Below are positions 1 through 64,000 of a DNA stretch of 64,000 bases, piece by piece. This stretch comes from Pararhodobacter zhoushanensis. GTDB taxonomy: Bacteria > Pseudomonadota > Alphaproteobacteria > Rhodobacterales > Rhodobacteraceae. The position numbers and the translations under genes were made by a program. Below the pieces are notes generated by a model, which was given only the letters and a program-made list of their open reading frames with translations, was not told the DNA's origin and searched no databases. Every line of letters begins with the position of its first letter. Position 1 is the first letter of the stretch. The stretch spans positions 1,608,501-1,672,500 of the forward strand of contig NZ_JAPDFL010000001.1 of the NCBI RefSeq assembly GCF_025949695.1, written 5' to 3'.

Positions 1-759
1 CGCCGTCACATCCAGCCCGTTCTTCTTGGCGCGTTCCAGCGCGGGCAGGGTGCGCGCGCAGGTGATTTGGTCGGCGTGATAGCGCACGCCGGTCATCTCG
101 ACCAAGGCCATGTCGCGGTCAAAACCCATGCGTTCGGCCATCGGCGAGACGCCCGGCAGCCCGCGCAGCGACGCGAACTTGCCCGAGGTCACGGCGGCTC
201 CGGCGCTCAGCCCCGGGTCTTGCGGATGGCACACAACCAGCGCGCCCAGGGACCGCGCATAGGTCAGGCAGCGCGACAGCACCTTGGTGTCGCGGGTGAC
301 GTGCTCGACGTCCGAAAAAGCGATGGCGCCGGCGTCCATCAGGAAGCCGATCTCGGCCATCTCGCGCCCCTCGCGGCCCCGGGTCAGGGCGGCCATGTGG
401 CGCACGTTGACCGGAGCCTCGATGCTGGCGCGGCGGCTGAGGAAATCGAGCGATTCGGGCGTGTCGGTGGCCGGGGTGGTGTCGGGGCGGGTGATGAACG
501 TGGTCACCCCGCCCGCCGCCGCGGCCTGACCCGCCGAGCGGTAGCTTTCCTTGTGGCGCGCGCCCGGTTCACCGACATGCACACCCCAATCGACGATCCC
601 CGGCGCCAGACATTTGCCGCGCGCGTCGATCACCTCGGCCCCTTGGGGGGCGGGCGCGTTCAGCGCGGTTATGCGGCCATTCTCGACGGTCAGCGAGCCT
701 GAGGCATCGGTGCCCGCCTCGGGGTCGATCAGCCGAGCGTTGGAAAAGTGAAGGATCAT
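1..759 (-). CDS. pyrC: dihydroorotase-like amidohydrolase (partial, 3' end outside window)
   Basis: The frame is open from an ATG at 759 to the left window edge (253 codons), so the C-terminus is missing. It begins MILHFSNARLIDPE and has the amidohydrolase entry motif PGIVDWGVHVGEPG at residues 53-66. Dihydroorotases close the pyrimidine ring of dihydroorotate in the cytoplasm and normally carry D-x-H-x-H here to bind zinc. In this protein the first histidine is Gly59 and only His61 remains. As I remember Rhodobacterales homologues, they are annotated PyrC despite this change, so it may be a non-catalytic partner of aspartate carbamoyltransferase rather than an active enzyme. No pyrB is visible beside it. 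The family is clear; the activity is not. Confidence 0.8.
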   Translation of the reverse strand, partial: MILHFSNARLIDPEAGTDASGSLTVENGRITALNAPAPQGAEVIDARGKCLAPGIVDWGVHVGEPGARHKESYRSAGQAAAAGGVTTFITRPDTTPATDTPESLDFLSRRASIEAPVNVRHMAALTRGREGREMAEIGFLMDAGAIAFSDVEHVTRDTKVLSRCLTYARSLGALVVCHPQDPGLSAGAAVTSGKFASLRGLPGVSPMAERMGFDRDMALVEMTGVRYHADQITCARTLPALERAKKNGLDVTA

Positions 760-1029
760 GCGCGCCGCCTTGCTTGCCGTCCGGGCGGCCCTGAGGCCAC
801 CGGGTTCGGGCGGGCTTATAACGCCGGATGGGCCGGGGCGCTACTGCTCAAGCGCGTGTCGGATCAGCCGAAAGCAAGGCCTCGGCGCGGGGGCTGGCCA
901 GCACCACCAGCAGCGGGGCAGTCAAGCGGGCGGCGTGACTGCGGGTTGTGGCATGGCAGCGCCCCGGCGTCACAGGGTCCATGCTGCGCCGGTACGCTTT
1001 TGTCCCCTAGACGGTCCCCTTTGCGCGGT
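760..1029. other. 270-bp gap without a recognisable gene
   Basis: Between the dihydroorotase-like gene and the PH-domain gene I find only short open frames of unlikely composition on both strands. No tRNA, repeat or convincing terminator was seen. It probably carries the promoter of the dihydroorotase-like gene. Confidence 0.4.
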
Positions 1030-1485
1030 TCACGACGCGCGGCTTCTGGCGCGGGCATCGCGGGCGTTGATGATCTTGGTGATCACCTCGGTCTCATCGG
1101 CCAGAAACTTGAGCAGATGTTTGTCGCCCGATCTGGTGATCAGCTGCACATCGCCCAACAGGGGCCGCGCCTTGTCGATTTCAAGCAAAGTCACCGAGCT
1201 GACGCCACCGGCCAGAATGAGCCGCCGGTCGGTCAGCAGCCAGCGCATCTTGAAGGTCTCGCCCGCCAGATACAGCCCGCGCACCGCGACAGCCAGAACA
1301 GCGCCCAGCGAGCCGATGGCGGGGTAAGGCGAGCCGATCAGCCACAGCACACCACCTGCCAGCGCCATCAATCCGACCGCCATGATGCCGTGATCGCGCC
1401 AATAGCGGTTGCGGTCCGGGGCGAAGGTGACGAGCAGGCGCTCGTCCGGCTCCAGCAGCGGGTGGTCGATGTCGGCGGGGGTCAT
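1030..1485 (-). CDS. membrane PH-domain (bPH2/DUF304-like) protein
   Basis: A 151-residue protein starting at ATG 1485; a TTG four codons upstream is the only longer alternative. It has two hydrophobic segments close together (about residues 35-75, around ALAGGVLWLIG and AVLAVAVRGLYLAG). A compact beta-rich part follows with the hallmark sequence WLLTDRRLILAGG, typical of bacterial PH domains of the YdbS/DUF304 kind (a membrane-proximal strand, then xxTxxRLI). The function is unknown; such proteins sit in the inner membrane with the PH domain in the cytoplasm. It lies downstream of hflC on the same strand, separated by a strong hairpin. Confidence 0.65.
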   Translation of the reverse strand: MTPADIDHPLLEPDERLLVTFAPDRNRYWRDHGIMAVGLMALAGGVLWLIGSPYPAIGSLGAVLAVAVRGLYLAGETFKMRWLLTDRRLILAGGVSSVTLLEIDKARPLLGDVQLITRSGDKHLLKFLADETEVITKIINARDARARSRAS

Positions 1486-1502
1486 GCGGGGGTCCAATAA
1501 GG

Positions 1503-1527
1503 CTGCGCCCCCGAAGCGGGGGCGCAG
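1503..1527 (-). terminator. hairpin between hflC and the PH-domain gene
   Basis: A perfect 11-bp GC-rich stem (1503-1513 with 1517-1527) with a 3-nt loop lies directly after the hflC stop codon. On the minus strand it is followed by a short CCTTATT stretch rather than a clean T-run, so it is a terminator or attenuator of moderate certainty. Confidence 0.55.
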
Positions 1528-1532
1528 GAAGG

Positions 1533-2573
1533 TCAGTTTGCCGGAGCGGCTGCGGGTTCCTCGGCGGGCGTTTCAGCCGGTGCCGGAGCCGCCGGAGCGG
1601 CGTCCGCCGCAGGAGCCGGAGCGGCTTCCGCCGCAGGCGCCGGCGCTGCTTGCTCTGCCGCGGCGGCATCCTCCGCATTGTCAGCGGTGATCTGCGCGCC
1701 CGTCCCCGTAGGGTCGATCTGCCGCAGGAAGCGGAAGAAGTCGCTGTCCGGGCTCAGCACCATCGAGGAATTATCGCCCGTCAAAGCGCGCTCATACGAG
1801 GTAAGCGACCGCGAGAACGAGAAGAACTCAGGGTCCCGGCCGAAAGCGTCGGCATAGATCCGGTTCCGCGCCGCGTCTGCTTCACCGCGCACGATCTCGC
1901 TGTCGCGACGGGCGCTCGACACCAGTTCGACCACGGTACGGTCGGAAAGGGCACGCACCCGCTGCGCGGCTTCGTTGCCGCGCGCGATCTCGTCAGCGGC
2001 CTCGCGTTCCCGTTCAGCCCGCATCCGGGCATAGGTGGCGGCAAGGTTCTGCTCGGGCAGATCGGTGCGCGTCAGACGCACGTCAACCACATCCACACCC
2101 AGCGCCAGCGCTTCTTGCCGGGCCTGATCACGGATCTGGTTCATCAGCCCCGTACGATCCTCGGACAGCACCGCATTGGACGGCACCGACCCCAGAACCT
2201 CGCGGATGGCCGCGTTCAGGATCCGCTCGATGCGCCCCTGAGCCGCACGCACGCCTTCCACGCCGACGGCCTGACGGAAGCGTTGCACGTCCGAGATGCG
2301 CCAGCGCAGGAAGGCGTCGACGACCAGTCGGCGGTCATCGGCGGGCGTCACTTCCAGCGGTTGGGTTTGCAGGCCCAGAATACGCGCGTCATAGCGCACG
2401 ACTTCCTGGATCAGCGGGATGCGGAAATAGAGACCGGGTTCGGTGCGGACCTGTTTGACCTGACCGAACTGCAGCACCAGCACGTTTTCGCGCTCATCAA
2501 CGATGAACACGGACGACAGCGCCAGAGCGACGGCAATCACCAAAACGGGGATAAACAGCGTGAGACGTTTCAT
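1533..2573 (-). CDS. hflC: HflC, FtsH-protease modulator (SPFH/prohibitin family)
   Basis: A 346-residue protein. An N-terminal membrane anchor (about residues 4-24) is followed by an SPFH/band 7 domain (VDERENVLVLQFGQ onward) and a long charged coiled-coil region rich in Arg, Glu and Ala. With HflK it forms the large periplasmic-side complex that surrounds FtsH and tunes its proteolysis of membrane proteins. Residues from about 288 to the end are an unusual Ala/Pro/Glu tail (repeats of the AAPAPAAEA type), so this protein is somewhat longer than enterobacterial HflC. Its ATG overlaps the hflK stop by one base (TGATG), indicating translational coupling. Confidence 0.95.
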   Translation of the reverse strand: MKRLTLFIPVLVIAVALALSSVFIVDERENVLVLQFGQVKQVRTEPGLYFRIPLIQEVVRYDARILGLQTQPLEVTPADDRRLVVDAFLRWRISDVQRFRQAVGVEGVRAAQGRIERILNAAIREVLGSVPSNAVLSEDRTGLMNQIRDQARQEALALGVDVVDVRLTRTDLPEQNLAATYARMRAEREREAADEIARGNEAAQRVRALSDRTVVELVSSARRDSEIVRGEADAARNRIYADAFGRDPEFFSFSRSLTSYERALTGDNSSMVLSPDSDFFRFLRQIDPTGTGAQITADNAEDAAAAEQAAPAPAAEAAPAPAADAAPAAPAPAETPAEEPAAAPAN

Positions 2574-3742
2574 CAGTTGCTCCCCTGGTTCGTGGTGCGG
2601 CTGGAGGTGCCAGAGGGTGCATTGCGCACCATGTCGAGCGGCAGATAGGGCACGACGCCCTGTCCGTCAGAGCCGCCGACATTGTCGAGGATCGTCAGGT
2701 TCATGCCACCGAGCACACGCTCCATGGTTTCCAGATACATCCGCTCGCGGGTCACTTCGGGGGCGTTGCGGTACTCTTCCCACACGGCCAGGAAGCGGCT
2801 CGCTTCACCTTCGGCGTTGTTGACCACCTCGGCGCGGTAGGCCTCGGCTTCTTCCAACACCTGTGCCGCTTCACCGCGTGCGCCAGCGACGACGCGGTTG
2901 GCATAGGCATCGGCCTGCCGCTCAAGCCGGTCACGTTCCTGGCGCGCGGCCTGCACTTCACGGAAGCTGTCGATGACTTCACGCGGCGGATCGGCGCGGT
3001 CAAAGTTGATACGGATCACGTTGATGCCCGACTGATAGGTGTCGAGCACGCCCTGCACGGCCTGCAGCAATTCGGCTGCAATGGTGCCGCGATCGCGGTT
3101 GAGGATGGGCGACAGTTCCGAGCGCGCAATGATGTCGCGCATCGCCGATTCCGCGACAGCACGGACGGTGTTGGACGGATCCGCCAGATTGAACAGATAG
3201 TTGCTGGGATCGCGTACGTTCCAGACGACCTGGAATTCGATATCGACCACGGCTTCGTCGCGGGTCAGCATCAGGCCGGTATCCAGCGCCGAGCGTCCGG
3301 TGCCGACTTCGGTCACCCGTTCGGTCGTGACCTGCACGATCTCGGCCGAAATGAACGGCCAGGGCGCAAAGTTCAGACCCGACGTGCCGGTGCTGTATTC
3401 CTGCCCGAACAGCAACTCGACCGAGCGCTCTTCCGGGCGCACGGAATAGACCGAGACGTAAAGCCACAGCGCGGCCAGTGCCAGAGCACCCAGCGCGATA
3501 CCCCGCCCTGACAGGCCCGGGCCGCCCGGGCCACGCCCGCCGCCCGATCCATTGCTGCTGCCACCGCCGTTACCGCCCATCAGGACTTTCAGCCGTTGCT
3601 GGCCCTTTTTCACCAAATCCTCGATTTCGGGGATCTGCGGGCGTTGGGGATCATTGCCGCCGCCGTTGGGTCGGTTCCCCCCACCCGAGCTGCCACGGTT
3701 TCCACCGCCGCCGCCCCACGGGCCTCCACTGTTGCCTGACAT
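2573..3742 (-). CDS. hflK: HflK, FtsH-protease modulator (SPFH/prohibitin family)
   Basis: A 389-residue protein. I chose ATG 3742 because AAGGAG lies at the right distance upstream; an in-frame start 10 codons earlier has no such site. The first about 85 residues are Gly/Asn/Pro-rich and low in complexity, as in other HflK proteins. A membrane segment follows (GIALGALALAALWLYV), then the SPFH domain and a coiled-coil part with R-A-R-G-E-A-style repeats. It is the partner of HflC in the FtsH-regulating membrane complex. The gene lies 139 bp downstream of the glutathione reductase gene on the same strand. Confidence 0.95.
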   Translation of the reverse strand: MSGNSGGPWGGGGGNRGSSGGGNRPNGGGNDPQRPQIPEIEDLVKKGQQRLKVLMGGNGGGSSNGSGGGRGPGGPGLSGRGIALGALALAALWLYVSVYSVRPEERSVELLFGQEYSTGTSGLNFAPWPFISAEIVQVTTERVTEVGTGRSALDTGLMLTRDEAVVDIEFQVVWNVRDPSNYLFNLADPSNTVRAVAESAMRDIIARSELSPILNRDRGTIAAELLQAVQGVLDTYQSGINVIRINFDRADPPREVIDSFREVQAARQERDRLERQADAYANRVVAGARGEAAQVLEEAEAYRAEVVNNAEGEASRFLAVWEEYRNAPEVTRERMYLETMERVLGGMNLTILDNVGGSDGQGVVPYLPLDMVRNAPSGTSSRTTNQGSN

Positions 3743-3881
3743 GGCCTCTCCTTGGTTCAGGTCTGTCATCATCTCGGTATCACCGACTCAATTGGGCACT
3801 AAGGGCGCGGATTCAAGCGCAATCGCCCCCGGTTCCCTGCGGCTGACTGTCATAGTACCCGCGCAAGCGGCGCGGGACCAG

Positions 3882-5237
3882 TCAACGAGTCGGCTTGCGC
3901 ATCAACACCAGTTCTTCGCTCATCGTCGGATGAACGGCCATTGTGGCGTCGAAATCGTCTTTTGTCGCGCCCATCTTGACCGCGACGGCGGCAATCTGGA
4001 TCAACTCACCGGCGCCGGGTGCGACGATGTGACAACCCAGAACCCGGCGCGAGGCCTTGTCGACGACCAGCTTGAACAGCGCCTTGGTGTCGGTGCCGAT
4101 GAAGGCGGTCTGCATGGGCCGGAAGCTGGCGAGATAGACCTCGATCTCGCCCTGCGCGCGCGCCTCGTCTTCGCTCAGCCCCACCGTGCCTGCCTCGGGC
4201 CGGGTGAAAACGGCGCTGGGGACGTTGGTGTGGTCCACCTTGACGGGGGTGCCGCCAAAGACGGTATCGGCAAAGGCGTGGCCTTCACGGATGGCGACCG
4301 GCGTCAGCTGGATGCGGTTGGTGACATCACCCACGGCAAAGATCGACGGCACGTTGGTCTGGGACCAGTCATCTACCGTCACCGCGCCCTTGTCCAGCAC
4401 GACACCCGCCTCTTCCAGCCCCAGCCCCTGCGTATTGGGCACCCGACCGGTGGCAAAGAGCACGGCTTCAAAGATCCGCTCGCGACCCTGCGTGTCGCAG
4501 GCGCGGAACCGGCCATCGTCCAGTTTCTCCAGCGCGGTCAAGTCGGTGTTCACTTCCAGCGCGATGCCCTGCTGGGTCAGCGCGGCGGCGACATGGTCCT
4601 GCAGATCGGCGTCAAACCCGCGCAGAACTTGCTGTCCGCGGTACATCTGCGTGACGCTGGACCCCAGCCCTTGCAGGATGCCCGCCATCTCGCAGGCAAT
4701 GAACCCGCCGCCCAGCACCAGCACCGAGGCGGGCAGGCGGTCCATCAGGAAAATCTCGTTCGACGTCATCGCGCCGACACCGCGATACGGCTCGGGAATG
4801 AACGGCGTGCCGCCGGTGGCGATCAGGATGTGCTTGGTGGTCACCCGCCGCCCATCGGCCAGCACGACAGTATGCGGATCGGCCACGGTGGCGCGCTGGT
4901 GGTAGATCGTCACGCCCGCAGTTTCGGCGTTGCGGGTGTAGATGCTCTCCAACCGGTTCAGCTCGGCATCCAGCCGGTGCCGGAACCTGGTCCAGTCAAA
5001 CCGGCCCTTTTCAACCTGCCAACCGTAAGCCGCGCCCTCGTCGATCGAGGCCCCATGCCCGGCGGCGAACACCATCAGCTTCTTGGGCACACAGCCCCGG
5101 ATCACACAGGTGCCACCCATGCGGAACTCTTCGGCCATCGCAACCTTTGCGCCGTGATCGCTCGACGCAATCCGCGCCGCGCGCACCCCGCCCGAGCCAC
5201 CGCCGATGACGAAAAGATCATAGTCGAAATCGGGCAT
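3882..5237 (-). CDS. gor: glutathione-disulfide reductase
   Basis: A 451-residue flavoprotein that reduces glutathione disulfide with NADPH in the cytoplasm. The N-terminal FAD-binding motif IGGGSGG is at residues 11-17. The redox-active disulfide lies in CVIRGCVPKK (Cys44 and Cys49). An NAD(P)-binding GGGFIACEMAG follows, and the C-terminal HPTMSEE (His436) supplies the acid/base histidine. The start is ATG 5237 with GGAGAC upstream; the six extra codons upstream (MRRRPS) are not needed. It is transcribed toward hflK-hflC, as an isolated gene or the head of that unit. The perfect 50-bp repeat described at 5319 lies just upstream. Confidence 0.95.
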   Translation of the reverse strand: MPDFDYDLFVIGGGSGGVRAARIASSDHGAKVAMAEEFRMGGTCVIRGCVPKKLMVFAAGHGASIDEGAAYGWQVEKGRFDWTRFRHRLDAELNRLESIYTRNAETAGVTIYHQRATVADPHTVVLADGRRVTTKHILIATGGTPFIPEPYRGVGAMTSNEIFLMDRLPASVLVLGGGFIACEMAGILQGLGSSVTQMYRGQQVLRGFDADLQDHVAAALTQQGIALEVNTDLTALEKLDDGRFRACDTQGRERIFEAVLFATGRVPNTQGLGLEEAGVVLDKGAVTVDDWSQTNVPSIFAVGDVTNRIQLTPVAIREGHAFADTVFGGTPVKVDHTNVPSAVFTRPEAGTVGLSEDEARAQGEIEVYLASFRPMQTAFIGTDTKALFKLVVDKASRRVLGCHIVAPGAGELIQIAAVAVKMGATKDDFDATMAVHPTMSEELVLMRKPTR

Positions 5238-5318
5238 GCTGGGTCTCCGTCGCATCAGGTTTCGCCCTTACCTAAGCGGCCCACCCCGCAAGGGCAAGCG
5301 CGGGTGCCGGGCCATTTT

Positions 5319-5368
5319 CTGTCCCTAAATATCCTCGGGGGTGAATTCGGCGTCAGCCGAAGAGGGGG
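5319..5368 (+). repeat. 50-bp intergenic repeat, copy A
   Basis: It starts CTGTCCCTAAATATCC and ends in a small hairpin (TTCGGC, loop GTCA, GCCGAA) plus a G-run. It is identical over all 50 bases to the reverse complement of 11191-11240, and its first 16 bases recur at 8057-8072. A second hairpin (GGGGTCC, GAG, GGACCCC) follows directly. It lies between the end of hisA and the start of gor. Confidence 0.9.
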
Positions 5369-5465
5369 TCCGAGGACCCCTTCTTGCGCGCCGCGCCAGC
5401 GGCGCGCCGGGTCGCCCGAGGGCGCGGCGGCGGCAGCCGTCTCGGCCGAGGGCGAAACCGCCCGC

Positions 5466-6188
5466 TTATGCCTTCAACGTCGCCAGCGCCTCGGCCAGAT
5501 CCAGCTTGCCATCATAGAGCGCCCGCCCCGAGATCGCCCCATCCAGCGGCGCACCGCTGTCGCGCAGCGCGATCAGGTCGGCCAGCGACGACACCCCACC
5601 CGACGCGATCACCGGGATCGAGGTCGCCCGCGCCAGCGCTGCCGTCGCCTCGACATTCGGCCCCTGCATCGCGCCGTCGCGGTCGATGTCGGTGTAGATG
5701 ATCGCGGCCACCCCGGCATCCTCGAAGGCGCGGGCAAGATCGGTCACCATCACGTCGGTCTCTTCCGCCCAGCCCTTGGTCGCCACCCGCCCCTTGCGCG
5801 CGTCGATGCCTACGGCCACCTGACCCGGGAACGCCCGTGCCGCCTCGCGCACCAGCGCCGGGTTTTCCACCGCCACCGTGCCCAGAATGACCCGGCGCAG
5901 GCCCTTGCTCAGCCACGCTTCGATCGTTGCCATATCGCGGATGCCGCCGCCCAGCTGGCAGGGTACGCTGACCGTCTGGAGGATGCTCTCCACCGCGCCC
6001 GCATTGACCGGTTTACCGGCGAAAGCACCATTGAGGTCAACCAGATGGATCCACTCGGCCCCCTGATCGGCAAAGGCCTTGGCCTGCGCCGCCGGATCGT
6101 CGTTGAACACGGTCGCCTGCTCCATCGCGCCTTTGTACAGGCGCACGCATTGGCCGTCTTTCAGGTCGATGGCAGGGTAAAGGATCAT
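5466..6188 (-). CDS. hisA: HisA, phosphoribosylformimino-AICAR phosphate isomerase
   Basis: A 240-residue TIM-barrel enzyme of histidine biosynthesis that isomerises ProFAR to PRFAR (an Amadori rearrangement). The start [12 protein letters not shown] puts the catalytic aspartate at position 8, and the second aspartate is in VGIDARKG (Asp129). Phosphate-binding loops QLGGGIRD and IASGGVSS are present. ATG 6188 is chosen because GGAGCGAG precedes it and because it gives the standard N-terminus; the open frame continues 56 codons upstream without homology. No other his genes are in the window to the right, so the rest of the pathway lies elsewhere. Confidence 0.96.
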
Positions 6189-6264
6189 GGGCTCGCTCCG
6201 GGGTTGCTCGGGCGTCGGTTTAGCGCCGCGCCGCGCCGGATGCAAACCCTGACTGCCGGGACAA

Positions 6265-6295
6265 TTGCTTGACCGTATAGTCAAAAACCAAGCAA
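6265..6295. promoter_or_regulatory. nested inverted repeat in the hisA / symporter intergenic region
   Basis: TTGCTTGAC and GTCAA...AAGCAA form nested dyads around CGTATA (inner arms TTGAC 6269-6273 and GTCAA 6280-6284; outer arms TTGCTT 6265-6270 and AAGCAA 6290-6295). The site lies in a 197-bp divergent region and looks like an operator. No regulator gene is adjacent, so the protein that binds it is unknown. Confidence 0.4.
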
Positions 6296-6385
6296 ATTCA
6301 AAGAGAAAGCCGTTTACTGCTTGCACGGCTTTCCGCGCCCTCCTAAACCACCCCATCCCGAAAGACGGGCAAGGAGAGTGGAACG

Positions 6386-6574
6386 ATGAACACTGGTCGC
6401 AACTTCGGTCCCTGGCTGGCCGCCCTGGCCATTCTGGTCGTGGCCGGGGGGTTTGTCCCCTACGGCCTGCTTGCCGGTCACCGGGGCTGGTTCACCACGC
6501 TTTTCTGGGGCGGCTTTGGTCTGGCCGTGGTGGTGCTGATCGCCGCGGGTGTCAAAGGCTGGAAGGACGAATGA
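6386..6574 (+). CDS. small two-helix membrane protein, symporter partner
   Basis: A 62-residue protein with two predicted membrane helices (about residues 9-28 and 35-55) and a short charged C-terminus (VKGWKDE). AAGGAGAG lies upstream of the ATG. Its TGA overlaps the start of the symporter gene (ATGATGATG region, 6571-6574), so the two are surely co-translated. The arrangement resembles small accessory subunits encoded just ahead of SSS-family symporters (for example the YjcH-ActP and YhdT-PanF pairs). I do not recognise this exact family. The role as an accessory subunit is inferred from gene order only. Confidence 0.7.
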
Positions 6575-8040
6575 TGCTGTCACCTCTCACACTCTGGGCC
6601 GCGATTGCCGCGTTCGCCGTCTTCGGGCTCGGCCTTGCCTGGCGCGCCACGCGCGAAAACACCGGCACGGCCGAGGATTACTACCTCGGCGGCCGCAGCT
6701 TTGGCGGCCTCGTTGCCGGGCTCAGCTATGCGGCCACCACCTATTCCGCCTTCATGCTGGTCGTGCTGACCGGCCTCACCTATCGCGGCGGCATTGGCGC
6801 GCTGGGGTTCGAGCTGATCTATTTCGCCGGTCTCGGCCTGCTGGTCATCTTCGCCCCCCGTTTCTGGCTGGCCGCCAAGCGCTGGGGCTTCATCTCGCCC
6901 GCTGAAATGCTCGGCGCACGCTACGGGTCGGTCTGGGTCGCGCGGGCGGCGGCGCTGGTCGGGCTGATCTTCCTGATGCCCTATTGCACGACGCAGATGG
7001 CCGGCATCGGGTTGCTGCTGTCGGGGGTCACCGGCGGCGAGATTTCGCTCTTTCAGGCCGTGGCCACCGGCGCGCTGCTGGCGGCGATCTGGACCCTGTT
7101 CGCCGGTCTGCGCTCGGTCGCCTGGACGGATGCGGTGCAGGCAGTGGTGATGCTGGTCTCGGCCGCGCTGGCAATCGGCTTCGCCGTGGCGGCCATCGGC
7201 GGCTGGGGTGAATTCGCCCGCGTCTCGATGGAAACGCAAAGCGAGCGGCTCAGCGTCCCCGGTCCGGGCCTGTGGAGCCTCAACACCTTCGTCGCCCTGT
7301 CGCTGCCGTGGTTCTTCTTCGCCATCTCCAACCCGCAGGTCAGTCAGCGGCTGTTCATCCTGCGCGATATGGCGTCGATGAAGCGGATGATCTTCTGGGT
7401 GCTGGGCTTCGGTCTGATCTTCACCCTGATCGCCGTGATCTGGGGCTTTGCCGCGCTGCAACTGGCACCGGGGCTCGAGAACACCGCAACCGCCACGCCC
7501 GCACTGCTGATCTCGGGCGCGATCCCGGCACCGGTTGCCGTGCTCTTGATCCTCGGCATCCTCGCCGCCGCCGTCTCGACCCTCGACAGCATCGCTCTGA
7601 CGCTGGCGGCCATGGTCGCGCGCGATCTGATGACCGACGCCCAGCCCAAGGCGCAGATCCTGACCGGGCGCATCGTGGTGATCTTTGTCATTCTCTTCGC
7701 CAGCCTCTTCGCGCTGCAGAAGGTGCAGATCGTCGACCAGTTGGCCGCCTTGTCTGCTGCCGGTCTGATGGTCACCGTCCCGGCGATCATCGGCGCCTTC
7801 TTCTGGCGCCGGGCAACAGCGGCGGGGGCGCTGGCGTCGATCCTCGGCGGTGCGGCGCTGGCGGTGTGGATGGCAATGATCCAGGGCGTGAGCGTGTTCA
7901 ATCCGGTGCTGGCGCTCAGTGTCGGCGGCGCATGCCTTGTGCTGTTCGTGCTGGTCTCGCTGCTCACCAAACCCAAAGCCAAGGCGCTGGATTTCGCCAC
8001 CGAACTGCGTGCCGATCTGGACAAACACGGCGCGTGGTAA
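6571..8040 (+). CDS. sodium:solute symporter (SSS family)
   Basis: A 489-residue polytopic inner-membrane transporter with about 13 hydrophobic segments. SSS features are the N-terminal RENTGTAEDYYLGGRSFGG (helix 1 region), SYAATTYSAFMLVVLTG (Na+ site region) and the family sequence LPWFFFAISNPQVSQRLF. The length fits the family (450-550). The substrate cannot be told from sequence; pantothenate/organic-acid type carriers look most similar to me. Starts at 6571 and 6574 are both ATG. A strong hairpin follows the stop. Confidence 0.88.
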   Translation: MMLSPLTLWAAIAAFAVFGLGLAWRATRENTGTAEDYYLGGRSFGGLVAGLSYAATTYSAFMLVVLTGLTYRGGIGALGFELIYFAGLGLLVIFAPRFWLAAKRWGFISPAEMLGARYGSVWVARAAALVGLIFLMPYCTTQMAGIGLLLSGVTGGEISLFQAVATGALLAAIWTLFAGLRSVAWTDAVQAVVMLVSAALAIGFAVAAIGGWGEFARVSMETQSERLSVPGPGLWSLNTFVALSLPWFFFAISNPQVSQRLFILRDMASMKRMIFWVLGFGLIFTLIAVIWGFAALQLAPGLENTATATPALLISGAIPAPVAVLLILGILAAAVSTLDSIALTLAAMVARDLMTDAQPKAQILTGRIVVIFVILFASLFALQKVQIVDQLAALSAAGLMVTVPAIIGAFFWRRATAAGALASILGGAALAVWMAMIQGVSVFNPVLALSVGGACLVLFVLVSLLTKPKAKALDFATELRADLDKHGAW

Positions 8041-8056
8041 ACCGCGCGCCCATCAT

Positions 8057-8072
8057 CTGTCCCTAAATATCC
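8057..8072 (+). repeat. 16-bp core of the intergenic repeat, copy B
   Basis: CTGTCCCTAAATATCC, identical to the first 16 bases of the 50-bp repeats at 5319 and 11191. It begins 16 bases after the symporter stop codon. The bases after it diverge, but again form GC-rich hairpins. Confidence 0.8.
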
Positions 8073-8081
8073 ACGGGGTTT

Positions 8082-8105
8082 CCAAAGGGGGCGTGCCCCC
8101 TTTGG
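8082..8105. terminator. hairpin between convergent genes
   Basis: A perfect 11-bp stem (CCAAAGGGGGC at 8082-8092, GCCCCCTTTGG at 8095-8105) with a 2-nt loop lies between the convergent symporter and EamA genes. No long T-run follows, but the stem ends in TTT on one strand and the mirror on the other, so it may serve both genes. Confidence 0.55.
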
Positions 8106-8138
8106 CGCAGGGGTGCGGGGGCGCGCAGCCCCCCGCCC

Positions 8139-9017
8139 TTACCCGCGCAACCGCCGCCAGATCCGCCCGTCGATCACCGCCAGTCCCAGCGCGATCAGCG
8201 CCATGCCCGCAACCTGACGGGCCAGCAATGTCTCGCCCAGAACCAACACGCCCAAAGCAATCGCACTGACCGGAATGAGGAAGGTCACCAGAAACGCATT
8301 CACCGCCCCGGCGCTGGCGATCAGGCCGAAGTAAAGCTGATAGGCCAAGGCCGTCGACAGCACCGCCAGCCCCACCAGCGCCGCCAGAACCGGCCAGCCG
8401 GGCATCGGCAGGGTCCACGGTTGATCCACCACCAGCACCACCGGCAGCAGCATCAGCGCCGCACAACTGACCTGCCCGAAAGCCGCGCTCAGTGGCGGCA
8501 TGCCGCGAAACCGCCGCCCCCAGACCCCGGCCAGCGCATAGCTCAGCGCAGCGCCCAGACAGGCCGCCTGCGCCAGCACGGTGCCCGAGCCCCAGGCCCC
8601 GCCCATCATCACCGCCACACCGGCAAACCCCGCCAGCACGCCCAGCGCCTTGGGCCAGCTCAACCGCTCGTCCCGCGTCGCCAGATGCGCGACGACCACG
8701 CCCCAGAGCGGAGTCGTGGCGTTCAGGATCGAGGCCAGCCCGCTGGAAATCTGCCCCTGCGCCACGACGAACAGGGTGAAGGGCACGACGTTGTTGAAAA
8801 ACCCCATCACCGCCAGCGCCGCCCAGACCCGCCAACCTTTGGGCCACGGCACCCGGATCAGCGGCAAGACCCCCGCCAGCACCAGCGCCGCCAGCCCCAC
8901 ACGTGCCAGCACGATGGTCAGTGGCGGCAGGACCGGCACGGTGACACCGACAAAGAAAAACGACCCGCCCCACAGGACGGACAGGACAATCAGCCGCAGC
9001 CAGTCGGGACCGGACAT
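8139..9017 (-). CDS. EamA/DMT-family transporter
   Basis: A 292-residue membrane protein with ten hydrophobic segments arranged as two EamA repeats (about residues 7-135 and 146-285). It carries the family feature NATTPLWGVVVAHL in the first repeat and FLVTFLIPVSAIALG in the second. Such proteins usually export amino acids or metabolites by proton antiport; the substrate is not predictable. It is a single gene in the minus direction, convergent with the symporter. Confidence 0.88.
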   Translation of the reverse strand: MSGPDWLRLIVLSVLWGGSFFFVGVTVPVLPPLTIVLARVGLAALVLAGVLPLIRVPWPKGWRVWAALAVMGFFNNVVPFTLFVVAQGQISSGLASILNATTPLWGVVVAHLATRDERLSWPKALGVLAGFAGVAVMMGGAWGSGTVLAQAACLGAALSYALAGVWGRRFRGMPPLSAAFGQVSCAALMLLPVVLVVDQPWTLPMPGWPVLAALVGLAVLSTALAYQLYFGLIASAGAVNAFLVTFLIPVSAIALGVLVLGETLLARQVAGMALIALGLAVIDGRIWRRLRG

Positions 9018-9109
9018 TCAAACCCCCAAAGGTGATCAGGGCGTCAGACTGCCCGCGTCCCTTGTGCGGGTTCCGGGCCGCTGCCCGCGACCCGGAACCT
9101 GCGCAAAGC

Positions 9110-9502
9110 TCAGTCGGCGCGCGTCCAGATCTGGTCGCGGCAGATGAACAGCACGCAGCCCGCCACGGTCAGCTGGCTGCCCGCCAGATCCATCCGGGCG
9201 CGGTAGGTCTGGTCGCGGTCGGGCGCATAGATCTGCCCATCGCGGTATTCGCCATTGCCGCGCGGCTCCATGTCCCAGACGATCTGGCGTCCGGCATTGG
9301 CCGAGGCAAAGGCCTCGCCGCTGGCATTGCGCGACTCGGTCAGCGTGCCGCACAGCCGGTCACCACACATCGAGATGGTGATGATGCCGGAATTGCCGTT
9401 GTCATCGGGTTGCGTGGCCCAGCGGCCCTCGGCCGGGTCGGCCAGCGCGGCGCTGCCGCAAAGGGTCAATGCGGCGGCCAAAGTGAGTGTCATGGTCTTC
9501 AT
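9110..9502 (-). CDS. DUF2147 periplasmic protein
   Basis: A 130-residue protein. The start at ATG 9502 gives a clean signal peptide (MKTMTLTLAAALTLCGSAALA, cut before DP) and has GAGGGA upstream. The mature part EGRWATQPDDNGNSGIITIS, the paired cysteines in MCGDRLCGTL and a C-terminal CVLFICRDQIWTR match DUF2147. These lipocalin-like secreted proteins have no established function. Possible disulfides are consistent with a periplasmic location. Confidence 0.8.
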   Translation of the reverse strand: MKTMTLTLAAALTLCGSAALADPAEGRWATQPDDNGNSGIITISMCGDRLCGTLTESRNASGEAFASANAGRQIVWDMEPRGNGEYRDGQIYAPDRDQTYRARMDLAGSQLTVAGCVLFICRDQIWTRAD

Positions 9503-9585
9503 GGTGAACGTCCCTCCCTCGTGCGCGAAATCATCGGGCCTGGCCCTGCGTCTGGCAAGAGCCGCGATAGCGCCCTGCCGCGCCG

Positions 9586-10008
9586 TCAGCTTGAGACCGC
9601 GCACATCGCCTCTTCGATCAGGTCCATGTCCGAGGCGGGGATCTCGAACAGCCCGTACCGGAACCGCGCGCCCCAGGTCGGACCGCCAAAGGACAGATGC
9701 GCCAGCAGGGGCCGGATCGGCGCATCGCGGGTCGCGTGCCAGTGCACGTCGCGGCGGAACGGCTGAAAATCGCCGCTCATCACCCCGACATAGGGCGCGC
9801 CCTCGGCCACCACCCCCAGCGCGGTGAAGGCCTGAACCGGCGCCCCGGCGCGGATCTGTTCATGCGGCGAATAATAGACCACGCGGTCGCCCGGGGTCAG
9901 GCGGCGCAGCGGCGCCGCCTTCCCGTGGTTGACCTGCATGAACCCGCCCGCGCGCCCGATCCGGACATGGTCGGCCGAGGCGACGGCGATCCAGCAGCGC
10001 GCGCTCAT
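9586..10008 (-). CDS. EVE domain-containing protein
   Basis: A 140-residue single-domain protein. The N-terminus [18 protein letters not shown] and the middle [16 protein letters not shown] fit EVE domains (PF01878, PUA-like fold). These are thought to bind modified nucleotides in nucleic acids. It overlaps the preceding glyoxalase-like gene by four bases (ATGA, 10005-10008), so the two are co-translated. No restriction or defence genes are adjacent, so a housekeeping role is as likely as a defence role. Confidence 0.82.
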
Positions 10009-10379
10009 CGCGGGCTCGGGACATAGGGGCGCAGGCGGTGGCCATCGGGATCGGCAGCGGTGAAGTTCAGACCAAAGTCGAGCTGGGTGACGGGCTGCAG
10101 GATGGTGACGCCCTCGGCCTTGAGCCGGTCGTGCAGCGCCTGCAGCGCACCGGCATCGGGCAGCGTCACCGCCAGCTCGGACGAGGCCGGGGTGACAGCG
10201 TCCGCCGCCGGGGTGACTTCACGGGTCCGCCACAGCCCCAGCTGGACGCCGTTGCCCAGAACCAGCAGCGCGAAATCGGGCGCGTCATGGATCACCGGCG
10301 CGCCCAGTGCCCCGGCATAGAAACGGGCGCTGGCCGATGGGTTGCTGACATAAAGGATGAACATTGAGCTGCGTTGCAT
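10005..10379 (-). CDS. VOC/glyoxalase-family protein
   Basis: A 124-residue vicinal-oxygen-chelate protein. It begins [21 protein letters not shown], the usual first beta-alpha unit, and ends with [15 protein letters not shown], the last metal-ligand strand of PhnB/bleomycin-resistance-like members. ATG 10379 is preferred over a longer open frame because TGGAGA precedes it and the fold starts there. The function may be binding or conversion of a small electrophile. It is coupled to the EVE gene downstream. Confidence 0.8.
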
Positions 10380-10425
10380 GGGGTATCTCCAGGGTTTCGA
10401 TGACCCCTTGTCGCGCAGGCCAGTG

Positions 10426-11130
10426 TCAAACCATGTCAGCATCCCCCGCCAGCCGCACCTTTTCCGCATCACGCCAGTCGCGCAGCAGCCGCAAGCGGCG
10501 CACCGGATAGCGCTGGTCGCTGACGGTGCAGGCGGCGATGCGGTCATTGCGGAAATGGCGCACGGACTGGCGCAGCTCGCACCAGGCAACGATGACCTGA
10601 GTTGTGTCGAAGAACCCCATGGCAAAAGGCCAGATCACGCGCTGGCTTTGCGTGTCGGCCTTGTCGCGGTAGAGGATCTCGGCCTTGCGCTCGTCCCGGA
10701 TCGCACCGCGCAGCGCGGGCATGAAGGGGGCCGATACACTCGGCGCGCGCGGCACCAGCAAGGGCGAGGTGTCGACGAAGAGCCGCAGATCCTCGGGCAG
10801 CACCGCACCGATGCGCGCCAGAGCCTCGCTCGCCGCCCCGGCCAGTGCCGGGTCGCCGCGCCCGGCAACCAGCCGCGCGCCCAGCACCAGCGCTTCCAGC
10901 TCATCGCGCGAGAACATCAGCGGCGGCAGCAGGAAACCGGGGCGCAGGACATAACCGACCCCGGCCTCGCCCTCGATCACCGCGCCCTGTGCCCGCAAGG
11001 CGTCGATATCGCGGTAGACGGTGCGCAGCGAGGTGCCGGTTTCCTCGGCGATGCGCGTTGCCGCCAGCGGACGGCGATGGCGGCGCAGGATCTGCAGCAC
11101 GGCAAGGAGGCGTTCAGAGCGGGTGGTCAT
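10426..11130 (-). CDS. YafY-type HTH-WYL transcriptional regulator
   Basis: A 234-residue regulator. The N-terminal winged helix-turn-helix (residues about 5-60, RLLAVLQILRRHRRPLAATR, TSLRTVYRDIDALRAQG) is followed by a WYL-type ligand-binding domain (YRDKADTQSQRVIWPFAMGF). ATG 11130 was chosen; 12 further in-frame codons upstream look non-coding. It lies 46 bp upstream of the VOC-EVE pair on the same strand and could control it. Confidence 0.86.
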   Translation of the reverse strand: MTTRSERLLAVLQILRRHRRPLAATRIAEETGTSLRTVYRDIDALRAQGAVIEGEAGVGYVLRPGFLLPPLMFSRDELEALVLGARLVAGRGDPALAGAASEALARIGAVLPEDLRLFVDTSPLLVPRAPSVSAPFMPALRGAIRDERKAEILYRDKADTQSQRVIWPFAMGFFDTTQVIVAWCELRQSVRHFRNDRIAACTVSDQRYPVRRLRLLRDWRDAEKVRLAGDADMV

Positions 11131-11190
11131 GGCGCGCAGGATCGCGCAGGCGGCGGGCGACCACAAGCGGTAGAGCAGGGGGCCTTCCGC

Positions 11191-11240
11191 CCCCCTCTTC
11201 GGCTGACGCCGAATTCACCCCCGAGGATATTTAGGGACAG
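11191..11240 (-). repeat. 50-bp intergenic repeat, copy C
   Basis: The reverse complement is identical to 5319-5368 at every position, including the TTCGGC/GCCGAA hairpin. In minus-strand orientation the core CTGTCCCTAAATATCC starts 12 bases after the stop codon of the AraC-family gene, a placement like that of copy B behind the symporter. Confidence 0.9.
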
Positions 11241-11252
11241 ATGATCGGGCGC

Positions 11253-12149
11253 TCAGGCGGTGTCTTCGAGGCGTCGACGAAAGGCGCGCGGCGAGAGGCC
11301 GGTGGCACGGGTGAAGACGCGGGTGAAATAGGCCGGGTCTTCGTATCCCAGCGCGTAGGCGATGCGCGATACGGGCAAGTTCGTGTACACGAGGTTGCGG
11401 CGGGCCTCGCGGATCAGGCGATCCTCGATCAGGACCGAGGCCGGGCGGCCGGTGGCCGCGCGGGTGACGCGCGACAGGTGGGCGGCGCTGACGGACAGCG
11501 CCTTGGCATAGTCGGCCACGCCCCAGTGCCGCAGATACTGCGCGTCGATCAGCGATTCGAACCGGGCGAGCAATGCCGGGCTGGCGTTGGGACCGGCCAC
11601 CGTGCCCCGCTGAGCCAGCGCGCGGGCGGTCTGGCCCAGCAGCAACCCCGCCAGCGACCGCAGGATCTGCGCGCGGGCAAAATCGCGCCCGTCATAGGCG
11701 CTGAAGATCGCGGCCATGGTGGGGGGGATGTCGGCCTGAACCGTCAGGATCGCCGGTTTTGCGAGGATTTCACGCAGGCCTTCGCCGGTTTGCAGGCTCT
11801 GGTCCAGCATCTCGGCGGCGAAGGTGACGACAAAGCCATGGGTTTCGGGTGTAAAGGAAAACCCGTGCACCACGCCGACCGGCACATTGACCAGCGAGCC
11901 GGGCGGCAGCGCGTGGCGCTGGCCATCCAGCGTGGCCGTGCCGCCACCGCTTTGCAACAACAGCAACTGGTGCAGGCGGGCATGGCGGTGCACGCTGAGT
12001 TCCCAGTCGTGCAGGCGCGAGCGGATGCCGATGGTTTCGCAATGCACCACGTCGGGCAGGTCGTCGGCCTCGCCAAAGAGGTTGAAGTTGGGGATCGGGG
12101 GGCAGGGGCGCGGGTCATGCGCGATTTGTACAAGTTTTGGCTCGCCCAA
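11253..12149 (-). CDS. pobR: AraC-family regulator, probable PobR
   Basis: A 298-residue protein with an N-terminal cupin-like sensing domain (HRHARLHQLLLLQSGGG and PPGSLVNVPVGVVHGF) and a C-terminal AraC double helix-turn-helix (about residues 195-295; YAKALSVSAAHLSRVTR, VSRIAYALGYEDPAYFTRVF). It is divergent from pobA with 82 bp between them, the classic arrangement of the 4-hydroxybenzoate-responsive activator. The first usable codon in frame is TTG at 12149, since a stop lies three codons upstream; a TTG start is unusual and should be checked. Confidence 0.85.
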   Translation of the reverse strand: MGEPKLVQIAHDPRPCPPIPNFNLFGEADDLPDVVHCETIGIRSRLHDWELSVHRHARLHQLLLLQSGGGTATLDGQRHALPPGSLVNVPVGVVHGFSFTPETHGFVVTFAAEMLDQSLQTGEGLREILAKPAILTVQADIPPTMAAIFSAYDGRDFARAQILRSLAGLLLGQTARALAQRGTVAGPNASPALLARFESLIDAQYLRHWGVADYAKALSVSAAHLSRVTRAATGRPASVLIEDRLIREARRNLVYTNLPVSRIAYALGYEDPAYFTRVFTRATGLSPRAFRRRLEDTA

Positions 12150-12183
12150 GCCATTTCAAATATCGCGCATGTGCCTAATCTGA

Positions 12184-13407
<1,224 letters not shown>

Positions 13408-13473
13408 GGGATGTCCCACGATGGGACAGACCTGCGGTTCGTGAGATAACAACGGCTTGACCCGTCGCATTAA

Positions 13474-13509
13474 CCCGGCCTTAGGCTTTGTCCCAAGGCC
13501 GGGTTTCTT
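13474..13509 (+). terminator. rho-independent terminator after pobA
   Basis: A 9-bp stem CCCGGCCTT (13474-13482) / AAGGCCGGG (13495-13503) with a 12-nt loop, followed by TTTCTT. It lies between the convergent pobA and TRAP permease genes. Confidence 0.75.
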
Positions 13510-13513
13510 GCGC

Positions 13514-15430
13514 CTACGCCGGTTTGCGGGTCTGGCGGAAGATCAGCACGCCGACCAGCGCCAGCCCGACAAGGCGGGCGGCGATGATCTGCGGTTCGCT
13601 GTCCGTGACCGGACTGGGCCAGATGACCAGCGCCGAGCCGACAGCCAGCCCCAGCCGCTCGACCCCCGACAGCGTCGCCAGAAACCAGCCGCCAAAAGCC
13701 AGCGTCAAACCGCTGACGCCGACGGCGGCCATAGCGGCAGAGAGGGTGATCTCGGTCGCGGTGCCGACCATCAACAGGCCCGGCATGGTGGCAAAGAGGA
13801 AGGGCACCAGCAGTTTCACAAAGCCCAGACGCACGGCTTCCACGGCGGTCTTGTTGGCATCCCCGCCCGAGATCGACGCCGCCGCATAGGCGGCCAGCGC
13901 GACCGGCGGCGTGATCGCGGAGACCAGCCCGTAATAGAAGATGAACATATGGGCGACTATGGGCTCCATCCCCATGCGGGTCAGCGCGGGGGCGACCAGC
14001 ACGGCGAGCAACAAATACGCCGCCGAGGTCGGCAGGCCCATGCCCAGAAAGAACGACACCAAGGCGGTGAGCGCCAGCAGGCCAAACAGGCTGCCCCCGG
14101 CGACATCGACGATCAGGCCCGAGAGCATCAGCGCCAACCCGGTCAGGTTGAGCACGCCGATCACCACCCCGGCGGCGGCAACGGCAACGACGATGGGCAG
14201 CGTGGCCATCAGCGTGTCACGGCAGACGAGGGCGAGGGCGACGAGGCCGACCCGCGTCTCGGCCCGCCACGGCGAGATCACCAGCGCGACGACCATGCAC
14301 ATCACGGCGGCGCGGGTGGGGGTGTAGCCCATCGCCAGAAACCCGATCAGGCCCAGCAGCGGCAGCAGCAGATAGCCGCGCCGGATCAGCACGTCCTTGA
14401 GCAGATGCAGACCGGCGGAGGTGTCGCGCGCAAGGTTCAGACGGCCTGCTTCCAGCCAGACGGCGATCATCAGCGCCAGCACATAGAGCAGACCGGGGAT
14501 CAGCGCGGCCAGCGCGATGGTGGCATAGGGAACGCCGATGATCTCGGCCATCAGGAAGGCGGCAGCGCCCATCACCGGGGGCAGGATCTGCCCGGCGGAT
14601 GACGCCGCAGCCTCGATCGCGCCGGCCAGATTGGCCGAATAGCCTGCGCGTTTCATGAGCGGGATGGTGAAGGTGCCGGTGGTCACCACATTGGCCACAG
14701 CCGAGCCGTTGATCGTGCCCAGCATGGTCGAGGACAGCGCCGCCGTCAGGCCCGGCCCGCCGCGCATCCGCCCGGTGAGGCCGCGCGCGAGATCGACGAA
14801 AACCTCGCCGGTGCCGATCTTCATCAGCAGATTGCCGAGCAGGGCGAAGAGGAAGATATACTGCACGGCCACGCCCATCGGGACGCCGTAAATGCCTTCG
14901 GTCGAGAGCATCAGCATCGAGGCAAGGCGGCGCAGGGTATAGCCGCGATGGCCGTATTCGCCGGGGATCAGGTGGCCCAGCATGGCATAGCCGACAGCCA
15001 GCACGACCAGAACCAGCAGCGCCCAGCCGACGCTGCGAATGACCAGAAGGACCAGCGCGGCCATCAGCCCGGCGAAGATCCACATATCAATGGATTGCGC
15101 CATGCCGCCGCGCATGACGATGGCCATGTAGCTGTCCTGGATATGCAGGCCCGGCAGCAAGGCCAGCGGCGCCAACGCGTAGCTGAGGGCGCGCAGCCAG
15201 AGCCATTTGCTTTTGAGCCCCACCACCAGCAGGCCCCCCGCCGCGATCAGCGAGAAGAACATCGCCCGCAGAACGAGCGCGGTGATCAGGCCGAAATACG
15301 CGCCGTAAATCACCAGTGTCGTGGCCGCCACCGCAAGGGTGGCGACCATGAGAGAGATCAGCGTGGTCTCGGCGGTCGAGCGGTGTGGCGCTTCAAGTCT
15401 GAGCGCCGAGATCCAGTCGTTGATCATCAT
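13514..15430 (-). CDS. TRAP transporter fused permease (DctQM-type, TAXI class)
   Basis: A 638-residue membrane protein in which the small (about residues 20-150) and large (about 150-560) TRAP permease subunits are fused. The large part has the family features TMLGTINGSAVANVVTTGTF, GQILPPVMGAAAFLMAEI and GMGLPTSAAYLLLAVLVAPAL. It uses the ion gradient to import an organic acid delivered by the TAXI binding protein encoded 10 bp upstream. It is convergent with pobA, and a monocarboxylate or aromatic acid is a reasonable but unproven substrate. Confidence 0.9.
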   Translation of the reverse strand: MMINDWISALRLEAPHRSTAETTLISLMVATLAVAATTLVIYGAYFGLITALVLRAMFFSLIAAGGLLVVGLKSKWLWLRALSYALAPLALLPGLHIQDSYMAIVMRGGMAQSIDMWIFAGLMAALVLLVIRSVGWALLVLVVLAVGYAMLGHLIPGEYGHRGYTLRRLASMLMLSTEGIYGVPMGVAVQYIFLFALLGNLLMKIGTGEVFVDLARGLTGRMRGGPGLTAALSSTMLGTINGSAVANVVTTGTFTIPLMKRAGYSANLAGAIEAAASSAGQILPPVMGAAAFLMAEIIGVPYATIALAALIPGLLYVLALMIAVWLEAGRLNLARDTSAGLHLLKDVLIRRGYLLLPLLGLIGFLAMGYTPTRAAVMCMVVALVISPWRAETRVGLVALALVCRDTLMATLPIVVAVAAAGVVIGVLNLTGLALMLSGLIVDVAGGSLFGLLALTALVSFFLGMGLPTSAAYLLLAVLVAPALTRMGMEPIVAHMFIFYYGLVSAITPPVALAAYAAASISGGDANKTAVEAVRLGFVKLLVPFLFATMPGLLMVGTATEITLSAAMAAVGVSGLTLAFGGWFLATLSGVERLGLAVGSALVIWPSPVTDSEPQIIAARLVGLALVGVLIFRQTRKPA

Positions 15431-15440
15431 TCCGTTCCGT

Positions 15441-16367
15441 TTACTGGGCGTCGAAATAAGCAGCCGCGCCCGGGTGCATCGGGATCGGCACGTTCAGCGC
15501 GTCGGTGTTGTTGATCCGGCGGGCGATGCCGTGGACCTGGATCAGCTGGTCGAGGTGATCGAAGATGGCGGCGGTCATGCCCTCAACCAGCGCCGGGTCG
15601 GCGTCGGTGCGGGTGAAGATCGTCGCCGGGTCGTTGATCACGGTGATGTCCTGCGTCACATCCGGGTAGGTGCCGGCAGGGATGTCGTAAAGCTGGTAGA
15701 AAGGGAACTCTTCGAGCATGCCCGCAACGGTGGCGGCATCGACGCTGAGCAGCACCATATCGGCGCGCGCATCAAGGTCGATCAGCGCCGCGACCGGCGC
15801 ACCGGCCAGCACGACAGCCGCATCCACGGTGCCATTGGTCAGCGCATCGACGCCCTCGCTGTAGGACAGGAACTGTGCATTGTTGGCATCAAAGACGCCG
15901 TAGGCTTCGAGCAGGCGCATGGCCAGAACGGCTGCGTTCGACCCCGGAGGGCCCATGCTGACCGGGTGCCCGGCGAGATCCGAAAGCGAGGTGATGCCGG
16001 TCTGCGCCGTGGTCGCGATCTGCAGCACGGCGGGGTAGAGATACGCCATCGAGGCGACATCCTGCGGATCGCCCTCGAACGCGCCGATGCCGTTGGCGGC
16101 CTCGTACAGCGTCGAGGACGACGAGAAGCCCATCTCCATCTCACCAGCGGCGGTGCGGCGGATGTTCTCGACCGAAGCGCCGGTGACTTCGGCGCGGGCG
16201 GTGGTGTCGGGCATGTGCTCGGTGATCAGGTCTGCCATGCCGGCGCCCAGCACGTAGAACAGCCCGCCGGTGCCGCCGGTGCCGATGGAGACGCGTTGCT
16301 GCGCCGTGGCGGGGACGGCGAGCGCGGTCGCCAGTGCCGCAAGGGCGAGAGTTTTGGTGAAATTCAT
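15441..16367 (-). CDS. TAXI-family TRAP solute-binding protein
   Basis: A 308-residue periplasmic protein. It has a signal peptide of about 22 residues (ALAALATALAVPATAQ) and the TAXI start RVSIGTGGTGGLFYVLGAG. The rest follows the family (DLITEHMPDTTARAEVTGAS, GMLEEFPFYQLYDIPAGTYP). GGAGGACACC lies upstream of ATG 16367. It is the first gene of a two-gene unit with the fused permease. Confidence 0.92.
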   Translation of the reverse strand: MNFTKTLALAALATALAVPATAQQRVSIGTGGTGGLFYVLGAGMADLITEHMPDTTARAEVTGASVENIRRTAAGEMEMGFSSSSTLYEAANGIGAFEGDPQDVASMAYLYPAVLQIATTAQTGITSLSDLAGHPVSMGPPGSNAAVLAMRLLEAYGVFDANNAQFLSYSEGVDALTNGTVDAAVVLAGAPVAALIDLDARADMVLLSVDAATVAGMLEEFPFYQLYDIPAGTYPDVTQDITVINDPATIFTRTDADPALVEGMTAAIFDHLDQLIQVHGIARRINNTDALNVPIPMHPGAAAYFDAQ

Positions 16368-16504
16368 GGTGTCCTCCCTGGGGTTGCAGAGCGTTCGGCT
16401 TGCGGGCCGGTGGGGCTCGGCGTGTCGGGCGAGTTAGTCGGAAATCGTTGCGCTTGTCCAGTTTCCCACGACATATGGGGGCCATAAGCGCAAGGGAGCG
16501 GGCC

Positions 16505-17155
16505 ATGTTCAAGACAGTGACGGCAACGGACGGGCACAGCTTTGCGTGCTGGATGGAACCGGCGCAGGGGGTGCGGCGGGGCGGGCTGGTGATCTTGCAG
16601 GAGATCTTTGGCGTTACCGATCAGCTCAAGGGCGTCGCGCGGCAGTATGCGGCGCAGGGGATCGAGGTGGCGATTCCGGCGTTGTTCGACCGGCAGGAGC
16701 GCGACGCGGTGATTCCGTTCGATCAGGGCGCGCGCGGGCGCGCGCTGATGCTGGCCTCGGATCTGGAAGCGACGATGCGCGATGTGGCGGCGGCGGTGGC
16801 GGCGCTGGGCGGTCCGGTGGCGGTGATGGGGTTTTGCTGGGGCGGCGGGTTGGCGCTGCGGGCGGCGCAGGTGCTGGATATTGCCTGCGGCGTGTCCTTC
16901 TATGGCACAAGCCTGCCGCGGTATCTGGACAAACCGCTGGTCAAGCCGATGCAGGGGCATTTCGGCCTGAGCGACGACCACACCCCGCCCGAGGTGCTGG
17001 CGCAGGTGCGGGCGGCGATGCCGGGGTTCGGGATGCATCTGTATGAGGCCGGTCACGCCTTTGCCAATGACGCGCGGCCAGCCTCGTATGTCGCCGGGGC
17101 GGCGGAGCTGGCGCATGAGCGGACGGCGGCGTTTCTGGCGCAGCATCTGGGCTGA
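16505..17155 (+). CDS. dienelactone hydrolase family protein
   Basis: A 216-residue alpha/beta hydrolase. The nucleophile is Cys111 in GFCWGGG, with acid Asp157 or Asp158 in GLSDDHTP and His184 in EAGHAFAN, the Cys-Asp-His triad of dienelactone hydrolases. ATG 16505 has AAGGGA upstream; the longer frame (35 codons more) has no homology. Dienelactone hydrolases act in chloroaromatic ring-fission pathways, but many relatives are general carboxylesterases, so the substrate is open. The stop codon abuts the stop of the convergent TSUP gene. Confidence 0.88.
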   Translation: MFKTVTATDGHSFACWMEPAQGVRRGGLVILQEIFGVTDQLKGVARQYAAQGIEVAIPALFDRQERDAVIPFDQGARGRALMLASDLEATMRDVAAAVAALGGPVAVMGFCWGGGLALRAAQVLDIACGVSFYGTSLPRYLDKPLVKPMQGHFGLSDDHTPPEVLAQVRAAMPGFGMHLYEAGHAFANDARPASYVAGAAELAHERTAAFLAQHLG

Positions 17156-17911
17156 TCAGAGCAGGGGCTCGATCCCCGACCAGATCAGCTGCAGCGCCAG
17201 CAGGAACAGGATGATGTCCAGCGCCTGTTTGAAGCGGGCATCGGTCAGGCGGTTGAGCACCCGCTTGCCGGTCCAGGTTCCGGCCAGCCCGCACAGGATC
17301 AGGGCAGCGATGAGCGGGGCCCAGACGGCATAGGCGAAGCCGAGCACGCCGAAGGCCACCGATTTGAGCAGGTGTTGCAGCGTCAGCAGCGATGCAGCGG
17401 TCGCCACATGGCTGTGGCGATCCATGTCGAGCGATTTGACGTAGGTGTTCACGAAGGGGCCTGAGGCGCCAAAGACCATCGACAGGATGCTGGTGACGGT
17501 GCCGGTCACCAGCGGCCAGTCGCGCATCCATGCCGGGGGCCTGGCCAGCACCGTCCAGATCAGGAACAGCCCGACGCCGATCAGCACGACAGAGGGCGGG
17601 ATGGAGATCACAAGGGACGCGCCGATGGCGATGCCAAGGATGATCCCGGCGCCGAAGCCCCAGACCGCGCTCCAGCGGATGTAGCGGGCCATCATCGCCG
17701 TGCGCCCTGCGTTCGAGCCGAATTGCACCACGCCATGCACCGGCACCAGAGCCAGTGGCGGCAGCAGCGAGGCCATGACCGCCAGCATCAACCCTCCGCC
17801 GCCGATGCCGAGAGAGATGGTGATGAAGCTGGCGATAAAGCTCGTCGCCATGAGCGCGAGCGCGACGGCGAGCGTGACATCGGGCGGCAGGTAGGGGGCG
17901 ATCAGGTCCAT
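17156..17911 (-). CDS. TSUP (TauE/SafE) family membrane permease
   Basis: A 251-residue membrane protein with about eight hydrophobic segments. The repeated family pattern appears as SFIASFITISLGIGGGGLMLAVMA and, in the second half, SILSMVFGASGPFVNTYVKS. TSUP proteins export or import sulfite, sulfoacetate or related organic anions. No sulfur-metabolism genes are adjacent, so the substrate is unknown. The stop abuts that of the dienelactone hydrolase. Confidence 0.85.
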   Translation of the reverse strand: MDLIAPYLPPDVTLAVALALMATSFIASFITISLGIGGGGLMLAVMASLLPPLALVPVHGVVQFGSNAGRTAMMARYIRWSAVWGFGAGIILGIAIGASLVISIPPSVVLIGVGLFLIWTVLARPPAWMRDWPLVTGTVTSILSMVFGASGPFVNTYVKSLDMDRHSHVATAASLLTLQHLLKSVAFGVLGFAYAVWAPLIAALILCGLAGTWTGKRVLNRLTDARFKQALDIILFLLALQLIWSGIEPLL

Positions 17912-18031
17912 CGCGGGGATCCGGTTGGCAAAAGATCAGACATTGGGCGCGTTGCAAAATCAGGTTGGTTTTGTGGCAGGTTTCGGACCACTCACCCGGT
18001 CAAGCCGGTCAGGAATGTTGGATAACTGCGA

Positions 18032-19825
18032 TCACCGCCCCACCGCATAGGCCTGCATCAGGCGCGGCGTCGCGGCGGCGCGCAGCAACCCGTCCGGGCG
18101 GCGGCTGACGGCGGTCAGGCGGCCGGCAGACCACGGGGCGGCAACTTGCAGATCGTGTCCGGCATCGCGCAGGGCTTGCAGAGTCGCCTCGGGGAAAGCC
18201 GGTTCGGCCAGCAGATGCGCCGCGCGAAAGCCGCGCGGATCGAAGCTGGCCTGCAGGTGTTCGGTGTGGAACAGCGGCGCGTCGATGGCCTCTTGCAGGT
18301 TCATTCCGTGATGGATGAGGCGCAGCAGGAAGGCCGATTGCCATTGATCCTGCTGGTCGCCTCCGGGCGTGCCGAAAGCCACGCGCGTGCCATCGGGCCC
18401 CCGCGCAAACGACGGCGACAGCGTGGTGCGCGGGCGGCGACCGGGGGCGAGAGAGCTGGGCAGGCCGTCATCCAGCCAGAACATCTGTGCGCGCGAATTG
18501 AGCGGCATGCCCAGCCCCGGCACGACGGGCGAGCTTTGCAGCCAGCCGCCCGAGGGCGTGGCGCTGACCATGTTGCCCCAGCGGTCCACCACGTCCAGAT
18601 GCACGGTGTCGCCGGGGGCCTTCAGGTGGCCCATCGTCGGCTCGCCGATCCCCGGGCCGGTGTTGTCGGCCCGCTTGGCCAGCCAGCGCTGGCGGAAGAC
18701 GGCAGCATCGGCCTGCCCTTCGAACCCGTGCAGCATCGAGGGGCGCAGCTGGTCCGAGGCGCGCTCGGTTATCAGCGCGCGGCGCTCAAGGCCATGGGCG
18801 CGCGACAGCAGGATCTCGGCCGGGATCTCGGCATCGGCGGGGTCGCCGTAATGCGCCTCGCGGTCGGCAAAGGCGAGTTTCAGCGCCTCGGTGACAAGGT
18901 GGACGAATTGCGGGCCGGTGGGGTCCATCGCGGCCAGCGGGTCGGCGGCGAGGGTTTGCAGCACCTGCAGCAGCACCGGCCCTTGCGACCAGAAGCCGCC
19001 CTTGTAGACCTGCCAACCGGCGTGGCGCACGGTGAGCGCGGGCTCATAGCTGGCCGACCATCCGGCCATATCCTGCCCGGTGAGCACGCCCTTGTGGCGC
19101 GCGCCGCTGGCGTCCATCACATGCGCATCGCGCATCCAGTCATCAATCGCCTGCGCGATGAAGCCTTGCGAGAACACTTTGCGGGCGGCGTCGATCTGCG
19201 CCTCGCGGCCTGTTGTCCCGGCGACTTCGGCGCACAGACGCTCCCATGTCGCGGCAAGATCGGGGTTGCAAAACAACGCGCCCGCCTTGGGCACGGCGTT
19301 GTCCGGCAGCCAGACGGCGGCCGAGGTCGGCCATTCGTCGCGGAAGAAATCGGCAAGGCCGGCGATGGCGGCGGTCGCATTGGCCAGCATCGGCACGCCG
19401 TTGCGCGCATAGTCGATGGCGGGGGCAAGGACATCGGCCAGCGGCCATGTGCCATGGTCGCGCAGCATCAGCATCCACGCATCGAAGGCGCCGGGAATGA
19501 CCGTGGCCAGCAGACCCGAGCCGGGGATCAGGTCCAGCCCCTGATCGCGGTAATGGGTGATCGTGGCCCCGGCGGGGGCGGTGGCCTGACCGCAGATCAT
19601 GGTCGGCTGGTCGTCATCGGCGGGCCAGATCATCGCGGGCATGTCGCCCAGCGGGCCGTTCAGATGCGGTTCGCAGACATGCAGCGTGAAGCCCATGGCG
19701 ACGGCGGCGTCATACGCGTTTCCGCCGCGCTCCAGCACCGACATGCCGACCGCCGAGGCGATCCAGTGGGTCGAGGACGTCATGCCGAAAGTGCCGGAGA
19801 GTTCGGGCCGGGTGGTGAAGCTCAT
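18032..19825 (-). CDS. gamma-glutamyltransferase family protein
   Basis: A 597-residue Ntn-hydrolase proenzyme. The maturation/nucleophile threonine is Thr407 in PGDTVHLDVVDRWGNMVSAT, and the glycine-rich FGTPGGDQQDQ near the C-terminus is the oxyanion/binding loop. Family members cleave gamma-glutamyl bonds of glutathione or related amides. I see no clear signal peptide in MSFTTRPELSGTFGMTSS, so it is probably cytoplasmic. The start overlaps the stop of the upstream AbrB-like permease gene by four bases (19822-19825), so the two form an operon. Confidence 0.88.
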   Translation of the reverse strand: MSFTTRPELSGTFGMTSSTHWIASAVGMSVLERGGNAYDAAVAMGFTLHVCEPHLNGPLGDMPAMIWPADDDQPTMICGQATAPAGATITHYRDQGLDLIPGSGLLATVIPGAFDAWMLMLRDHGTWPLADVLAPAIDYARNGVPMLANATAAIAGLADFFRDEWPTSAAVWLPDNAVPKAGALFCNPDLAATWERLCAEVAGTTGREAQIDAARKVFSQGFIAQAIDDWMRDAHVMDASGARHKGVLTGQDMAGWSASYEPALTVRHAGWQVYKGGFWSQGPVLLQVLQTLAADPLAAMDPTGPQFVHLVTEALKLAFADREAHYGDPADAEIPAEILLSRAHGLERRALITERASDQLRPSMLHGFEGQADAAVFRQRWLAKRADNTGPGIGEPTMGHLKAPGDTVHLDVVDRWGNMVSATPSGGWLQSSPVVPGLGMPLNSRAQMFWLDDGLPSSLAPGRRPRTTLSPSFARGPDGTRVAFGTPGGDQQDQWQSAFLLRLIHHGMNLQEAIDAPLFHTEHLQASFDPRGFRAAHLLAEPAFPEATLQALRDAGHDLQVAAPWSAGRLTAVSRRPDGLLRAAATPRLMQAYAVGR

Positions 19826-20889
19826 GGCGCGTCCTTTTGACGGATGCGCATCAGGCGGGCGGCGATGGGGGCGCCGGTGATCACCAGAAGGATGCGCAGG
19901 ATATGGTGGACAACCACATAGCCCAGATCCGCGCCCGCGACGATGGCCAAGACGGTCATCTCGGCCTGACCGCCGGGCGCAAAGGCCAGAAACGCCTCGA
20001 CCGAGGGGGCGAGACCCAGCGCGTAGACGATTTCCGACATGATCGCGGCGAGCAGGGCAAGGATCAGCACGAAGCCGACGCCCGCCGCCACATCGCGCTT
20101 GATCTCGTGCAGGGTGACGCCGGTGTAGCCGACGCCGATGGCCGAGCCGATGAAGAACTGCGCGACATAGATCGCCTCGGCGGGCGGGCGGTGGTGGATG
20201 AACCCGGCCAGCGACAGCGCCCCGGTGACGATCAGCGGGCCAAGAATGGAGGCCCCGAAGAGGCCGATCTTCTCGCCGCCCTTCCAGCCGATCAGCCCGG
20301 CGGCGGCCATGATCAGCATCTCGCCGACCGGCAGATCGCGGGCGGGTTCGCCGACCGGGTGGGACATCGACGCGCCAAAGACCTGCGTGATCAGGATCGG
20401 GGCCAGCGTGACGATGATCAGCACGCGGGTGGCATGGATCAGCGACAGGGTGCGGGGGTTGGCCCCGGCCTCGGCCCCGAAAATGATCATGTCCTGCAAC
20501 CCGCCGGGCATGGCTGAATACCACGCGGTCGCCGCGTCATAGCCGCAGACCTTGCGGAAGAACGGCACGCCGATCAGGCCGATCAGCGCGATGTAGACCG
20601 GGATCAGGGCGATGGAGCCGATCATCGAGGGCAGGGTGGCGATCAGCGCCGGGGTCAGCGCGGCACCGACGGCAATGCCAAGAATGGTGCGCGCGCCGAC
20701 GCCGATCTGTCCGGTGCCGCGCAGGGGCATGCCCAGCAGCGCGGCGAGAAGGCAGGCGAACATCGGGCCGAAGAGGAAAGGCAGCGGCAGGCCGATCAGG
20801 ATAAACGCGACGGCGCCGACCATGGCCAGCACCAATGTCAGCGCGCTGCGTTGCCAGGGTGAGAGCGAGGTGAGGCGGGGGGTGGGCAT
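19822..20889 (-). CDS. AbrB-like membrane protein (PF05145 family)
   Basis: A 355-residue protein with about ten hydrophobic segments in two similar halves. Each half carries the family pattern (GPMFACLLAALLG and, later, GPLIVTGALSLAG; YSAMPGGLQDMIIFG and FAPGGQAEMTVLAIV). The family is often annotated as AbrB or putative ammonia monooxygenase, but it is a transporter-like membrane family without a proven substrate. The gene precedes the gamma-glutamyltransferase and is divergent from a GntR regulator, suggesting uptake of the compound that the enzyme hydrolyses. Confidence 0.85.
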   Translation of the reverse strand: MPTPRLTSLSPWQRSALTLVLAMVGAVAFILIGLPLPFLFGPMFACLLAALLGMPLRGTGQIGVGARTILGIAVGAALTPALIATLPSMIGSIALIPVYIALIGLIGVPFFRKVCGYDAATAWYSAMPGGLQDMIIFGAEAGANPRTLSLIHATRVLIIVTLAPILITQVFGASMSHPVGEPARDLPVGEMLIMAAAGLIGWKGGEKIGLFGASILGPLIVTGALSLAGFIHHRPPAEAIYVAQFFIGSAIGVGYTGVTLHEIKRDVAAGVGFVLILALLAAIMSEIVYALGLAPSVEAFLAFAPGGQAEMTVLAIVAGADLGYVVVHHILRILLVITGAPIAARLMRIRQKDAP

Positions 20890-20897
20890 GACAGCGT

Positions 20898-20933
20898 TCC
20901 TTGACGGGTGTTGTGTCCTTGACGGGTGTTGTG
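20898..20933 (+). repeat. perfect tandem duplication of 18 bp
   Basis: TCCTTGACGGGTGTTGTG occurs twice in a row (20898-20915 and 20916-20933) between the divergent permease and GntR genes. Each copy contains TTGACG, and the second copy supplies the -35 box of the predicted gntR promoter. Confidence 0.95.
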
Positions 20934-20947
20934 TGCGATTGTATACC
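20919..20947 (+). promoter_or_regulatory. sigma70-type promoter of the GntR gene with overlapping operator-like site
   Basis: TTGACG (20919-20924), a 17-bp spacer, and TATACC (20942-20947). The palindrome GTATAC (20941-20946) within TTGTATACC overlaps the -10 box and resembles the core of many FadR-subfamily operators, which suggests autoregulation. Transcription from here would start near 20954, which excludes an ATG at 20949 as the start of the gene. Confidence 0.6.
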
Positions 20948-20972
20948 TATGGATGCAATCTGCAAGGTGCCT

Positions 20973-21653
20973 ATGAAACATTCCGAACCCAGTGCCGATC
21001 TGCCGCAAGGTCAGGACGCTTACCGCCGCTTGTTGGCCGAAATCCGCGCCGGGTCGCTGGTGCCCGGCGACCGGCTGCTTGAGGTGGATCTGGCGCGCCG
21101 ACTGGGGATCTCTCGCACCCCGGTGCGCGAGGCGATCCGCCAGCTTGAGGCGGACGGGCTGGTGATCCATGTCGCGCGTGTCGGCGCGGCGGTGCGCAGT
21201 CTGGATCCGGGCGAAGTCACTGAACTCTATGAGATGCGCGGCGTGCTGGAGGGGACGGCGGCGCGGCTGGCGGCGCGGGCGGCCTCGGTTGTCGAGCTGG
21301 ACGAGCTGGCGGCGATCAATGCCGAGATGGCGGCGGGGTTTGGCAATCCTGCGCGGCTGTACGAGCTGAACCGGCAGTTCCACGCCGCCCTCTTGGACGC
21401 GGCGCGCAACCGCTATCTGGCGCGCTCGCTGGCCGGGTTGCAAAAGACGCTGTTGCTGCTGGGCCCGACGACGCTGGAAGAGGATGAGCGCGCCCGCAAT
21501 GCGGTGACCGAACATGAGTCGGTGCTGACCGCGCTGCGCGCGCGCGATGAGCTGGGCGCGGAAAGCGCGATGCGGGCGCATGTCGCCGCCGCGCATTCGA
21601 TCCGGCTGCGCCAGTTCCGCAACCGGGCGGCGGGCGCGGATCTGGAAAGCTGA
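20973..21653 (+). CDS. GntR-family (FadR/FCD subfamily) regulator
   Basis: A 226-residue regulator. The N-terminal winged helix (residues about 12-75; YRRLLAEIRAG, LARRLGISRTPVREAIRQLE) and the C-terminal all-helical FCD domain (ELYEMRGVLEGTAARLAAR, NRQFHAALLDAARN, MRAHVAAAHSIR) are clear. I chose ATG 20973 because AAGGTG lies at 20964-20969 and the predicted promoter is immediately upstream. It probably represses the divergent permease-gamma-glutamyltransferase unit. Confidence 0.9.
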   Translation: MKHSEPSADLPQGQDAYRRLLAEIRAGSLVPGDRLLEVDLARRLGISRTPVREAIRQLEADGLVIHVARVGAAVRSLDPGEVTELYEMRGVLEGTAARLAARAASVVELDELAAINAEMAAGFGNPARLYELNRQFHAALLDAARNRYLARSLAGLQKTLLLLGPTTLEEDERARNAVTEHESVLTALRARDELGAESAMRAHVAAAHSIRLRQFRNRAAGADLES

Positions 21654-21691
21654 GCGAAAGGACCGGTGCCAGTGCGCTGGGTGGACATGCA

Positions 21692-21722
21692 AAAGGCGCC
21701 CGGCGGGGTGCCGGGCGCCTTT
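21692..21722. terminator. bidirectional rho-independent terminator
   Basis: A 13-bp perfect stem AAAGGCGCCCGGC (21692-21704) / GCCGGGCGCCTTT (21710-21722) with a 5-nt loop lies between the convergent GntR and nitroreductase genes. A-tract and T-tract ends allow use on both strands. Confidence 0.85.
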
Positions 21723-21780
21723 CAGGGTTTTCAAAAGCAGTGAGGGGCTGCCTAACGGTGCCGTGGCAGCCGGGCTCAGC

Positions 21781-22422
21781 TCAGTCCAGCTGCGAGACGA
21801 GGGACTCGCGCGATTTGCGGACCTTGGCCATCGGCAGCAACCAGTCGCCAGCGGGCTCGCGGTAGCCCAAGGGCAGCAGCACCACCGAGCGCAGACCGCG
21901 CTCGCGCAGGCCAAGGATCGCGTCCACCGCGTCCGGGCTGAAGCCTTCCATCGGCGTGCTGTCGACTTCCTGTTCCGCAGCGGCCACCAGCGCAACACCC
22001 AGCGCGATATAGGCCTGACGCGCAGCGTGGGCATAGTTCACGTCGGCGTCACGGGGCAGGTAAGCGGCTTTCAGGCCTTCATAATAGCCTTGCAGCGTCG
22101 GCGATTCGCCACGCGCGTCGACGTTCAGCGCCAGCACTTCGTCGATGCGCTCGGCGGTGTAGTTGTCCCATGCCGCGAAGACCAGAACATGCGAGCCGTC
22201 GGTGATCTGCGTCTGACCGCCCGCCGCTGTCGCGATCTGGGCCCGCAGCTCGGGGTTGGTCACGACGATCACTTCGAACGGCTGCACGCCGCTCGAGGTC
22301 GGGGCCATGCGGATCGCCTCGACAATGGCGTCGACCTTGTCTTGCGGCACTGCTTTCGCCGGGTCCATTTTCTTGGTTGCGTAGCGCCAGTTCAGGTGGT
22401 CGCTCAGGGTCTTGGTCGTCAT
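21781..22422 (-). CDS. NAD(P)H nitroreductase (NfsB-like)
   Basis: A 213-residue FMN enzyme of the nitroreductase fold. It begins with a helix, then LNWRYATKKMDPAKAVPQ and APTSSGVQPFEVIVVTNPE (FMN phosphate region), and ends with GYREPAGDWLLPMAKVRKS. The family reduces nitroaromatics and quinones with NAD(P)H in the cytoplasm. The gene is divergent from an HxlR regulator, a common pairing in which the regulator senses quinones or electrophiles. Both genes face a 12-bp inverted repeat. Confidence 0.92.
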   Translation of the reverse strand: MTTKTLSDHLNWRYATKKMDPAKAVPQDKVDAIVEAIRMAPTSSGVQPFEVIVVTNPELRAQIATAAGGQTQITDGSHVLVFAAWDNYTAERIDEVLALNVDARGESPTLQGYYEGLKAAYLPRDADVNYAHAARQAYIALGVALVAAAEQEVDSTPMEGFSPDAVDAILGLRERGLRSVVLLPLGYREPAGDWLLPMAKVRKSRESLVSQLD

Positions 22423-22463
22423 GTCTTGGTTCCGATTGTCAAAGCCCGCAATGGGCGGTATTC

Positions 22464-22536
22464 TTTTGTAACCGACGATGTATTGAGAACCGAAGCGTGC
22501 TTCAAGAAGGCACAGGTTTGACCCTCGGTTACAAAA
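22464..22536. promoter_or_regulatory. 12-bp inverted repeat, probable HxlR operator pair
   Basis: TTTTGTAACCGA (22464-22475) and its exact reverse complement TCGGTTACAAAA (22525-22536) flank 49 bp in the divergent nitroreductase/HxlR region. One arm lies just upstream of each gene, the expected placement for a regulator controlling both. Confidence 0.7.
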
Positions 22537-22547
22537 AGGGAACCACC

Positions 22548-22913
22548 ATGCTGGACAGCGAACAATGCCCTGACTGCAAGCGGATCGGCGCCGTTCTGTC
22601 GCGGGTGGGCGACCGGTGGAGCGTGCTTGTCGTCGTCTCGCTGGCCGAACACGGGACGTTGCGCTTCAATGAGCTCAAGCGCACGCTGGGCATCTCGCAG
22701 CGCATGCTGAGCCTGACGCTGAAGGAAATGGAGCGCGACGGGCTGGTGAGCCGGACCTATCATCCGACCATCCCGCCCAAGGTGGAATACACGCTGACCG
22801 CGCTGGGCCAGTCGTTTCGCCAGCCGGTGACGGCGCTGAGCCGCTGGGCCATCGAAAATCTGGGCCGGATCGATGCGGCGCGGACGGCCTATGACGCGGG
22901 CACGGCGCAATAA
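22548..22913 (+). CDS. HxlR-family redox-type transcriptional regulator
   Basis: A 121-residue winged helix protein (VGDRWSVLVVVSLAEHGTLR, LKRTLGISQRMLSLTLKEME, YTLTALGQSF). The N-terminal CPDCK contains Cys7 and Cys10; Cys7 occupies the position of the reactive cysteine in YodB/QorR/HypR-type sensors of quinones and hypochlorite. ATG 22548 follows AAAGGGAACC. It is divergent from the nitroreductase gene, so it is likely a thiol-based switch for that gene and for itself. Confidence 0.88.
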   Translation: MLDSEQCPDCKRIGAVLSRVGDRWSVLVVVSLAEHGTLRFNELKRTLGISQRMLSLTLKEMERDGLVSRTYHPTIPPKVEYTLTALGQSFRQPVTALSRWAIENLGRIDAARTAYDAGTAQ

Positions 22914-23044
22914 GGCGTGGGCCGGGCAGGGGTGACGCGCTGTCGGCGCGGCTTGCCGGGGTGCGGCTGACAAGGGACGGGCGGACCCCCTCGCCTGTGG
23001 CTGGTTGCCGTGTTAACCAACCCTGAAACCAGCCGGAAACTGCC

Positions 23045-23981
23045 ATGATCCAGATCTTTTTGACCACGCTGCCGATCTATCTGATGATCGTTTTCGGCTA
23101 TGTCGCCGTGCGCAGTGGCTATGTCGCGCAGGCGCATATCGGTGCGCTGGCGCAGTTCGCGCTCAAGATCTGTCTGCCCGCGCTGATCGTCTTTGCCGTG
23201 GCGATGCCGCATGGCGAGGACGGGCTGAACCCGTCGTTCTTTCTGGCCTATATGGGCGGCTCGGTGATCACGCTGCTGCTGGGCTACGCGGCGATGCGGC
23301 TGTTGCTGCGTCAGGCCGCGCCGGATCTCGTGGATTCTGGCGCTGGGCATGGCGAATTCCAATTCGGGCTTTCTGGGTTTTCCGATTGCCAGCCTGATCT
23401 TTGGCCCGCAGGGCGCGGTGGTTTTCGCGATGACCATGACGGTCGAGAACGCGGTGATCATTCCACTGGTGCAGATCCTGACCGGGGTTTCAGGCTCGAA
23501 CGAGCGCAAGCTGGGCGCGGTGCTGCGCGAAGCGCTGGGGCGGATCATCGCCAACCCGCTGCTGATCGCCGTGGCACTGGCGCTGGTCTGGCGCGCGACC
23601 GGGCTGTCGATGGGCGTGCCGGTCGAGCGGGCGGTAACGTCCTTGGCGATGGCGGCGGCCCCCGTGGCGCTGTTCGTGATCGGCGGCACGGTGGCGTCGA
23701 TGTCGGTGAGCGGGCATTGGCGGCGGGTCTCGGCGGTGAGCATCGGCAAGCTGGTGGTGCATCCGCTGCTGGTGGCGGTGCTGCTGTTTACCCTGCCCGG
23801 AGTGCCTGCCGATCTGATTCCGGTGGGGATCTTGTTCGCTGCCGTGCCGATGCTGACGATCTATCCGATCCTCGCCGCGCCTTTTGGCCTGCGCGAGGTC
23901 TGCTCGACGGCGCTGATCGTGGCGACGGGTCTGTCGGTGGTGACGGTGACCGGGGTGCTGGTGCTGCTCAACGCGCTCTGA
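23045..23981 (+). pseudogene. AEC-family auxin efflux carrier-like permease, frameshifted
   Basis: The first about 94 codons (MIQIFLTTLPIYLMIVFGYV...) and the remainder (ALGMANSNSGFLGFPIASLI to the stop at 23981) both match AEC transporters but lie in different frames. The switch falls near GATCTCG at 23324-23330; removing one base there gives a continuous about 311-residue protein (...RQAAPDSWILALGMANSNSG). The restored protein would have ten membrane helices in two halves and an internal polar loop. AEC carriers export or import organic acids or amino-acid-like anions. Whether the gene is truly broken or this is a base-call error cannot be decided from one sequence. Confidence 0.8.
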
Positions 23982-24054
23982 GCCCGCCTGCCGCCGTATT
24001 GCGCGATCGGCCGGGCCGTGCCACCCTGCTAGCGATAACGCAGGGAGGGGCGGG

Positions 24055-25389
24055 ATGCGGATCTGGGTGAGCGGCGTGGTCGTGGTGGTTGCCGGGGGCT
24101 TGGGCCTGCAGGCCGGGGGCACGGCGGGCACCGGGTTGCCCGCGCCGCTGAGCGACGCCGATTTCCGCCCGGTCGATCCGGCGGCGGCGGCGCTGGGGCA
24201 GCTGTTGTTCTACGATCCGATCTTGTCTGGCAACCGCGAGGTCGCCTGCGCAACCTGTCATCATCCGGCCTTCGGCACCTCGGACGGGGTGTCGCTGGGG
24301 CTGGGCGACGGCGGGATCGGTTTGGGGCCGTTGCGGCGGGCGGATGCGGACAATCTGCCCGAAGAACGCGTGCCCCGGAACGCGCAGGCGTTGTGGAATC
24401 TGGGCGCGGTCGAGTATCGCTCGATGTTTCATGACGGGCGGGTCGAGGTGGACCCATCGCGGCCCAACGGCATGCGCACACCGCTGGATGACGACATGCT
24501 GGTCGGGTTCGACTCGCTCTTGTCGGCGCAGACGATGTTCCCCGTGATCTCACCGGATGAGATGGCCGGGCATTATCAGGAGAACGAGATTTCCACCGCC
24601 GTGCGGCTGGGCATGCTGACCGGGCCGGACGGGGCCTGGGCGCGGCTGGCGGCGCGGGTGGCGGCGGTGCCGGGCTATGCCGAACGCTTCGCCGCCGTTT
24701 ACCCTGAGATCGCGGCGGGGCGGGCGATCGGGTTCACTGACGTAAGCAACGCGATTGCGGCCTTCATGGAGGTCGAGTTCCGCAGTGACAGCGCGCCGTT
24801 TGATGCCGTGCTGCGCGGCGAGGCGACGATGGGGCCGCAGGCGGCCGAGGGGATGGCGCTGTTTTATGGGCCTGCGGGCTGTTCGGGGTGCCATTCGGGG
24901 CCGTTCCTGACCGATCACAGCTTTCACGCGATGGGCGAGCCGCAGCTGGGGCCGGGCAAGGGCGCGCGGTTCGAGACGCATCACCGCGACGAGGGGCGCT
25001 ACCGGGTGACCGGGGCGGCGGCCGACTGGTATGCGTTCCGCACGCCCGCGCTGCGCAATGTCGCGCTGACCGCGCCCTATGGGCACGCGGGCGCGCACCG
25101 GACGCTGGAGTCGTTTCTGGCCGGGCACGGACAGGGCGCGGCGCTGGCGGTGTATGAGCGCGCCGAGGCGGTGTTGCCCGCGCTGGACGGGGCGGATTGG
25201 GCGGTGATGGACGACCCGGCGCAGGTGGCGGCGATTGCGGCGGCGGCCGAGGGCGGGCCGGTGCTGGCGGCAGGGCAGATCGCGGCGCTGGTGGCGTTCT
25301 TGCAGACGCTGACCGATCCGGTGGCGGTTGAGGGACGGTTGGGGGTGCCGGACGCGGTGCCTTCGGGTCTGGTGGTGCCCAACCCCTAG
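24055..25389 (+). CDS. di-haem cytochrome c peroxidase / MauG-like protein
   Basis: A 444-residue exported protein with an N-terminal signal segment (VWVSGVVVVVAG-like, cleaved near residue 22). It has two c-type haem sites, CATCH at residues 65-69 and CSGCH at 276-280. The bacterial cytochrome c peroxidase family reduces hydrogen peroxide in the periplasm, while MauG-like relatives oxidise protein tryptophan or other substrates. The long insertions between the haem motifs and the conserved RTPALRNVALTAPYGHAG (second half) are typical. It is convergent with an FG-GAP/ASPIC protein gene. Confidence 0.88.
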   Translation: MRIWVSGVVVVVAGGLGLQAGGTAGTGLPAPLSDADFRPVDPAAAALGQLLFYDPILSGNREVACATCHHPAFGTSDGVSLGLGDGGIGLGPLRRADADNLPEERVPRNAQALWNLGAVEYRSMFHDGRVEVDPSRPNGMRTPLDDDMLVGFDSLLSAQTMFPVISPDEMAGHYQENEISTAVRLGMLTGPDGAWARLAARVAAVPGYAERFAAVYPEIAAGRAIGFTDVSNAIAAFMEVEFRSDSAPFDAVLRGEATMGPQAAEGMALFYGPAGCSGCHSGPFLTDHSFHAMGEPQLGPGKGARFETHHRDEGRYRVTGAAADWYAFRTPALRNVALTAPYGHAGAHRTLESFLAGHGQGAALAVYERAEAVLPALDGADWAVMDDPAQVAAIAAAAEGGPVLAAGQIAALVAFLQTLTDPVAVEGRLGVPDAVPSGLVVPNP

Positions 25390-25394
25390 GGCCG

Positions 25395-25435
25395 GGGCGG
25401 GTCGCCTGCGCGGCCTTGGGCCGCGACACCCGCCC
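25395..25435. terminator. GC-rich hairpin between convergent genes
   Basis: Nested stems GGGCGGGT (25395-25402) / ACCCGCCC (25428-25435) and GCGGCC (25410-25415) / GGCCGC (25419-25424) lie between the stops of the peroxidase and the FG-GAP gene. There is no T-run, so it is only terminator-like. Confidence 0.4.
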
Positions 25436-25451
25436 GCCCGGCCAGCGCCTT

Positions 25452-26924
25452 TCAGCGCGTCAGGGTGAGCGATTGGTTGGTTGTCGCGTCGGTTTGCGTG
25501 GTGGTGCCATCCGGCCAGTCGACACGGATCTGTGCCGTGGTGGCGGGGCCGAGGCCGAAGTGGAGCGGCACCGATTGCCCCCCGGCGTGGCCGCCCCCGA
25601 CGGTGACCTGTTGCGACTGGCTGCCGCTGTCGGTGGTGACGGTGACGCGCGCGCCGATGGCGCGGGTGTTGCCGCCGGGTTGGCGCAGATCCACGGCGAG
25701 CCAGTGGCCGGTGTCGGCGGTGGTGTTGCGGTACAGCTCCAAAGGGGCGCGGCGGTTGACGACGATCAGGTCGAGGCGGCCGTCCCTGTCCAGATCGACC
25801 AGCGCCGCACCGCGTGCGCGTTCGCGGGTGGCGATGCCCGCCTCGGTCGCGTGTTGGTGGAACGTGCCGTCCGGGGATTGCATCAGCAGGTCGTTGGGGT
25901 CGTGGATGGCGTTCGTCGGCATCTGGTCGACATTGCCCTTGGCGATGAAAAGGTCTGACAATCCGTCATTATCCACATCGCCGAATTGCGCGTGCCAGCC
26001 GGTCGAGGGGCGGCCATCGCTGCCATCATGCGGCAAGGTTGCATAAGTGCCAATCGAGTAGGGTGCTGCCGCGTAGGTTCCGTCGGGTTGTGCGATTTGT
26101 AGCAGTTGGTCGCCCATCGAGGTAAGCATGACCTCATCGCGCCCATCGCCGGTCAGGTCGCGCGAGGCGATGCCCATGCCCCAGAGCGAGACGTGTTGCC
26201 AGCCGTCCTCGGGCGTCAGAAAGCGGTGCCCGGCGATGTCATACATCTGCTCGTAGCCGCCGCGTACATAGTAATGCCGGTCGTTGGAGATGCGCAGCGT
26301 GGGGCGGTCGCGGGCGTCGCGGGCGGCGAGCATGGAGAGGGCGCAGAAGCCGGGGTCAAGCGGTTCAGCGCGCCAGGTCTGGGCTTGCGGGATCAGGAGG
26401 GTGTTGGAGTCGCAGGCCTGAAACGGGCCGGTGGGATTGCTGCGGTCGACATAATGGCCGATGGCGAGGGTGGGGCGCTCGCCCTCCCACCAGGCGGTGA
26501 AGGCGGTGGTCCAGCGGTCCTCTTGCGGCAGGTTCCAGGCGTCGGTCACGTCCTCAAAACTGCAATCAAGACCGCCGCGCAACACGCGGTCGGCACCGGC
26601 GCGCAGGATGTAGAGATCAAGGATGTCGTCGCCGTCCATGTCCAGCGGGTAGGCGCCGGTGCTGTCGGTGATTGTTGGAAAAGGTGCAGGGGTGAACGCC
26701 ATGCCCCCGCTGTTTAGCAGAAACAGCATCGGATTTGTGCCACCGGCGGCGAGCACTTCAGGCAGCGCGTCGCCGTTGCAGTCAAAGACGGCGACGCCAC
26801 CGCCGACGAAATGCTCCCAGCCGCCCGCGTAGATATGCTCGGGCAGGGTGGCGGACAGATCCGCAAACTGCGGGGTGGCGAGGGCCGGGGAGGCCAGCAG
26901 GATCAAACCAAAGCGCCAGATCAT
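25452..26924 (-). CDS. secreted FG-GAP/VCBS and ASPIC (UnbV) domain protein, CRTAC1-like
   Basis: A 490-residue protein with a 16-residue signal peptide (MIWRFGLILLASPALA). Several FG-GAP/EF-like repeats have calcium-loop patterns (DCNGDALPEV, DMDGDDILDLYI, DLTGDGRDEV, DVDNDGLSDLFI, DLDRDGRLDLIVV), which suggests a beta-propeller. A C-terminal ASPIC/UnbV domain follows (RQPGGNTRAIGARVTV, LHFGLGPATTAQIRVDWPDG). The function of such proteins in bacteria is not established; they are surface or periplasmic. The start overlaps the end of the ROK regulator gene by four bases, so they are transcribed together. Confidence 0.85.
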   Translation of the reverse strand: MIWRFGLILLASPALATPQFADLSATLPEHIYAGGWEHFVGGGVAVFDCNGDALPEVLAAGGTNPMLFLLNSGGMAFTPAPFPTITDSTGAYPLDMDGDDILDLYILRAGADRVLRGGLDCSFEDVTDAWNLPQEDRWTTAFTAWWEGERPTLAIGHYVDRSNPTGPFQACDSNTLLIPQAQTWRAEPLDPGFCALSMLAARDARDRPTLRISNDRHYYVRGGYEQMYDIAGHRFLTPEDGWQHVSLWGMGIASRDLTGDGRDEVMLTSMGDQLLQIAQPDGTYAAAPYSIGTYATLPHDGSDGRPSTGWHAQFGDVDNDGLSDLFIAKGNVDQMPTNAIHDPNDLLMQSPDGTFHQHATEAGIATRERARGAALVDLDRDGRLDLIVVNRRAPLELYRNTTADTGHWLAVDLRQPGGNTRAIGARVTVTTDSGSQSQQVTVGGGHAGGQSVPLHFGLGPATTAQIRVDWPDGTTTQTDATTNQSLTLTR

Positions 26925-28213
26925 GCCACGGCCCCCTGACCGAGTGCTGTGTCCGTGACGTAGCTGAGCGCCAGCGCGGCGGCACCCCGGGCCCAGACCA
27001 TGTCACCCCAGTTGTGGATCTCGATCCGGCACGCGGTGCGGCCGTGGTTCAGGGTCAGCGCGAGGGTTTCGGCGATGACCTCGTCGGCGTAAAGATAGTC
27101 ATAGCGCATGCGTTCGCCCGACAGGATGATCAGCTCAGGGTCGAAGATCTGGATGACATTCGACAGCCCCAGCGCCAGATAACGCCCGGCACGACGAAAG
27201 ATCGAACGGGCGGCGATGTTGCCGGTCTTGGCCTCGGCGAACAGAGCTTCGAGCATCGCTTGCGGGCTGGCCTGATTGCGCGGGTTGCGGCCCAGCGCGG
27301 TGGCAGCTTCGCGGGCGAGGGCGTAATCGGCGAGATAGGCTTCAAGGCAGCCGCGCTGGCCGCAGCGGCAGAGCGCGCCGTCGAGATGCACCTTGGTGTG
27401 GCCCAGTTCCATCCCCATGCCGCGCGTGCCTCGATAGAGACGGTTGCCGACCACCAGTCCCATACCGACGCCGTGCTCGATGGTGACGACGGCGAAATCG
27501 GACATGGCGCGCCCGGCACCGAACCACAGTTCGGCCAGCGTCAGCATGTTGGCATCGTTTTCGATCAGGACCGGACGGCCCAGACGCTGCGTCAGGGCGT
27601 CGCGGGCGGGCAGGTCGGTGCCGATGAGCAGCGGCGACCACGGGACGGCGCCGGTTTCAGGCTCGACCAGACCCGACAGGCCGATGCCGATGGCCGAGAT
27701 GGCGTCGAGGGGCAGGTCGGCTTCGGCCAGCAGGCGCGTGACCAGTTCGGCGGTTTCGTCGCAGATCTGGTCGAGCGATTTGCGCACCGGCGGGGTGGGC
27801 AGCATGGCTTCGGCCAGAATGGTGCCCGAGAAATCGGCCAGAACAGCGGTGTGGCGTTCGTCCGACAGCTTGATGCCGATGACGCGGTGCGCCTTGGGCA
27901 CGACGGCAAGCGAGACGGCGGGCCGCCCGCGCGCCGGTTCGCGGCGGTCGCGGGTAATTTCAGCGGTCTCGCACAGATAGCCCTGAGCGATCAGGTCCGA
28001 GGTCAGCTGCGTCACCGACCCGGCGCTGATCCCCAGCGCGCGCGAGACATCGGCGCGGGCGGCGATGCCGGTGGCGCGGACATGTTCGAACACGCGCTGG
28101 CGCAGGGGTTTGGTGTCGGTGGCGGGGCCGGGCAGCAGGGGGCCGCAGCCCGCGTATCCCTCGGGCGCGTTGACAACCGGAGGCAGAGGCACGGGGGACA
28201 TATGTTCATTCAT
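26921..28213 (-). CDS. ROK-family transcriptional regulator, XylR-like
   Basis: A 430-residue protein with an N-terminal helix-turn-helix (about residues 35-85; ARADVSRALGISAGSVTQLT) and a ROK sugar-binding domain. The domain contains IEHGVGMGLVV and the zinc motif CRCGQRGCLEAYL, preceded by GHTKVH. The kinase ATP motif is degenerate (GIKLSDERHTAV), as in repressors. ATG 28213 is taken; an ATG at 28201 is possible. It is divergent from the xylose-type ABC operon with 203 bp between, the usual place of its regulator. Confidence 0.88.
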   Translation of the reverse strand: MNEHMSPVPLPPVVNAPEGYAGCGPLLPGPATDTKPLRQRVFEHVRATGIAARADVSRALGISAGSVTQLTSDLIAQGYLCETAEITRDRREPARGRPAVSLAVVPKAHRVIGIKLSDERHTAVLADFSGTILAEAMLPTPPVRKSLDQICDETAELVTRLLAEADLPLDAISAIGIGLSGLVEPETGAVPWSPLLIGTDLPARDALTQRLGRPVLIENDANMLTLAELWFGAGRAMSDFAVVTIEHGVGMGLVVGNRLYRGTRGMGMELGHTKVHLDGALCRCGQRGCLEAYLADYALAREAATALGRNPRNQASPQAMLEALFAEAKTGNIAARSIFRRAGRYLALGLSNVIQIFDPELIILSGERMRYDYLYADEVIAETLALTLNHGRTACRIEIHNWGDMVWARGAAALALSYVTDTALGQGAVA

Positions 28214-28331
28214 CGAATTATTAACCCTCGCTGCGCTGCGGCGGAAACGCGATTGGCGTATTGTTCGCGCAAACTTATGGCGTATCACGCTAATCCGGTG
28301 AGATTCGTAAGGCAATAAGGGAATATTTATT

Positions 28332-28359
28332 TTGACAGGTGAAAAAAAGAACCTATGCT
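28332..28359 (+). promoter_or_regulatory. sigma70-type promoter of the xylF operon
   Basis: TTGACA (28332-28337), a 16-bp spacer including an A-tract, and TATGCT (28354-28359), about 58 bp upstream of the binding-protein ATG. This is the best promoter match in the ROK/xylF divergent region. Confidence 0.65.
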
Positions 28360-28416
28360 TTTGCTGTCGGGTCAACCCCGCACCCCGGATTCGGGGCATC
28401 ACCAGGGAGGAGATGC

Positions 28417-29442
28417 ATGCGTAAAGCAGTATTCGCCGCTGTCGTTGCGACAGCGGGTATCACCACATCATTCGCAGCTCAGGCAATCACGGTTGGCGTC
28501 AGCTGGTCCAACTTTCAAGAGGAGCGCTGGCGCACCGACGAGGCGGCGATTGTCGCCGCGCTGGAAGCCGCAGGGGCCGAGTATGTGTCGTCGGACGCGC
28601 AGTCGTCCTCGGCCAAGCAGCTCAGCGACATCGAGGCGCTGATCGCGCAGGGTGTGGACGCGCTGATCGTGCTGGCGCAGGACGCGCAAGCCATCGGTCC
28701 GGCCGTGCAGGCCGCAGCGGATGAGGGCATCCCGGTCGTCGCCTATGACCGTCTGATCGAGGATCTGCGCGCCTTCTACCTGACCTTTGACAACGTCGAG
28801 GTTGGCCGGATGCAGGCCGAAGCCGTGTTCGCCGCGGCCCCCACGGGCCGTTACGTGATGATCAAGGGCTCGCCCACCGATCCGAACGCGGACTTCCTGC
28901 GCGGCGGCCAGCAAGAAGTGCTGCAGGCTGCGATCGACAGCGGTGCGATCACCATCGTCGGTGAAGCCTATACCGACGGTTGGCTGCCTGCCAACGCGCA
29001 GCGCAACATGGAGCAGATCCTGACCGCTGCCGACAACGGCGTCGACGCGGTTGTCGCCTCGAACGACGGCACCGCTGGCGGTGTTGTCGCGGCGCTGACG
29101 GCGCAGGGGATGCAGGGCATTCCCGTCTCGGGTCAGGACGGCGACCATGCCGCGCTGAACCGTGTCGCGCTGGGCACGCAGACCGTGTCGGTGTGGAAAG
29201 ACGCGCGTGATCTGGGCCGTGTGGCCGCCGAGATCGCCGTCGCCATGGCCAACGGCACCGCGATGGCCGACATCGAGGGCGCGCAGGCCTGGACCTCGCC
29301 GTCGGGCACGGAAATGGTGTCGCGCTTCCTGGCGCCGGTGCCGATCACCGCTGACAACCTGGATGTGGTCGTCGATGCCGGCTGGATCACGCAAGAGGCC
29401 CTGTGCCAAGGCGTGAGCAACGGCCCGGCGCCGTGCAACTGA
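28417..29442 (+). CDS. xylF: XylF-like periplasmic sugar-binding protein
   Basis: A 341-residue periplasmic binding protein with a signal peptide (MRKAVFAAVVATAGITTSFA). It follows D-xylose-binding family features: VGVSWSNFQEERWRTDEAAI, DALIVLAQDAQAIGPAV, VVAYDRLIEDL and DAVVASNDGTAGGVVAAL. GGGAGGAGA precedes the ATG at 28417. It is the first gene of an ABC uptake operon with a permease, an ATPase and xylulokinase, so D-xylose is the likely substrate, although related pentoses cannot be excluded. Confidence 0.88.
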   Translation: MRKAVFAAVVATAGITTSFAAQAITVGVSWSNFQEERWRTDEAAIVAALEAAGAEYVSSDAQSSSAKQLSDIEALIAQGVDALIVLAQDAQAIGPAVQAAADEGIPVVAYDRLIEDLRAFYLTFDNVEVGRMQAEAVFAAAPTGRYVMIKGSPTDPNADFLRGGQQEVLQAAIDSGAITIVGEAYTDGWLPANAQRNMEQILTAADNGVDAVVASNDGTAGGVVAALTAQGMQGIPVSGQDGDHAALNRVALGTQTVSVWKDARDLGRVAAEIAVAMANGTAMADIEGAQAWTSPSGTEMVSRFLAPVPITADNLDVVVDAGWITQEALCQGVSNGPAPCN

Positions 29443-29453
29443 TCTGACTGTCT

Positions 29454-29484
29454 GGCCCCGGCGATTGTTGTCGCCGGGGCCTTT
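29454..29484 (+). terminator. intercistronic hairpin between xylF and xylH
   Basis: An 11-bp stem GGCCCCGGCGA (29454-29464) / TCGCCGGGGCC (29471-29481) with a 6-nt loop and a following TTT. Such attenuators typically raise binding-protein expression relative to the membrane components. Confidence 0.7.
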
Positions 29485-29543
29485 CCCTGACGCACCGTGG
29501 CTTTGCCGGTGCCCGTCCGCCCCCCTGTGTGAGAGAGACCGCC

Positions 29544-30968
29544 ATGAGCGATACCGCGCGCCCCGTCGAGCAACCCCGGCGCCGCTCGCTGCTCGATTCC
29601 CTTGAGATCGACACGCGCCTGCTGGGCATGCTTCTTGCCTTTCTGGTGATCTGCCTTGCCTTCAACTACATGACCGGCGGGCGTTTCCTGAGCCCGCGCA
29701 ACATTTTCAACCTGTCGATCCAGACGGTCAGCGTGGCGATCATGGCCACCGGGATGGTGTTCGTCATCGTGACGCGGCACATCGACCTGTCGGTCGGCGC
29801 GTTGCTGGCCACCTGTTCGGCTTTCATGGCAATGACGCAGCAAAACTGGTTGCCGGGGTATCTGGGGCTGGAGCTGGGCAGCCCGCTGATCGCGCCGGTT
29901 GCCATTGCCGTGGGGCTGGTTGCCGGAACGGTGATCGGGGCGGCGCAGGGCTGGTTGATCGGCTATCTGACGATCCCGTCCTTTATCGTGACACTGGGCG
30001 GCTTGCTCGTCTGGCGCAACGTGGCGTGGTATCTGACCGGCGGTCAGACCATCGGCCCGCTGGATGAAACGTTTCAGCTGTTTGGCGGCATCAACGGCAC
30101 GTTGGGCGTGACGCTCAGCTGGGTGCTGGCGGTGCTCGCAGCGGCGGCGGCGGTGTGGTCGGTCTTCTCGGCCCGGCGCGCCAAGCTGGCGCATGAATTC
30201 CCGGTCAAGCCGCTGTGGGCCGAGGTCGTCATGGCGGCGATCTTTGCCGGTGCGATCCTTGGCTTTGTGGCGATCCTGAACGCCTATCAGGTGCCCGTTG
30301 GCCGGTTGCGCCGGATTTTTGAGGAACGCGGCGAGGTGCTGCCGGATGATTTCACCATGGGTTATGGCCTGCCGATTTCGGTCCTGCTTCTGATCGTGCT
30401 GGCCGTGGTGATGACGGTGATCGCCCGCAAGACGCGGCTGGGCCGCTATATCTTTGCCACCGGCGGCAACCCGGATTCGGCCGAGCTGTCGGGGATCAAC
30501 ACCCGCCTGCTGACGGTCAAGGTCTTTGCCCTGATGGGGTTTCTGTGCGGGCTGTCGGCGGTTGTCGCCTCGGCCCGTCTGACCAACCATGCCAATGACA
30601 TCGGCACGCTGGACGAGCTGCGGGTGATCGCGGCGGCGGTGATCGGCGGCACGGCGCTGTCGGGCGGTATCGGCACGATCTATGGCGCGATCCTGGGGGC
30701 GCTGATCATGCAGTCGCTGCAATCGGGCATGGCGATGGTCGGTGTGGACGCGCCGTTCCAGAACATCGTTGTCGGTGTCGTGCTGGTCGAGGCCGTGCTG
30801 TTGGACATCGCCTACCGGGTGGCCGCGATCCGGCCCAAGGTGCTGGCCGTGCATCTGATCGTGCTGCCCGTGCTGATGTGGCTGTGGTTTGGCTGGCCGT
30901 TCGGGCTGGGGGCTGCCGTTGTGGCGGTGCTCGCCTGGCAGTGGATGCGCAAGAAAGGGGTGATGTGA
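29544..30968 (+). CDS. xylH: XylH-like sugar ABC transporter permease
   Basis: A 474-residue membrane protein with 10-12 hydrophobic segments, of the BPD_transp_2 family. It has [42 protein letters not shown] and [20 protein letters not shown] motifs. The length is that of XylH rather than the shorter RbsC group. The stop overlaps the ATPase start by one base (TGATG, 30966-30970), so the two are coupled. The ATG at 29544 follows GAGAGAGACC. Confidence 0.88.
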
Positions 30969-31729
30969 TGACCCGGACGGATACTCCTTTGATCGAGATG
31001 CGCGATATCTCGGTGTCGTTTGGCGGGATCAAGGCGGTCGACCGCGTGAGTGTGGATCTCTATCCCGGTGAGGTTGTCGGCCTGCTGGGCCACAATGGCG
31101 CGGGCAAATCGACGCTGATCAAGTGCCTGTCGGGCGCGTATCGCAAGGATGCGGGTCAGATCTTTGTCGACGGTGTCGAGGTCGACATCCAGAACCCCCG
31201 CGACGCGCGGGAGTACAATATCGAGACGATCTATCAGACGCTGGCGCTGGCCGATAACCTCGACGCGGCGGCGAACCTGTTTCTGGGCCGCGAGCTGACG
31301 ACAAAGCTGGGTTTTGTCGATGACGGCCGCATGGAGGCCGAGACGCGCAAGATCTTTGCCCGGCTCAACCCCAATTTCCGCAAGTTCAAGGCGCCGGTAT
31401 CGGCGCTGTCGGGCGGGCAGCGGCAATCGGTGGCGATTGCGCGTGCGGTCTATTTCAACGCGCGCGTGCTGATCATGGACGAACCGACCGCCGCGCTGGG
31501 TCCGCAAGAGACGCAGATGGTGGCCGATCTGATCAAGGAGCTGAAAAAGCAGGGCCTTGGCATCTTCCTGATCGACCACGATGTGCATGCGGTGAAAAAG
31601 CTGTGCGACCGGGCGGCGGTGATGAAAAACGGCGAGCTGGTCGGCGTGGTCAAAGTCGATGAAGTGACCGAGGATGACATTCTGGGAATGATCATTCTGG
31701 GCAAGAAACCTGACCATCTGGCGGCCTGA
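30968..31729 (+). CDS. xylG: single-domain sugar ABC transporter ATPase
   Basis: A 253-residue cytoplasmic ATPase. Walker A is GHNGAGKST, the signature is LSGGQRQ, Walker B is VLIMDEP and the H-loop is LIDHDVH. E. coli XylG has two ABC modules (about 513 residues); this protein has one and would act as a homodimer, as in other alphaproteobacterial sugar systems. It is translationally coupled to the permease, and the kinase gene follows after 3 bp. Confidence 0.9.
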
Positions 31730-31732
31730 CTT

Positions 31733-33166
31733 ATGTATATCGGATTGGATCTGGGGACGTCGCCGCTCAAGGCGATCCTGATGGATGATGACCAGCGCGT
31801 GCTGGCCGAGCATACCGTTGCGCTGAGCGTGCAGCGGCCGCATGACGGCTGGTCCGAGCAAGACCCCGCCTCGTGGGAGCGTGCGGCGATTGATGCGCTC
31901 AGGGCGATCCGGCAGCAGAACGACTGCCGGGGACTGCGCGGCATCGGGCTGTCGGGGCACATGCACGGCGCGGTTCTGCTGGACAAGAACGGCGACGTGC
32001 TGCGCCCCTGCATGCTGTGGAACGACACCCGCAGCCATGCCGAGGCCGCTGAGATGGACGCCGATCCCCGGTTCCGGGCGGTGACGGGGAATATCGTGTT
32101 CCCCGGCTTCACCGCGCCCAAGGTGGAATGGGTGCGGCGGCACGAGCCCGAGATCTTCGACAAGATCGCGATGATCCTGCTGCCCAAGGACTACCTGCGC
32201 TATGTGCTGACAGGCGAGTATGTGGCCGAGATGTCGGACGCGGCGGGGACCAGCTGGCTGGACACCGGCGCGCGCGACTGGTCGGACGATTTGCTGGCTG
32301 CGTGCGGTCTGTCGCGGGCGCAGATGCCGCGTCTGATCGAGGGCAGCGCGCCCAGCGGCGATCTGCGCGACAAGCTGGGGATTGAGCTTGACCTGCCGAT
32401 GCTGGTGGTGGCCGGTGGCGGCGGTGACAACGCGGCGGCGGCGATCGGTGCGGGCGTGGTGAAGGATGGCTCGGCGTTTCTGAGCCTTGGCACCTCGGGC
32501 GTGCTGTTTGCCGCGAATGACGGCTACCGGCCTGACCCGGCGACGGCGGTGCACACGTTCTGCCACGCGCTGCCGGGGACATGGCATCAGATGGGGGTCA
32601 TTCTGGCGGCGACGGATGCGCTGAACTGGCTGTCGAAGCTGACCGGGCAGTCGGCGGCGCAGCTGACGCACGGCCTGGGCGATCTGCGCGCGCCGTCGCG
32701 CACGCTGTTTCTGCCCTATCTGGGGGGCGAGCGGACGCCGCATAATGACAGCGCCATGCGCGGGCAGTTCCTGCATCTGGACCACGCGACCGACGCGCAG
32801 GCGGCGGCGCGGGCGGTGATGGAGGGGGTCAGCTATGCCTTCGCCGATTGCCGCGACGCGCTGGGCGCGACCGGCACGCGGATCGACCGGGCGCTGGCAC
32901 TTGGCGGCGGGGCGCGGTCGGGGCACTGGCTGGACATGCTGGCGACGGTTCTGGGTTTCCCGCTGGACGTGCCCGAACAGGGCGAGTTCGGCGCGGCGCT
33001 GGGCGCGGCACGGTTGGGGATGATGGCGGCGACGGGCGCGGGGGCCGAGATTGCCACGCAACCGCCCGTCGCGCGCAGCCACGAGCCGGACACGGCGCTG
33101 GCCCCGGCCTTTGCCGAGGGGCTGGCGCGGTATCGGGCGGCCTATGGGGCGTTGAAGGCGCTTTAA
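31733..33166 (+). CDS. xylB: xylulokinase (FGGY family)
   Basis: A 477-residue sugar kinase. It has the FGGY N-terminal [19 protein letters not shown], the family sequence [15 protein letters not shown] and an ATP-binding region [16 protein letters not shown]. It phosphorylates D-xylulose to xylulose 5-phosphate for the pentose phosphate pathway. It is the last gene of the operon; the end overlaps the convergent dehydrogenase gene by four bases. A xylose isomerase gene (xylA) is not present in the window. Confidence 0.9.
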
Positions 33167-34104
33167 CTCAGGCGCAGCAAGGGTTTGCGGCCACCGGGGC
33201 GTTGGGACTCGGTGACGGCGGCGCGCCAGTCGGTCAGGGCGAATTCGGTGGTCTCCGGCAGGGGTGCCGCGCGCAGCAGTGGCCAGAGCCGGGCGAAGCG
33301 CTCTTGCCACGCGGCAGGGGTCAGCGCGGCGAGGCTGTCGCGCAGGTGAAACCGCGCGTGCCGCGCGCGGACCGGGCCTGCGGGGCGCAGCGGTTGGCCG
33401 GTCAGCAACCCGTAGCCGATGAGCGTGGCCTCGGGGGGCAGGGCTTCCAGCACAGCGGTGGCGACCGGGCCGCCCAAGGCATCGAACACCAGATCGGCAC
33501 GGTGGGCGGCGGTCAGCACAGCGGCGGTGTCGGTCTGTGCGACGGGGGTTATCCCCAGCGCTTGCAGGCGCGGGACACGGGACGGCGAGCGGTAAAGGCC
33601 GGTGACCGAGGCCGCGCCCTGGGCCAGTGCCCAGAGGCCGAGATAATCGGCGCAGCTGGACCCCGCACCGCTGAGCAGCACGTGACGCCCTTGGACGGGC
33701 CAGAGGTCGAGCAGGGTCAGCGCGGCGAGCGGGTTGATATAGGCGCGCGCGGCGGTGGTATCGGGGATGTCACCCGGCACCGGGATCGCCAGCGCGGGGT
33801 CGCTGTTCAGATGCGTCTGCCACGTGCCCTCGCCGCGCAGGGGCAGGACGCGCTGGCCGATCAGGGCCTTGTGCGCGGGCGGGGCGGCGATGACGCGGCC
33901 AAGGCCCTCATAGCCCGCAGCCAGCGGTGGGGTGATGCGGTGGGCATAGGCGCCGGTGATCGGGATCAGGTCCGAGGGGTTCACCGGCGCGAGGGACATC
34001 GCGACGGTGAGCGCACCGGGCACAGAGGGCAGCTCGGTTTCGTCCAGCGTCAACTGGTCGAGCGGCTGCCCGAAGGCGCGGTAGAGGAGGGACTGGCGGC
34101 GCAT
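33163..34104 (-). CDS. MDR-family zinc-independent quinone/enoyl reductase-like protein
   Basis: A 313-residue medium-chain dehydrogenase/reductase. It has an N-terminal GroES-like fold (LAPVNPSDLIPITGAY, GYEGLGRVI) and an NADPH-binding Rossmann part (HVLLSGAGSSCADYLGLWAL, VFDALGGPVA). No structural zinc-binding cysteine cluster is visible, so it resembles 2-enoyl thioester or quinone reductases. The substrate is unknown. The gene is isolated between xylB and pcaF. Confidence 0.8.
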   Translation of the reverse strand: MRRQSLLYRAFGQPLDQLTLDETELPSVPGALTVAMSLAPVNPSDLIPITGAYAHRITPPLAAGYEGLGRVIAAPPAHKALIGQRVLPLRGEGTWQTHLNSDPALAIPVPGDIPDTTAARAYINPLAALTLLDLWPVQGRHVLLSGAGSSCADYLGLWALAQGAASVTGLYRSPSRVPRLQALGITPVAQTDTAAVLTAAHRADLVFDALGGPVATAVLEALPPEATLIGYGLLTGQPLRPAGPVRARHARFHLRDSLAALTPAAWQERFARLWPLLRAAPLPETTEFALTDWRAAVTESQRPGGRKPLLRLS

Positions 34105-34141
34105 GGGCGCGGTGTCGCGCCCCGCGCCGCCGGGGTCAAGG

Positions 34142-35344
34142 TCAGACGCGTTCCAGCGCGATGGCGATGCCCTGACCGACGCCGATGCACATGGTGGCCA
34201 GCGCGCGACGCCCGCCGGTTTCCATCAGCTCCAGCGCCGCCGAGCCGGTGATGCGGGTGCCCGACATGCCCAGCGGGTGCCCCAGCGCAATCGCCCCGCC
34301 GTTGCGGTTCACGCGGGCGTCGTCATCGGCGATGCCGAGTTGGCGCAGGGTGGCGAGGCCTTGTGATGCGAAAGCCTCGTTCAGCTCGATCACGTCGAAA
34401 TCAGCGGCGGTCAGGCCCAGCCGGTCCATCAGCGCCTGCGACGCCGGGGCAGGCCCGATGCCCATGATGCGCGGCGGCACGCCCGCTGTTGCACCGCCGA
34501 GGATGCGCGCAATGGGGGTGAGGCCGTATTTGCGCGCGGCAGCTTCGGACGCGATGATCACCGCCGCCGCGCCGTCATTGACGCCCGAGGCGTTGCCCGC
34601 CGTGACCGTGCCATCTGCGCGGACGATGGGTTTCAGGCGCTCCAGATCGGTCAGCGTGGTCTGCGGGCGCAGGTGCTCGTCGGCGTCCACGGTGGTGACG
34701 CCCTTGCGGGTCTTGATCTCGACCGGCGTGATTTCGCGCGCCAGACGGCCCGAGGCCTGCGCCGCGCCTGCCTTTTGCTGCGAGCGCAGGGCGAAGGCGT
34801 CCTGATCGGCGCGGCTGATGCCGAAATCCTGCGCGACGTTCTCGCCGGTTTCGGGCATGGATTCCACGCCATACGCCGCCTTCATCGCCGGGTTGATGAA
34901 GCGCCAGCCAATCGTGGTGTCATAGACCGCGTTGGTGCGCGAAAAGGCGCTGTCGGCCTTGGGCATCACGAAAGGCGCGCGGGTCATGCTTTCGACGCCG
35001 CCGGCGATCATCAACTCGGCCTCGCCTGCCTTGATGGCGCGGGCGGCGGTGATGATCGCATCCATCCCTGACCCGCAGAGCCGGTTGATCGTGGTGCCGG
35101 GCACGCTCACCGGCAGGCCCGCCAGCAGCGCGGCCATGCGGGCGACGTTGCGGTTATCCTCACCGGCCTGATTGGCACAGCCGAGGATCAGGTCACCCAC
35201 CGCGTCCCAATCAACGCCGGGGTTGCGGGCGGCCAGCGCGCGCAGCGGGATCGCGGCCAGATCATCGGGGCGCACGGGGGCCAGCGCGCCGCCGAAGCGG
35301 CCAATGGGGGTGCGGATGTAGTCGCAGAGATAGGCGTCGGTCAT
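34142..35344 (-). CDS. pcaF: beta-ketoadipyl-CoA thiolase
   Basis: A 400-residue thiolase. It carries the active-site cysteine in NRLCGSGMDAI, the His motif NEAFASQGLATLRQLG, GGAIALGHPLGMSG and the C-terminal cysteine region ATMCIGVGQGIA. It cleaves 3-oxoadipyl-CoA to succinyl-CoA and acetyl-CoA, the last step of aromatic degradation. The start is ATG 35344 next to the end of pcaJ, and the three genes pcaI-pcaJ-pcaF run as one operon. Family and context agree; a general acetyl-CoA acetyltransferase would be the main alternative. Confidence 0.93.
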   Translation of the reverse strand: MTDAYLCDYIRTPIGRFGGALAPVRPDDLAAIPLRALAARNPGVDWDAVGDLILGCANQAGEDNRNVARMAALLAGLPVSVPGTTINRLCGSGMDAIITAARAIKAGEAELMIAGGVESMTRAPFVMPKADSAFSRTNAVYDTTIGWRFINPAMKAAYGVESMPETGENVAQDFGISRADQDAFALRSQQKAGAAQASGRLAREITPVEIKTRKGVTTVDADEHLRPQTTLTDLERLKPIVRADGTVTAGNASGVNDGAAAVIIASEAAARKYGLTPIARILGGATAGVPPRIMGIGPAPASQALMDRLGLTAADFDVIELNEAFASQGLATLRQLGIADDDARVNRNGGAIALGHPLGMSGTRITGSAALELMETGGRRALATMCIGVGQGIAIALERV

Positions 35345-36028
35345 TTACAGCTCCGGGACGGTCAGGTCTTGGACGGGGGCGTCGATGTGCAGCGGGGCAC
35401 CGGTGACGGCTTGCAGGTCGTCGAGCGACAGCGCCGCCAGTTTCTCGCGCAAAACAAAGCGCCCGGCGTCGATATCAATCACGGCGAGCGAGGTATAGAC
35501 CCGCGTGACGCAGGCCACCCCGGTCAGGGGCAGGGTGCAGTGCGCGACCAGCTTGGGTTCGCCCTTTTTGGTGGTGTGTTCGGTGATCACGGCGACGCGC
35601 TTTGCCCCGTGGACCAGATCCATCGCGCCACCGACGGCGGGCACGCCGCCCGGCCCTGTGGACCAGTTCGCCAGATCGCCCGATTGCGCGACCTGATACG
35701 CGCCAAGGATCGCCACATCCAGATGCCCGCCGCGCACCATGGCAAAGCTGTCGGCGTGGTGGAAGAACGAGGCGCCGGGGTTCAGCGTCACGGCGCGTTT
35801 GCCGGCGTTGATCAGATCCCAGTCTTCCTGCCCCGCTGCGGGGGGCTGGCCGAAATCGAGCAGGCCGTTCTCGGTGTGATAGATCGCGCGGCGACCGGCG
35901 ACCTGAAAACGCGCGACCATCTCGGGGAAACCGATGCCGAGGTTGACGTAGGCGCCATCCTCGATGTCCTGCGCCGCACGCCAGGCGATCTGGGCGCTGG
36001 TGAGTTTGACGGTGTCGAGCGTGCTCAT
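35345..36028 (-). CDS. pcaJ: 3-oxoadipate CoA-transferase subunit B
   Basis: A 227-residue class I CoA-transferase beta subunit. It has the nucleophilic glutamate in TENGLLDFG (near residue 53) and glycine-rich GIGFPEMV at the N-terminus. Together with PcaI it moves CoA from succinyl-CoA to 3-oxoadipate. The start overlaps the end of pcaI by four bases (36025-36028). Confidence 0.93.
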   Translation of the reverse strand: MSTLDTVKLTSAQIAWRAAQDIEDGAYVNLGIGFPEMVARFQVAGRRAIYHTENGLLDFGQPPAAGQEDWDLINAGKRAVTLNPGASFFHHADSFAMVRGGHLDVAILGAYQVAQSGDLANWSTGPGGVPAVGGAMDLVHGAKRVAVITEHTTKKGEPKLVAHCTLPLTGVACVTRVYTSLAVIDIDAGRFVLREKLAALSLDDLQAVTGAPLHIDAPVQDLTVPEL

Positions 36029-36732
36029 GGATAGACCACCTGTTCGCGCGTCAGGACTTCTTCCTGCGCGGGGTTGGGAACGGCGACCACGGCATTCACA
36101 AAGATGCCGGGGGTGATGACGTGCTCGGGGTTGATCTGGCCCAAAGGCACGATGCGGCTGGCCTGCACGATGGTCTGCGCGGCGGCCATCGCCATCAGGG
36201 GCGCGAAATTGCGCGCAGCCATGCGGTAGGTGAGGTTGCCGTGGGGGTCGGCGTCCTCGGCCTTGATCAGCGCGATGTCGGCTTTCAGCCAGCGCTCTTG
36301 CACATACATCCGCCCGTCGAAGTCGTGCTGGGGTTTGCCCTTGGCCAGATCGGTGCCATAGCCGGTGGGGGTGTAGAAGGCAGGAATGCCCGCACCCCCG
36401 GCGCGGATGCGTTCGGCCAGCGTGCCTTGCGGGACCAGTTCCAGCTCGATCTGACCGGCGAGATAGGCTTCGTTGAACACCTCGGCATTGGCCGAGCGGG
36501 GGAACGAGCAGATCATCTTGCGCACGCGGCCCTGTTCGATCAGGGCGGCCAGCCCGGCGTGGCCGGTGCCGGCGTTGTTGTTGATCACCGTGAGGTCGCG
36601 CGCGCCGTGGTCGATCAGCGCATGGATCAGCTCGATGGGTGAGCCAGCGCCGCCGAAGCCGCCGATCATCACCGTCATGCCATCGCGGATATCCGCCACG
36701 GCGGCGGCGAGCGAGTCGCGTGTCTTGTCCAT
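36025..36732 (-). CDS. pcaI: 3-oxoadipate CoA-transferase subunit A
   Basis: A 235-residue class I CoA-transferase alpha subunit. Motifs are MIGGFGGAGSPIELIHALID (CoA loop) and GAGIPAFYTPTGYGTDLAKG. I chose ATG 36732, preceded by GAGGAG at the usual distance. It is the first gene of the pcaIJF operon and is divergent from an IclR-family regulator. This operon receives 3-oxoadipate from the maleylacetate reductase encoded 2 kb away. Confidence 0.93.
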   Translation of the reverse strand: MDKTRDSLAAAVADIRDGMTVMIGGFGGAGSPIELIHALIDHGARDLTVINNNAGTGHAGLAALIEQGRVRKMICSFPRSANAEVFNEAYLAGQIELELVPQGTLAERIRAGGAGIPAFYTPTGYGTDLAKGKPQHDFDGRMYVQERWLKADIALIKAEDADPHGNLTYRMAARNFAPLMAMAAAQTIVQASRIVPLGQINPEHVITPGIFVNAVVAVPNPAQEEVLTREQVVYP

Positions 36733-36774
36733 AGAGGGCTCCTCTGAAACTGGCTCAGCGATAGCGCGCGGGGG

Positions 36775-36840
36775 TTGACGGACAAAGCGGATTATTCGGA
36801 TAGTGAACTTTGTTCGGATTATGAAGGTTAATGTTCGCAT
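36775..36840 (+). promoter_or_regulatory. promoter and repeated IclR operator-like sites
   Basis: A sigma70-like pair TTGACG (36775-36780) and GATAGT (36799-36804) is followed by two 13-bp dyads, TTCGGATAGTGAA (36795-36807) and TTCGGATTATGAA (36813-36825), each with TTC/GAA ends. GTTCGCAT (36833-36840) may be a third element. IclR-type PcaU and PobR regulators are known to use three 10-bp elements, so the spacing pattern is suggestive. Confidence 0.5.
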
Positions 36841-37600
36841 GGCGATCAAATCCACCGATTTCATCGGCTCGCTGGCCAAGGGGTTGGCGGTGCTGGAGGG
36901 GTTCGGCGCGCAGGGGGCGCGGTTGTCAGTGTCGCAAGCCGCCGAGGCGGCGGGGCTGGACCGCGCCGGGGCGCGCCGCTGTCTGCTGACGCTGGCCGAG
37001 CTGGGCTACCTGCAACATGACGGCAAGTTCTTTACCCTGACGCCCAAGGTCTTGCGGTTGGGGATCGGGGCTTTGGCGGCGATGCCCTTGGCGCAGGTGG
37101 TGCAGCCGTGGCTGGAACAACTGTCGGAACGGATCGGCGAAAGCGTTTCGGTCAGCGTGCTGGACGAGACCGAGATCGTTTATGTCGCGCGGGCGGCGCA
37201 ACGCCGGGTGATGTCGATCGGGCTGATGCCCGGCTCGCGCCTGCCGGCGCATTGCACGTCGATGGGGCGGGTGCTGCTGGCGGCGCTGCCCGAGGGGCAG
37301 GCGTGGGGGCTGCTTGAACGCTCGGATCTGGCACCGAGGACGGTCTATAGCGTGACGGATCTTGAGGCGCTGAAGGCGCTGCTGGTGCAGGTGCGCGGGC
37401 AGGGTTTCGCGCTGGTGGATCAGGAGGTCGAGATCGGCCTGCGCAGTTTGGCGGTGCCGCTGCGCAACGGGCACGGAACGGTGGTGGCGGCGCTGAATGT
37501 CGGCGTGGCGGCGGCGCAGCGCAGCGCGGCTGAGCTGGTGGAGCAGGTGCTGCCGCAGCTGAAGGCGGTGCAGGACGGCGTCGCGCGGGTGTTGTTCTAG
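36839..37600 (+). CDS. IclR-family regulator of the pca genes
   Basis: A 253-residue protein. It has an N-terminal IclR helix-turn-helix (FIGSLAKGLAVLE, LSVSQAAEAAGLDRAGARRC) and a ligand-binding effector domain (GLMPGSRLPAHCTSMGRVLLAAL, GFALVDQEVEIGLRSLAVPL). The open frame begins earlier (GTG 36803, ATG 36821), but the predicted promoter ends after 36804. ATG 36839 with AAGG upstream gives the standard N-terminus. It is divergent from pcaI, so it is most likely the PcaR/PcaU-type regulator responding to a beta-ketoadipate pathway intermediate. Confidence 0.86.
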   Translation: MAIKSTDFIGSLAKGLAVLEGFGAQGARLSVSQAAEAAGLDRAGARRCLLTLAELGYLQHDGKFFTLTPKVLRLGIGALAAMPLAQVVQPWLEQLSERIGESVSVSVLDETEIVYVARAAQRRVMSIGLMPGSRLPAHCTSMGRVLLAALPEGQAWGLLERSDLAPRTVYSVTDLEALKALLVQVRGQGFALVDQEVEIGLRSLAVPLRNGHGTVVAALNVGVAAAQRSAAELVEQVLPQLKAVQDGVARVLF

Positions 37601-37608
37601 GCCGTGCG

Positions 37609-38529
37609 TCAGACCGGCGCGTTCCAGCGGCCATCAAAGGCATGAGCGCGGAAATGTTCGACCAGCGCGTCGATGAACAGGCGGGTGCGCGCGGGCAGGT
37701 GGACCCGCGAGGGGAAGACCACATTGGTGGTCAGGCGTGGCAGATCCCAGTCGGGCAGCACGCGTACCAGCCGCCCGGCATCGAGATCGGCGTCGATCAC
37801 ATAGATCGGCTGGGACAGGATGCCGATCCCGTCCAGCGCCGCGCGGCGCAGCAGCCGGCCGTCATTGGCGGTGATGCGGCCCTTGACCGGCAGGCGCAGG
37901 GTCTCGGACCCGCGGGTGAAGGACAGGTGCTCCCAGTCATCCGACAAGGTGTAGAGCAGCAGGTCATGCGCGGCCAGATCGGCGGGGGATTGCGGCGTGC
38001 CGTGGGTCTTGAGGTAGTCGGGCGAGGCGGCCAGCACCCGCGGGATCTCGGCCAGTTTGCGGATGGTGACCGAGCTGTCCATCTCGACCCGGCGGATGCG
38101 GATCGCCAGATCGAGGTCGCTGTCGATCACGTCCAGATAGCGGTTCGAGATCTGCAGATCGACGTCGACTTGCGGATAGCGGCGGGTAAAGGCGCGGATC
38201 ACCGGCATCAGGTGGATCTGCGCGAAGGACAGCGAGGCCCCGACGCGCAAAACCCCGCGCGGCTCGACCGAGACAAGGCTGATGCTCTCTTCTGCCTGTG
38301 ACAGCGTGGCGAGGATGTCGCGGGCATGCTCGGCGAAGCGCTCGCCCTCGGGCGTGAGCGACAGATGGCGGGTGGTACGCTGGACCAGCCGCACGCCCAG
38401 CCGGTTTTCCAACCCGCTGAGGTGACGGCTGACGCCCGAGACCGACATGCCCAGCGTATCGGCGGCGCGGGTCAGGCTGCGTTCGTCTGCGACACGCACA
38501 AAAGCAGTCAGTTCCGAGAAGCGGTCCAT
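37609..38529 (-). CDS. LysR-family regulator
   Basis: A 306-residue regulator. It has an N-terminal winged helix-turn-helix (MDRFSELTAFVRVADERS, TLGMSVSGVSRHLSGLE) and a C-terminal effector-binding domain (GVLRVGASLSFAQIHLMPVI). It is divergent from the maleylacetate reductase/dioxygenase/aldehyde dehydrogenase operon with 180 bp between, so it is the likely regulator of that operon. It is convergent with the IclR gene, 8 bp apart. Confidence 0.9.
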   Translation of the reverse strand: MDRFSELTAFVRVADERSLTRAADTLGMSVSGVSRHLSGLENRLGVRLVQRTTRHLSLTPEGERFAEHARDILATLSQAEESISLVSVEPRGVLRVGASLSFAQIHLMPVIRAFTRRYPQVDVDLQISNRYLDVIDSDLDLAIRIRRVEMDSSVTIRKLAEIPRVLAASPDYLKTHGTPQSPADLAAHDLLLYTLSDDWEHLSFTRGSETLRLPVKGRITANDGRLLRRAALDGIGILSQPIYVIDADLDAGRLVRVLPDWDLPRLTTNVVFPSRVHLPARTRLFIDALVEHFRAHAFDGRWNAPV

Positions 38530-38709
38530 TGTTGACCTCAGCGCAAGAAATTTAAGGGAATATTCACATAAAGCGGCGCGGCACTCAAGCCGCAGGTCTG
38601 ACGGGGCGTGGAATTCTTGCGTGTGTTGCAAAAGTGTTTCCCAATTAACGTGATTTATCCCGCAACTATGCAGTGCCACACTCGGCCACCTGAGTTTGGT
38701 CTGGACCCG

Positions 38710-39840
38710 ATGACGCAAGACAACGCCCCCCTTCACGCCACTGGCCCCGCGCCCCTTCCGGGATACGATGGCCGGGGCTTCACCTATGTTGCGCGTCCCG
38801 GACGCGTGGTGTTCGGCACAGGCACGCTGGCGCAACTGCCTGCCGAGGTGGACGCGCTGGGGGCCAGCCGCGCGCTGATCCTGTCAACGCCGCAGCAACG
38901 CGGGCAAGCCGAAGCGGTGGCGCAGTTGCTGGGCGCGCGGGCGGTGGGCATCTTTGACGGCGCGGCCATGCACACGCCGGTCGAGGTGACGCAAACCGCG
39001 CTGGCTGTGCTGGGCGATATCAAGGCGGATGTGCTGGTCGCGATTGGCGGCGGTTCGACGACCGGGCTGGGCAAAGCCTTGGCCCTGCGCACGGATTTGC
39101 CGCAGGTGGTGCTGCCGACGACCTATGCCGGGTCCGAGATGACGCCGATCTTGGGCGAGACCGAGGGCGGCGTGAAGCGCACGCAGAGCAGCGACAGGGT
39201 GCTGCCCGAGGTGGTGATCTATGATGTGGCGCTGACGCTGGGCCTGCCGGTGGCGATGTCGGTGACCAGCGGGCTGAACGCCATCGCCCACGCGGTCGAG
39301 GCGCTCTATGCCCAGAACGCCAATCCGGTGGTCGATCTGATGGCGCTTGAGGCGATCGGCGCGATCAGCGCCGCGCTGCCGGTGATCGTGCGCGAGCCGG
39401 GCAACGGGCAGGCTCGGTCGCAGGCGCTGTATGGTGCGTGGCTGTGCGGCATCTGTCTGGGGGCGGTCGGCATGGCGCTGCATCACAAGCTTTGTCACAC
39501 GCTGGGCGGCAGCTTCGGGCTGCCCCACGCCGAAACCCACACCGTCATCCTGCCGCACGCGCTGGCATATAACGCCCCGGCGATCCCCGGCGTGATGGCG
39601 CGTCTGGCGCGGGTGCTGGGGCCGGACCCGGCGCGGGCGCTGTTCACGCTGGCGGCTGAAGGGGGTGTGCCGACCTCGCTTGCGGCGCTGGGCATGCCCG
39701 GGGACGGGCTGGACCGCGCCACCGCGCTGGCGCTGGCCAATCCCTATTGGAACCCGCGCGCGCTGGAGGCGGCCCCCTTGCGGGCGTTGCTGGCCCGCGC
39801 GCAGGCGGGCGCACCGCCGATGCTGGAGGAGAGAGCATGA
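38710..39840 (+). CDS. maleylacetate reductase
   Basis: A 376-residue iron-containing alcohol-dehydrogenase family protein. Family signs are FTYVARPGRVVFGTG at the N-terminus, the NAD(P)-binding region VAIGGGSTTGLGKALAL, AGSEMTPILGET, and the metal/active-site histidines in LHHKLCHTLGGSFGLPHAETH. It reduces maleylacetate to 3-oxoadipate, which pcaIJF then degrades. ATG 38710 is the most likely start; an ATG at 38671 is also in frame. The end overlaps the dioxygenase start (ATGA, 39837-39840). It is probably controlled by the divergent LysR gene. Confidence 0.9.
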   Translation: MTQDNAPLHATGPAPLPGYDGRGFTYVARPGRVVFGTGTLAQLPAEVDALGASRALILSTPQQRGQAEAVAQLLGARAVGIFDGAAMHTPVEVTQTALAVLGDIKADVLVAIGGGSTTGLGKALALRTDLPQVVLPTTYAGSEMTPILGETEGGVKRTQSSDRVLPEVVIYDVALTLGLPVAMSVTSGLNAIAHAVEALYAQNANPVVDLMALEAIGAISAALPVIVREPGNGQARSQALYGAWLCGICLGAVGMALHHKLCHTLGGSFGLPHAETHTVILPHALAYNAPAIPGVMARLARVLGPDPARALFTLAAEGGVPTSLAALGMPGDGLDRATALALANPYWNPRALEAAPLRALLARAQAGAPPMLEERA

Positions 39841-40676
39841 GCGCGTATTTGACCGAAGAAACCTCGACCCAGACCGTCAACGCCCGGATGGACACCAGCG
39901 CGGACCCGCGGCTGCGCCGGGTGATGGGGGCACTGGTCGAACACCTGCACGCCTTCATCAAGGACGTCGAGCTGACCGAAGAGGAATGGGGCGTCGCCAT
40001 CGATTTCCTCACCAAGACCGGCCAGATCTGCGGCGACACGCGGCAGGAATTCGTGCTGTTGTCGGACGTGCTGGGCGTGTCGATGCTGGTCGACGCGATC
40101 AACCACCGCTTCGAGCAGGGCGCGACGCCAACCACGGTTTTCGGCCCGTTCCACGTCGAGGGCGCGCCTGAGCGGGCGATGGGCGCGTGTATCAGCGCCG
40201 ATGGCAAGGGCGAGATTTGTCTGTTCGAGGGGCGGGTGACCGATCTGGACGGCAACCCGGTCGAAGGCGCCTGTCTGGATGTGTGGTCCGACAATGCCGA
40301 CGGGTTCTATGACGTGCAGCAGCCCGGCATCCAGCCGCAATGGAACAACCGCGGGATTTTCCGCACCGGGCCGGACGGGCGCTATGCGTTTCGCGGCATC
40401 CGTCCGATCTCGTACCCGATCCCCGATGACGGGCCGGTCGGCAAGATGCTGGCGGCGCTGGGGCGGCATCCGTGGCGGCCTGCGCATATGCATTTTCTGG
40501 TCTCGGCCCCGGGCTTTCGCCGGGTGATCACCCACACCTTCGTGGCGGGCGATCCCTATCTGACCTCGGACGCCGTGTTCGGCGTCAAGGATGCTCTGAT
40601 CGTCGATTTCGAGCGGGTCGAGACCGCGTCCGAGATCTGGCGCGCGCCGTTCGATTTCATTTTGCAGCGCGCCTGA
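39837..40676 (+). CDS. intradiol ring-cleavage dioxygenase, probable hydroxyquinol 1,2-dioxygenase
   Basis: A 279-residue non-haem iron(III) dioxygenase. The four iron ligands can be placed at Tyr158 (DGFYDVQ), Tyr193 (RPISYPIPDD), His217 and His219 (PWRPAHMHF). The helical N-terminal dimerisation domain is complete. Operon position after maleylacetate reductase indicates hydroxyquinol as substrate, giving maleylacetate. Catechol 1,2-dioxygenase has the same fold, and sequence alone cannot fully separate the two. The gene is coupled to its upstream neighbour by four bases. Confidence 0.85.
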   Translation: MSAYLTEETSTQTVNARMDTSADPRLRRVMGALVEHLHAFIKDVELTEEEWGVAIDFLTKTGQICGDTRQEFVLLSDVLGVSMLVDAINHRFEQGATPTTVFGPFHVEGAPERAMGACISADGKGEICLFEGRVTDLDGNPVEGACLDVWSDNADGFYDVQQPGIQPQWNNRGIFRTGPDGRYAFRGIRPISYPIPDDGPVGKMLAALGRHPWRPAHMHFLVSAPGFRRVITHTFVAGDPYLTSDAVFGVKDALIVDFERVETASEIWRAPFDFILQRA

Positions 40677-40717
40677 GCGCTGCGGTTTCCCATCCCTCTG
40701 TACAGAAAGACAGCGAC

Positions 40718-42226
40718 ATGAAGATCAGCCCCCCTGACGCCCTCGTTTCGGCTATCGCGCCGGCGGTTGCCGATTTCCTCAAGGCCCCCAAGATGCTGAT
40801 CGGACGCGATCAGGTCGCGGCGGCCAAGGGCGCGACCTATCCGGTCTATAACCCCGCAACCGGGCTGGAGCTGGCGCAGGTGCCCGCCGGCACGGCCGAG
40901 GATGTGGATCTGGCCGTGCGCGCGGCGCAGGCGGCATTCACCGGGCCGTGGTCGCAGATGCTGCCGGTCACGCGGCAGAACCTGATGTTGAAACTGGCGC
41001 AGCTGATCGAGGATAACGGCGAGGAACTGGCGCAGCTCGAGACGCTGAACAACGGCAAATCGATCATGCTGTCGCGTCTGGTCGAGGTGCAATCCTCGGC
41101 CGAATACATCCGCTACATGGCGGGCTGGGCGACCAAGATCCAAGGGTCGACGCTGGATGTGTCCATCGCGATCCCGCCGGGCATGCAGTATCAGGCCTAT
41201 ACCCGCAAAGAGGCGGTCGGCGTGGTGGCGGCGATCACGCCGTGGAACTTCCCGCTGAACATGGCGGTGTGGAAGATCGCGCCCGCGCTGGCGGCGGGGT
41301 GCACGGTGGTGCTGAAACCGGCGGAGGAGACGCCGCTGACCTCGATGCGTCTGGCGCAGCTGTGTCTTGAGGCCGGGTTCCCCGAGGGCGTGGTCAACGT
41401 GATCACCGGCATGGGCGAGGATGCGGGCGCGCCGCTGGTGGCGCATCCGGGCATCGCGAAGATCACCTTCACCGGCTCGACCGAGACCGGCAAGCTGATC
41501 GGCGTTCAGGCGATGAAGGACATGAAGCGCGTCACGCTGGAGCTGGGCGGCAAGGCCCCGATGGTGATGTTCGACGATATGGATCTGGACCTGCTGGGGG
41601 CGGCGGCGGGGATCGGCGCGTTCTTCAACTCGGGCCAGACCTGCTGCGCCGGGACGCGGATCTATGCGCAAAAGGGCATCTACGAGAAGGCGCTCGAGGT
41701 GATCGCCAATGTCACCCGCAGCCTGCCGATCGGCCCCGGCCTGAACCCCGGCAACCAGATCAACCCGGTGGTCTCGGCCCGGCATCAGGCGCATGTCAAA
41801 GCCTGCATCGCGCGCGGCATCGAGCAGGGGGCGAAGCCTGTCATCGGTGGCAGCGCGCCCGAGGCCGGCTTCTACGTCGCACCCGAGCTGTTCACCGATG
41901 TGCGTCAGGATATGGGTCTGATGCAGGAAGAGATTTTCGGCCCCGTCGTCACCATGACGCCCTTTGACGACCCCGAGGACGCGATCCGCATGGCCAATGA
42001 CACGCGCTATGGTCTGGGCGCGTCGATCTGGACCAGCGATCTGAACAAGATGATGCGCTATGTGCCGCGCATTCAGGCCGGGACGGTCTGGGTCAACAGC
42101 CACAATATTCCCGACCAGAACATGCCGTTTGGGGGCGTCAAGCAATCGGGCATCGGGCGCGAGCACGGGGCGGGGGCGCTGGACAACTACCTCGAAACCA
42201 AGTCGGTCTGCATCGCATACCGTTGA
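40718..42226 (+). CDS. NAD(P)-dependent aldehyde dehydrogenase
   Basis: A 502-residue aldehyde dehydrogenase. The general base is Glu275 in LELGGKAPM and the nucleophile Cys309 in FFNSGQTCCAG. The cofactor motif FTGSTETGK (residues 251-259) and the substrate loop ITPWNFPLNMAVWK are present. It most resembles the phenylacetaldehyde/betaine aldehyde type. It is the last gene of the maleylacetate reductase operon, separated by 41 bp from the dioxygenase. In this context indole-3-acetaldehyde or phenylacetaldehyde are candidate substrates, which is inference. Confidence 0.85.
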   Translation: MKISPPDALVSAIAPAVADFLKAPKMLIGRDQVAAAKGATYPVYNPATGLELAQVPAGTAEDVDLAVRAAQAAFTGPWSQMLPVTRQNLMLKLAQLIEDNGEELAQLETLNNGKSIMLSRLVEVQSSAEYIRYMAGWATKIQGSTLDVSIAIPPGMQYQAYTRKEAVGVVAAITPWNFPLNMAVWKIAPALAAGCTVVLKPAEETPLTSMRLAQLCLEAGFPEGVVNVITGMGEDAGAPLVAHPGIAKITFTGSTETGKLIGVQAMKDMKRVTLELGGKAPMVMFDDMDLDLLGAAAGIGAFFNSGQTCCAGTRIYAQKGIYEKALEVIANVTRSLPIGPGLNPGNQINPVVSARHQAHVKACIARGIEQGAKPVIGGSAPEAGFYVAPELFTDVRQDMGLMQEEIFGPVVTMTPFDDPEDAIRMANDTRYGLGASIWTSDLNKMMRYVPRIQAGTVWVNSHNIPDQNMPFGGVKQSGIGREHGAGALDNYLETKSVCIAYR

Positions 42227-42230
42227 CAAC

Positions 42231-42260
42231 AAAAGGGGCGGCCTGCGGGCCGCCCCTTTT
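42231..42260. terminator. bidirectional rho-independent terminator
   Basis: A 13-bp perfect stem AAAAGGGGCGGCC (42231-42243) / GGCCGCCCCTTTT (42248-42260) with a 4-nt loop lies between the convergent aldehyde dehydrogenase and SnoaL-like genes. Confidence 0.9.
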
Positions 42261-42278
42261 GCTGCGTGTCGTGTGACC

Positions 42279-42845
42279 TCAGGGTTTCATCAGCATCGAT
42301 TTGGACGGGTAGTCCGACGCCCAGGTCGCGGGCAGGGGGGCGACGAAGACGTTCTCGGTCCGGGTCCGGGTGATGCGCCACTGGCCGTCGGCCTCTTTGC
42401 GGAACCCGTTGAACAGCCGCGACGAGCGCAGCAGCGCCTTGCCGTCGGAAAAGAGCCAGGGCTGCATATGGACCCATTGGCCATCCGCCGTGACGCCATC
42501 GGCGTTCACGTAGATCTGCTCGGACGTCAGGTAGTGACAGTTCAGGATCAGCGCCGGGTCTTGCTTGCCGCCCCAGAAACCCTCGAAGTGCTTGCGGATC
42601 GCGGGCGCTCCGACGGCGCGGCCAAACTGGTTGTCGTAGTATTCGCCCACGCCTTCCCAGACGGCGTCTTCGGTATAAAGCGCCATGATCAGGTCGATGC
42701 GCTCGGCATCGTCGGCGACGCCGAATTCCGGCATCGGCGTGTCGCACAGAAACATGTAGCGGGCTTGAATGCGGCGGATCTCGGCCTCGGCTTCGAGGAT
42801 CTCGATGCGGCGGGTGAGGGCGGCGAGTTGGGTGTCTTGGGTCAT
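42279..42845 (-). CDS. SnoaL-like (NTF2-fold) protein, possible IacI counterpart
   Basis: A 188-residue NTF2-like protein. The N-terminal helix (LAALTRRIEILEAEAEIRRIQARY) is followed by a SnoaL-type cone fold (YTEDAVWEGVG, SEQIYVNADGVTADGQWVHM, WRITRTRTENVF). CAGGAGGT stands upstream of ATG 42845. Ring-hydroxylating dioxygenase small subunits and polyketide cyclases share this fold. It is divergent from the iac-type operon across the shared control region, so it probably belongs to the same pathway. Some iac clusters contain an extra small gene of this kind (iacI); I propose but cannot prove that identity. Confidence 0.75.
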   Translation of the reverse strand: MTQDTQLAALTRRIEILEAEAEIRRIQARYMFLCDTPMPEFGVADDAERIDLIMALYTEDAVWEGVGEYYDNQFGRAVGAPAIRKHFEGFWGGKQDPALILNCHYLTSEQIYVNADGVTADGQWVHMQPWLFSDGKALLRSSRLFNGFRKEADGQWRITRTRTENVFVAPLPATWASDYPSKSMLMKP

Positions 42846-43199
42846 GGGACCTCCTGAGCATCGGCCATCGGGGGCCGGGGTACGATGCGGGAACGGTAAA
42901 GACACTGGGCTTCGGGTCAAGCGGTAATATTCACGTAATTCCGATCGTACCGCCGCAAAACAGTCTTGCGAATTTCGCAAAAGATAACGGTAATATTCAT
43001 GTTATCGTTACACGGATGAGCGCCCGGCGACAGGACGCTCCCTGGCTGGTCCGCCACAGGCGACCGGCCCGCGATGCTGCGCGCGCATCTGTGTAAGGCA
43101 CTGTAAAAACTGCAGATCACGCGAAATTTGTGCTTGATCGCTTTTCGTTTTACGGTAATTTTCACGTAGTAAATCACGCAATGAAAAGCCGACTCACCC
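42846..43199. promoter_or_regulatory. 354-bp bidirectional control region of the iac-type genes
   Basis: There is no gene here. The region contains three similar elements: CGGTAATATTCACGTAAT at 42922-42939, CGGTAATATTCATGTTAT at 42988-43005 (within the perfect dyad GATAAC...GTTATC, 42983-43006) and CGGTAATTTTCACGTAGT at 43153-43170. A perfect 15-bp palindrome TTGCGAATTTCGCAA lies at 42966-42980 and looks like a MarR-type operator. TTGATC (43134-43139) with TAATTT (43156-43161), 16 bp apart, may be the iac-type promoter, overlapped by the third element. Confidence 0.6.
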
Positions 43200-44363
43200 A
43201 TGTCCGTCCCTCCGACTGTTGCAAAACACGCCCTTGTCGCCCCGCTGGATCTGGGCGGTGACGGCCTGCGCGTGGTGGTCAAAGATTGCATTGATATTGC
43301 CGGTTACGCGACGCGCTGCGGCTCTCGCGCCTTTGACGACGCAGTGCCTGCGGACCGTCATGCCGAGGTGGTGCAGGCGCTGCTGGACGCCGGGTGCCGG
43401 ATCACCGGCAAGACCAACATGCACGAGCTGGCATACGGCATGACCGGGGTGAACGAGGCTTACGGCACGCCGGTCAACCCGCGCTGGCCGGACCGGATTC
43501 CGGGTGGCTCGTCCTCGGGCTCGGCGGTGGCGGTGGCGGCGGGGATCTGCGATTTCGGCGTTGGCACCGATACCGGCGGTTCGGTGCGCCAACCGGCGAT
43601 CTGTTGCGGCGTCTACGGTATCAAGCCGACCTATGGGCGGATCTCGCGCAAGGGGCTCAGCCCGGCGGCATCGTCGCTGGATTGCGTCGGCGCTTTCGCC
43701 CGCGACATGGACATGCTGATCGCCGCGATGCAGGCGATGGACCCAAGCTTTGCGCCCGTCACCCTGACCACCGCACCGCGTCTGGCGCGCATCAAGGCCG
43801 AGCTGGACGACGAGGTCGGTCAAGCGCTGGTCTATGCCCTGATGGAGGGCGCTCCCGAGGTCGACTACGTGACGCTGCCCTCGCTGGAGGCGGCGTTTGC
43901 GGCGGGCATGACGGTGATCGGCGCGGAAACCGTCGCGGCCTTCGGGCATCTGCTGGATGAGGGCGCGCCTCTGGGCGCTGACATCCGTGCCCGCCTGACG
44001 GCCAGCCGCGCGATCACCCCCGACCAACTGGCGCAGGCCGAAGCCGTGCGCGCGGCGTTCACCGCCGAGGTCGACGCGGTGCTCGCCACAGCCGAGGCGC
44101 TGATCACCCCGGCGCTGCCGATGGTGCCGCCGACCCTGACCGAGGCGCAAGACCCCAAGACCGTGCTGCCGCTGACGCGCTTTCTGCGCCCGTTCAATCT
44201 GAGCGGCCACCCCGCGATCGTGATCCCCTCGCGCCGCCCGTCCGACGGGCTGCCGGTCGGGCTGCAACTGGTGGGGCGCAAGTATGACGATGCCCGGCTG
44301 TGCGCCATTGCGAAATGGCTGGCCGAAAGCCTTCCGGCCTTCAAGGAAAAGGACGCTGTTTGA
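43200..44363 (+). CDS. iacH: amidase-signature protein, IacH-type
   Basis: A 387-residue amidase-signature enzyme with its Ser-cisSer-Lys machinery: Lys28 in VVVKD, the serine cluster PGGSSSGSA at 101-109 and Ser128 in GTDTGGSVRQPA. It hydrolyses amides. iac clusters carry an amidase of unknown exact role, possibly releasing indole-3-acetate from conjugates. It is the first gene of the operon; its TGA overlaps the next ATG by one base (TGATG, 44361-44365). No strong ribosome site is seen upstream of ATG 43200. Confidence 0.85.
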   Translation: MSVPPTVAKHALVAPLDLGGDGLRVVVKDCIDIAGYATRCGSRAFDDAVPADRHAEVVQALLDAGCRITGKTNMHELAYGMTGVNEAYGTPVNPRWPDRIPGGSSSGSAVAVAAGICDFGVGTDTGGSVRQPAICCGVYGIKPTYGRISRKGLSPAASSLDCVGAFARDMDMLIAAMQAMDPSFAPVTLTTAPRLARIKAELDDEVGQALVYALMEGAPEVDYVTLPSLEAAFAAGMTVIGAETVAAFGHLLDEGAPLGADIRARLTASRAITPDQLAQAEAVRAAFTAEVDAVLATAEALITPALPMVPPTLTEAQDPKTVLPLTRFLRPFNLSGHPAIVIPSRRPSDGLPVGLQLVGRKYDDARLCAIAKWLAESLPAFKEKDAV

Positions 44364-45508
44364 TGAGTGTGACAACCGAGCTGAAACCCGATCTGGCGGC
44401 CGAGAAAGCCCGCGTGCTGGCACAGATCCGCGCCCGGCGGGCCGAGTTCACCGCGCTGCGCCATGTGCCGGTCGATATGGTGGCCGAGCTGAAGAAGATC
44501 GGTGTTTACCGCGCCTTTGTGCCCGAGCGGTTTGGCGGCGACGGGCTGACCCCGTCGCAGTTCTGCCGCCTGATCGAGGATATCTCTGCCGCCGACGCCT
44601 CGACCGGCTGGGTGGCCAGCTTCGGGGTTTCGGCGACCTATCTGGCCGCGCTGCCGGTCGATACCTATGCCCAGATCTTCGGCAAGAACCCTGACACGGT
44701 ATTCGCGGGCGCGATGTTCCCGCCGCAACCGGCCGAGATCGTCGACGGCGGGTTCAAGGTGCGGGGGCGCTGGCCGTGGTGCTCGGGCGTGATGGGGGCC
44801 GATATCGTCGGTGCCGGGATCAAGGTGAGCGGCGACAACAGCCCGCTGCCGCGCGTCGCGGTGATGCCGCGCAGCAAGGTGACGGTGGACGAGACCTGGC
44901 GTTCGGTTGGTCTGTCGGCGACCGGCAGCCACGACACGGTGGTCGAAGATGTGGTGGTCGCGCCCGAGTGGACCTTTATCCGCGGTGGCAAGCCGATGAT
45001 GGAGGACCGCGTGTTCCACTATCCGGCGATGGCGCTGGCGGCGCAGGTGCTGGCCGTTGTCGCGCTGGGCACCGCGCGCGAGGCGCTGGACTGGCTGCAC
45101 GGCGACGCGATGCGCCGGGCCTCGATCACCGGTGCCCCCAGCCCGGGCGCGCGCCCCTATGTGCAGGCCGAATACGCCAAGGCCGAGAGTCTGCTGATGG
45201 GCGCGCGGGCGGCATTTTACGACACGATTGACCAGGCCTGGGAGCAGATGCTCACCCAAGGCGCGGTCGACCGCCAGACCCATGTGCGTCTGCGGATGGT
45301 CGCCAGCAAGGCCGCGCATGACGGGGCCGAGGCGGCGCGGCTGGCTTTCGTTCTGGGCGGCTCGGACGCGATGTTCACCGGGCATCCGCTGGGTCGCTGC
45401 ATGATCGACGCGGCCTGCGTCGCCCAGCACGCCTTTATGGGCGAGGGCACCTGGACCGCTGCCGGGGCCACGCTGTTCGAGCAGCCCACCGTGCCCGGCT
45501 TCCCCTGA
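44363..45508 (+). CDS. iacA: acyl-CoA dehydrogenase-fold flavin-dependent monooxygenase, IacA-type
   Basis: A 381-residue protein of the acyl-CoA dehydrogenase fold. It resembles two-component oxygenases (DszC/HsaA kind) more than true dehydrogenases: AFVPERFGGDGLTPSQFCRL, GRWPWCSGVMGADIVGAG, TWRSVGLSATGSHDTVVEDV. In the iac pathway IacA uses reduced flavin to hydroxylate indole-3-acetate, with IacG supplying the flavin. It is coupled to the amidase gene, and the IacB-type gene follows 46 bp later. Confidence 0.88.
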   Translation: MSVTTELKPDLAAEKARVLAQIRARRAEFTALRHVPVDMVAELKKIGVYRAFVPERFGGDGLTPSQFCRLIEDISAADASTGWVASFGVSATYLAALPVDTYAQIFGKNPDTVFAGAMFPPQPAEIVDGGFKVRGRWPWCSGVMGADIVGAGIKVSGDNSPLPRVAVMPRSKVTVDETWRSVGLSATGSHDTVVEDVVVAPEWTFIRGGKPMMEDRVFHYPAMALAAQVLAVVALGTAREALDWLHGDAMRRASITGAPSPGARPYVQAEYAKAESLLMGARAAFYDTIDQAWEQMLTQGAVDRQTHVRLRMVASKAAHDGAEAARLAFVLGGSDAMFTGHPLGRCMIDAACVAQHAFMGEGTWTAAGATLFEQPTVPGFP

Positions 45509-45554
45509 TCCGCCCCCTGCGGGCTGCCCCTGATTTTCCGAAAAGGACCGTTTC

Positions 45555-45926
45555 ATGACTGACCAGACCCCGATCCGCACCTTGTTGTGCATGAACAACC
45601 ACCAAAGCTTTTTCGATCTGCCCTTTGACCAGATCGGCAAGGTCTGGAAGGCAACGCAGGCCTATATGTCGGGTGTCGCCGGTATCGAGGGCGCCACGAT
45701 CATCGGCACCTTCGATGACGACCAGACGATGGTCGGCACCTCGCGCGGGTTTCCCTTCACCTGGTACATGCTGGTCGATTTCCCCAACCGCGACGCGGTC
45801 AAGGCTGCCTGCAACCTGCTGCGCACCATCGAGGTGGGCGACGACGGTCACCGCCTTTGGAAATACATGAGCGTCGAGGCCCGTCTGGGCCGCGCGCTGG
45901 AAATCCCTCAAGCCCACAGGAGCTGA
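45555..45926 (+). CDS. iacB: small protein of unknown function, IacB-type
   Basis: A 123-residue protein starting MTDQTPIRTLLCMNNHQSFF, preceded by AAAAGGACC. I recognise no domain by motif; it looks like a small soluble alpha-beta protein (possibly a ferredoxin-like barrel, with FTWYMLVDFPNRDAVKAACN and DGHRLWKYMSVEAR). The identification as IacB rests on position between IacA- and IacC-type genes and on size. In published iac clusters IacB is likewise an uncharacterised short protein. Confidence 0.65.
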   Translation: MTDQTPIRTLLCMNNHQSFFDLPFDQIGKVWKATQAYMSGVAGIEGATIIGTFDDDQTMVGTSRGFPFTWYMLVDFPNRDAVKAACNLLRTIEVGDDGHRLWKYMSVEARLGRALEIPQAHRS

Positions 45927-45930
45927 ACCC

Positions 45931-47205
45931 ATGTCCCTGGACACGCCGAAATTCAGCGATCTCGACGCGCTTTACAGTGCCGACTCCAAAGTCGCGACCG
46001 CGATGTACGAAGACCCTGACCTGTTCGCCGAAGAGATGGAGCGCATCTTCAAGCGGACCTGGGTCTGGGTCGCGCATGAAAGCGAATTCCCCGACAAGGG
46101 CTCGTTCAAGCTGTCCACTGTCGGGCTTGAGCCGGTCATCGTGGTGCGCGACCGCAAGGACAAGATCCACGTCATGGTCAACCGCTGCCGCCACCGGGCG
46201 GCGACGGTCTGCGAGGTCAAGAAGGGCAAGACCAGCTCGTTCCAGTGCCCGTACCACGGCTGGGGCTATGGTCTGGACGGCAGCCTGCGTGCCTTGCCGT
46301 ACCCTGAGCAATACGGCGACGATTTCGACAAGGCGCAGCATGGTCTGCTCAAGCTGCGGGCCGAAAGCTACAACGGCATGGTGTTCGCGACCTTCAACGA
46401 GGACGCCGAGCCGCTGGTCGATTTCCTTGGCCCGCAGGTGTGCCGCTACATCGACCTGTTCATGAAGCAGGGCGGCGGGTTCCCGATCAAGGTCTTGGGC
46501 GAGCATCAGTTCACCGTGCCGATGAACTGGAAGGTTCAGCTGGAGAACACCACCGACGGCTACCACTTCCCGGTCGTGCACAAGAGCTTCATGCAGACGC
46601 TCGACGGCGAGACGAACGACATGTTCGACTTTCTGGAAAAGGGCAAAGGCTGGGTCGAGGATCTGGGCAACGGCCATTCGGTGATGGTGATGATCCCCGA
46701 GCTGATCGATCTGGATGACAACCTCGACGCGCCGATCCCCGACCGCTTTGCCGAGCTGGCGCAGGAGCTGCGTGACGACGGGTATCCCGAGGATCAGGTC
46801 AAGAAGATCGTGCGCGCTGTTGGCGGGGCCGGGTTCAACCTGAACCTGTTCCCCAACGTGTCCTTCAGTCTGGCCTTCTTCCGCGTGCTGACCCCGGTCA
46901 CCGTCGAGCGCACCGATATCCGCCACATGGCGCTGGGCATGGACGGCGGCCCTGCCGCCGCCAACCGGATGCGTCTGCGGCTGCATGAGCATTTTCAGGG
47001 GCCGATGGGCTTTGGATCGCCCGATGACGCCGAGGTCTGGGAACGCGTGCAGCGCGGGACCAAGGGCGGCGAGGCGCTGCCGATTCTGGTGAACCGCGGT
47101 CTGATCGACGAAGTGCCCGGCGAAGCGGGGCCGAAGGGGCATATCAGCGCCGAAACCGGCATGCGCGCGGCCTACACGATGTGGAAAAGGATGATGGCGC
47201 AATGA
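45931..47205 (+). CDS. iacC: Rieske oxygenase large subunit, IacC-type
   Basis: A 424-residue ring-hydroxylating oxygenase alpha subunit. The Rieske [2Fe-2S] ligands are Cys86, His88, Cys106 and His109 (CRHRAATVC... and CPYHGW). The mononuclear iron site is in ENTTDGYHFPVVHKS, with His212 and His217 and bridging Asp209. It dioxygenates the substrate with electrons from the IacF-type reductase. The small subunit gene overlaps by four bases (47202-47205), supporting an alpha-beta oxygenase. Confidence 0.93.
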   Translation: MSLDTPKFSDLDALYSADSKVATAMYEDPDLFAEEMERIFKRTWVWVAHESEFPDKGSFKLSTVGLEPVIVVRDRKDKIHVMVNRCRHRAATVCEVKKGKTSSFQCPYHGWGYGLDGSLRALPYPEQYGDDFDKAQHGLLKLRAESYNGMVFATFNEDAEPLVDFLGPQVCRYIDLFMKQGGGFPIKVLGEHQFTVPMNWKVQLENTTDGYHFPVVHKSFMQTLDGETNDMFDFLEKGKGWVEDLGNGHSVMVMIPELIDLDDNLDAPIPDRFAELAQELRDDGYPEDQVKKIVRAVGGAGFNLNLFPNVSFSLAFFRVLTPVTVERTDIRHMALGMDGGPAAANRMRLRLHEHFQGPMGFGSPDDAEVWERVQRGTKGGEALPILVNRGLIDEVPGEAGPKGHISAETGMRAAYTMWKRMMAQ

Positions 47206-47699
47206 AGGACGTGACCAACACTCAGGATCTGGCGCTGCTGTCGCAGGTCAGCGCCTTCATCTGGGCCGAGGCCGATATGCTCGACGCCAAGGCCTATGAG
47301 GACTGGCTGGAGCTGTGGACCAGGGATGGGCTCTACATCATGCCGATGGGCGAGGGCGAGGATTACGCCAACAGCCTGAACCTGTGCTACGACAACGACA
47401 AGATGCGGCGCGATCGCATCGGGCGGTTCCGGCAGGGGTTCTCGATCTCGTCCGCGCCTGCGGCGCAGACGGTGCGGGCGATGTCGCGCTTCGTGATCGA
47501 AAAGGTCGAGGGCGATACAGTCACCGTCCGCTGCGCCGAGCAGCTGGTCGAGGACAAGTTCGGCCGCCAGCGCCTGTTCGCCGCCAACACCACCTACACG
47601 CTGATCCGCCAGCCCGAGGGCGGTTTCAGGATCGCGCAGAAGGTGGCGCGGTTGCTCAATTCTGACGGGATGCTGACCTCGCTCAGCTATCTGTTCTGA
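47202..47699 (+). CDS. iacD: ring-hydroxylating oxygenase small subunit, IacD-type
   Basis: A 165-residue beta subunit with the NTF2-like fold (DMLDAKAYEDWLELWTRDGL, CAEQLVEDKFGRQRLFAANT, FRIAQKVARLLNSDGMLT). It stabilises the alpha subunit and has no catalytic residues. The ATG at 47202 overlaps the stop of the large subunit, and its own stop overlaps the SDR start (TGATG, 47697-47701). Confidence 0.9.
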   Translation: MKDVTNTQDLALLSQVSAFIWAEADMLDAKAYEDWLELWTRDGLYIMPMGEGEDYANSLNLCYDNDKMRRDRIGRFRQGFSISSAPAAQTVRAMSRFVIEKVEGDTVTVRCAEQLVEDKFGRQRLFAANTTYTLIRQPEGGFRIAQKVARLLNSDGMLTSLSYLF

Positions 47700-48457
47700 T
47701 GGGGGCCCCTTTGCCAGAGCAAATCCAGACCGCCGTGATCACCGGTGCGGCGAACGGTTTTGGTGCCGTTGCCGCCCGCGCGCTGCACCGCGCGGGCTAC
47801 CGCGTCATCATCACCGACATCGTGCACGAACCGGCGCTGGCACTGGCCAACGCGCTGGATCTGGCGGGCGACACGGCGGTTGCCGCGACGCTGGACGTCA
47901 CAAAGCCTGAGGATTTTCAGGCGGTGCTGGACAAGGTGGTGGATCGCTGGGGCTCGGTCGAGGTGTTGGTCAACAACGCCGCGCGCACGGCGGTCAAGCC
48001 GGTGCTCGACATCGACCCGGCCGATTTCAACGCCATCCTGACCACCAATGCGGGCGGCACCTTTGCCGGCAGCCAGATCTTTGGCCGCTATTTCAAGACA
48101 CGCGGCTATGGGCGGATCGTCAACATGGCCTCGCTGGCCGGACAGAACGGCGGCACCGCGACGGGCGCGCATTATGCCGCCTCGAAAGGCGCGATCCTGA
48201 CGCTGACCAAGGTTTTCGCCCGCGATCTGGCGGCGTTCGGGGTGACCTGCAACGCCATCGCGCCGGGGCCGATGGACACGCCGCTGGTGCGTGAGGTGCT
48301 GGGCGACGGCATCGACAAGGCCATGGCGGCCATTCCGGTCGGCCGGTTGGGCGATCCTGACTTCGTGGCCGAGATGGTGGTGATGCTGGCCAGCCCCAAG
48401 GCGGCGTTCGTCAACGGCGCGTGCTGGGACGTGAACGGCGGGATCTATCCGCGATGA
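47699..48457 (+). CDS. iacE: short-chain dehydrogenase, IacE-type
   Basis: A 252-residue classical SDR. The nucleotide motif is TGAANGFG (residues 15-22), with NNAA at 92-95, catalytic Ser145, Tyr159 and Lys163 in YAASK. It oxidises or reduces an intermediate of the pathway with NAD(P). In the iac pathway IacE is placed early, at the oxindole stage. The gene is coupled on both sides (TGATG and ATGA). Confidence 0.9.
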   Translation: MGAPLPEQIQTAVITGAANGFGAVAARALHRAGYRVIITDIVHEPALALANALDLAGDTAVAATLDVTKPEDFQAVLDKVVDRWGSVEVLVNNAARTAVKPVLDIDPADFNAILTTNAGGTFAGSQIFGRYFKTRGYGRIVNMASLAGQNGGTATGAHYAASKGAILTLTKVFARDLAAFGVTCNAIAPGPMDTPLVREVLGDGIDKAMAAIPVGRLGDPDFVAEMVVMLASPKAAFVNGACWDVNGGIYPR

Positions 48458-49422
48458 GCACTGGCACCCCCCTGACCCTGCGCGTCACCGAGCGGCTGGA
48501 TGACCGCGGCGCAATCGCCCGTATCCGGCTGGAGCCGGTGCAGGGCACCTTGGTGCCGTTCACCGCAGGCGCGCATCTGGACCTGCATCTGGTCGAGAAC
48601 ACGCTCGATCTGTGGCGGCAATATTCGCTGTGCTCGGACCCGGCGGAAACCGGGTTTTACGAGATCGGCGTGCTGAAAGACCCGGTCAGCCGGGGTGGCT
48701 CGGAGGCTGTACACCGGCTGGCGGTCGTCGGGGCCGAGCTGAGCGTCGAAGGTCCGCGCAACCATTTCCCGCTGGCCGAGGACGCCGCGCAATCGGTGCT
48801 GATCGGCGGCGGGATCGGCATCACGCCGATGATCGCCATGGCCAAGCGGCTGCACGCGCTGGGCCGCGATTTCGTGCTGCATTACTGCACGCGCTCTGAG
48901 AGCGTCACGGCGTTTCTGGACACGCTGCGCGCGGCGCCCTTTGCCGACCGGGTTGTGTTCCACTTCGACGATGGCGCGGCAGACCAGAAGCTGGATCTGG
49001 CCCGCGATCTGCCCGCCCCGGCGGCTGACACGCATCTTTACGTATGCGGGCCGCAGGGCTTCATGGACTGGGTGCTGGGCGCGGCCGAGACGGCAGGGCA
49101 CGCCAGCGGGCAGGTGCACCGCGAGTATTTCTCGGCGGATGTGGATCTGACCGGCGAGGGGTTCGAGGTCGAGGCGCGCGCCTCGGGGATCACGGTCAAG
49201 GTTGGCCCCAAGGACACCATCGCCAAGGCGCTGATGGCGGCGGGCGTGAAGCTTGAGGTCAAATGCGAAGAGGGCGTCTGCGGCACCTGTGTCACCGACG
49301 TGCTCGAGGGCGAGATCGACCACCGGGACCAGTTTCTGACCGACGACGAACGCGAAGACGGCGATCTGATTTGCGCCTGCTGTTCGCGCGCCAAGGGTGC
49401 GCGGCTGGTGCTGGACATCTGA
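48454..49422 (+). CDS. iacF: ferredoxin-type oxygenase reductase (phthalate dioxygenase reductase class), IacF-type
   Basis: A 322-residue reductase with an FMN/FAD-binding barrel (LWRQYSLCSDP), an NAD domain (IGGGIGITPMIAMAKRL, LYVCGPQGFMDWVL) and a C-terminal plant-type [2Fe-2S] domain. Its ligands Cys271, Cys276, Cys279 and Cys307 (CEEGVCGTC and the ICACC region) sit at nearly the same numbers as in phthalate dioxygenase reductase. It passes electrons from NADH to the Rieske oxygenase. The start overlaps the SDR stop by four bases. Confidence 0.92.
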   Translation: MSTGTPLTLRVTERLDDRGAIARIRLEPVQGTLVPFTAGAHLDLHLVENTLDLWRQYSLCSDPAETGFYEIGVLKDPVSRGGSEAVHRLAVVGAELSVEGPRNHFPLAEDAAQSVLIGGGIGITPMIAMAKRLHALGRDFVLHYCTRSESVTAFLDTLRAAPFADRVVFHFDDGAADQKLDLARDLPAPAADTHLYVCGPQGFMDWVLGAAETAGHASGQVHREYFSADVDLTGEGFEVEARASGITVKVGPKDTIAKALMAAGVKLEVKCEEGVCGTCVTDVLEGEIDHRDQFLTDDEREDGDLICACCSRAKGARLVLDI

Positions 49423-49436
49423 AAGGGGACAGCGCG

Positions 49437-49934
49437 ATGGAACTGACCGAAACACAACAGGCGTTCCGCGAGGGCATGAGCCGTCTGGGCGCTGCGGTGA
49501 ACCTGATCACCACCGACGGGCCGGGCGGGCGGCATGGCATCACCGCCTCGGCGGTGTGCTCGGTCACCGACAACCCGCCGACGCTGCTGGTCTGCGTCAA
49601 CCGCAACGCCTTTGCGCATGACCGGTTCGTGCAGAACGGCGTGCTTTGCGTCAATGTGCTGGCCGCCGACCATCAGGCGTTGTCGGGTCTGTTCGCGCGC
49701 TATGTCGAAGGCGTGGACCGCTTTGCCCATGGCGACTGGACGCTGGCCGAGACCGGCTCGCCGGTGCTGGCCGATGCCAATGTCGCGTTTGACTGCAAAG
49801 TGACGGCGACCCATGCGCAGGGCACCCACACGGTGTTTTTCTGCGAGGTCGTCGCGGTGCGGATGCGCGAGACCGCGCGGCAGGGGCTGGTGTGGTTCAG
49901 CCGGGACTATCACCATCTGGCAGCAGAACGCTGA
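49437..49934 (+). CDS. iacG: flavin reductase, IacG-type
   Basis: A 165-residue NAD(P)H:flavin oxidoreductase of the split-barrel family (SRLGAAVNLITTDGPGGRHG, ITASAVCSVTDNPPTLLVCV, LCVNVLAADHQALS, VVAVRMRET). It makes the reduced flavin used by the IacA-type oxygenase. It is the last gene of the operon; AAAGGGGAC precedes ATG 49437. It is convergent with the MarR repressor gene, 15 bp away. Confidence 0.92.
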   Translation: MELTETQQAFREGMSRLGAAVNLITTDGPGGRHGITASAVCSVTDNPPTLLVCVNRNAFAHDRFVQNGVLCVNVLAADHQALSGLFARYVEGVDRFAHGDWTLAETGSPVLADANVAFDCKVTATHAQGTHTVFFCEVVAVRMRETARQGLVWFSRDYHHLAAER

Positions 49935-49949
49935 ATGGCCGCGCAGGGA

Positions 49950-50411
49950 TCAGAGCTTTTGCAACTGGACCTGCGCCTTTTCCAGCAAGGTGTTCAGCTG
50001 CGCGACCTCGTCGTCGGTGAAGGCCTCGAAGGTCGCCTCGAAGATCCGCTTTGCCTCTTCCATCGCGGCCTTGCGCAGACGGTCGCCGTCGGGCGTCAGG
50101 CACACCTCGGTCACGCGCCCGTCGCTGGGGCGCACGCGGGTCGTCACCAGCTTCTCGCCGATCATCCGCTGCACGATCTTGGTCGTGGTGTTCAGCTTGA
50201 GCGCCGAGAAATCCGCGATTTCCGAGATCGACAGATATTCGTCTTCAAACAGGCACATCAGCGCGCGCCAGCGGGCGATATCCAGCCCCAGCGGTTTGAT
50301 CCGCCGTTCCAGCGCGTTCACGTAGCCCGCGCTGACATGGCTGACCCAGAAGAACGGCCAGTGGCGTTTGAAGTGGCTGGGATTTTCATCCAGGCGCGGT
50401 TGATTGGTCAT
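49950..50411 (-). CDS. iacR: MarR-family regulator, IacR-type
   Basis: A 153-residue winged helix protein. It has the MarR core (RWRALMCLFEDEYLSISEIA, LKLNTTTKIVQRMIGEKLVT, RPSDGRVTEVCLTPDGDRL) with terminal dimerisation helices. iac operons of other bacteria are repressed by a MarR protein relieved by indole-3-acetate. Here the palindrome TTGCGAATTTCGCAA in the iac-type control region is a plausible target. It is divergent from the TRAP transporter genes, which it may also control. Confidence 0.86.
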   Translation of the reverse strand: MTNQPRLDENPSHFKRHWPFFWVSHVSAGYVNALERRIKPLGLDIARWRALMCLFEDEYLSISEIADFSALKLNTTTKIVQRMIGEKLVTTRVRPSDGRVTEVCLTPDGDRLRKAAMEEAKRIFEATFEAFTDDEVAQLNTLLEKAQVQLQKL

Positions 50412-50534
50412 CGCTCGAAGTCCTCAGACAGCCCGCACCGCGCCGTGCGGCGCTGCATGCCCGCGACCGGCTAGCGCCAGAGCGGATCCAGTTTTGCCTA
50501 ACTATAACACTCGACAACAGGAAGGAACGTGAAA

Positions 50535-51557
50535 ATGAATGCAATCTCGAAATTACTCGGCGTCACGGGGCTGGCATCCGCGCTGGCGTTTGGCGCGGCT
50601 GAGGCACAGACGGTTCTGACGCTCAACAGCTGGCTTCCGCCCTCGCATCCGCAGGTCGCGCAGCTGATGGTGCCCTTCGCCGAGGATGTCGCGCGGGTCA
50701 CCGAGGGCCGCGTGCAGATCCAGATCCTGCCCGCGCCGCTGGGGCCGCCCTCGGCGGCGTTCGATCTGGCGCTGAACGGCGTCGCGGATATCACCTATTC
50801 GGTGCAGGGCTATACGCCGGGCCGGTTCCGCACGGCGGCGCTGGCGGAACTGCCCTTCCTGAGCGATGACGCGGTGGTGTCGTCGGTGGCCTATTGGCGC
50901 GTGCAGGACGCGATGCTGGCGCAGGCCGGGGAATACGCGGGGGTCAAGGTGCTGTCGGTGTTCACCCATGGGCCGGGTGAGATTTTCTCGTCCTCGCCCA
51001 TCGAAACTGTCGATGACATCGACGGGCTGAAGATCCGCGTCGGCTCGACGGTGGCGCATGATCTGGCGACCCTGCTGGGCGCGGTGCCGATCGAAGGGCC
51101 GTCGCCGCGGGCCTATGAGCTGCTCAGTCAGGGCGTGGCGGACGGGATCTTTTTCCCGTTCGAGACGGTGAATTTCTTCAACCTGCAGGATCTGGTGAGC
51201 AGTGCCTTCACCGCGCCGGGCGGTATCTACAACACCGCGATGTTCATGGTGATGAACCAGGGCGCGTGGGACCGGCTGTCGGCCGAGGATCAGGCCGCGA
51301 TCGAACCCCTGCTGGGCGAGGCGCTGGCGCGTCGCGCCGGTGAGATGTGGAACGCAGCCGATGCGGCGGGTCGCGCGGCGATGGCGGACAGCGTGACGTT
51401 CCATCAGGCGACCGAGGCCGACGTGGCGCAGCTGCGCGCGCGGTTTGCCCCGGTGGTCGCGGCCAATCTGGCGCTGGTCAGCGAGACCGGCGTGGACGGC
51501 GCGGCGGCCTATCAGATGCTGCTGGACGAAGTGGCTGCTCTTGAGGCCGGACACTGA
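50535..51557 (+). CDS. DctP-type TRAP solute-binding protein
   Basis: A 340-residue periplasmic protein. The signal peptide (MNAISKLLGVTGLASALAFGAAEA) is followed by the DctP/7 fold: LTLNSWLPPSHPQVAQLMVP, GPPSAAFDLALNGVADITYS, PIETVDDIDGLKIRVG. GAAGGAA lies seven bases upstream of ATG 50535. It delivers a carboxylate to the TRAP permeases encoded next. The position directly after the iac-type operon and its repressor makes an aromatic acid the first candidate. The stop is fused with the next ATG (TGATG, 51555-51559). Confidence 0.9.
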   Translation: MNAISKLLGVTGLASALAFGAAEAQTVLTLNSWLPPSHPQVAQLMVPFAEDVARVTEGRVQIQILPAPLGPPSAAFDLALNGVADITYSVQGYTPGRFRTAALAELPFLSDDAVVSSVAYWRVQDAMLAQAGEYAGVKVLSVFTHGPGEIFSSSPIETVDDIDGLKIRVGSTVAHDLATLLGAVPIEGPSPRAYELLSQGVADGIFFPFETVNFFNLQDLVSSAFTAPGGIYNTAMFMVMNQGAWDRLSAEDQAAIEPLLGEALARRAGEMWNAADAAGRAAMADSVTFHQATEADVAQLRARFAPVVAANLALVSETGVDGAAAYQMLLDEVAALEAGH

Positions 51558-51615
51558 TGCAATCCTTGCGAGACAAGGCCAGCAGCTTTGGCGCGCTCCC
51601 CGACCGGGGGCGCGC

Positions 51616-52077
51616 GTGCTGAAACTGGCGATCCAGCTCGTCTGCAGCGTGCTGCTGATGGTGATGATGGTGCTGACCGTGACCGATGTGCTGGGCCGCT
51701 ATCTGTTCAACGCGCCGGTACGCGGGGCGACGGAAGTGACGGAGTTGTTGCTGGCGGCGGTGATCTTTGTCGGGCTGCCCGCAACCACGCTGGATCGCGA
51801 GCACGTGACGGTTGACCTGCTGACCGGGCGCATGCCCGGCTGGCTGCGCGCGGTGATCGCGCCTTTGGTGCTGCTGGCCTCGGCCGGGGTGCTGGCGGCG
51901 ATTGCCTGGCGGCTTTGGGTCGTGGGCGCGCAGATCGGCGGCTACAACGGCACAACCCAGTCGCTGAAAGTCCCGCTGGCCCCGGTGATCGAGGGCATGG
52001 CGGTGCTCTGCGGGCTGGCCGTGCTGATCATGCTGGCTCAGCTCTTGCCGCGCCGCTCGGAGCACGCCGATGGCTGA
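51616..52077 (+). CDS. DctQ-type TRAP small permease, N-terminus frame-disrupted
   Basis: A four-helix membrane protein (LKLAIQLVCSVLLMVMMVLT, VTDVLGRYLFNAPVRGATEV, VIFVGLPATTLDREHVTVDL). Read from GTG 51616 it has 153 residues, but a coupled ATG at 51557 starts MQSLRDKASSFGALPDRG and hits a stop at the junction because the frame is out by one. Adding one G to the run of five G's near 51606-51610 joins the two reading frames into a natural 173-residue protein. The start is therefore probably 51557 with a base missing. Confidence 0.75.
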   Translation: MLKLAIQLVCSVLLMVMMVLTVTDVLGRYLFNAPVRGATEVTELLLAAVIFVGLPATTLDREHVTVDLLTGRMPGWLRAVIAPLVLLASAGVLAAIAWRLWVVGAQIGGYNGTTQSLKVPLAPVIEGMAVLCGLAVLIMLAQLLPRRSEHADG

Positions 52078-53355
52078 GTGGGAAATCGGAATCGCGGTGC
52101 TCTTTGCGCTGTTGCTGGTGGGCGTGCCGATCAGCTTTGCGCTGGCGCTGGTCGGCACGGTCGGCACCGCGTCGATCATCGGCATCAACCCGGCGCTGTC
52201 GCTGCTGGGCCAGACCTATGCCGAGAACAGCCGCAGCTACACGCTGTCGATCCTGCCCTTGTTCCTGATGATGGGCAATTTCGTCGTGCAATCGGGCATC
52301 GCGCAGGATCTTTATACCGCCGCCTATGCCTGGCTCAGGCACAAGCGCGGCGGGCTGGCGATTGCCACGGTGGTCGCCTGTGGCGGGTTCTCGTCGGTGT
52401 GTGGCTCGTCGCTGGCGACGGCCTCGACCATGGCCAAGATCGCCATGCCGTCGATGCGGCGCTTCAGCTATCCCGACCATCTGTCGACCGCGTCCATCGC
52501 GGCGGGCGGCACGCTGGGCATCCTGATCCCGCCGTCGGTCATTCTGGTCTTTTACGGGATCATGACGCAGCAGGACATCGGCAAGCTGTTTCTCGCCGGA
52601 ATCCTGCCGGGGATTCTGGGCGTTCTGCTCTATGCGCTGGCCGTGCGGATTTCGGTGGCACGGCTGCAAACCGATCTGCCGGTCGAACCCAAACTGCCGC
52701 TGATCGACCGGATCCGGGCACTCAAGGGCATCACCGGGGCGCTGGGGCTGTTCGTCTTCGTGATGGGCGGGATTTACCTTGGCGTGTTCACCCCGACCGA
52801 AAGCGCCGGGATGGGGGCAGGGGGGCGTTTCTGCTCGCGCTGGTGCAGGGCCGCCTGACCCTGCAAGACACGATGAACACGCTCTATGAAACCGCCAAGA
52901 CCACGGCGATGATGTTCTTCATCCTGTTCGGCGCGCTGACGTTTGCCAATTACGTCAACCTCTCGGGGATGACGCGCGACGTGCAGTCGCTGGTCATGTC
53001 GATCAATGACCCGCTGTTGGCGCTGCTGGCAATCACGGCGATCTATCTGCTGCTGGGCTGCGTGCTGGAGGGGTTGTCGATGATCACCCTGACGGTGCCG
53101 ATCTTTTATCCGATCGTGGCGGCCCTGGGCTATGATCTGATCTGGTTCGGCATCTTCGTCGTGATCGTGACCGAGGTCAGCTATATCACCCCGCCGGTGG
53201 GGCTGAATGCCTTCGTGCTGCGCGCGGTGGTCAAGGATGTGCCGCTGGGCACGATCTTTCGCGGGCTGACGCCGTTTCTGGCGGTGGATGTGCTGCGGGT
53301 GGCGCTGATCGTGGCCTTCCCGATCATCGTTCTGCTGATCCCCAACATGATGTGA
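52070..53355 (+). pseudogene. DctM-type TRAP large permease, frameshifted in a poly-G run
   Basis: From ATG 52070 the frame encodes the first half of a DctM protein (SFALALVGTVGTASIIGINP, LPLFLMMGNFV, GGTLGILIPPSVILVFYG) up to GVFTPTESAGMGAGG. The rest (FLLALVQGRLTLQDTMN to IVLLIPNMM at 53355) is in another frame. One G added to the six-G run near 52820-52826 restores a roughly 428-residue protein (GAGGAFLLALVQG), normal for DctM. It overlaps the DctQ-type gene end by eight bases. A homopolymer sequencing error is the likely cause; otherwise the transporter would be inactive. Confidence 0.85.
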
Positions 53356-53357
53356 CC

Positions 53358-54386
53358 CTACGCGTCCGGCTCGTGCGGGCCGGGCGCGTTTTCCTCCCAG
53401 CCTTTGCGCGCGCGCCAGAAGGCGGTGCCATCGGCGTATCCCAATGCAGTGGCGACATCGCCGACGCGGGTGCCGAGCGCCAGAAGCCGGTCGGCGGTGG
53501 CGCGGCGGCGGTCGGTGACGATCTGGCGCAGACTGGTCCCTTCCTGAGACAATTTGCGCTGCAACGTCCGCGGGGATTCCCCCATCCGCGCGGCCAGCGC
53601 GACCAGCGTGACCGGCGTTCGGCCCAGCGTGGCCGAGACCAGCGCCTCGATCTGCTGGGTCACGGTGTCGGCTTCGGGGATCAGGCCGATCAGTTCCGCG
53701 ATGTGGCGTTCGAGCGCCGTGATCAGGGGTTTATCCTCGACCCGGACGCCCTGTTTCGAGAAATCGGGGTCGATCAGGATGCGGTTGGCGGCCTGCCCGA
53801 ACTGCAGCGGGCAGCGAAAGCACTTCTCCAGCACGCTGGTGTCGGCAGGTGCCGGGTGTTCGAATTGCACGCCCAGCGGCGGGGTGCGGCCGCCGAAGCC
53901 GCTGCGCAGGATCTGCATCAGCGAGACCATCGAGAACTCGGCATCCTGCTCGCGTGGCCAGGCTTTGTCGGTGGCGATCCGGTATGAGAACACATGCGCA
54001 TCGGCGGTCTCGACGAACGAGGCTTCGGTCATGTGCTGCAAGGCACTGGTATAGCGGGCGAAGCGGTGCAATCCGGTGGCGATGCTGCTCGACAGCGACA
54101 GCAGGATGCCGACCGGGCCGACATCGCCCGCGCGGATCTCAAGCCCCAGCCGCGCGCCAAGCGCCGGGTCGCGCATCTGCACCGCCGCATCATCGAAGAA
54201 CGCCAGATACGCGCCCATCGGCACCGCGCCATACGGATCGTCCAGCAGGCTGCGGCTGATGCCGTGGCGGCGCAGCAGAAGATCGGTGTTCTGGCGCGAG
54301 TCATCAAGCTTGCGCGCAATCGTCGCCAGAACCGAGCTGCGCACGGCGGCAAAGAGCGACGAAGAAGGCAGATTTGCAGACGGCAT
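53358..54386 (-). CDS. AraC-family regulator (arabinose-binding-like N-domain)
   Basis: A 342-residue protein of the OruR/ArgR-like AraC group. The N-terminal about 200-residue domain (LRRHGISRSLLDDPYGAVPM, HRFARYTSALQHMTEASF) precedes a C-terminal HTH_18 (LAARMGESPRTLQRKLSQEG, VGDVATALGYADGTAFWRAR). The gene is divergent from the class III aminotransferase gene with 146 bp between. A 25-bp palindrome lies directly upstream of its ATG. Confidence 0.88.
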   Translation of the reverse strand: MPSANLPSSSLFAAVRSSVLATIARKLDDSRQNTDLLLRRHGISRSLLDDPYGAVPMGAYLAFFDDAAVQMRDPALGARLGLEIRAGDVGPVGILLSLSSSIATGLHRFARYTSALQHMTEASFVETADAHVFSYRIATDKAWPREQDAEFSMVSLMQILRSGFGGRTPPLGVQFEHPAPADTSVLEKCFRCPLQFGQAANRILIDPDFSKQGVRVEDKPLITALERHIAELIGLIPEADTVTQQIEALVSATLGRTPVTLVALAARMGESPRTLQRKLSQEGTSLRQIVTDRRRATADRLLALGTRVGDVATALGYADGTAFWRARKGWEENAPGPHEPDA

Positions 54387-54387
54387 G

Positions 54388-54412
54388 GCGCAAATTATCG
54401 GATAATTGGCGC
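54388..54412. promoter_or_regulatory. 25-bp near-perfect palindrome upstream of the AraC-family gene
   Basis: GCGCAAATTATC, central G, GATAATTGGCGC: 12-bp arms with a single mismatch (54392 with 54408), starting one base before the AraC start codon. It fits a dimeric operator used for autoregulation or control of the divergent aminotransferase gene. Confidence 0.6.
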
Positions 54413-54532
54413 GTGTTCCAATGGTTTTTGGGCCGAGTCCTGCGAGACTTTTCGTAGGATTCCGGGCGCGGGATCAGGTCAGACTGGCCCCAGCGCGCTC
54501 AGGCCCCCTTCAACGCAGACAGGACCAGCGCG

Positions 54533-55906
54533 ATGCTTGACCGCAATAACTTCCTGAAGGACCAGAACACCCTTCACCAATTCCACCCGATGACACACCC
54601 GCTGATTTCGCGTGAGCATCGCCCGCAGATCATCGTCGATAGTGATGGCTGTTATGTGACGGATATCGACGGCAACCGCATGGTCGATGGTCTGGGCGGT
54701 TTGTGGAACGTCAACGTCGGCCACAACCGGGCCGAGGTGAAAGCCGCAATCGTCAAGCAGATGGACCGCATCAGCTATTATTCCTCGTTTGCCGGGACGG
54801 CCACCGCGCCGTCGATCGAGCTGTCGGCGCGGGTGTGTCAGATGGGCGCGACCGAAGAGGTCGACAAGGTGATGTTCTCGGCCAATGGCTCGGATGCGGT
54901 GGAAACCGCGCTCAAGCTGGCGCGGCAATACTGGAAGCTGGTCGGCGAGCCGATGCGCACCAAGTTCATCTCGCTGAAACAGGGCTACCACGGCGTGCAT
55001 TTCGGCGGGCTTTCGGTGAACGGCACGCCGTATTACCGCACCGTTTACGAACCGCTGCTGCCCGGCTGTTTTCAGATCGACACGCCCTGGACCTATCGCA
55101 ACCCGTATTCCGAAGACCCGGCCGAGCTGACCAACGCGGTCATCACCCAGCTTGAGCGCACGATCTATCATGAAGGCGCGGGCACCATCGCCGCCTTCAT
55201 CGCCGAACCCATTCAGGGCGCGGGCGGGGTCATCGTGCCGCCGGCGGATTTCTGGCCACGGCTGCGGGCGGTCTGTGACCAGCACGGCATCCTGTTGATC
55301 GCGGATGAAGTGGTCACCGGCTTTGGCCGCAGCGGGTCGATGTTCGGATCGCGCGGCTGGGGGGTGAAGCCCGACATCATGTGTCTGGCCAAGGGGATTA
55401 CCTCGGGCTACGTGCCCTTGGGCGCGACCACGCTGAACAAGCGTGTGGCCTCGGCCTGGTACGACGGGTTCACGCCTGAGGGCGTGATCATGCATGGCTA
55501 TACCTCGACCGGGCACCCGCTGGCCTGCGCCGCCGCACTGGCGGTTCTGGATATCGTCGAAGGCGAGGATCTGCCGGGCAACGCCGCCCGAATGGGCGAA
55601 CGGCTGATGGCCGGGCTGAAGCCACTGGCCGAGACGTGCTCGGTGGTCGGTGAAGTGCGGGGCAAGGGGCTGATGATCGGGCTGGATTTCGTGTCCGACA
55701 AGAAGACCCGCACGCCGATCGACCCCGGCACCGGCATTGTCGAGCGCATCGCAGGCTATGCCCGCGAGAAGGGCGCGATTGTGCGCCCGGCGGGCTCGGT
55801 CATCATCCTGTCGCCGCCGCTGGTGATCGGCGAGGCCGAAATTGACGTGATCATCGACGCGCTGACCTATGGGTGTGCGCGCTACGACGCAGAAACCCGG
55901 GCGTAA
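54533..55906 (+). CDS. class III (omega-type) aminotransferase
   Basis: A 457-residue PLP enzyme. The PLP lysine is Lys287 in CLAKGITSGYVPLGA, and Asp258 (IADEVVTGFGR) contacts the pyridinium nitrogen. Other family motifs are LWNVNVGHNRAEV, FSANGSDAVETALKLAR and HGYTSTGHPLACAAALAVL. Such enzymes transfer amino groups from omega-amino acids, diamines or arylalkylamines to pyruvate or 2-oxoglutarate. No substrate can be named from sequence. Its neighbours are a divergent AraC regulator and a TctCBA transporter. Confidence 0.9.
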   Translation: MLDRNNFLKDQNTLHQFHPMTHPLISREHRPQIIVDSDGCYVTDIDGNRMVDGLGGLWNVNVGHNRAEVKAAIVKQMDRISYYSSFAGTATAPSIELSARVCQMGATEEVDKVMFSANGSDAVETALKLARQYWKLVGEPMRTKFISLKQGYHGVHFGGLSVNGTPYYRTVYEPLLPGCFQIDTPWTYRNPYSEDPAELTNAVITQLERTIYHEGAGTIAAFIAEPIQGAGGVIVPPADFWPRLRAVCDQHGILLIADEVVTGFGRSGSMFGSRGWGVKPDIMCLAKGITSGYVPLGATTLNKRVASAWYDGFTPEGVIMHGYTSTGHPLACAAALAVLDIVEGEDLPGNAARMGERLMAGLKPLAETCSVVGEVRGKGLMIGLDFVSDKKTRTPIDPGTGIVERIAGYAREKGAIVRPAGSVIILSPPLVIGEAEIDVIIDALTYGCARYDAETRA

Positions 55907-56057
55907 CGTCCGGGCCTCAGCCTGACCCGGATGCCAGCAAGACGCGTTCAGGATGTCCAAAGGATGTGCAGAGCGCGAATCCGGGTCAGGTTGCAATAAA
56001 AAGAACGTGAAATACGATATAAGAACCACCACTATGGACCCCAACAGGAGCCAAGCC

Positions 56058-56996
56058 ATGACAAAAACACTGCTGACCCTTTCGACCGCGCTGCTCGCGC
56101 TGATGCCGCTGGCCGCCGCCGCCGAATACCCCGAACGCCCGGTCGAGTTCATCGTGCCCTGGCCGCCGGGTGATCTGGAAGACGTGCTGACCCGCATGAT
56201 CGCCGACCGGTTCCAGGCGACCTACGGCGTTCCGGCCGCCGTGGTGAACAAGCCCGGTGGCGGCGGCGGTCCGTTCCCCGGCGCGGTCGATGTGGCGCTG
56301 GCGCCGGCCGATGGCTACACGGTCGGCTCGTTCGTGATCGACGTGCCGCTGGTCGGTCCGCATATCGGCATCCCGCCGCTGACGCCCAATCCTTTCGATC
56401 CGATTGGCATCTTTGTGACCTATCCCTTTGTCATCGCGACCTCGGGCGATGCGCCTTATCAGACGCTGCAAGAGCTGGCGGCCTATGCGCAGGACCATGC
56501 GGTCAGCCTGGGCCATTTCGGCGACGAGACGACGCCCGCGCGCCATTCGATGGCTTTGGCGCAGGCGCTGGGTTTCTCGTATGCCAGTTCCTCGGCGTTT
56601 GACATGCTCGACTGCAACACGCTGGCCTCGGGCGATGCGGATGTGATCAACACCACGCTGCAACTGATCCGCCCCTGTCTGGACAGCCTGACCATTCTGG
56701 CTGCCGTGACCAACGAGCGGATCTCGATCCTGCCCGACGTGCCGACGGCGGGTGAAATCGTGCCGGAACTGGATGTGTCCACGTGGAACGGTCTGTTTGT
56801 ACGCAGCGATACCCCGCAAGATGCGCGGGATCGCATCGCGGCGGTGGCGGCAGAAGTGATGGCCTCGGACGAGGCGACACAACTGGCCGCAGACACGGGC
56901 GCGCTGATCTACTGGATGGATGCGGCCGCATCCCAAGAGCAGATGGCCCGCGACGTCGAGACCTTGGGTCGAATCAGCGCCTTTCTGGGCGAGTGA
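56058..56996 (+). CDS. tctC: TctC-type periplasmic binding protein
   Basis: A 312-residue tripartite-tricarboxylate-transporter receptor (Bug family). It has a signal peptide (MTKTLLTLSTALLALMPLAAAA), then PVEFIVPWPPGDLEDVLTRM and VVNKPGGGGGPFPGAVDVAL. AGGAGCC precedes ATG 56058. It binds a carboxylate for the TctA/TctB permease encoded downstream. An intercistronic hairpin separates it from tctB. Confidence 0.9.
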   Translation: MTKTLLTLSTALLALMPLAAAAEYPERPVEFIVPWPPGDLEDVLTRMIADRFQATYGVPAAVVNKPGGGGGPFPGAVDVALAPADGYTVGSFVIDVPLVGPHIGIPPLTPNPFDPIGIFVTYPFVIATSGDAPYQTLQELAAYAQDHAVSLGHFGDETTPARHSMALAQALGFSYASSSAFDMLDCNTLASGDADVINTTLQLIRPCLDSLTILAAVTNERISILPDVPTAGEIVPELDVSTWNGLFVRSDTPQDARDRIAAVAAEVMASDEATQLAADTGALIYWMDAAASQEQMARDVETLGRISAFLGE

Positions 56997-57022
56997 TCCG
57001 CCGATCCTGAAAACCGCATGAC

Positions 57023-57045
57023 GGGGTCCGGGTTGTCCGGACCCC
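57023..57045 (+). terminator. intercistronic hairpin between tctC and tctB
   Basis: A 9-bp stem GGGGTCCGG (57023-57031) / CCGGACCCC (57037-57045) with a 5-nt loop. It has no T-run; an mRNA-stabilising or attenuating element favouring tctC expression is likely. Confidence 0.55.
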
Positions 57046-57065
57046 TCACCACTTGAGGGATCATC

Positions 57066-57605
57066 ATGCAGCGCGTCCTCAGTTTTCTGGAAATGTTCCG
57101 CCGGTCGCGCAGGCCGGGCGATCTGATTTTTGCCTTGGGGTTTGTTGCCCTGTCAGCCGTTCTGGCCGCCATGCTTCCGTGGCAGGTGCGCTGGGTGCCG
57201 CGTCTGGCCGCGCCGGCGCAACCGGCGTTCTGGCCCGCGATCGGCGTCGCGATGATGCTTGGCTTCGGCCTGCTGCATCTGGCCTCGACCTGGGTGTCGC
57301 CCCGGCTGGCCGGCCGGCGCGAGGAGGTGTTGCTCTGGCTGCGCTCGCTCGAGTATGTCGTGTGGTTCGTCGCCTATGTGGTGATCGTGCCGCTGCTTGG
57401 CTACCTGCCCGCAACGGTACTGTTTGCCATGACGCTCAGCTGGCGGCTGGGCTATCGCACCGCGCGGACACTGGGGCTGGCGGCGCTGTTCGGCTTAGGC
57501 ACGGTGCTGGTGTTCAAGGCCGGCCTGGGTGTGCGCATCCCGGCAGGGGCGCTGTATAGCGGATTGCCCGACAGCATCCGGTCTTTCGCCATGAGCCGGC
57601 TGTAA
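57066..57605 (+). CDS. tctB: TctB-type small permease subunit
   Basis: A 179-residue protein with four hydrophobic segments (DLIFALGFVALSAVLAAML, FWPAIGVAMMLGFGLLHLA, YVVWFVAYVVIVPLLGYLPA and a last one at about 135-155). It is the small membrane subunit of the tripartite tricarboxylate transporter. TGAGGGATCATC precedes the ATG, and the gene lies 10 bp upstream of tctA. Confidence 0.88.
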   Translation: MQRVLSFLEMFRRSRRPGDLIFALGFVALSAVLAAMLPWQVRWVPRLAAPAQPAFWPAIGVAMMLGFGLLHLASTWVSPRLAGRREEVLLWLRSLEYVVWFVAYVVIVPLLGYLPATVLFAMTLSWRLGYRTARTLGLAALFGLGTVLVFKAGLGVRIPAGALYSGLPDSIRSFAMSRL

Positions 57606-57615
57606 GGGGGCAACC

Positions 57616-59109
57616 ATGTCAGACATTATTTCCGCCGTTCACCTGCTGATGCAGTGGCAGGTCGTCGCGGCCGTGCTGATCGGCTCTATCGGCGGGGTCA
57701 TCATCGGCGCCATTCCGGGGATCGGCCCGGCTGTCGCCATCGCGATCCTGCTGCCCGCCACCTTCTCGCTGGACCCGCTGGTCGGGCTGGCGCTGCTGTT
57801 GGGCATCTATGGATCGTCGATGTATGGCGGCTCGTTGCCCGCTGTGCTGATCAACACGCCCGGCACCGCTGTCAACGCGCTGACCACCTATGACGGTTAC
57901 CCGATGACCCAGCAGGGCCAGGCGCTGCGCGCGCTGGGGCTGGCCTATGGTGCGTCGTTCTTCAGCGCGATTGTCTCTATTCTGGCGCTGGTCCTGCTGT
58001 CTTCGGTTCTGGCCAAGGTCGCGCCGCTGTTCGGCTCGCGCGAGATCTTTCTGGCGGCGCTTCTGGGGGTCATTCTGGTGATCACCGCGCACAAGGGGCA
58101 GGTCGCCGCCGCCGGGATGATGGCCGGGCTGGGCATCTTGCTGCAATCGGTCGGCATGGAGCCGGTGCAATACAGCATGCGCTTCACCTTCGGGCAGGAC
58201 TGGCTGATTCAGGGGCTGGATCTGATCGTGGTGGTGCTGGGCCTGTTCGCGTTCTCGCAAGCCTTCCTGCTGATGGTCGAGCCCGAGGACAAACCCACGG
58301 CCAAACCCATCGAAGGGTCGATGTTCCGCGCGATTTGCGAGGTGTTCCGCTACTGGCGCACTGCGCTGACCGGCAGCGGCTATGGGGTGCTGATGGGGAT
58401 CATCCCCGGCGTGGGCGAGTTCACCGCGCAGTTCCTCAGCTACACCACCGCGCGCAAACGCTCAAAAACGCCCGAGATGTTCGGCAAGGGCAGCCCTGAG
58501 GGGCTTGTGGCCTCGGAAAGTGCCAATAACGCGGTGCCGGCGGCGGCGATGATCCCGCTGCTGGCGCTGGGCATCCCCGGCGAGGCGCTGACCGCGATGA
58601 TGCTGTCCGTGTTCTATGTGCACAACGTCATCCCCGGCCCCGCGCTGTTCCGCGATCAGCTGGATTTCGTCTATGCGCTGTATCTGGCGCTGCTGGTGCT
58701 GAACGTGATCGTCATCGTGTTCATGCTGGTGTCGTCGAACTTCCTGATCAAGGTGATCCGCATCCCGACGCGCTATCTGGGGATGATGATCCTGCTGCTC
58801 AGCTTTGTCGGCGTCTACAGCCTGCGCAATTCGGTGATCGACTGCATGCTGGCTGCCGGGTTCGGGGTGTTCGGGCTGATCCTAAAACGGCTCAACGTGC
58901 CGATCGTACCGCTGATCTTGGGTATGGTTCTGGGTTCGATCATGGAGGTCAAGCTGCGGGCCGCGATGGGCCGGGTCGACGGGCTGGCCGATTTCGTGTC
59001 GCGGCCGATCTCGGCGCTGCTGGTGATCGCGATCATCTGGCTGGTGATCAATGCCATCCGCACCGGTGTGCGCGACATGCGGCTGCGGGCGGCCTTGGCG
59101 GCCGAATAG
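57616..59109 (+). CDS. tctA: TctA-type large permease subunit
   Basis: A 497-residue membrane protein with about 12 hydrophobic segments. It carries the family motifs GAIPGIGPAVAIAILLPATF, GIYGSSMYGGSLPAVLINTPG, GIIPGVGEFTAQFLSYTTAR and IPLLALGIPGEALTAMML. The length matches TctA (about 500). With TctB and TctC it imports a di- or tricarboxylate or another organic acid using the ion gradient. Confidence 0.93.
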   Translation: MSDIISAVHLLMQWQVVAAVLIGSIGGVIIGAIPGIGPAVAIAILLPATFSLDPLVGLALLLGIYGSSMYGGSLPAVLINTPGTAVNALTTYDGYPMTQQGQALRALGLAYGASFFSAIVSILALVLLSSVLAKVAPLFGSREIFLAALLGVILVITAHKGQVAAAGMMAGLGILLQSVGMEPVQYSMRFTFGQDWLIQGLDLIVVVLGLFAFSQAFLLMVEPEDKPTAKPIEGSMFRAICEVFRYWRTALTGSGYGVLMGIIPGVGEFTAQFLSYTTARKRSKTPEMFGKGSPEGLVASESANNAVPAAAMIPLLALGIPGEALTAMMLSVFYVHNVIPGPALFRDQLDFVYALYLALLVLNVIVIVFMLVSSNFLIKVIRIPTRYLGMMILLLSFVGVYSLRNSVIDCMLAAGFGVFGLILKRLNVPIVPLILGMVLGSIMEVKLRAAMGRVDGLADFVSRPISALLVIAIIWLVINAIRTGVRDMRLRAALAAE

Positions 59110-59184
59110 ACCGCGACGCATCGGGCTTTTCGCGCCGGGCGGTCCGTGACAGGATCGCCCGGCGTTTTCCATTCGGGGGCTGTG

Positions 59185-60534
59185 ATGTCGGCTGAAACTG
59201 CGTTCGCCGGGGTGGTCGGGGCCGAGCATGTGCTGGGGCCCGCGCGGCTTGCCCTGCGCGATCCCGGTTGGTGCGCGGGCTCGCAGGGGGCGGGGCTGCT
59301 GGTGCGGCCCGGCTCGACGGCAGAGCTGGCAGAGGTGATGCGCGTCGCCGCTGCCGAGGGCCTGTCGGTGGTGGCGCAGGGCGGGTTGACCGGGTTGGTT
59401 GACGGGACATGGAGCGCGCCGGGACAGGCGATCGTGTCCTTCGAGCGCATGGCGCGGATTGTCGATCTGGACGCAGCGCAGGGTGTGGCGGTGGTGGAGC
59501 CGGGGGTGACCTTGGCCGCTTTGGATGCCGCGCTGGCGCCGTTGGGCCTGATGGCGGGCGTCGATATCGCTGCGCGCGACAGTTGCACGATTGGCGGGAT
59601 GGTGGCGACCAATGCCGGGGGCACGCGGGTGCTGCGCTACGGGATGACGCGCGCCTCGGTGCTGGGGCTTGAGGTGGTGCTGGCCGATGGGACGGTGCTG
59701 GACCTGATGGCGCCGCTGCTCAAGAACAATGCGGGCTATGATCTGAAACAGGTGTTTATCGGGTCGGAGGGGACTCTGGGCTTGGTGAGCAAGGTGGCGC
59801 TGCGGGTGTTTGCGCGCCCGCAGGGAAGTGCCTGTGCACTGGTCGGGCTGGAACCGGGTGCGCTGGGCGCGGTGATGGTCGCGCTGCGGGCGGGGCTGGG
59901 TGACGGGCTGGCGGCAATCGAGGCGATGTGGCCGGGGTATTACGACACTGTGGCCGGGCTGATCGGGCTGACGCGGCTGCCGATGGCCGGGCAGGGGCTG
60001 TATGTGATTGTCGAGGCGACGGGGACCAGCGATGCCGCCGCGCGGTCGGCGTTGGAGGCATGTCTTGAGCCGCTGCTGGAGGCCGGGCTGCTGGCCGACG
60101 CGGTGATCGCGCAGTCGCAGGCCGACCGGGCGGCGATCTGGCGCATCCGCGAGGAAAGCGGCGCAATTGATGCGGCGTATGGCGTGGCGCTCAGCTATGA
60201 CGTGGGGCTGCGGCTGGCGGATCTGCAGGGCTATGTGGAGCGGCTGACGGCGCGCTCGCCCGCGCCGCCGCTGGTGTTCGGGCATGTGGGGGATGGCAAC
60301 CTGCACGTGATGTTCGCACTGCCCGAAGGGGTAGAGCGCGCGCCGTTTGACGCGCTGGTCTATGACACGCTGGCCGAGATTGCGGGGTCCACCGTCTCGG
60401 CCGAGCACGGGATCGGGCTGGAAAAACGCGCCGCCCTGCAGGCCGCGCTGCCACCGCCGGTGCTGGCCGCGATGCGCAGCCTGAAGGCGGCGTTCGATCC
60501 GCAGAACCGGCTGAACCCGGGAAAGGTGCTGTGA
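59185..60534 (+). CDS. FAD-linked oxidase (GlcD / D-lactate dehydrogenase type)
   Basis: A 449-residue VAO-fold flavoprotein. The FAD-binding half has LSVVAQGGLTGLVDGTWSA, SCTIGGMVATNAGGTRVLRY and IGSEGTLGLVSKVALRVF. The C-terminal half ends with GHVGDGNLHVMF and SAEHGIGLEKR, the substrate/metal motifs of D-2-hydroxyacid dehydrogenases. ATG 59185 is taken; 13 codons further upstream look non-coding. The stop overlaps the decarboxylase start by one base (TGATG, 60532-60536), so both act in one pathway. Confidence 0.87.
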   Translation: MSAETAFAGVVGAEHVLGPARLALRDPGWCAGSQGAGLLVRPGSTAELAEVMRVAAAEGLSVVAQGGLTGLVDGTWSAPGQAIVSFERMARIVDLDAAQGVAVVEPGVTLAALDAALAPLGLMAGVDIAARDSCTIGGMVATNAGGTRVLRYGMTRASVLGLEVVLADGTVLDLMAPLLKNNAGYDLKQVFIGSEGTLGLVSKVALRVFARPQGSACALVGLEPGALGAVMVALRAGLGDGLAAIEAMWPGYYDTVAGLIGLTRLPMAGQGLYVIVEATGTSDAAARSALEACLEPLLEAGLLADAVIAQSQADRAAIWRIREESGAIDAAYGVALSYDVGLRLADLQGYVERLTARSPAPPLVFGHVGDGNLHVMFALPEGVERAPFDALVYDTLAEIAGSTVSAEHGIGLEKRAALQAALPPPVLAAMRSLKAAFDPQNRLNPGKVL

Positions 60535-61938
60535 TGTCCAACCTCGACCCCGAAAACTGGGATGACTACCGCCAGCAGGCCCATGCGCTGCTCGATGCCT
60601 GCATCGACCGGCTGGCGAGTGCGCGGGAGCATCCGTGGCAACCGCTGCCCGAAGCCGTGCGCGCCAGCTATGCGCTGGATGGTATGGCGCGGGGCGAGGG
60701 GGCTTTGGCGGTCGAGCTGGCCGAGAGCGTGCTGCCGCATGGCACCGGCAACACGCATCCGCGGTTCTGGGGCTGGGTGCATGGCACGGGGCTGGCCAGC
60801 GGCGTGATGGCCGAGATGGTCGCGGCGACCATGAACGCCAATCTTGGCGGGCGGGCGCATGGCGCGGTCGAGATCGAGCGCGCGGTGATAGAGTGGACGC
60901 GTGGCGTGATGGGGTTTCCCGAGGGCGCGAGCGGAGTGTTCGTGACCGGGACATCTCAGGCGACGGTGATCGCGCTGGCCTCGGCCCGTGTGGCGGTGAT
61001 GCCCGAAGTCCGCGCGCGCGGGCAGGGGGCGGTGCCGCTGACCGCTTATGCCGGGGCTGGCGCGCATAACGCGGCGCGCAAGGCGATGGAGCTGCTGGGC
61101 ATGGGCCACGATGCGCTGCGGCTGATCCCCGAGGGGCCGCAGGGCATGGACCTGCATGCCTTGGCGCAGCGGATCGAGGCGGATCGCGACGCGGGGCGGC
61201 AACCCTTTGCGGTGATCGGCACGGCCGGATCGGTGGATCTGGGCCGGTTCGACGATCTGAACGCGCTGGCCGATCTGGCGCGGGCGCAGGGGCTGTGGCT
61301 GCACATCGACGGAGCATTCGGCGCGTGGACCCGGCTGGCGGGTGCGCCGTGGCGGCGGCTGAGTGACGGGATTGGGCGGGCGGACTCGCTGGCCTGCGAT
61401 TTCCACAAATGGATGTTCGTGCCCTATGATTGCGGGCTGGTGCTGATCCGCGACGAGGCCGCGCACCGCGCCGCCTTTGCCGCGCGCCCGGCCTATCTGG
61501 CGGCGCAATCGGCGGGCCTGGGCGGCGGCGAGCCGTGGTTTTGCGACTACGGCGTGGATCTGTCGCGCGGCAACCGGGCGCTCAAGGCGTGGTCGGCGAT
61601 CTCGCGCGCATGGGGCTGACGGGCTGGGCGCTGCGATCACCCGGTGCTGCGCGCTGGCAAAGGCGATGGGCGACGGCGTGACCGCCCGCGCGCCCATGGC
61701 GCTGATGGCACCGGTGGTGTCGAACCTGTGTGTGTTCACGGCGGATGCGGGCTTGCCCGCGCCTGCGCAATCCGCGCTCAACACAAGCATCGCGCAGGCG
61801 TTGCAACTGTCGGGGATGGCGGTGTTCTCGACCACCTCGGTTGACGGCGTCACCTGCCTGCGCGCGGCGATCACCAATCACCGCACGACAGCGGCTGATA
61901 TCGAGGCCGCGTTACAGGCTGTGGCCGCCGAACGCTGA
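60534..61938 (+). pseudogene. PLP-dependent aromatic amino-acid-type decarboxylase, frameshifted
   Basis: A group II PLP decarboxylase. It has GNTHPRFWGWVHGTGLASGV, GVFVTGTSQATVIALASAR, PLP-stacking His178, Asp259 (HIDGAFGAW) and the PLP lysine Lys292 in DFHKWMFVP. After about residue 355 the frame ends early (stop at 61619), while the C-terminal domain (DGLGAAITRCCALAKAMGDG to AAER, stop at 61938) continues in another frame. Removing one base near GATCTCG (61598-61604) restores a 467-residue protein. The substrate could be tryptophan, tyrosine or another aromatic or acidic amino acid. Confidence 0.82.
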
Positions 61939-61943
61939 TCTCA

Positions 61944-61986
61944 CGAATGTTTTATGCAGTTTTTCGCGCGGGACACGAAACATTCC
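61944..61986. promoter_or_regulatory. inverted repeat upstream of msrP
   Basis: CGAATGTTT (61944-61952) and AAACATTCCG (from 61978) form an inverted pair in the 106-bp gap before msrP. This could be an operator or paired promoter element of msrPQ. The regulator is unknown. Confidence 0.35.
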
Positions 61987-62044
61987 GGTCTCTAGGCTCG
62001 TAAGGTCACTTGAACGCAGATGCGCACCGCAAGGAGATCCGCTC

Positions 62045-62947
62045 ATGGCCTATCGCTGGAAGAACGACCTTTCCCCCGCCGACGTCACCCCCAAGGGGCT
62101 GTGGCTGAACCGGCGGCAACTGATGGCGGGTGTCGGCGGCACGGCTGCGCTGGCCATGGCCGGCGGCTCGGCCCGGGCGCAGGGGCTGGAGCCCAACACG
62201 CTGGAGCAGATTTCCACCTATAACAACTATTACGAGTTCGGCACCGGCAAGGATGATCCGGCGGCCTATGCCGATGCGCTGGTCACCGATCCGTGGGCGA
62301 TCACGGTTGACGGGATGGTGGACCGCCCCGGTGAATACGCGCTGGCCGATCTGATGAGCGGCCTCACCGTTGAGGAGCGTATCTATCGCTTCCGCTGCGT
62401 CGAGGCGTGGTCGATGGTCGTGCCGTGGAACGGGGTCGAGCTGGCCGATGTGCTCGACAAGGTCGGCGTGCAGTCAAGCGCGCGCTATGTCGCCTTTGAA
62501 ACCGTGGTGCAGCCCGAAAACATGCCGGGCGTCGCGCGGCAGGTCATTCCCTTCCCCTATGTCGAGGGGCTGCGTCTGGATGAGGCCCGCCACCCGCTGA
62601 CCCTGCTGGCGACCGGGATATATGGCCAGCCGATGCCCAAGCAGAACGGCGCGCCGATCCGTCTGGTCGTGCCGTGGAAATATGGCTTCAAGTCGATCAA
62701 GTCGATCATCCGCATCACCCTGACCGATACCCAGCCGCCGACCACCTGGAACCGTCTGAACCGCCGCGAGTACGGCTTTTACTCCAACGTGAACCCTGAG
62801 GTGGATCACCCGCGCTGGTCGCAGGCCAGCGAGCGGCGCATCGGTGGCGGCATCTTCTCCAGCCGGCAGGACACGCTGATGTTCAACGGGTACGGCGATC
62901 AGGTTGCCTCGCTGTACGACGGCATGGACCTGCAGGAGAACTACTGA
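62045..62947 (+). CDS. msrP: MsrP, periplasmic methionine sulfoxide reductase catalytic subunit
   Basis: A 300-residue molybdopterin enzyme (formerly YedY) that repairs oxidised methionines in periplasmic proteins. It has a Tat signal with twin arginines ([20 protein letters not shown]) and the molybdenum-binding cysteine in [17 protein letters not shown]. The C-terminal part follows the family ([18 protein letters not shown]). GCAAGGAGATCCGCTC precedes ATG 62045. MsrQ, its membrane haem partner, is encoded directly downstream. Confidence 0.95.
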
Positions 62948-62948
62948 G

Positions 62949-63587
62949 ATGGACATCGCGCAACGCCTTAACCGGGCCACCCGGCAGGTTCCGGCGTGGC
63001 CGGTCTATCTGATCGGCGCGGCTTGGGCGGGCTGGCTGTTCTGGCTGGGTGTTTCCGGCCAGCTGGGGCCCGAGCCGATCAACGCGCTTGAGCGCCGCTA
63101 TGGCTTGCTGGCGCTGCAGGTGCTGGTGGCGGTGCTGGCGGTGACGCCTTTGCGTGTCTGGACCGGGATCAGCCTGATCAAGTACCGGCGCGCGCTGGGG
63201 GTCACGGCTTTCGGCTTCGTGCTGGCGCATTTTCTGGTCTGGGCGGTACTCGACCTGCAAAGCCTCGCCCGGATCGGCGGCGAGATCGTCAAGCGGCCCT
63301 ATATCACCATCGGCTTTGGCGCGTTCCTGATGCTGATCCCGCTGGCGATCACCTCGAACAACGCGTCGATCCGCAAACTCGGTGGCGCTGCGTGGCGCAG
63401 GCTGCACAAGCTGACCTATCCGGCGGTGCTGCTGGGGGCGATCCACTTTGTCTGGCTGGTGAAAGGCTATCCGATGGAGCCTTTCCTCTATCTGGGCGCG
63501 GTGATCTTCCTGCTGGCCCTGCGTCTGGTGCCCAAACGCAAACCCGCAGCGCGCTCAGCGCCGCAGGCAACGGCGACCGCCCGGTAA
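62949..63587 (+). CDS. msrQ: MsrQ, haem-binding membrane subunit
   Basis: A 212-residue membrane protein with about six helices, of the ferric reductase-like family (formerly YedZ). Haem-ligand histidines are expected in VTAFGFVLAHFLVWAV and in WRRLHKLTYPAVLLGAIHFVW. It passes electrons from the quinone pool to MsrP. The gap to msrP is one base. A terminator hairpin overlaps its stop codon. Confidence 0.93.
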   Translation: MDIAQRLNRATRQVPAWPVYLIGAAWAGWLFWLGVSGQLGPEPINALERRYGLLALQVLVAVLAVTPLRVWTGISLIKYRRALGVTAFGFVLAHFLVWAVLDLQSLARIGGEIVKRPYITIGFGAFLMLIPLAITSNNASIRKLGGAAWRRLHKLTYPAVLLGAIHFVWLVKGYPMEPFLYLGAVIFLLALRLVPKRKPAARSAPQATATAR

Positions 63588-63608
63588 ATCCGGGCGGCCA
63601 GCCTTTTT
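63577..63608 (+). terminator. terminator after msrQ
   Basis: The stem CCGCCCGG (63577-63584) / CCGGGCGG (63590-63597) has the stop codon in its 5-nt loop. A short CCAGC and a run of five T's follow. Confidence 0.75.
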
Positions 63609-63620
63609 ATCCCGCCTTTC

Positions 63621-64000
63621 TTACTCGGTCACTTCGGCGACGATCCCGGCCAGCAAGTCGTTAACCGGTGCCATGCTCTCGGCGTCGCGGTGCATGTAGC
63701 CGATCATCACCTCTTCGCCCGGGCGTTCGATCACGTCGATCCCGTAGGGGCAGTAGGCGATGTTGCGCCAGTCGGCCTCCATCACCGCGCGCGAGGTGGC
63801 GGCAGAGCAGAACATGAAGATCTCGGCATTGGTAAACAGTACCACCTCGCTGCCGATATCGGCGCGGGTGCGCTCCAGCATCTCGCCGACATGGCTGGTA
63901 TAGTCGATGTTCAGGCCCCGCCCGACGATGGCCGATTCCAACGCGAAGGTGGTGTCTTCATAGGACATGCCGCTGGGGGTCAGGACGAACTCGTCAGCAA
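63621..64000 (-). CDS. DUF302 domain protein (partial, 5' end outside window)
   Basis: The visible part ends at 63621 and is open to the right edge. An ATG at 63968 exists, but the in-frame codons before it (ADEFVLTPSG) read like the start of a mature exported protein, so the true start lies beyond 64000. DUF302 features are SYEDTTFALESAIVGRGLNI, VVLFTNAEIFMFCSAATSRA and YCPYGIDVIERPGEEV. The function of DUF302 proteins is not established. The gene is convergent with msrQ. Confidence 0.82.
   Translation of the reverse strand, partial: ADEFVLTPSGMSYEDTTFALESAIVGRGLNIDYTSHVGEMLERTRADIGSEVVLFTNAEIFMFCSAATSRAVMEADWRNIAYCPYGIDVIERPGEEVMIGYMHRDAESMAPVNDLLAGIVAEVTE

Follow-up and report, generated by a model that had tools for sequence, protein, structure and literature searches.

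Iac-type genes beside a hydroxyquinol pathway in Pararhodobacter zhoushanensis: a candidate catabolic island for hydroxylated indole-3-acetate

Here, we propose, with slightly better than even confidence, that the iac-type operon of Pararhodobacter zhoushanensis and the hydroxyquinol genes beside it form a catabolic island for a ring-hydroxylated indole-3-acetate, most likely 5-hydroxyindole-3-acetate (5-HIAA), which is probably fed by serotonin. The proposal is based on gene families, operon layout, recurrent linkage and a source genome in which no catechol route scored over the cut-offs, and from these we infer all substrates and reactions. If it is correct, an auxin operon would have been re-plumbed for another signal molecule, with the adjoining ring-cleavage genes revealing which one, and the island would offer a genetic handle on bacterial mineralisation of serotonin and 5-HIAA. 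It would also be a caution that iac genes need not imply auxin degradation.

Gene content of the island

The window (the whole stretch of DNA analysed, 64,000 nt) comprises positions 1,608,501-1,672,500, forward strand, of contig NZ_JAPDFL010000001.1 in assembly GCF_025949695.1, a genome that is 97.3% complete in 2 contigs. Gene family names are based on Pfam, NCBIfam and PDB matches.

34142..36879, minus: pcaF, pcaJ and pcaI, 3-oxoadipyl-CoA thiolase and 3-oxoadipate CoA-transferase (NCBIfam 675, 289 and 359 bits, over cut-off)
36803..37600, plus: IclR-family regulator of the PcaR type, divergent from pcaIJF (over the TIGR02431 cut-off with 327 bits)
37609..38529, minus: LysR regulator, divergent from MAR-HQD (LysR-type NCBIfam models, none over cut-off among the 25 matches listed)
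38710..39840, plus: maleylacetate reductase (MAR; PDB 3hl0 423 bits)
39837..40676, plus: hydroxyquinol 1,2-dioxygenase (HQD; PDB 8r2x, a 6-chlorohydroxyquinol 1,2-dioxygenase, 439 bits)
40718..42226, plus: aldehyde dehydrogenase, phenylacetaldehyde type (StyD model 684 bits, below the cut-off of 850)
42279..42845, minus: SnoaL-like protein, distantly IacI-like, divergent from iacH (PF13577 57.5 bits)
43200..44363, plus: iacH-type amidase (PF01425 258 bits)
44363..45508, plus: iacA-type two-component flavin monooxygenase, oxygenase part (Acyl-CoA_dh_2/HsaA-like)
45555..45926, plus: iacB-type small protein (position as in related iac loci; no Pfam or NCBIfam model matches)
45931..47205, plus: iacC, Rieske oxygenase alpha subunit (PF00355, PF00848)
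47202..47699, plus: iacD, Rieske oxygenase beta subunit (PF00866 72 bits)
47699..48457, plus: iacE, short-chain dehydrogenase (PF13561)
48454..49422, plus: iacF, [2Fe-2S] reductase (PF00111, PF00175)
49437..49934, plus: iacG, flavin reductase (PF01613; RutF/HpaC-like)
49950..50411, minus: iacR, MarR regulator, convergent (best PDB match 7KUA)
50535..53355, plus: TRAP transporter DctP-Q-M (PF03480, PF04290, PF06808 in two ORFs)
53358..54386, minus: AraC-type regulator (PF12625, PF12833)
54533..55906, plus: class III (omega) aminotransferase (PF00202; PDB 5lh9, an omega transaminase, 578 bits)
56058..59109, plus: TctC-B-A tripartite tricarboxylate-type transporter (PF03401, PF07331, PF01970)

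The eight-gene coupled operon of the original prediction is borne out: 43200-49934 reads iacH-A-B-C-D-E-F-G, with all eight genes present, on one strand, closely spaced and of iac gene types. The MarR gene that was placed after it is present too, but because it lies on the minus strand it is convergent with the operon and not its last member. The MAR, intradiol dioxygenase and pcaIJF predicted to the left, with their regulators, were all found, in the order pcaF, pcaJ, pcaI (minus), PcaR (plus), LysR (minus) and MAR-HQD (plus). The prediction left out the aldehyde dehydrogenase and SnoaL genes, which lie between the MAR-HQD and iac blocks, and, to the right of iac, the TRAP transporter followed by the aminotransferase/Tct module with its AraC regulator (53358-59109). 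The true start of pcaI falls within its ORF, the LysR start was set from a homologue, the MAR start is the closest upstream ATG to the homologue start, and DctM is split over two reading frames in the window.

The window holds IacA with IacG, IacCD (IacC ligand motif D209-x2-H212-x4-H217) with IacF, IacE, IacB and IacH, and an IacR-group MarR. Its iacA shares a TGATG overlap with iacH, and the protein matches its IacA-type counterparts in two plasmid-borne iac loci of Acinetobacter at 44-46%. Against PDB, the MarR protein scores 92 bits with 7KUA (P. putida 1290 IacR), 87 with 7L19, 65 with 7L1I and 41 with 3CDH (IadR group). It retains a tyrosine that would correspond to IacR Tyr44, the contact of the indole-3-acetate carboxylate, provided that the crystal construct carries a 24-residue tag; this residue cannot separate indole-3-acetate from 5-HIAA.

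Among the nearest known systems is that of the indole-3-acetate degrader P. putida 1290 (iacABCDEFG-R-HI), which has its gene types in common with the window and supplies the best solved relative of its MarR, and which carries catR-catBCA near iac (PMC6624763). The window differs in having the hydroxyquinol genes, aldehyde dehydrogenase and aminotransferase, the order H-A-B-C-D-E-F-G, and a divergent SnoaL gene. The marine isolate Marinomonas sp. NFXS50, also an indole-3-acetate degrader, has the same enzyme types, arranged as iacABICDEFG and paired in its genome with catechol genes (PMC11373566). Its iacI between B and C fits the sister lineage, where SnoaL occupies this position in 13 of 15 loci, and not the window, whose SnoaL protein matches these at 34-37%. 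The iad loci of Variovorax and Bradyrhizobium, which act on indole-3-acetate, share with the window a Rieske oxygenase and a MarR regulator, but lead through isatin to anthranilate, with iacA missing from the Variovorax locus (PMC9613470). An iad-type pathway is ruled out by the presence of iacA and the far lower IadR-group score of the window MarR.

Ring-cleavage genes and the catechol search

Published iac loci convert indole-3-acetate to catechol (PMC6624763; PMC9613470). The ring-cleavage gene in the window is of hydroxyquinol type, nearer to the solved dioxygenases for hydroxyquinol than to those for catechol: its best five PDB matches (439-239 bits) comprise three hydroxyquinol-type enzymes, one PnpC and one unnamed intradiol enzyme. 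A mis-named catechol dioxygenase is ruled out, with 175 bits to TIGR02439 (cut-off 392) and 145 bits to the best catechol enzyme in PDB against 439. The nearest solved relatives of MAR are the maleylacetate reductases 3hl0 (423 bits) and 3w5s (421), along with 3jzd (422), named just as an iron-containing alcohol dehydrogenase. MAR and HQD overlap in ATGA at 39837-39840 and pair as in hydroxyquinol modules with solved enzymes; here the module is joined to iac.

No catechol route scored over the cut-offs in the source genome. Its three intradiol genes reach 175, 132 and 49 bits against the NCBIfam catechol 1,2-dioxygenase cut-off of 392, and the best scores were 72 for muconate cycloisomerase (cut-off 335) and 15.8 for muconolactone isomerase (cut-off 26.7), although the missing isomerase alone is uninformative because it is absent too from 23 of 29 genomes of relatives, among them 10 of the 12 from the sister lineage. 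Catechol 2,3-dioxygenase gave six matches, none over the cut-off of 320; the best two are HpaD-type, the 205-bit gene passing the HpaD cut-off and the other falling just below it.

Linkage in relatives

Of 29 distinct window-lineage loci, 12 have HQD at a distance of 3.6-11.4 kb from IacA, as against none of the 15 sister-lineage or 7 outgroup loci. Three of the 7 outgroup loci have catechol genes next to iac instead. MAR accompanies it in 11 of the 12, and an aldehyde dehydrogenase (at least 60% identity) in 10, a gene seen at 0/17 other window-lineage and 0/15 sister-lineage loci. Four of the 12 also carry amine genes: L010, which is nearly identical to the window locus, and L041 have an aminotransferase, whereas L043 and L100 have TynB with an FAD oxidase, a pair found also on L093, another part of the contig that holds L011. 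The flanks compared were uneven, mostly at least 10 kb on each side of IacA, about 7.5-11 kb in L109-L115, and short on the left in L034, L037, L039 and L044 (sister lineage) and L018 (window lineage); the HQD of L101, at 11.4 kb, is visible only because 14 kb was fetched there. Rows dropped were L116 (the same locus as L043) and L047, L102 and L107, which were not placed, no IacC being found.

Because relatives repeatedly carry iac along with hydroxyquinol genes, arranged in several orders, the single island of the original prediction is supported. Its substrate, indole-3-acetate, is less likely, since iac gives catechol and the source genome has HQD and MAR with no catechol route over the cut-offs; its alternative wording, a related indole taken to central metabolism, fits better, particularly for a hydroxylated one.

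The window iac lineage is nevertheless not devoted to hydroxyquinol, since 17 of its 29 loci have no HQD within the flank retrieved, and in L109 its place beside iac is taken by CatA/CatB genes. HQD in turn has other uses, as it lies apart from iac, with ABC-transporter genes, at L085-L088 (window-lineage iac genomes) and L091 (a sister-lineage genome); an MhpA-like hydroxylase family adjoins it at L087, L088 and L091 and is annotated in L087 only. In Shinella L100, a CatB-like gene (41%) is found close by, as is a second intradiol gene. Among six HQD-linked genomes searched whole (L010 and L024 fell outside these searches), four keep some catechol gene elsewhere; muconolactone isomerase lies elsewhere in three linked genomes (Azospirillum), and catechol 2,3-dioxygenase is over the cut-off in one. 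Hence the missing catechol route is a trait of the source genome and not of the linked type.

In an exploratory comparison, two IacC residues track HQD linkage: T195 (12/13 linked loci, window included, versus 1/17 unlinked) and V215, within the iron-ligand motif (12/13 versus 3/17). The top residue-linkage value was reached in 0 of 60 label shuffles, which ignore kinship, with all columns of nine proteins screened. Two loci from Acinetobacter, one of them carrying catechol genes, have T195 too, and we draw no specificity claim.

Proposed route and alternatives

How might the island work? An indole-ethylamine such as serotonin would be imported via Tct or TRAP, with TctC-B-A as the candidate uptake system, and deaminated by the omega-aminotransferase, the candidate amine-to-aldehyde step. 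The candidate 5-hydroxyindole-acetaldehyde dehydrogenase (40718..42226) would then yield 5-HIAA. As in other iac systems, IacA/IacG, IacE/IacB, IacCD/IacF and IacH may together eliminate the pyrrole ring with the nitrogen, leaving the benzene ring with a diol; with one ring hydroxyl already present in the substrate, the product would be hydroxyquinol rather than catechol. HQD is predicted to convert hydroxyquinol to maleylacetate, MAR to convert this to 3-oxoadipate, and PcaIJ with PcaF to give succinyl-CoA and acetyl-CoA. 6-Hydroxyindole-3-acetate has the identical ring pattern and would also lead to hydroxyquinol.

One alternative, which we regard as unlikely, is an ordinary operon taking auxin to catechol next to hydroxyquinol genes that serve a separate catabolic route. 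The gene set and MarR fit iac, L109 of the window's own lineage has CatA/CatB beside it, HQD clusters stand without iac at the five loci above, and a catechol gene persists elsewhere in four of six linked genomes. Against this, the source genome lacks a catechol route over the cut-offs, and HQD, MAR and the aldehyde dehydrogenase are repeatedly linked to iac in several orders. Among the window genes scanned, a subset, PobA (4-hydroxybenzoate) is the sole aromatic hydroxylase outside the operon, and no resorcinol- or chlorophenol-type hydroxylase was recognised adjoining HQD and MAR.

Could the window variant instead add one extra hydroxyl, so that plain auxin yields hydroxyquinol? The same linkage data speak for this, and HsaA/HpaH-type flavin monooxygenases, relatives of IacA, hydroxylate phenols. 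We nonetheless think it quite improbable, as the operon's oxygenases are the same as at catechol-linked iac loci, no further oxygenase able to add a third hydroxyl was recognised among the annotated neighbours, and the aldehyde dehydrogenase and amine genes would be left unexplained. We give a similarly slight chance to a dual-use island, whose enzymes would take indole-3-acetate and its hydroxylated forms alike, each strain's lower pathways setting what is completed. HQD and Cat genes each beside iac inside one lineage, and catechol genes kept elsewhere in some linked genomes, suit such an arrangement; but with no catechol route in the source genome over the cut-offs, just the hydroxylated branch would be complete there.

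Beyond the 5-HIAA island itself, a complete serotonin catabolon in Alphaproteobacteria is possible, although we hold it more tentatively: one island, also on plasmids in relatives, might cover uptake, deamination, 5-HIAA, iac to hydroxyquinol and the 3-oxoadipate pathway, with entry of N-acetylserotonin or 5-hydroxytryptophol in those relatives that possess a protein of the histone-deacetylase family or a GMC oxidase. In the titles and abstract beginnings searched, with most subscription journals outside the scope, we found nothing joining iac, hydroxyquinol and 5-HIAA and no bacterial gene cluster for mineralising serotonin or 5-HIAA.

The original prediction was unsure how often iac clusters occur in Rhodobacterales or with this lower pathway. 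In an even sample of 292 genomes from the order, 9, the source genome included, have an IacC at E<=1e-120. HQD is present in 2 of the 8 other iac genomes, both within 10 kb of iac, and in 40 of the 283 that have no close IacC, and genome-level co-occurrence of HQD and iac in this sample is weak.

The iac operon and its probable hydroxyquinol outlet

The island is an iac variant, in which iac is joined to hydroxyquinol catabolism. As originally described, iacH-A-B-C-D-E-F-G lie consecutively on the plus strand, each gene overlapping the next or separated from it by a short gap, and their gene content identifies the operon as iac-type. No tRNAs, and no Rfam matches at gathering score, were found within the window.

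Genes of the iac block and the adjoining ALDH (iac assignments by Pfam/NCBIfam except iacB)
40718-42226: aldehyde dehydrogenase (ALDH), between the lower-pathway and iac blocks; top NCBIfam match StyD (phenylacetaldehyde dehydrogenase), 684 bits, below the model cut-off
43200-44363, plus: iacH, amidase
from 44363, plus: iacA, acyl-CoA-dehydrogenase-type flavin monooxygenase
45555-45926, plus: iacB, without a Pfam or NCBIfam model
45931-47205, plus: iacC, Rieske alpha
from 47202, plus: iacD, Rieske beta
47699-48457, plus: iacE, SDR
from 48454, plus: iacF, [2Fe-2S] reductase
49437-49934, plus: iacG, flavin reductase
49950-50411, convergent with the operon: MarR gene; closest solved relative 7KUA, the P. 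putida 1290 IacR

The lower pathway is likewise of the expected hydroxyquinol type, with the window dioxygenase (HQD, hydroxyquinol 1,2-dioxygenase) scoring 439 bits to 6-chlorohydroxyquinol 1,2-dioxygenase versus 145 to the best catechol enzyme, and the Fe-alcohol dehydrogenase 423 bits to maleylacetate reductase (MAR). Catechol is the known product of iac (PMC6624763; PMC9613470). Three intradiol genes are present in the source genome (4.65 Mb in 2 contigs, 97.3% complete): HQD, a second, hydroxyquinol-like gene (L002, C1:754561-755106; PDB matches of 210 bits to hydroxyquinol versus 127 to catechol enzymes), and a third with a weaker match (58.9 bits). Not one of them reaches the catechol 1,2-dioxygenase NCBIfam cut-off of 392 (175, 132 and 49 bits) or passes that for protocatechuate 3,4-dioxygenase; neither muconolactone isomerase, muconate cycloisomerase nor catechol 2,3-dioxygenase appears above cut-off in this genome, the top match to the last passing the HpaD cut-off. 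Catechol is thus left without a model-recognised outlet. Judged from sequence, a hydroxyquinol outlet adjoins iac, whereas catechol has none recognised by the models used, and an indole-3-acetate-to-catechol function in the source genome is doubtful. Beside the second intradiol gene lie two neighbours, named by eye: an IclR-type regulator and a gene resembling citrate synthase.

What might the substrate be? The iac enzymes strip the pyrrole part of indole-3-acetate and leave a benzene ring with two hydroxyls at the former fusion carbons. The island would work like iac, and a substrate already hydroxylated on carbon 5 or 6 would give 1,2,4-trihydroxybenzene (hydroxyquinol), which HQD would convert to maleylacetate and MAR to 3-oxoadipate, to be finished by PcaIJF (3-oxoadipate CoA-transferase and thiolase). 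Such a substrate would make an extra oxygenase unnecessary, and none was recognised among the annotated neighbour genes. On balance, this hydroxyquinol-linked iac operon probably serves to break down 5-hydroxyindole-3-acetate.

HQD linkage among iac loci

Loci came from a genome scan (31 loci), a plasmid collection (16 regions) and 292 evenly sampled genomes of the order (8 other iac loci). In the IacA+IacC+IacE tree (53 tips; 45 in an earlier version), the split between the window lineage and its sister lineage has support 100, and iac from Acinetobacter, Klebsiella, Burkholderia, Cupriavidus and Novosphingobium falls outside both. HQD (at least 50% identity) occurs in the fetched flank of 12/29 distinct window-lineage, 0/15 sister-lineage and 0/7 outgroup loci (Fisher p = 0.003 between the window and sister lineages, kinship ignored). 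The P. zhoushanensis locus L010 is nearly identical to the window and not independent of it, and little sequence to the left was covered at L018 and at four loci of the sister lineage. MAR accompanies HQD in 11 of the 12, the exception being Martelella L101. The order LysR-MAR-HQD-ALDH precedes iac in the window and L115, and Gemmobacter L043 and Shinella L100 have it with a Dabb gene added; it is inverted in Azospirillum, MAR-HQD-Tct-ALDH in Sagittula, and iac-TRAP-MAR-HQD, with HQD downstream, in Celeribacter. These differing orders indicate repeated re-linking, as a shared pathway predicts. In an exploratory screen, T195 and V215 of IacC (the latter within the D-x2-H-x4-H motif) track HQD linkage.

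Catechol genes, by contrast, adjoin iac in 3/7 outgroup loci (L103, L104, L106). In 9/12 sister-lineage genomes a catechol-2,3-dioxygenase-like gene scores 290 bits or higher (2 over cut-off), versus 1/6 HQD-linked and 7/11 of the remaining window-lineage genomes with 287 bits or above. SnoaL lies between B and C in 13/15 sister-lineage loci, an arrangement shared with the iacABICDEFG order of indole-3-acetate-degrading Marinomonas (PMC11373566). Ketopantoate-reductase-like and class II aldolase genes follow the TRAP genes at L044:10336-12118 and L108:23053-24835 (sister lineage); in the same paper, an aldolase and a reductase are likewise described at Marinomonas iac loci.

Some results count against the favoured reading. 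HQD was not found near iac in 17/29 window-lineage loci, and L109 of that lineage carries CatA/CatB. Six HQD-linked genomes were searched whole: the three from Azospirillum encode muconolactone isomerase elsewhere, and one more carries a catechol 2,3-dioxygenase above cut-off. HQD (at least 56% identity; a 57% fragment in G084 left out) is present in 13/17 window-lineage and 2/12 sister-lineage genomes, but it lies no more than 10 kb from iac in only 6 of the 13; in four of the other seven (L085-L088) it is clustered with ABC-transporter genes, accompanied in two by an MhpA-like hydroxylase family. In the order sample, HQD occurs in 2/8 other iac genomes, both within 10 kb of iac, versus 40/283 genomes without close IacC. 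Hence islands of this kind are in the minority, and the iac enzymes may act on plain and hydroxylated indole-3-acetate alike.

Aldehyde, amine and flanking genes

In nature, 5-hydroxyindole-3-acetate arises from serotonin by way of an aldehyde, whereas indole-3-acetate is encountered as such. The aldehyde step would explain why ALDH (at least 60% identity) accompanies HQD, occurring in 10/12 HQD-linked, 0/17 other window-lineage and 0/15 sister-lineage loci. Amine genes occur in 4/12 HQD-linked loci (aminotransferase in L010 and L041; TynB and FAD oxidase in L043 and L100). Beyond HQD, L093 (another part of the L011 contig) carries TynB, FAD oxidase and TctCBA; TynB and FAD oxidase also occur in L114, which is not HQD-linked. 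Paracoccus litorisediminis clusters HQD, MAR, ALDH, aminotransferase, permease and deacetylase-like genes (L084) on a different contig from its iac. Serotonin is the likely feed; that the island is a complete serotonin catabolon is a more tentative suggestion.

Histone-deacetylase-family proteins (PF00850) occur in 6/12 HQD-linked loci and 0/32 other loci of both lineages, and we guess at N-acetylserotonin as substrate; examples are L013:6883-8004 and L101:10558-11679 (HQD-linked) and L084:6180-7289 (the HQD cluster).

In the window, a SnoaL-like gene diverges from iacH, and a TRAP transporter, AraC regulator, class III aminotransferase (closest solved relative the omega transaminase 5lh9, 578 bits) and TctCBA lie right of iac; these genes and ALDH are additions to the original description. 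The genes of a GlcD-like FAD oxidase and a PLP decarboxylase overlap within 59146-61619, and neither is present in the Sagittula locus. The decarboxylase is akin to those acting on aromatic amino acids; it has 362 residues, versus about 480 in its best PDB matches, 4obu and 7xin DOPA decarboxylase. Close IacA (E<=1e-60) was absent from 17/17 same-genus genomes searched (11 at least 90% complete), and the island thus looks accessory within the genus. The TRAP large permease (52070-53355) is in two reading frames, versus a single 428-residue frame in L010, through either an assembly error or a real lesion. On the Gemmobacter plasmid (L043:6915-9964), a GMC oxidase is annotated as two pieces and small hypothetical genes follow an ABC substrate-binding gene, as if the stretch were decaying.
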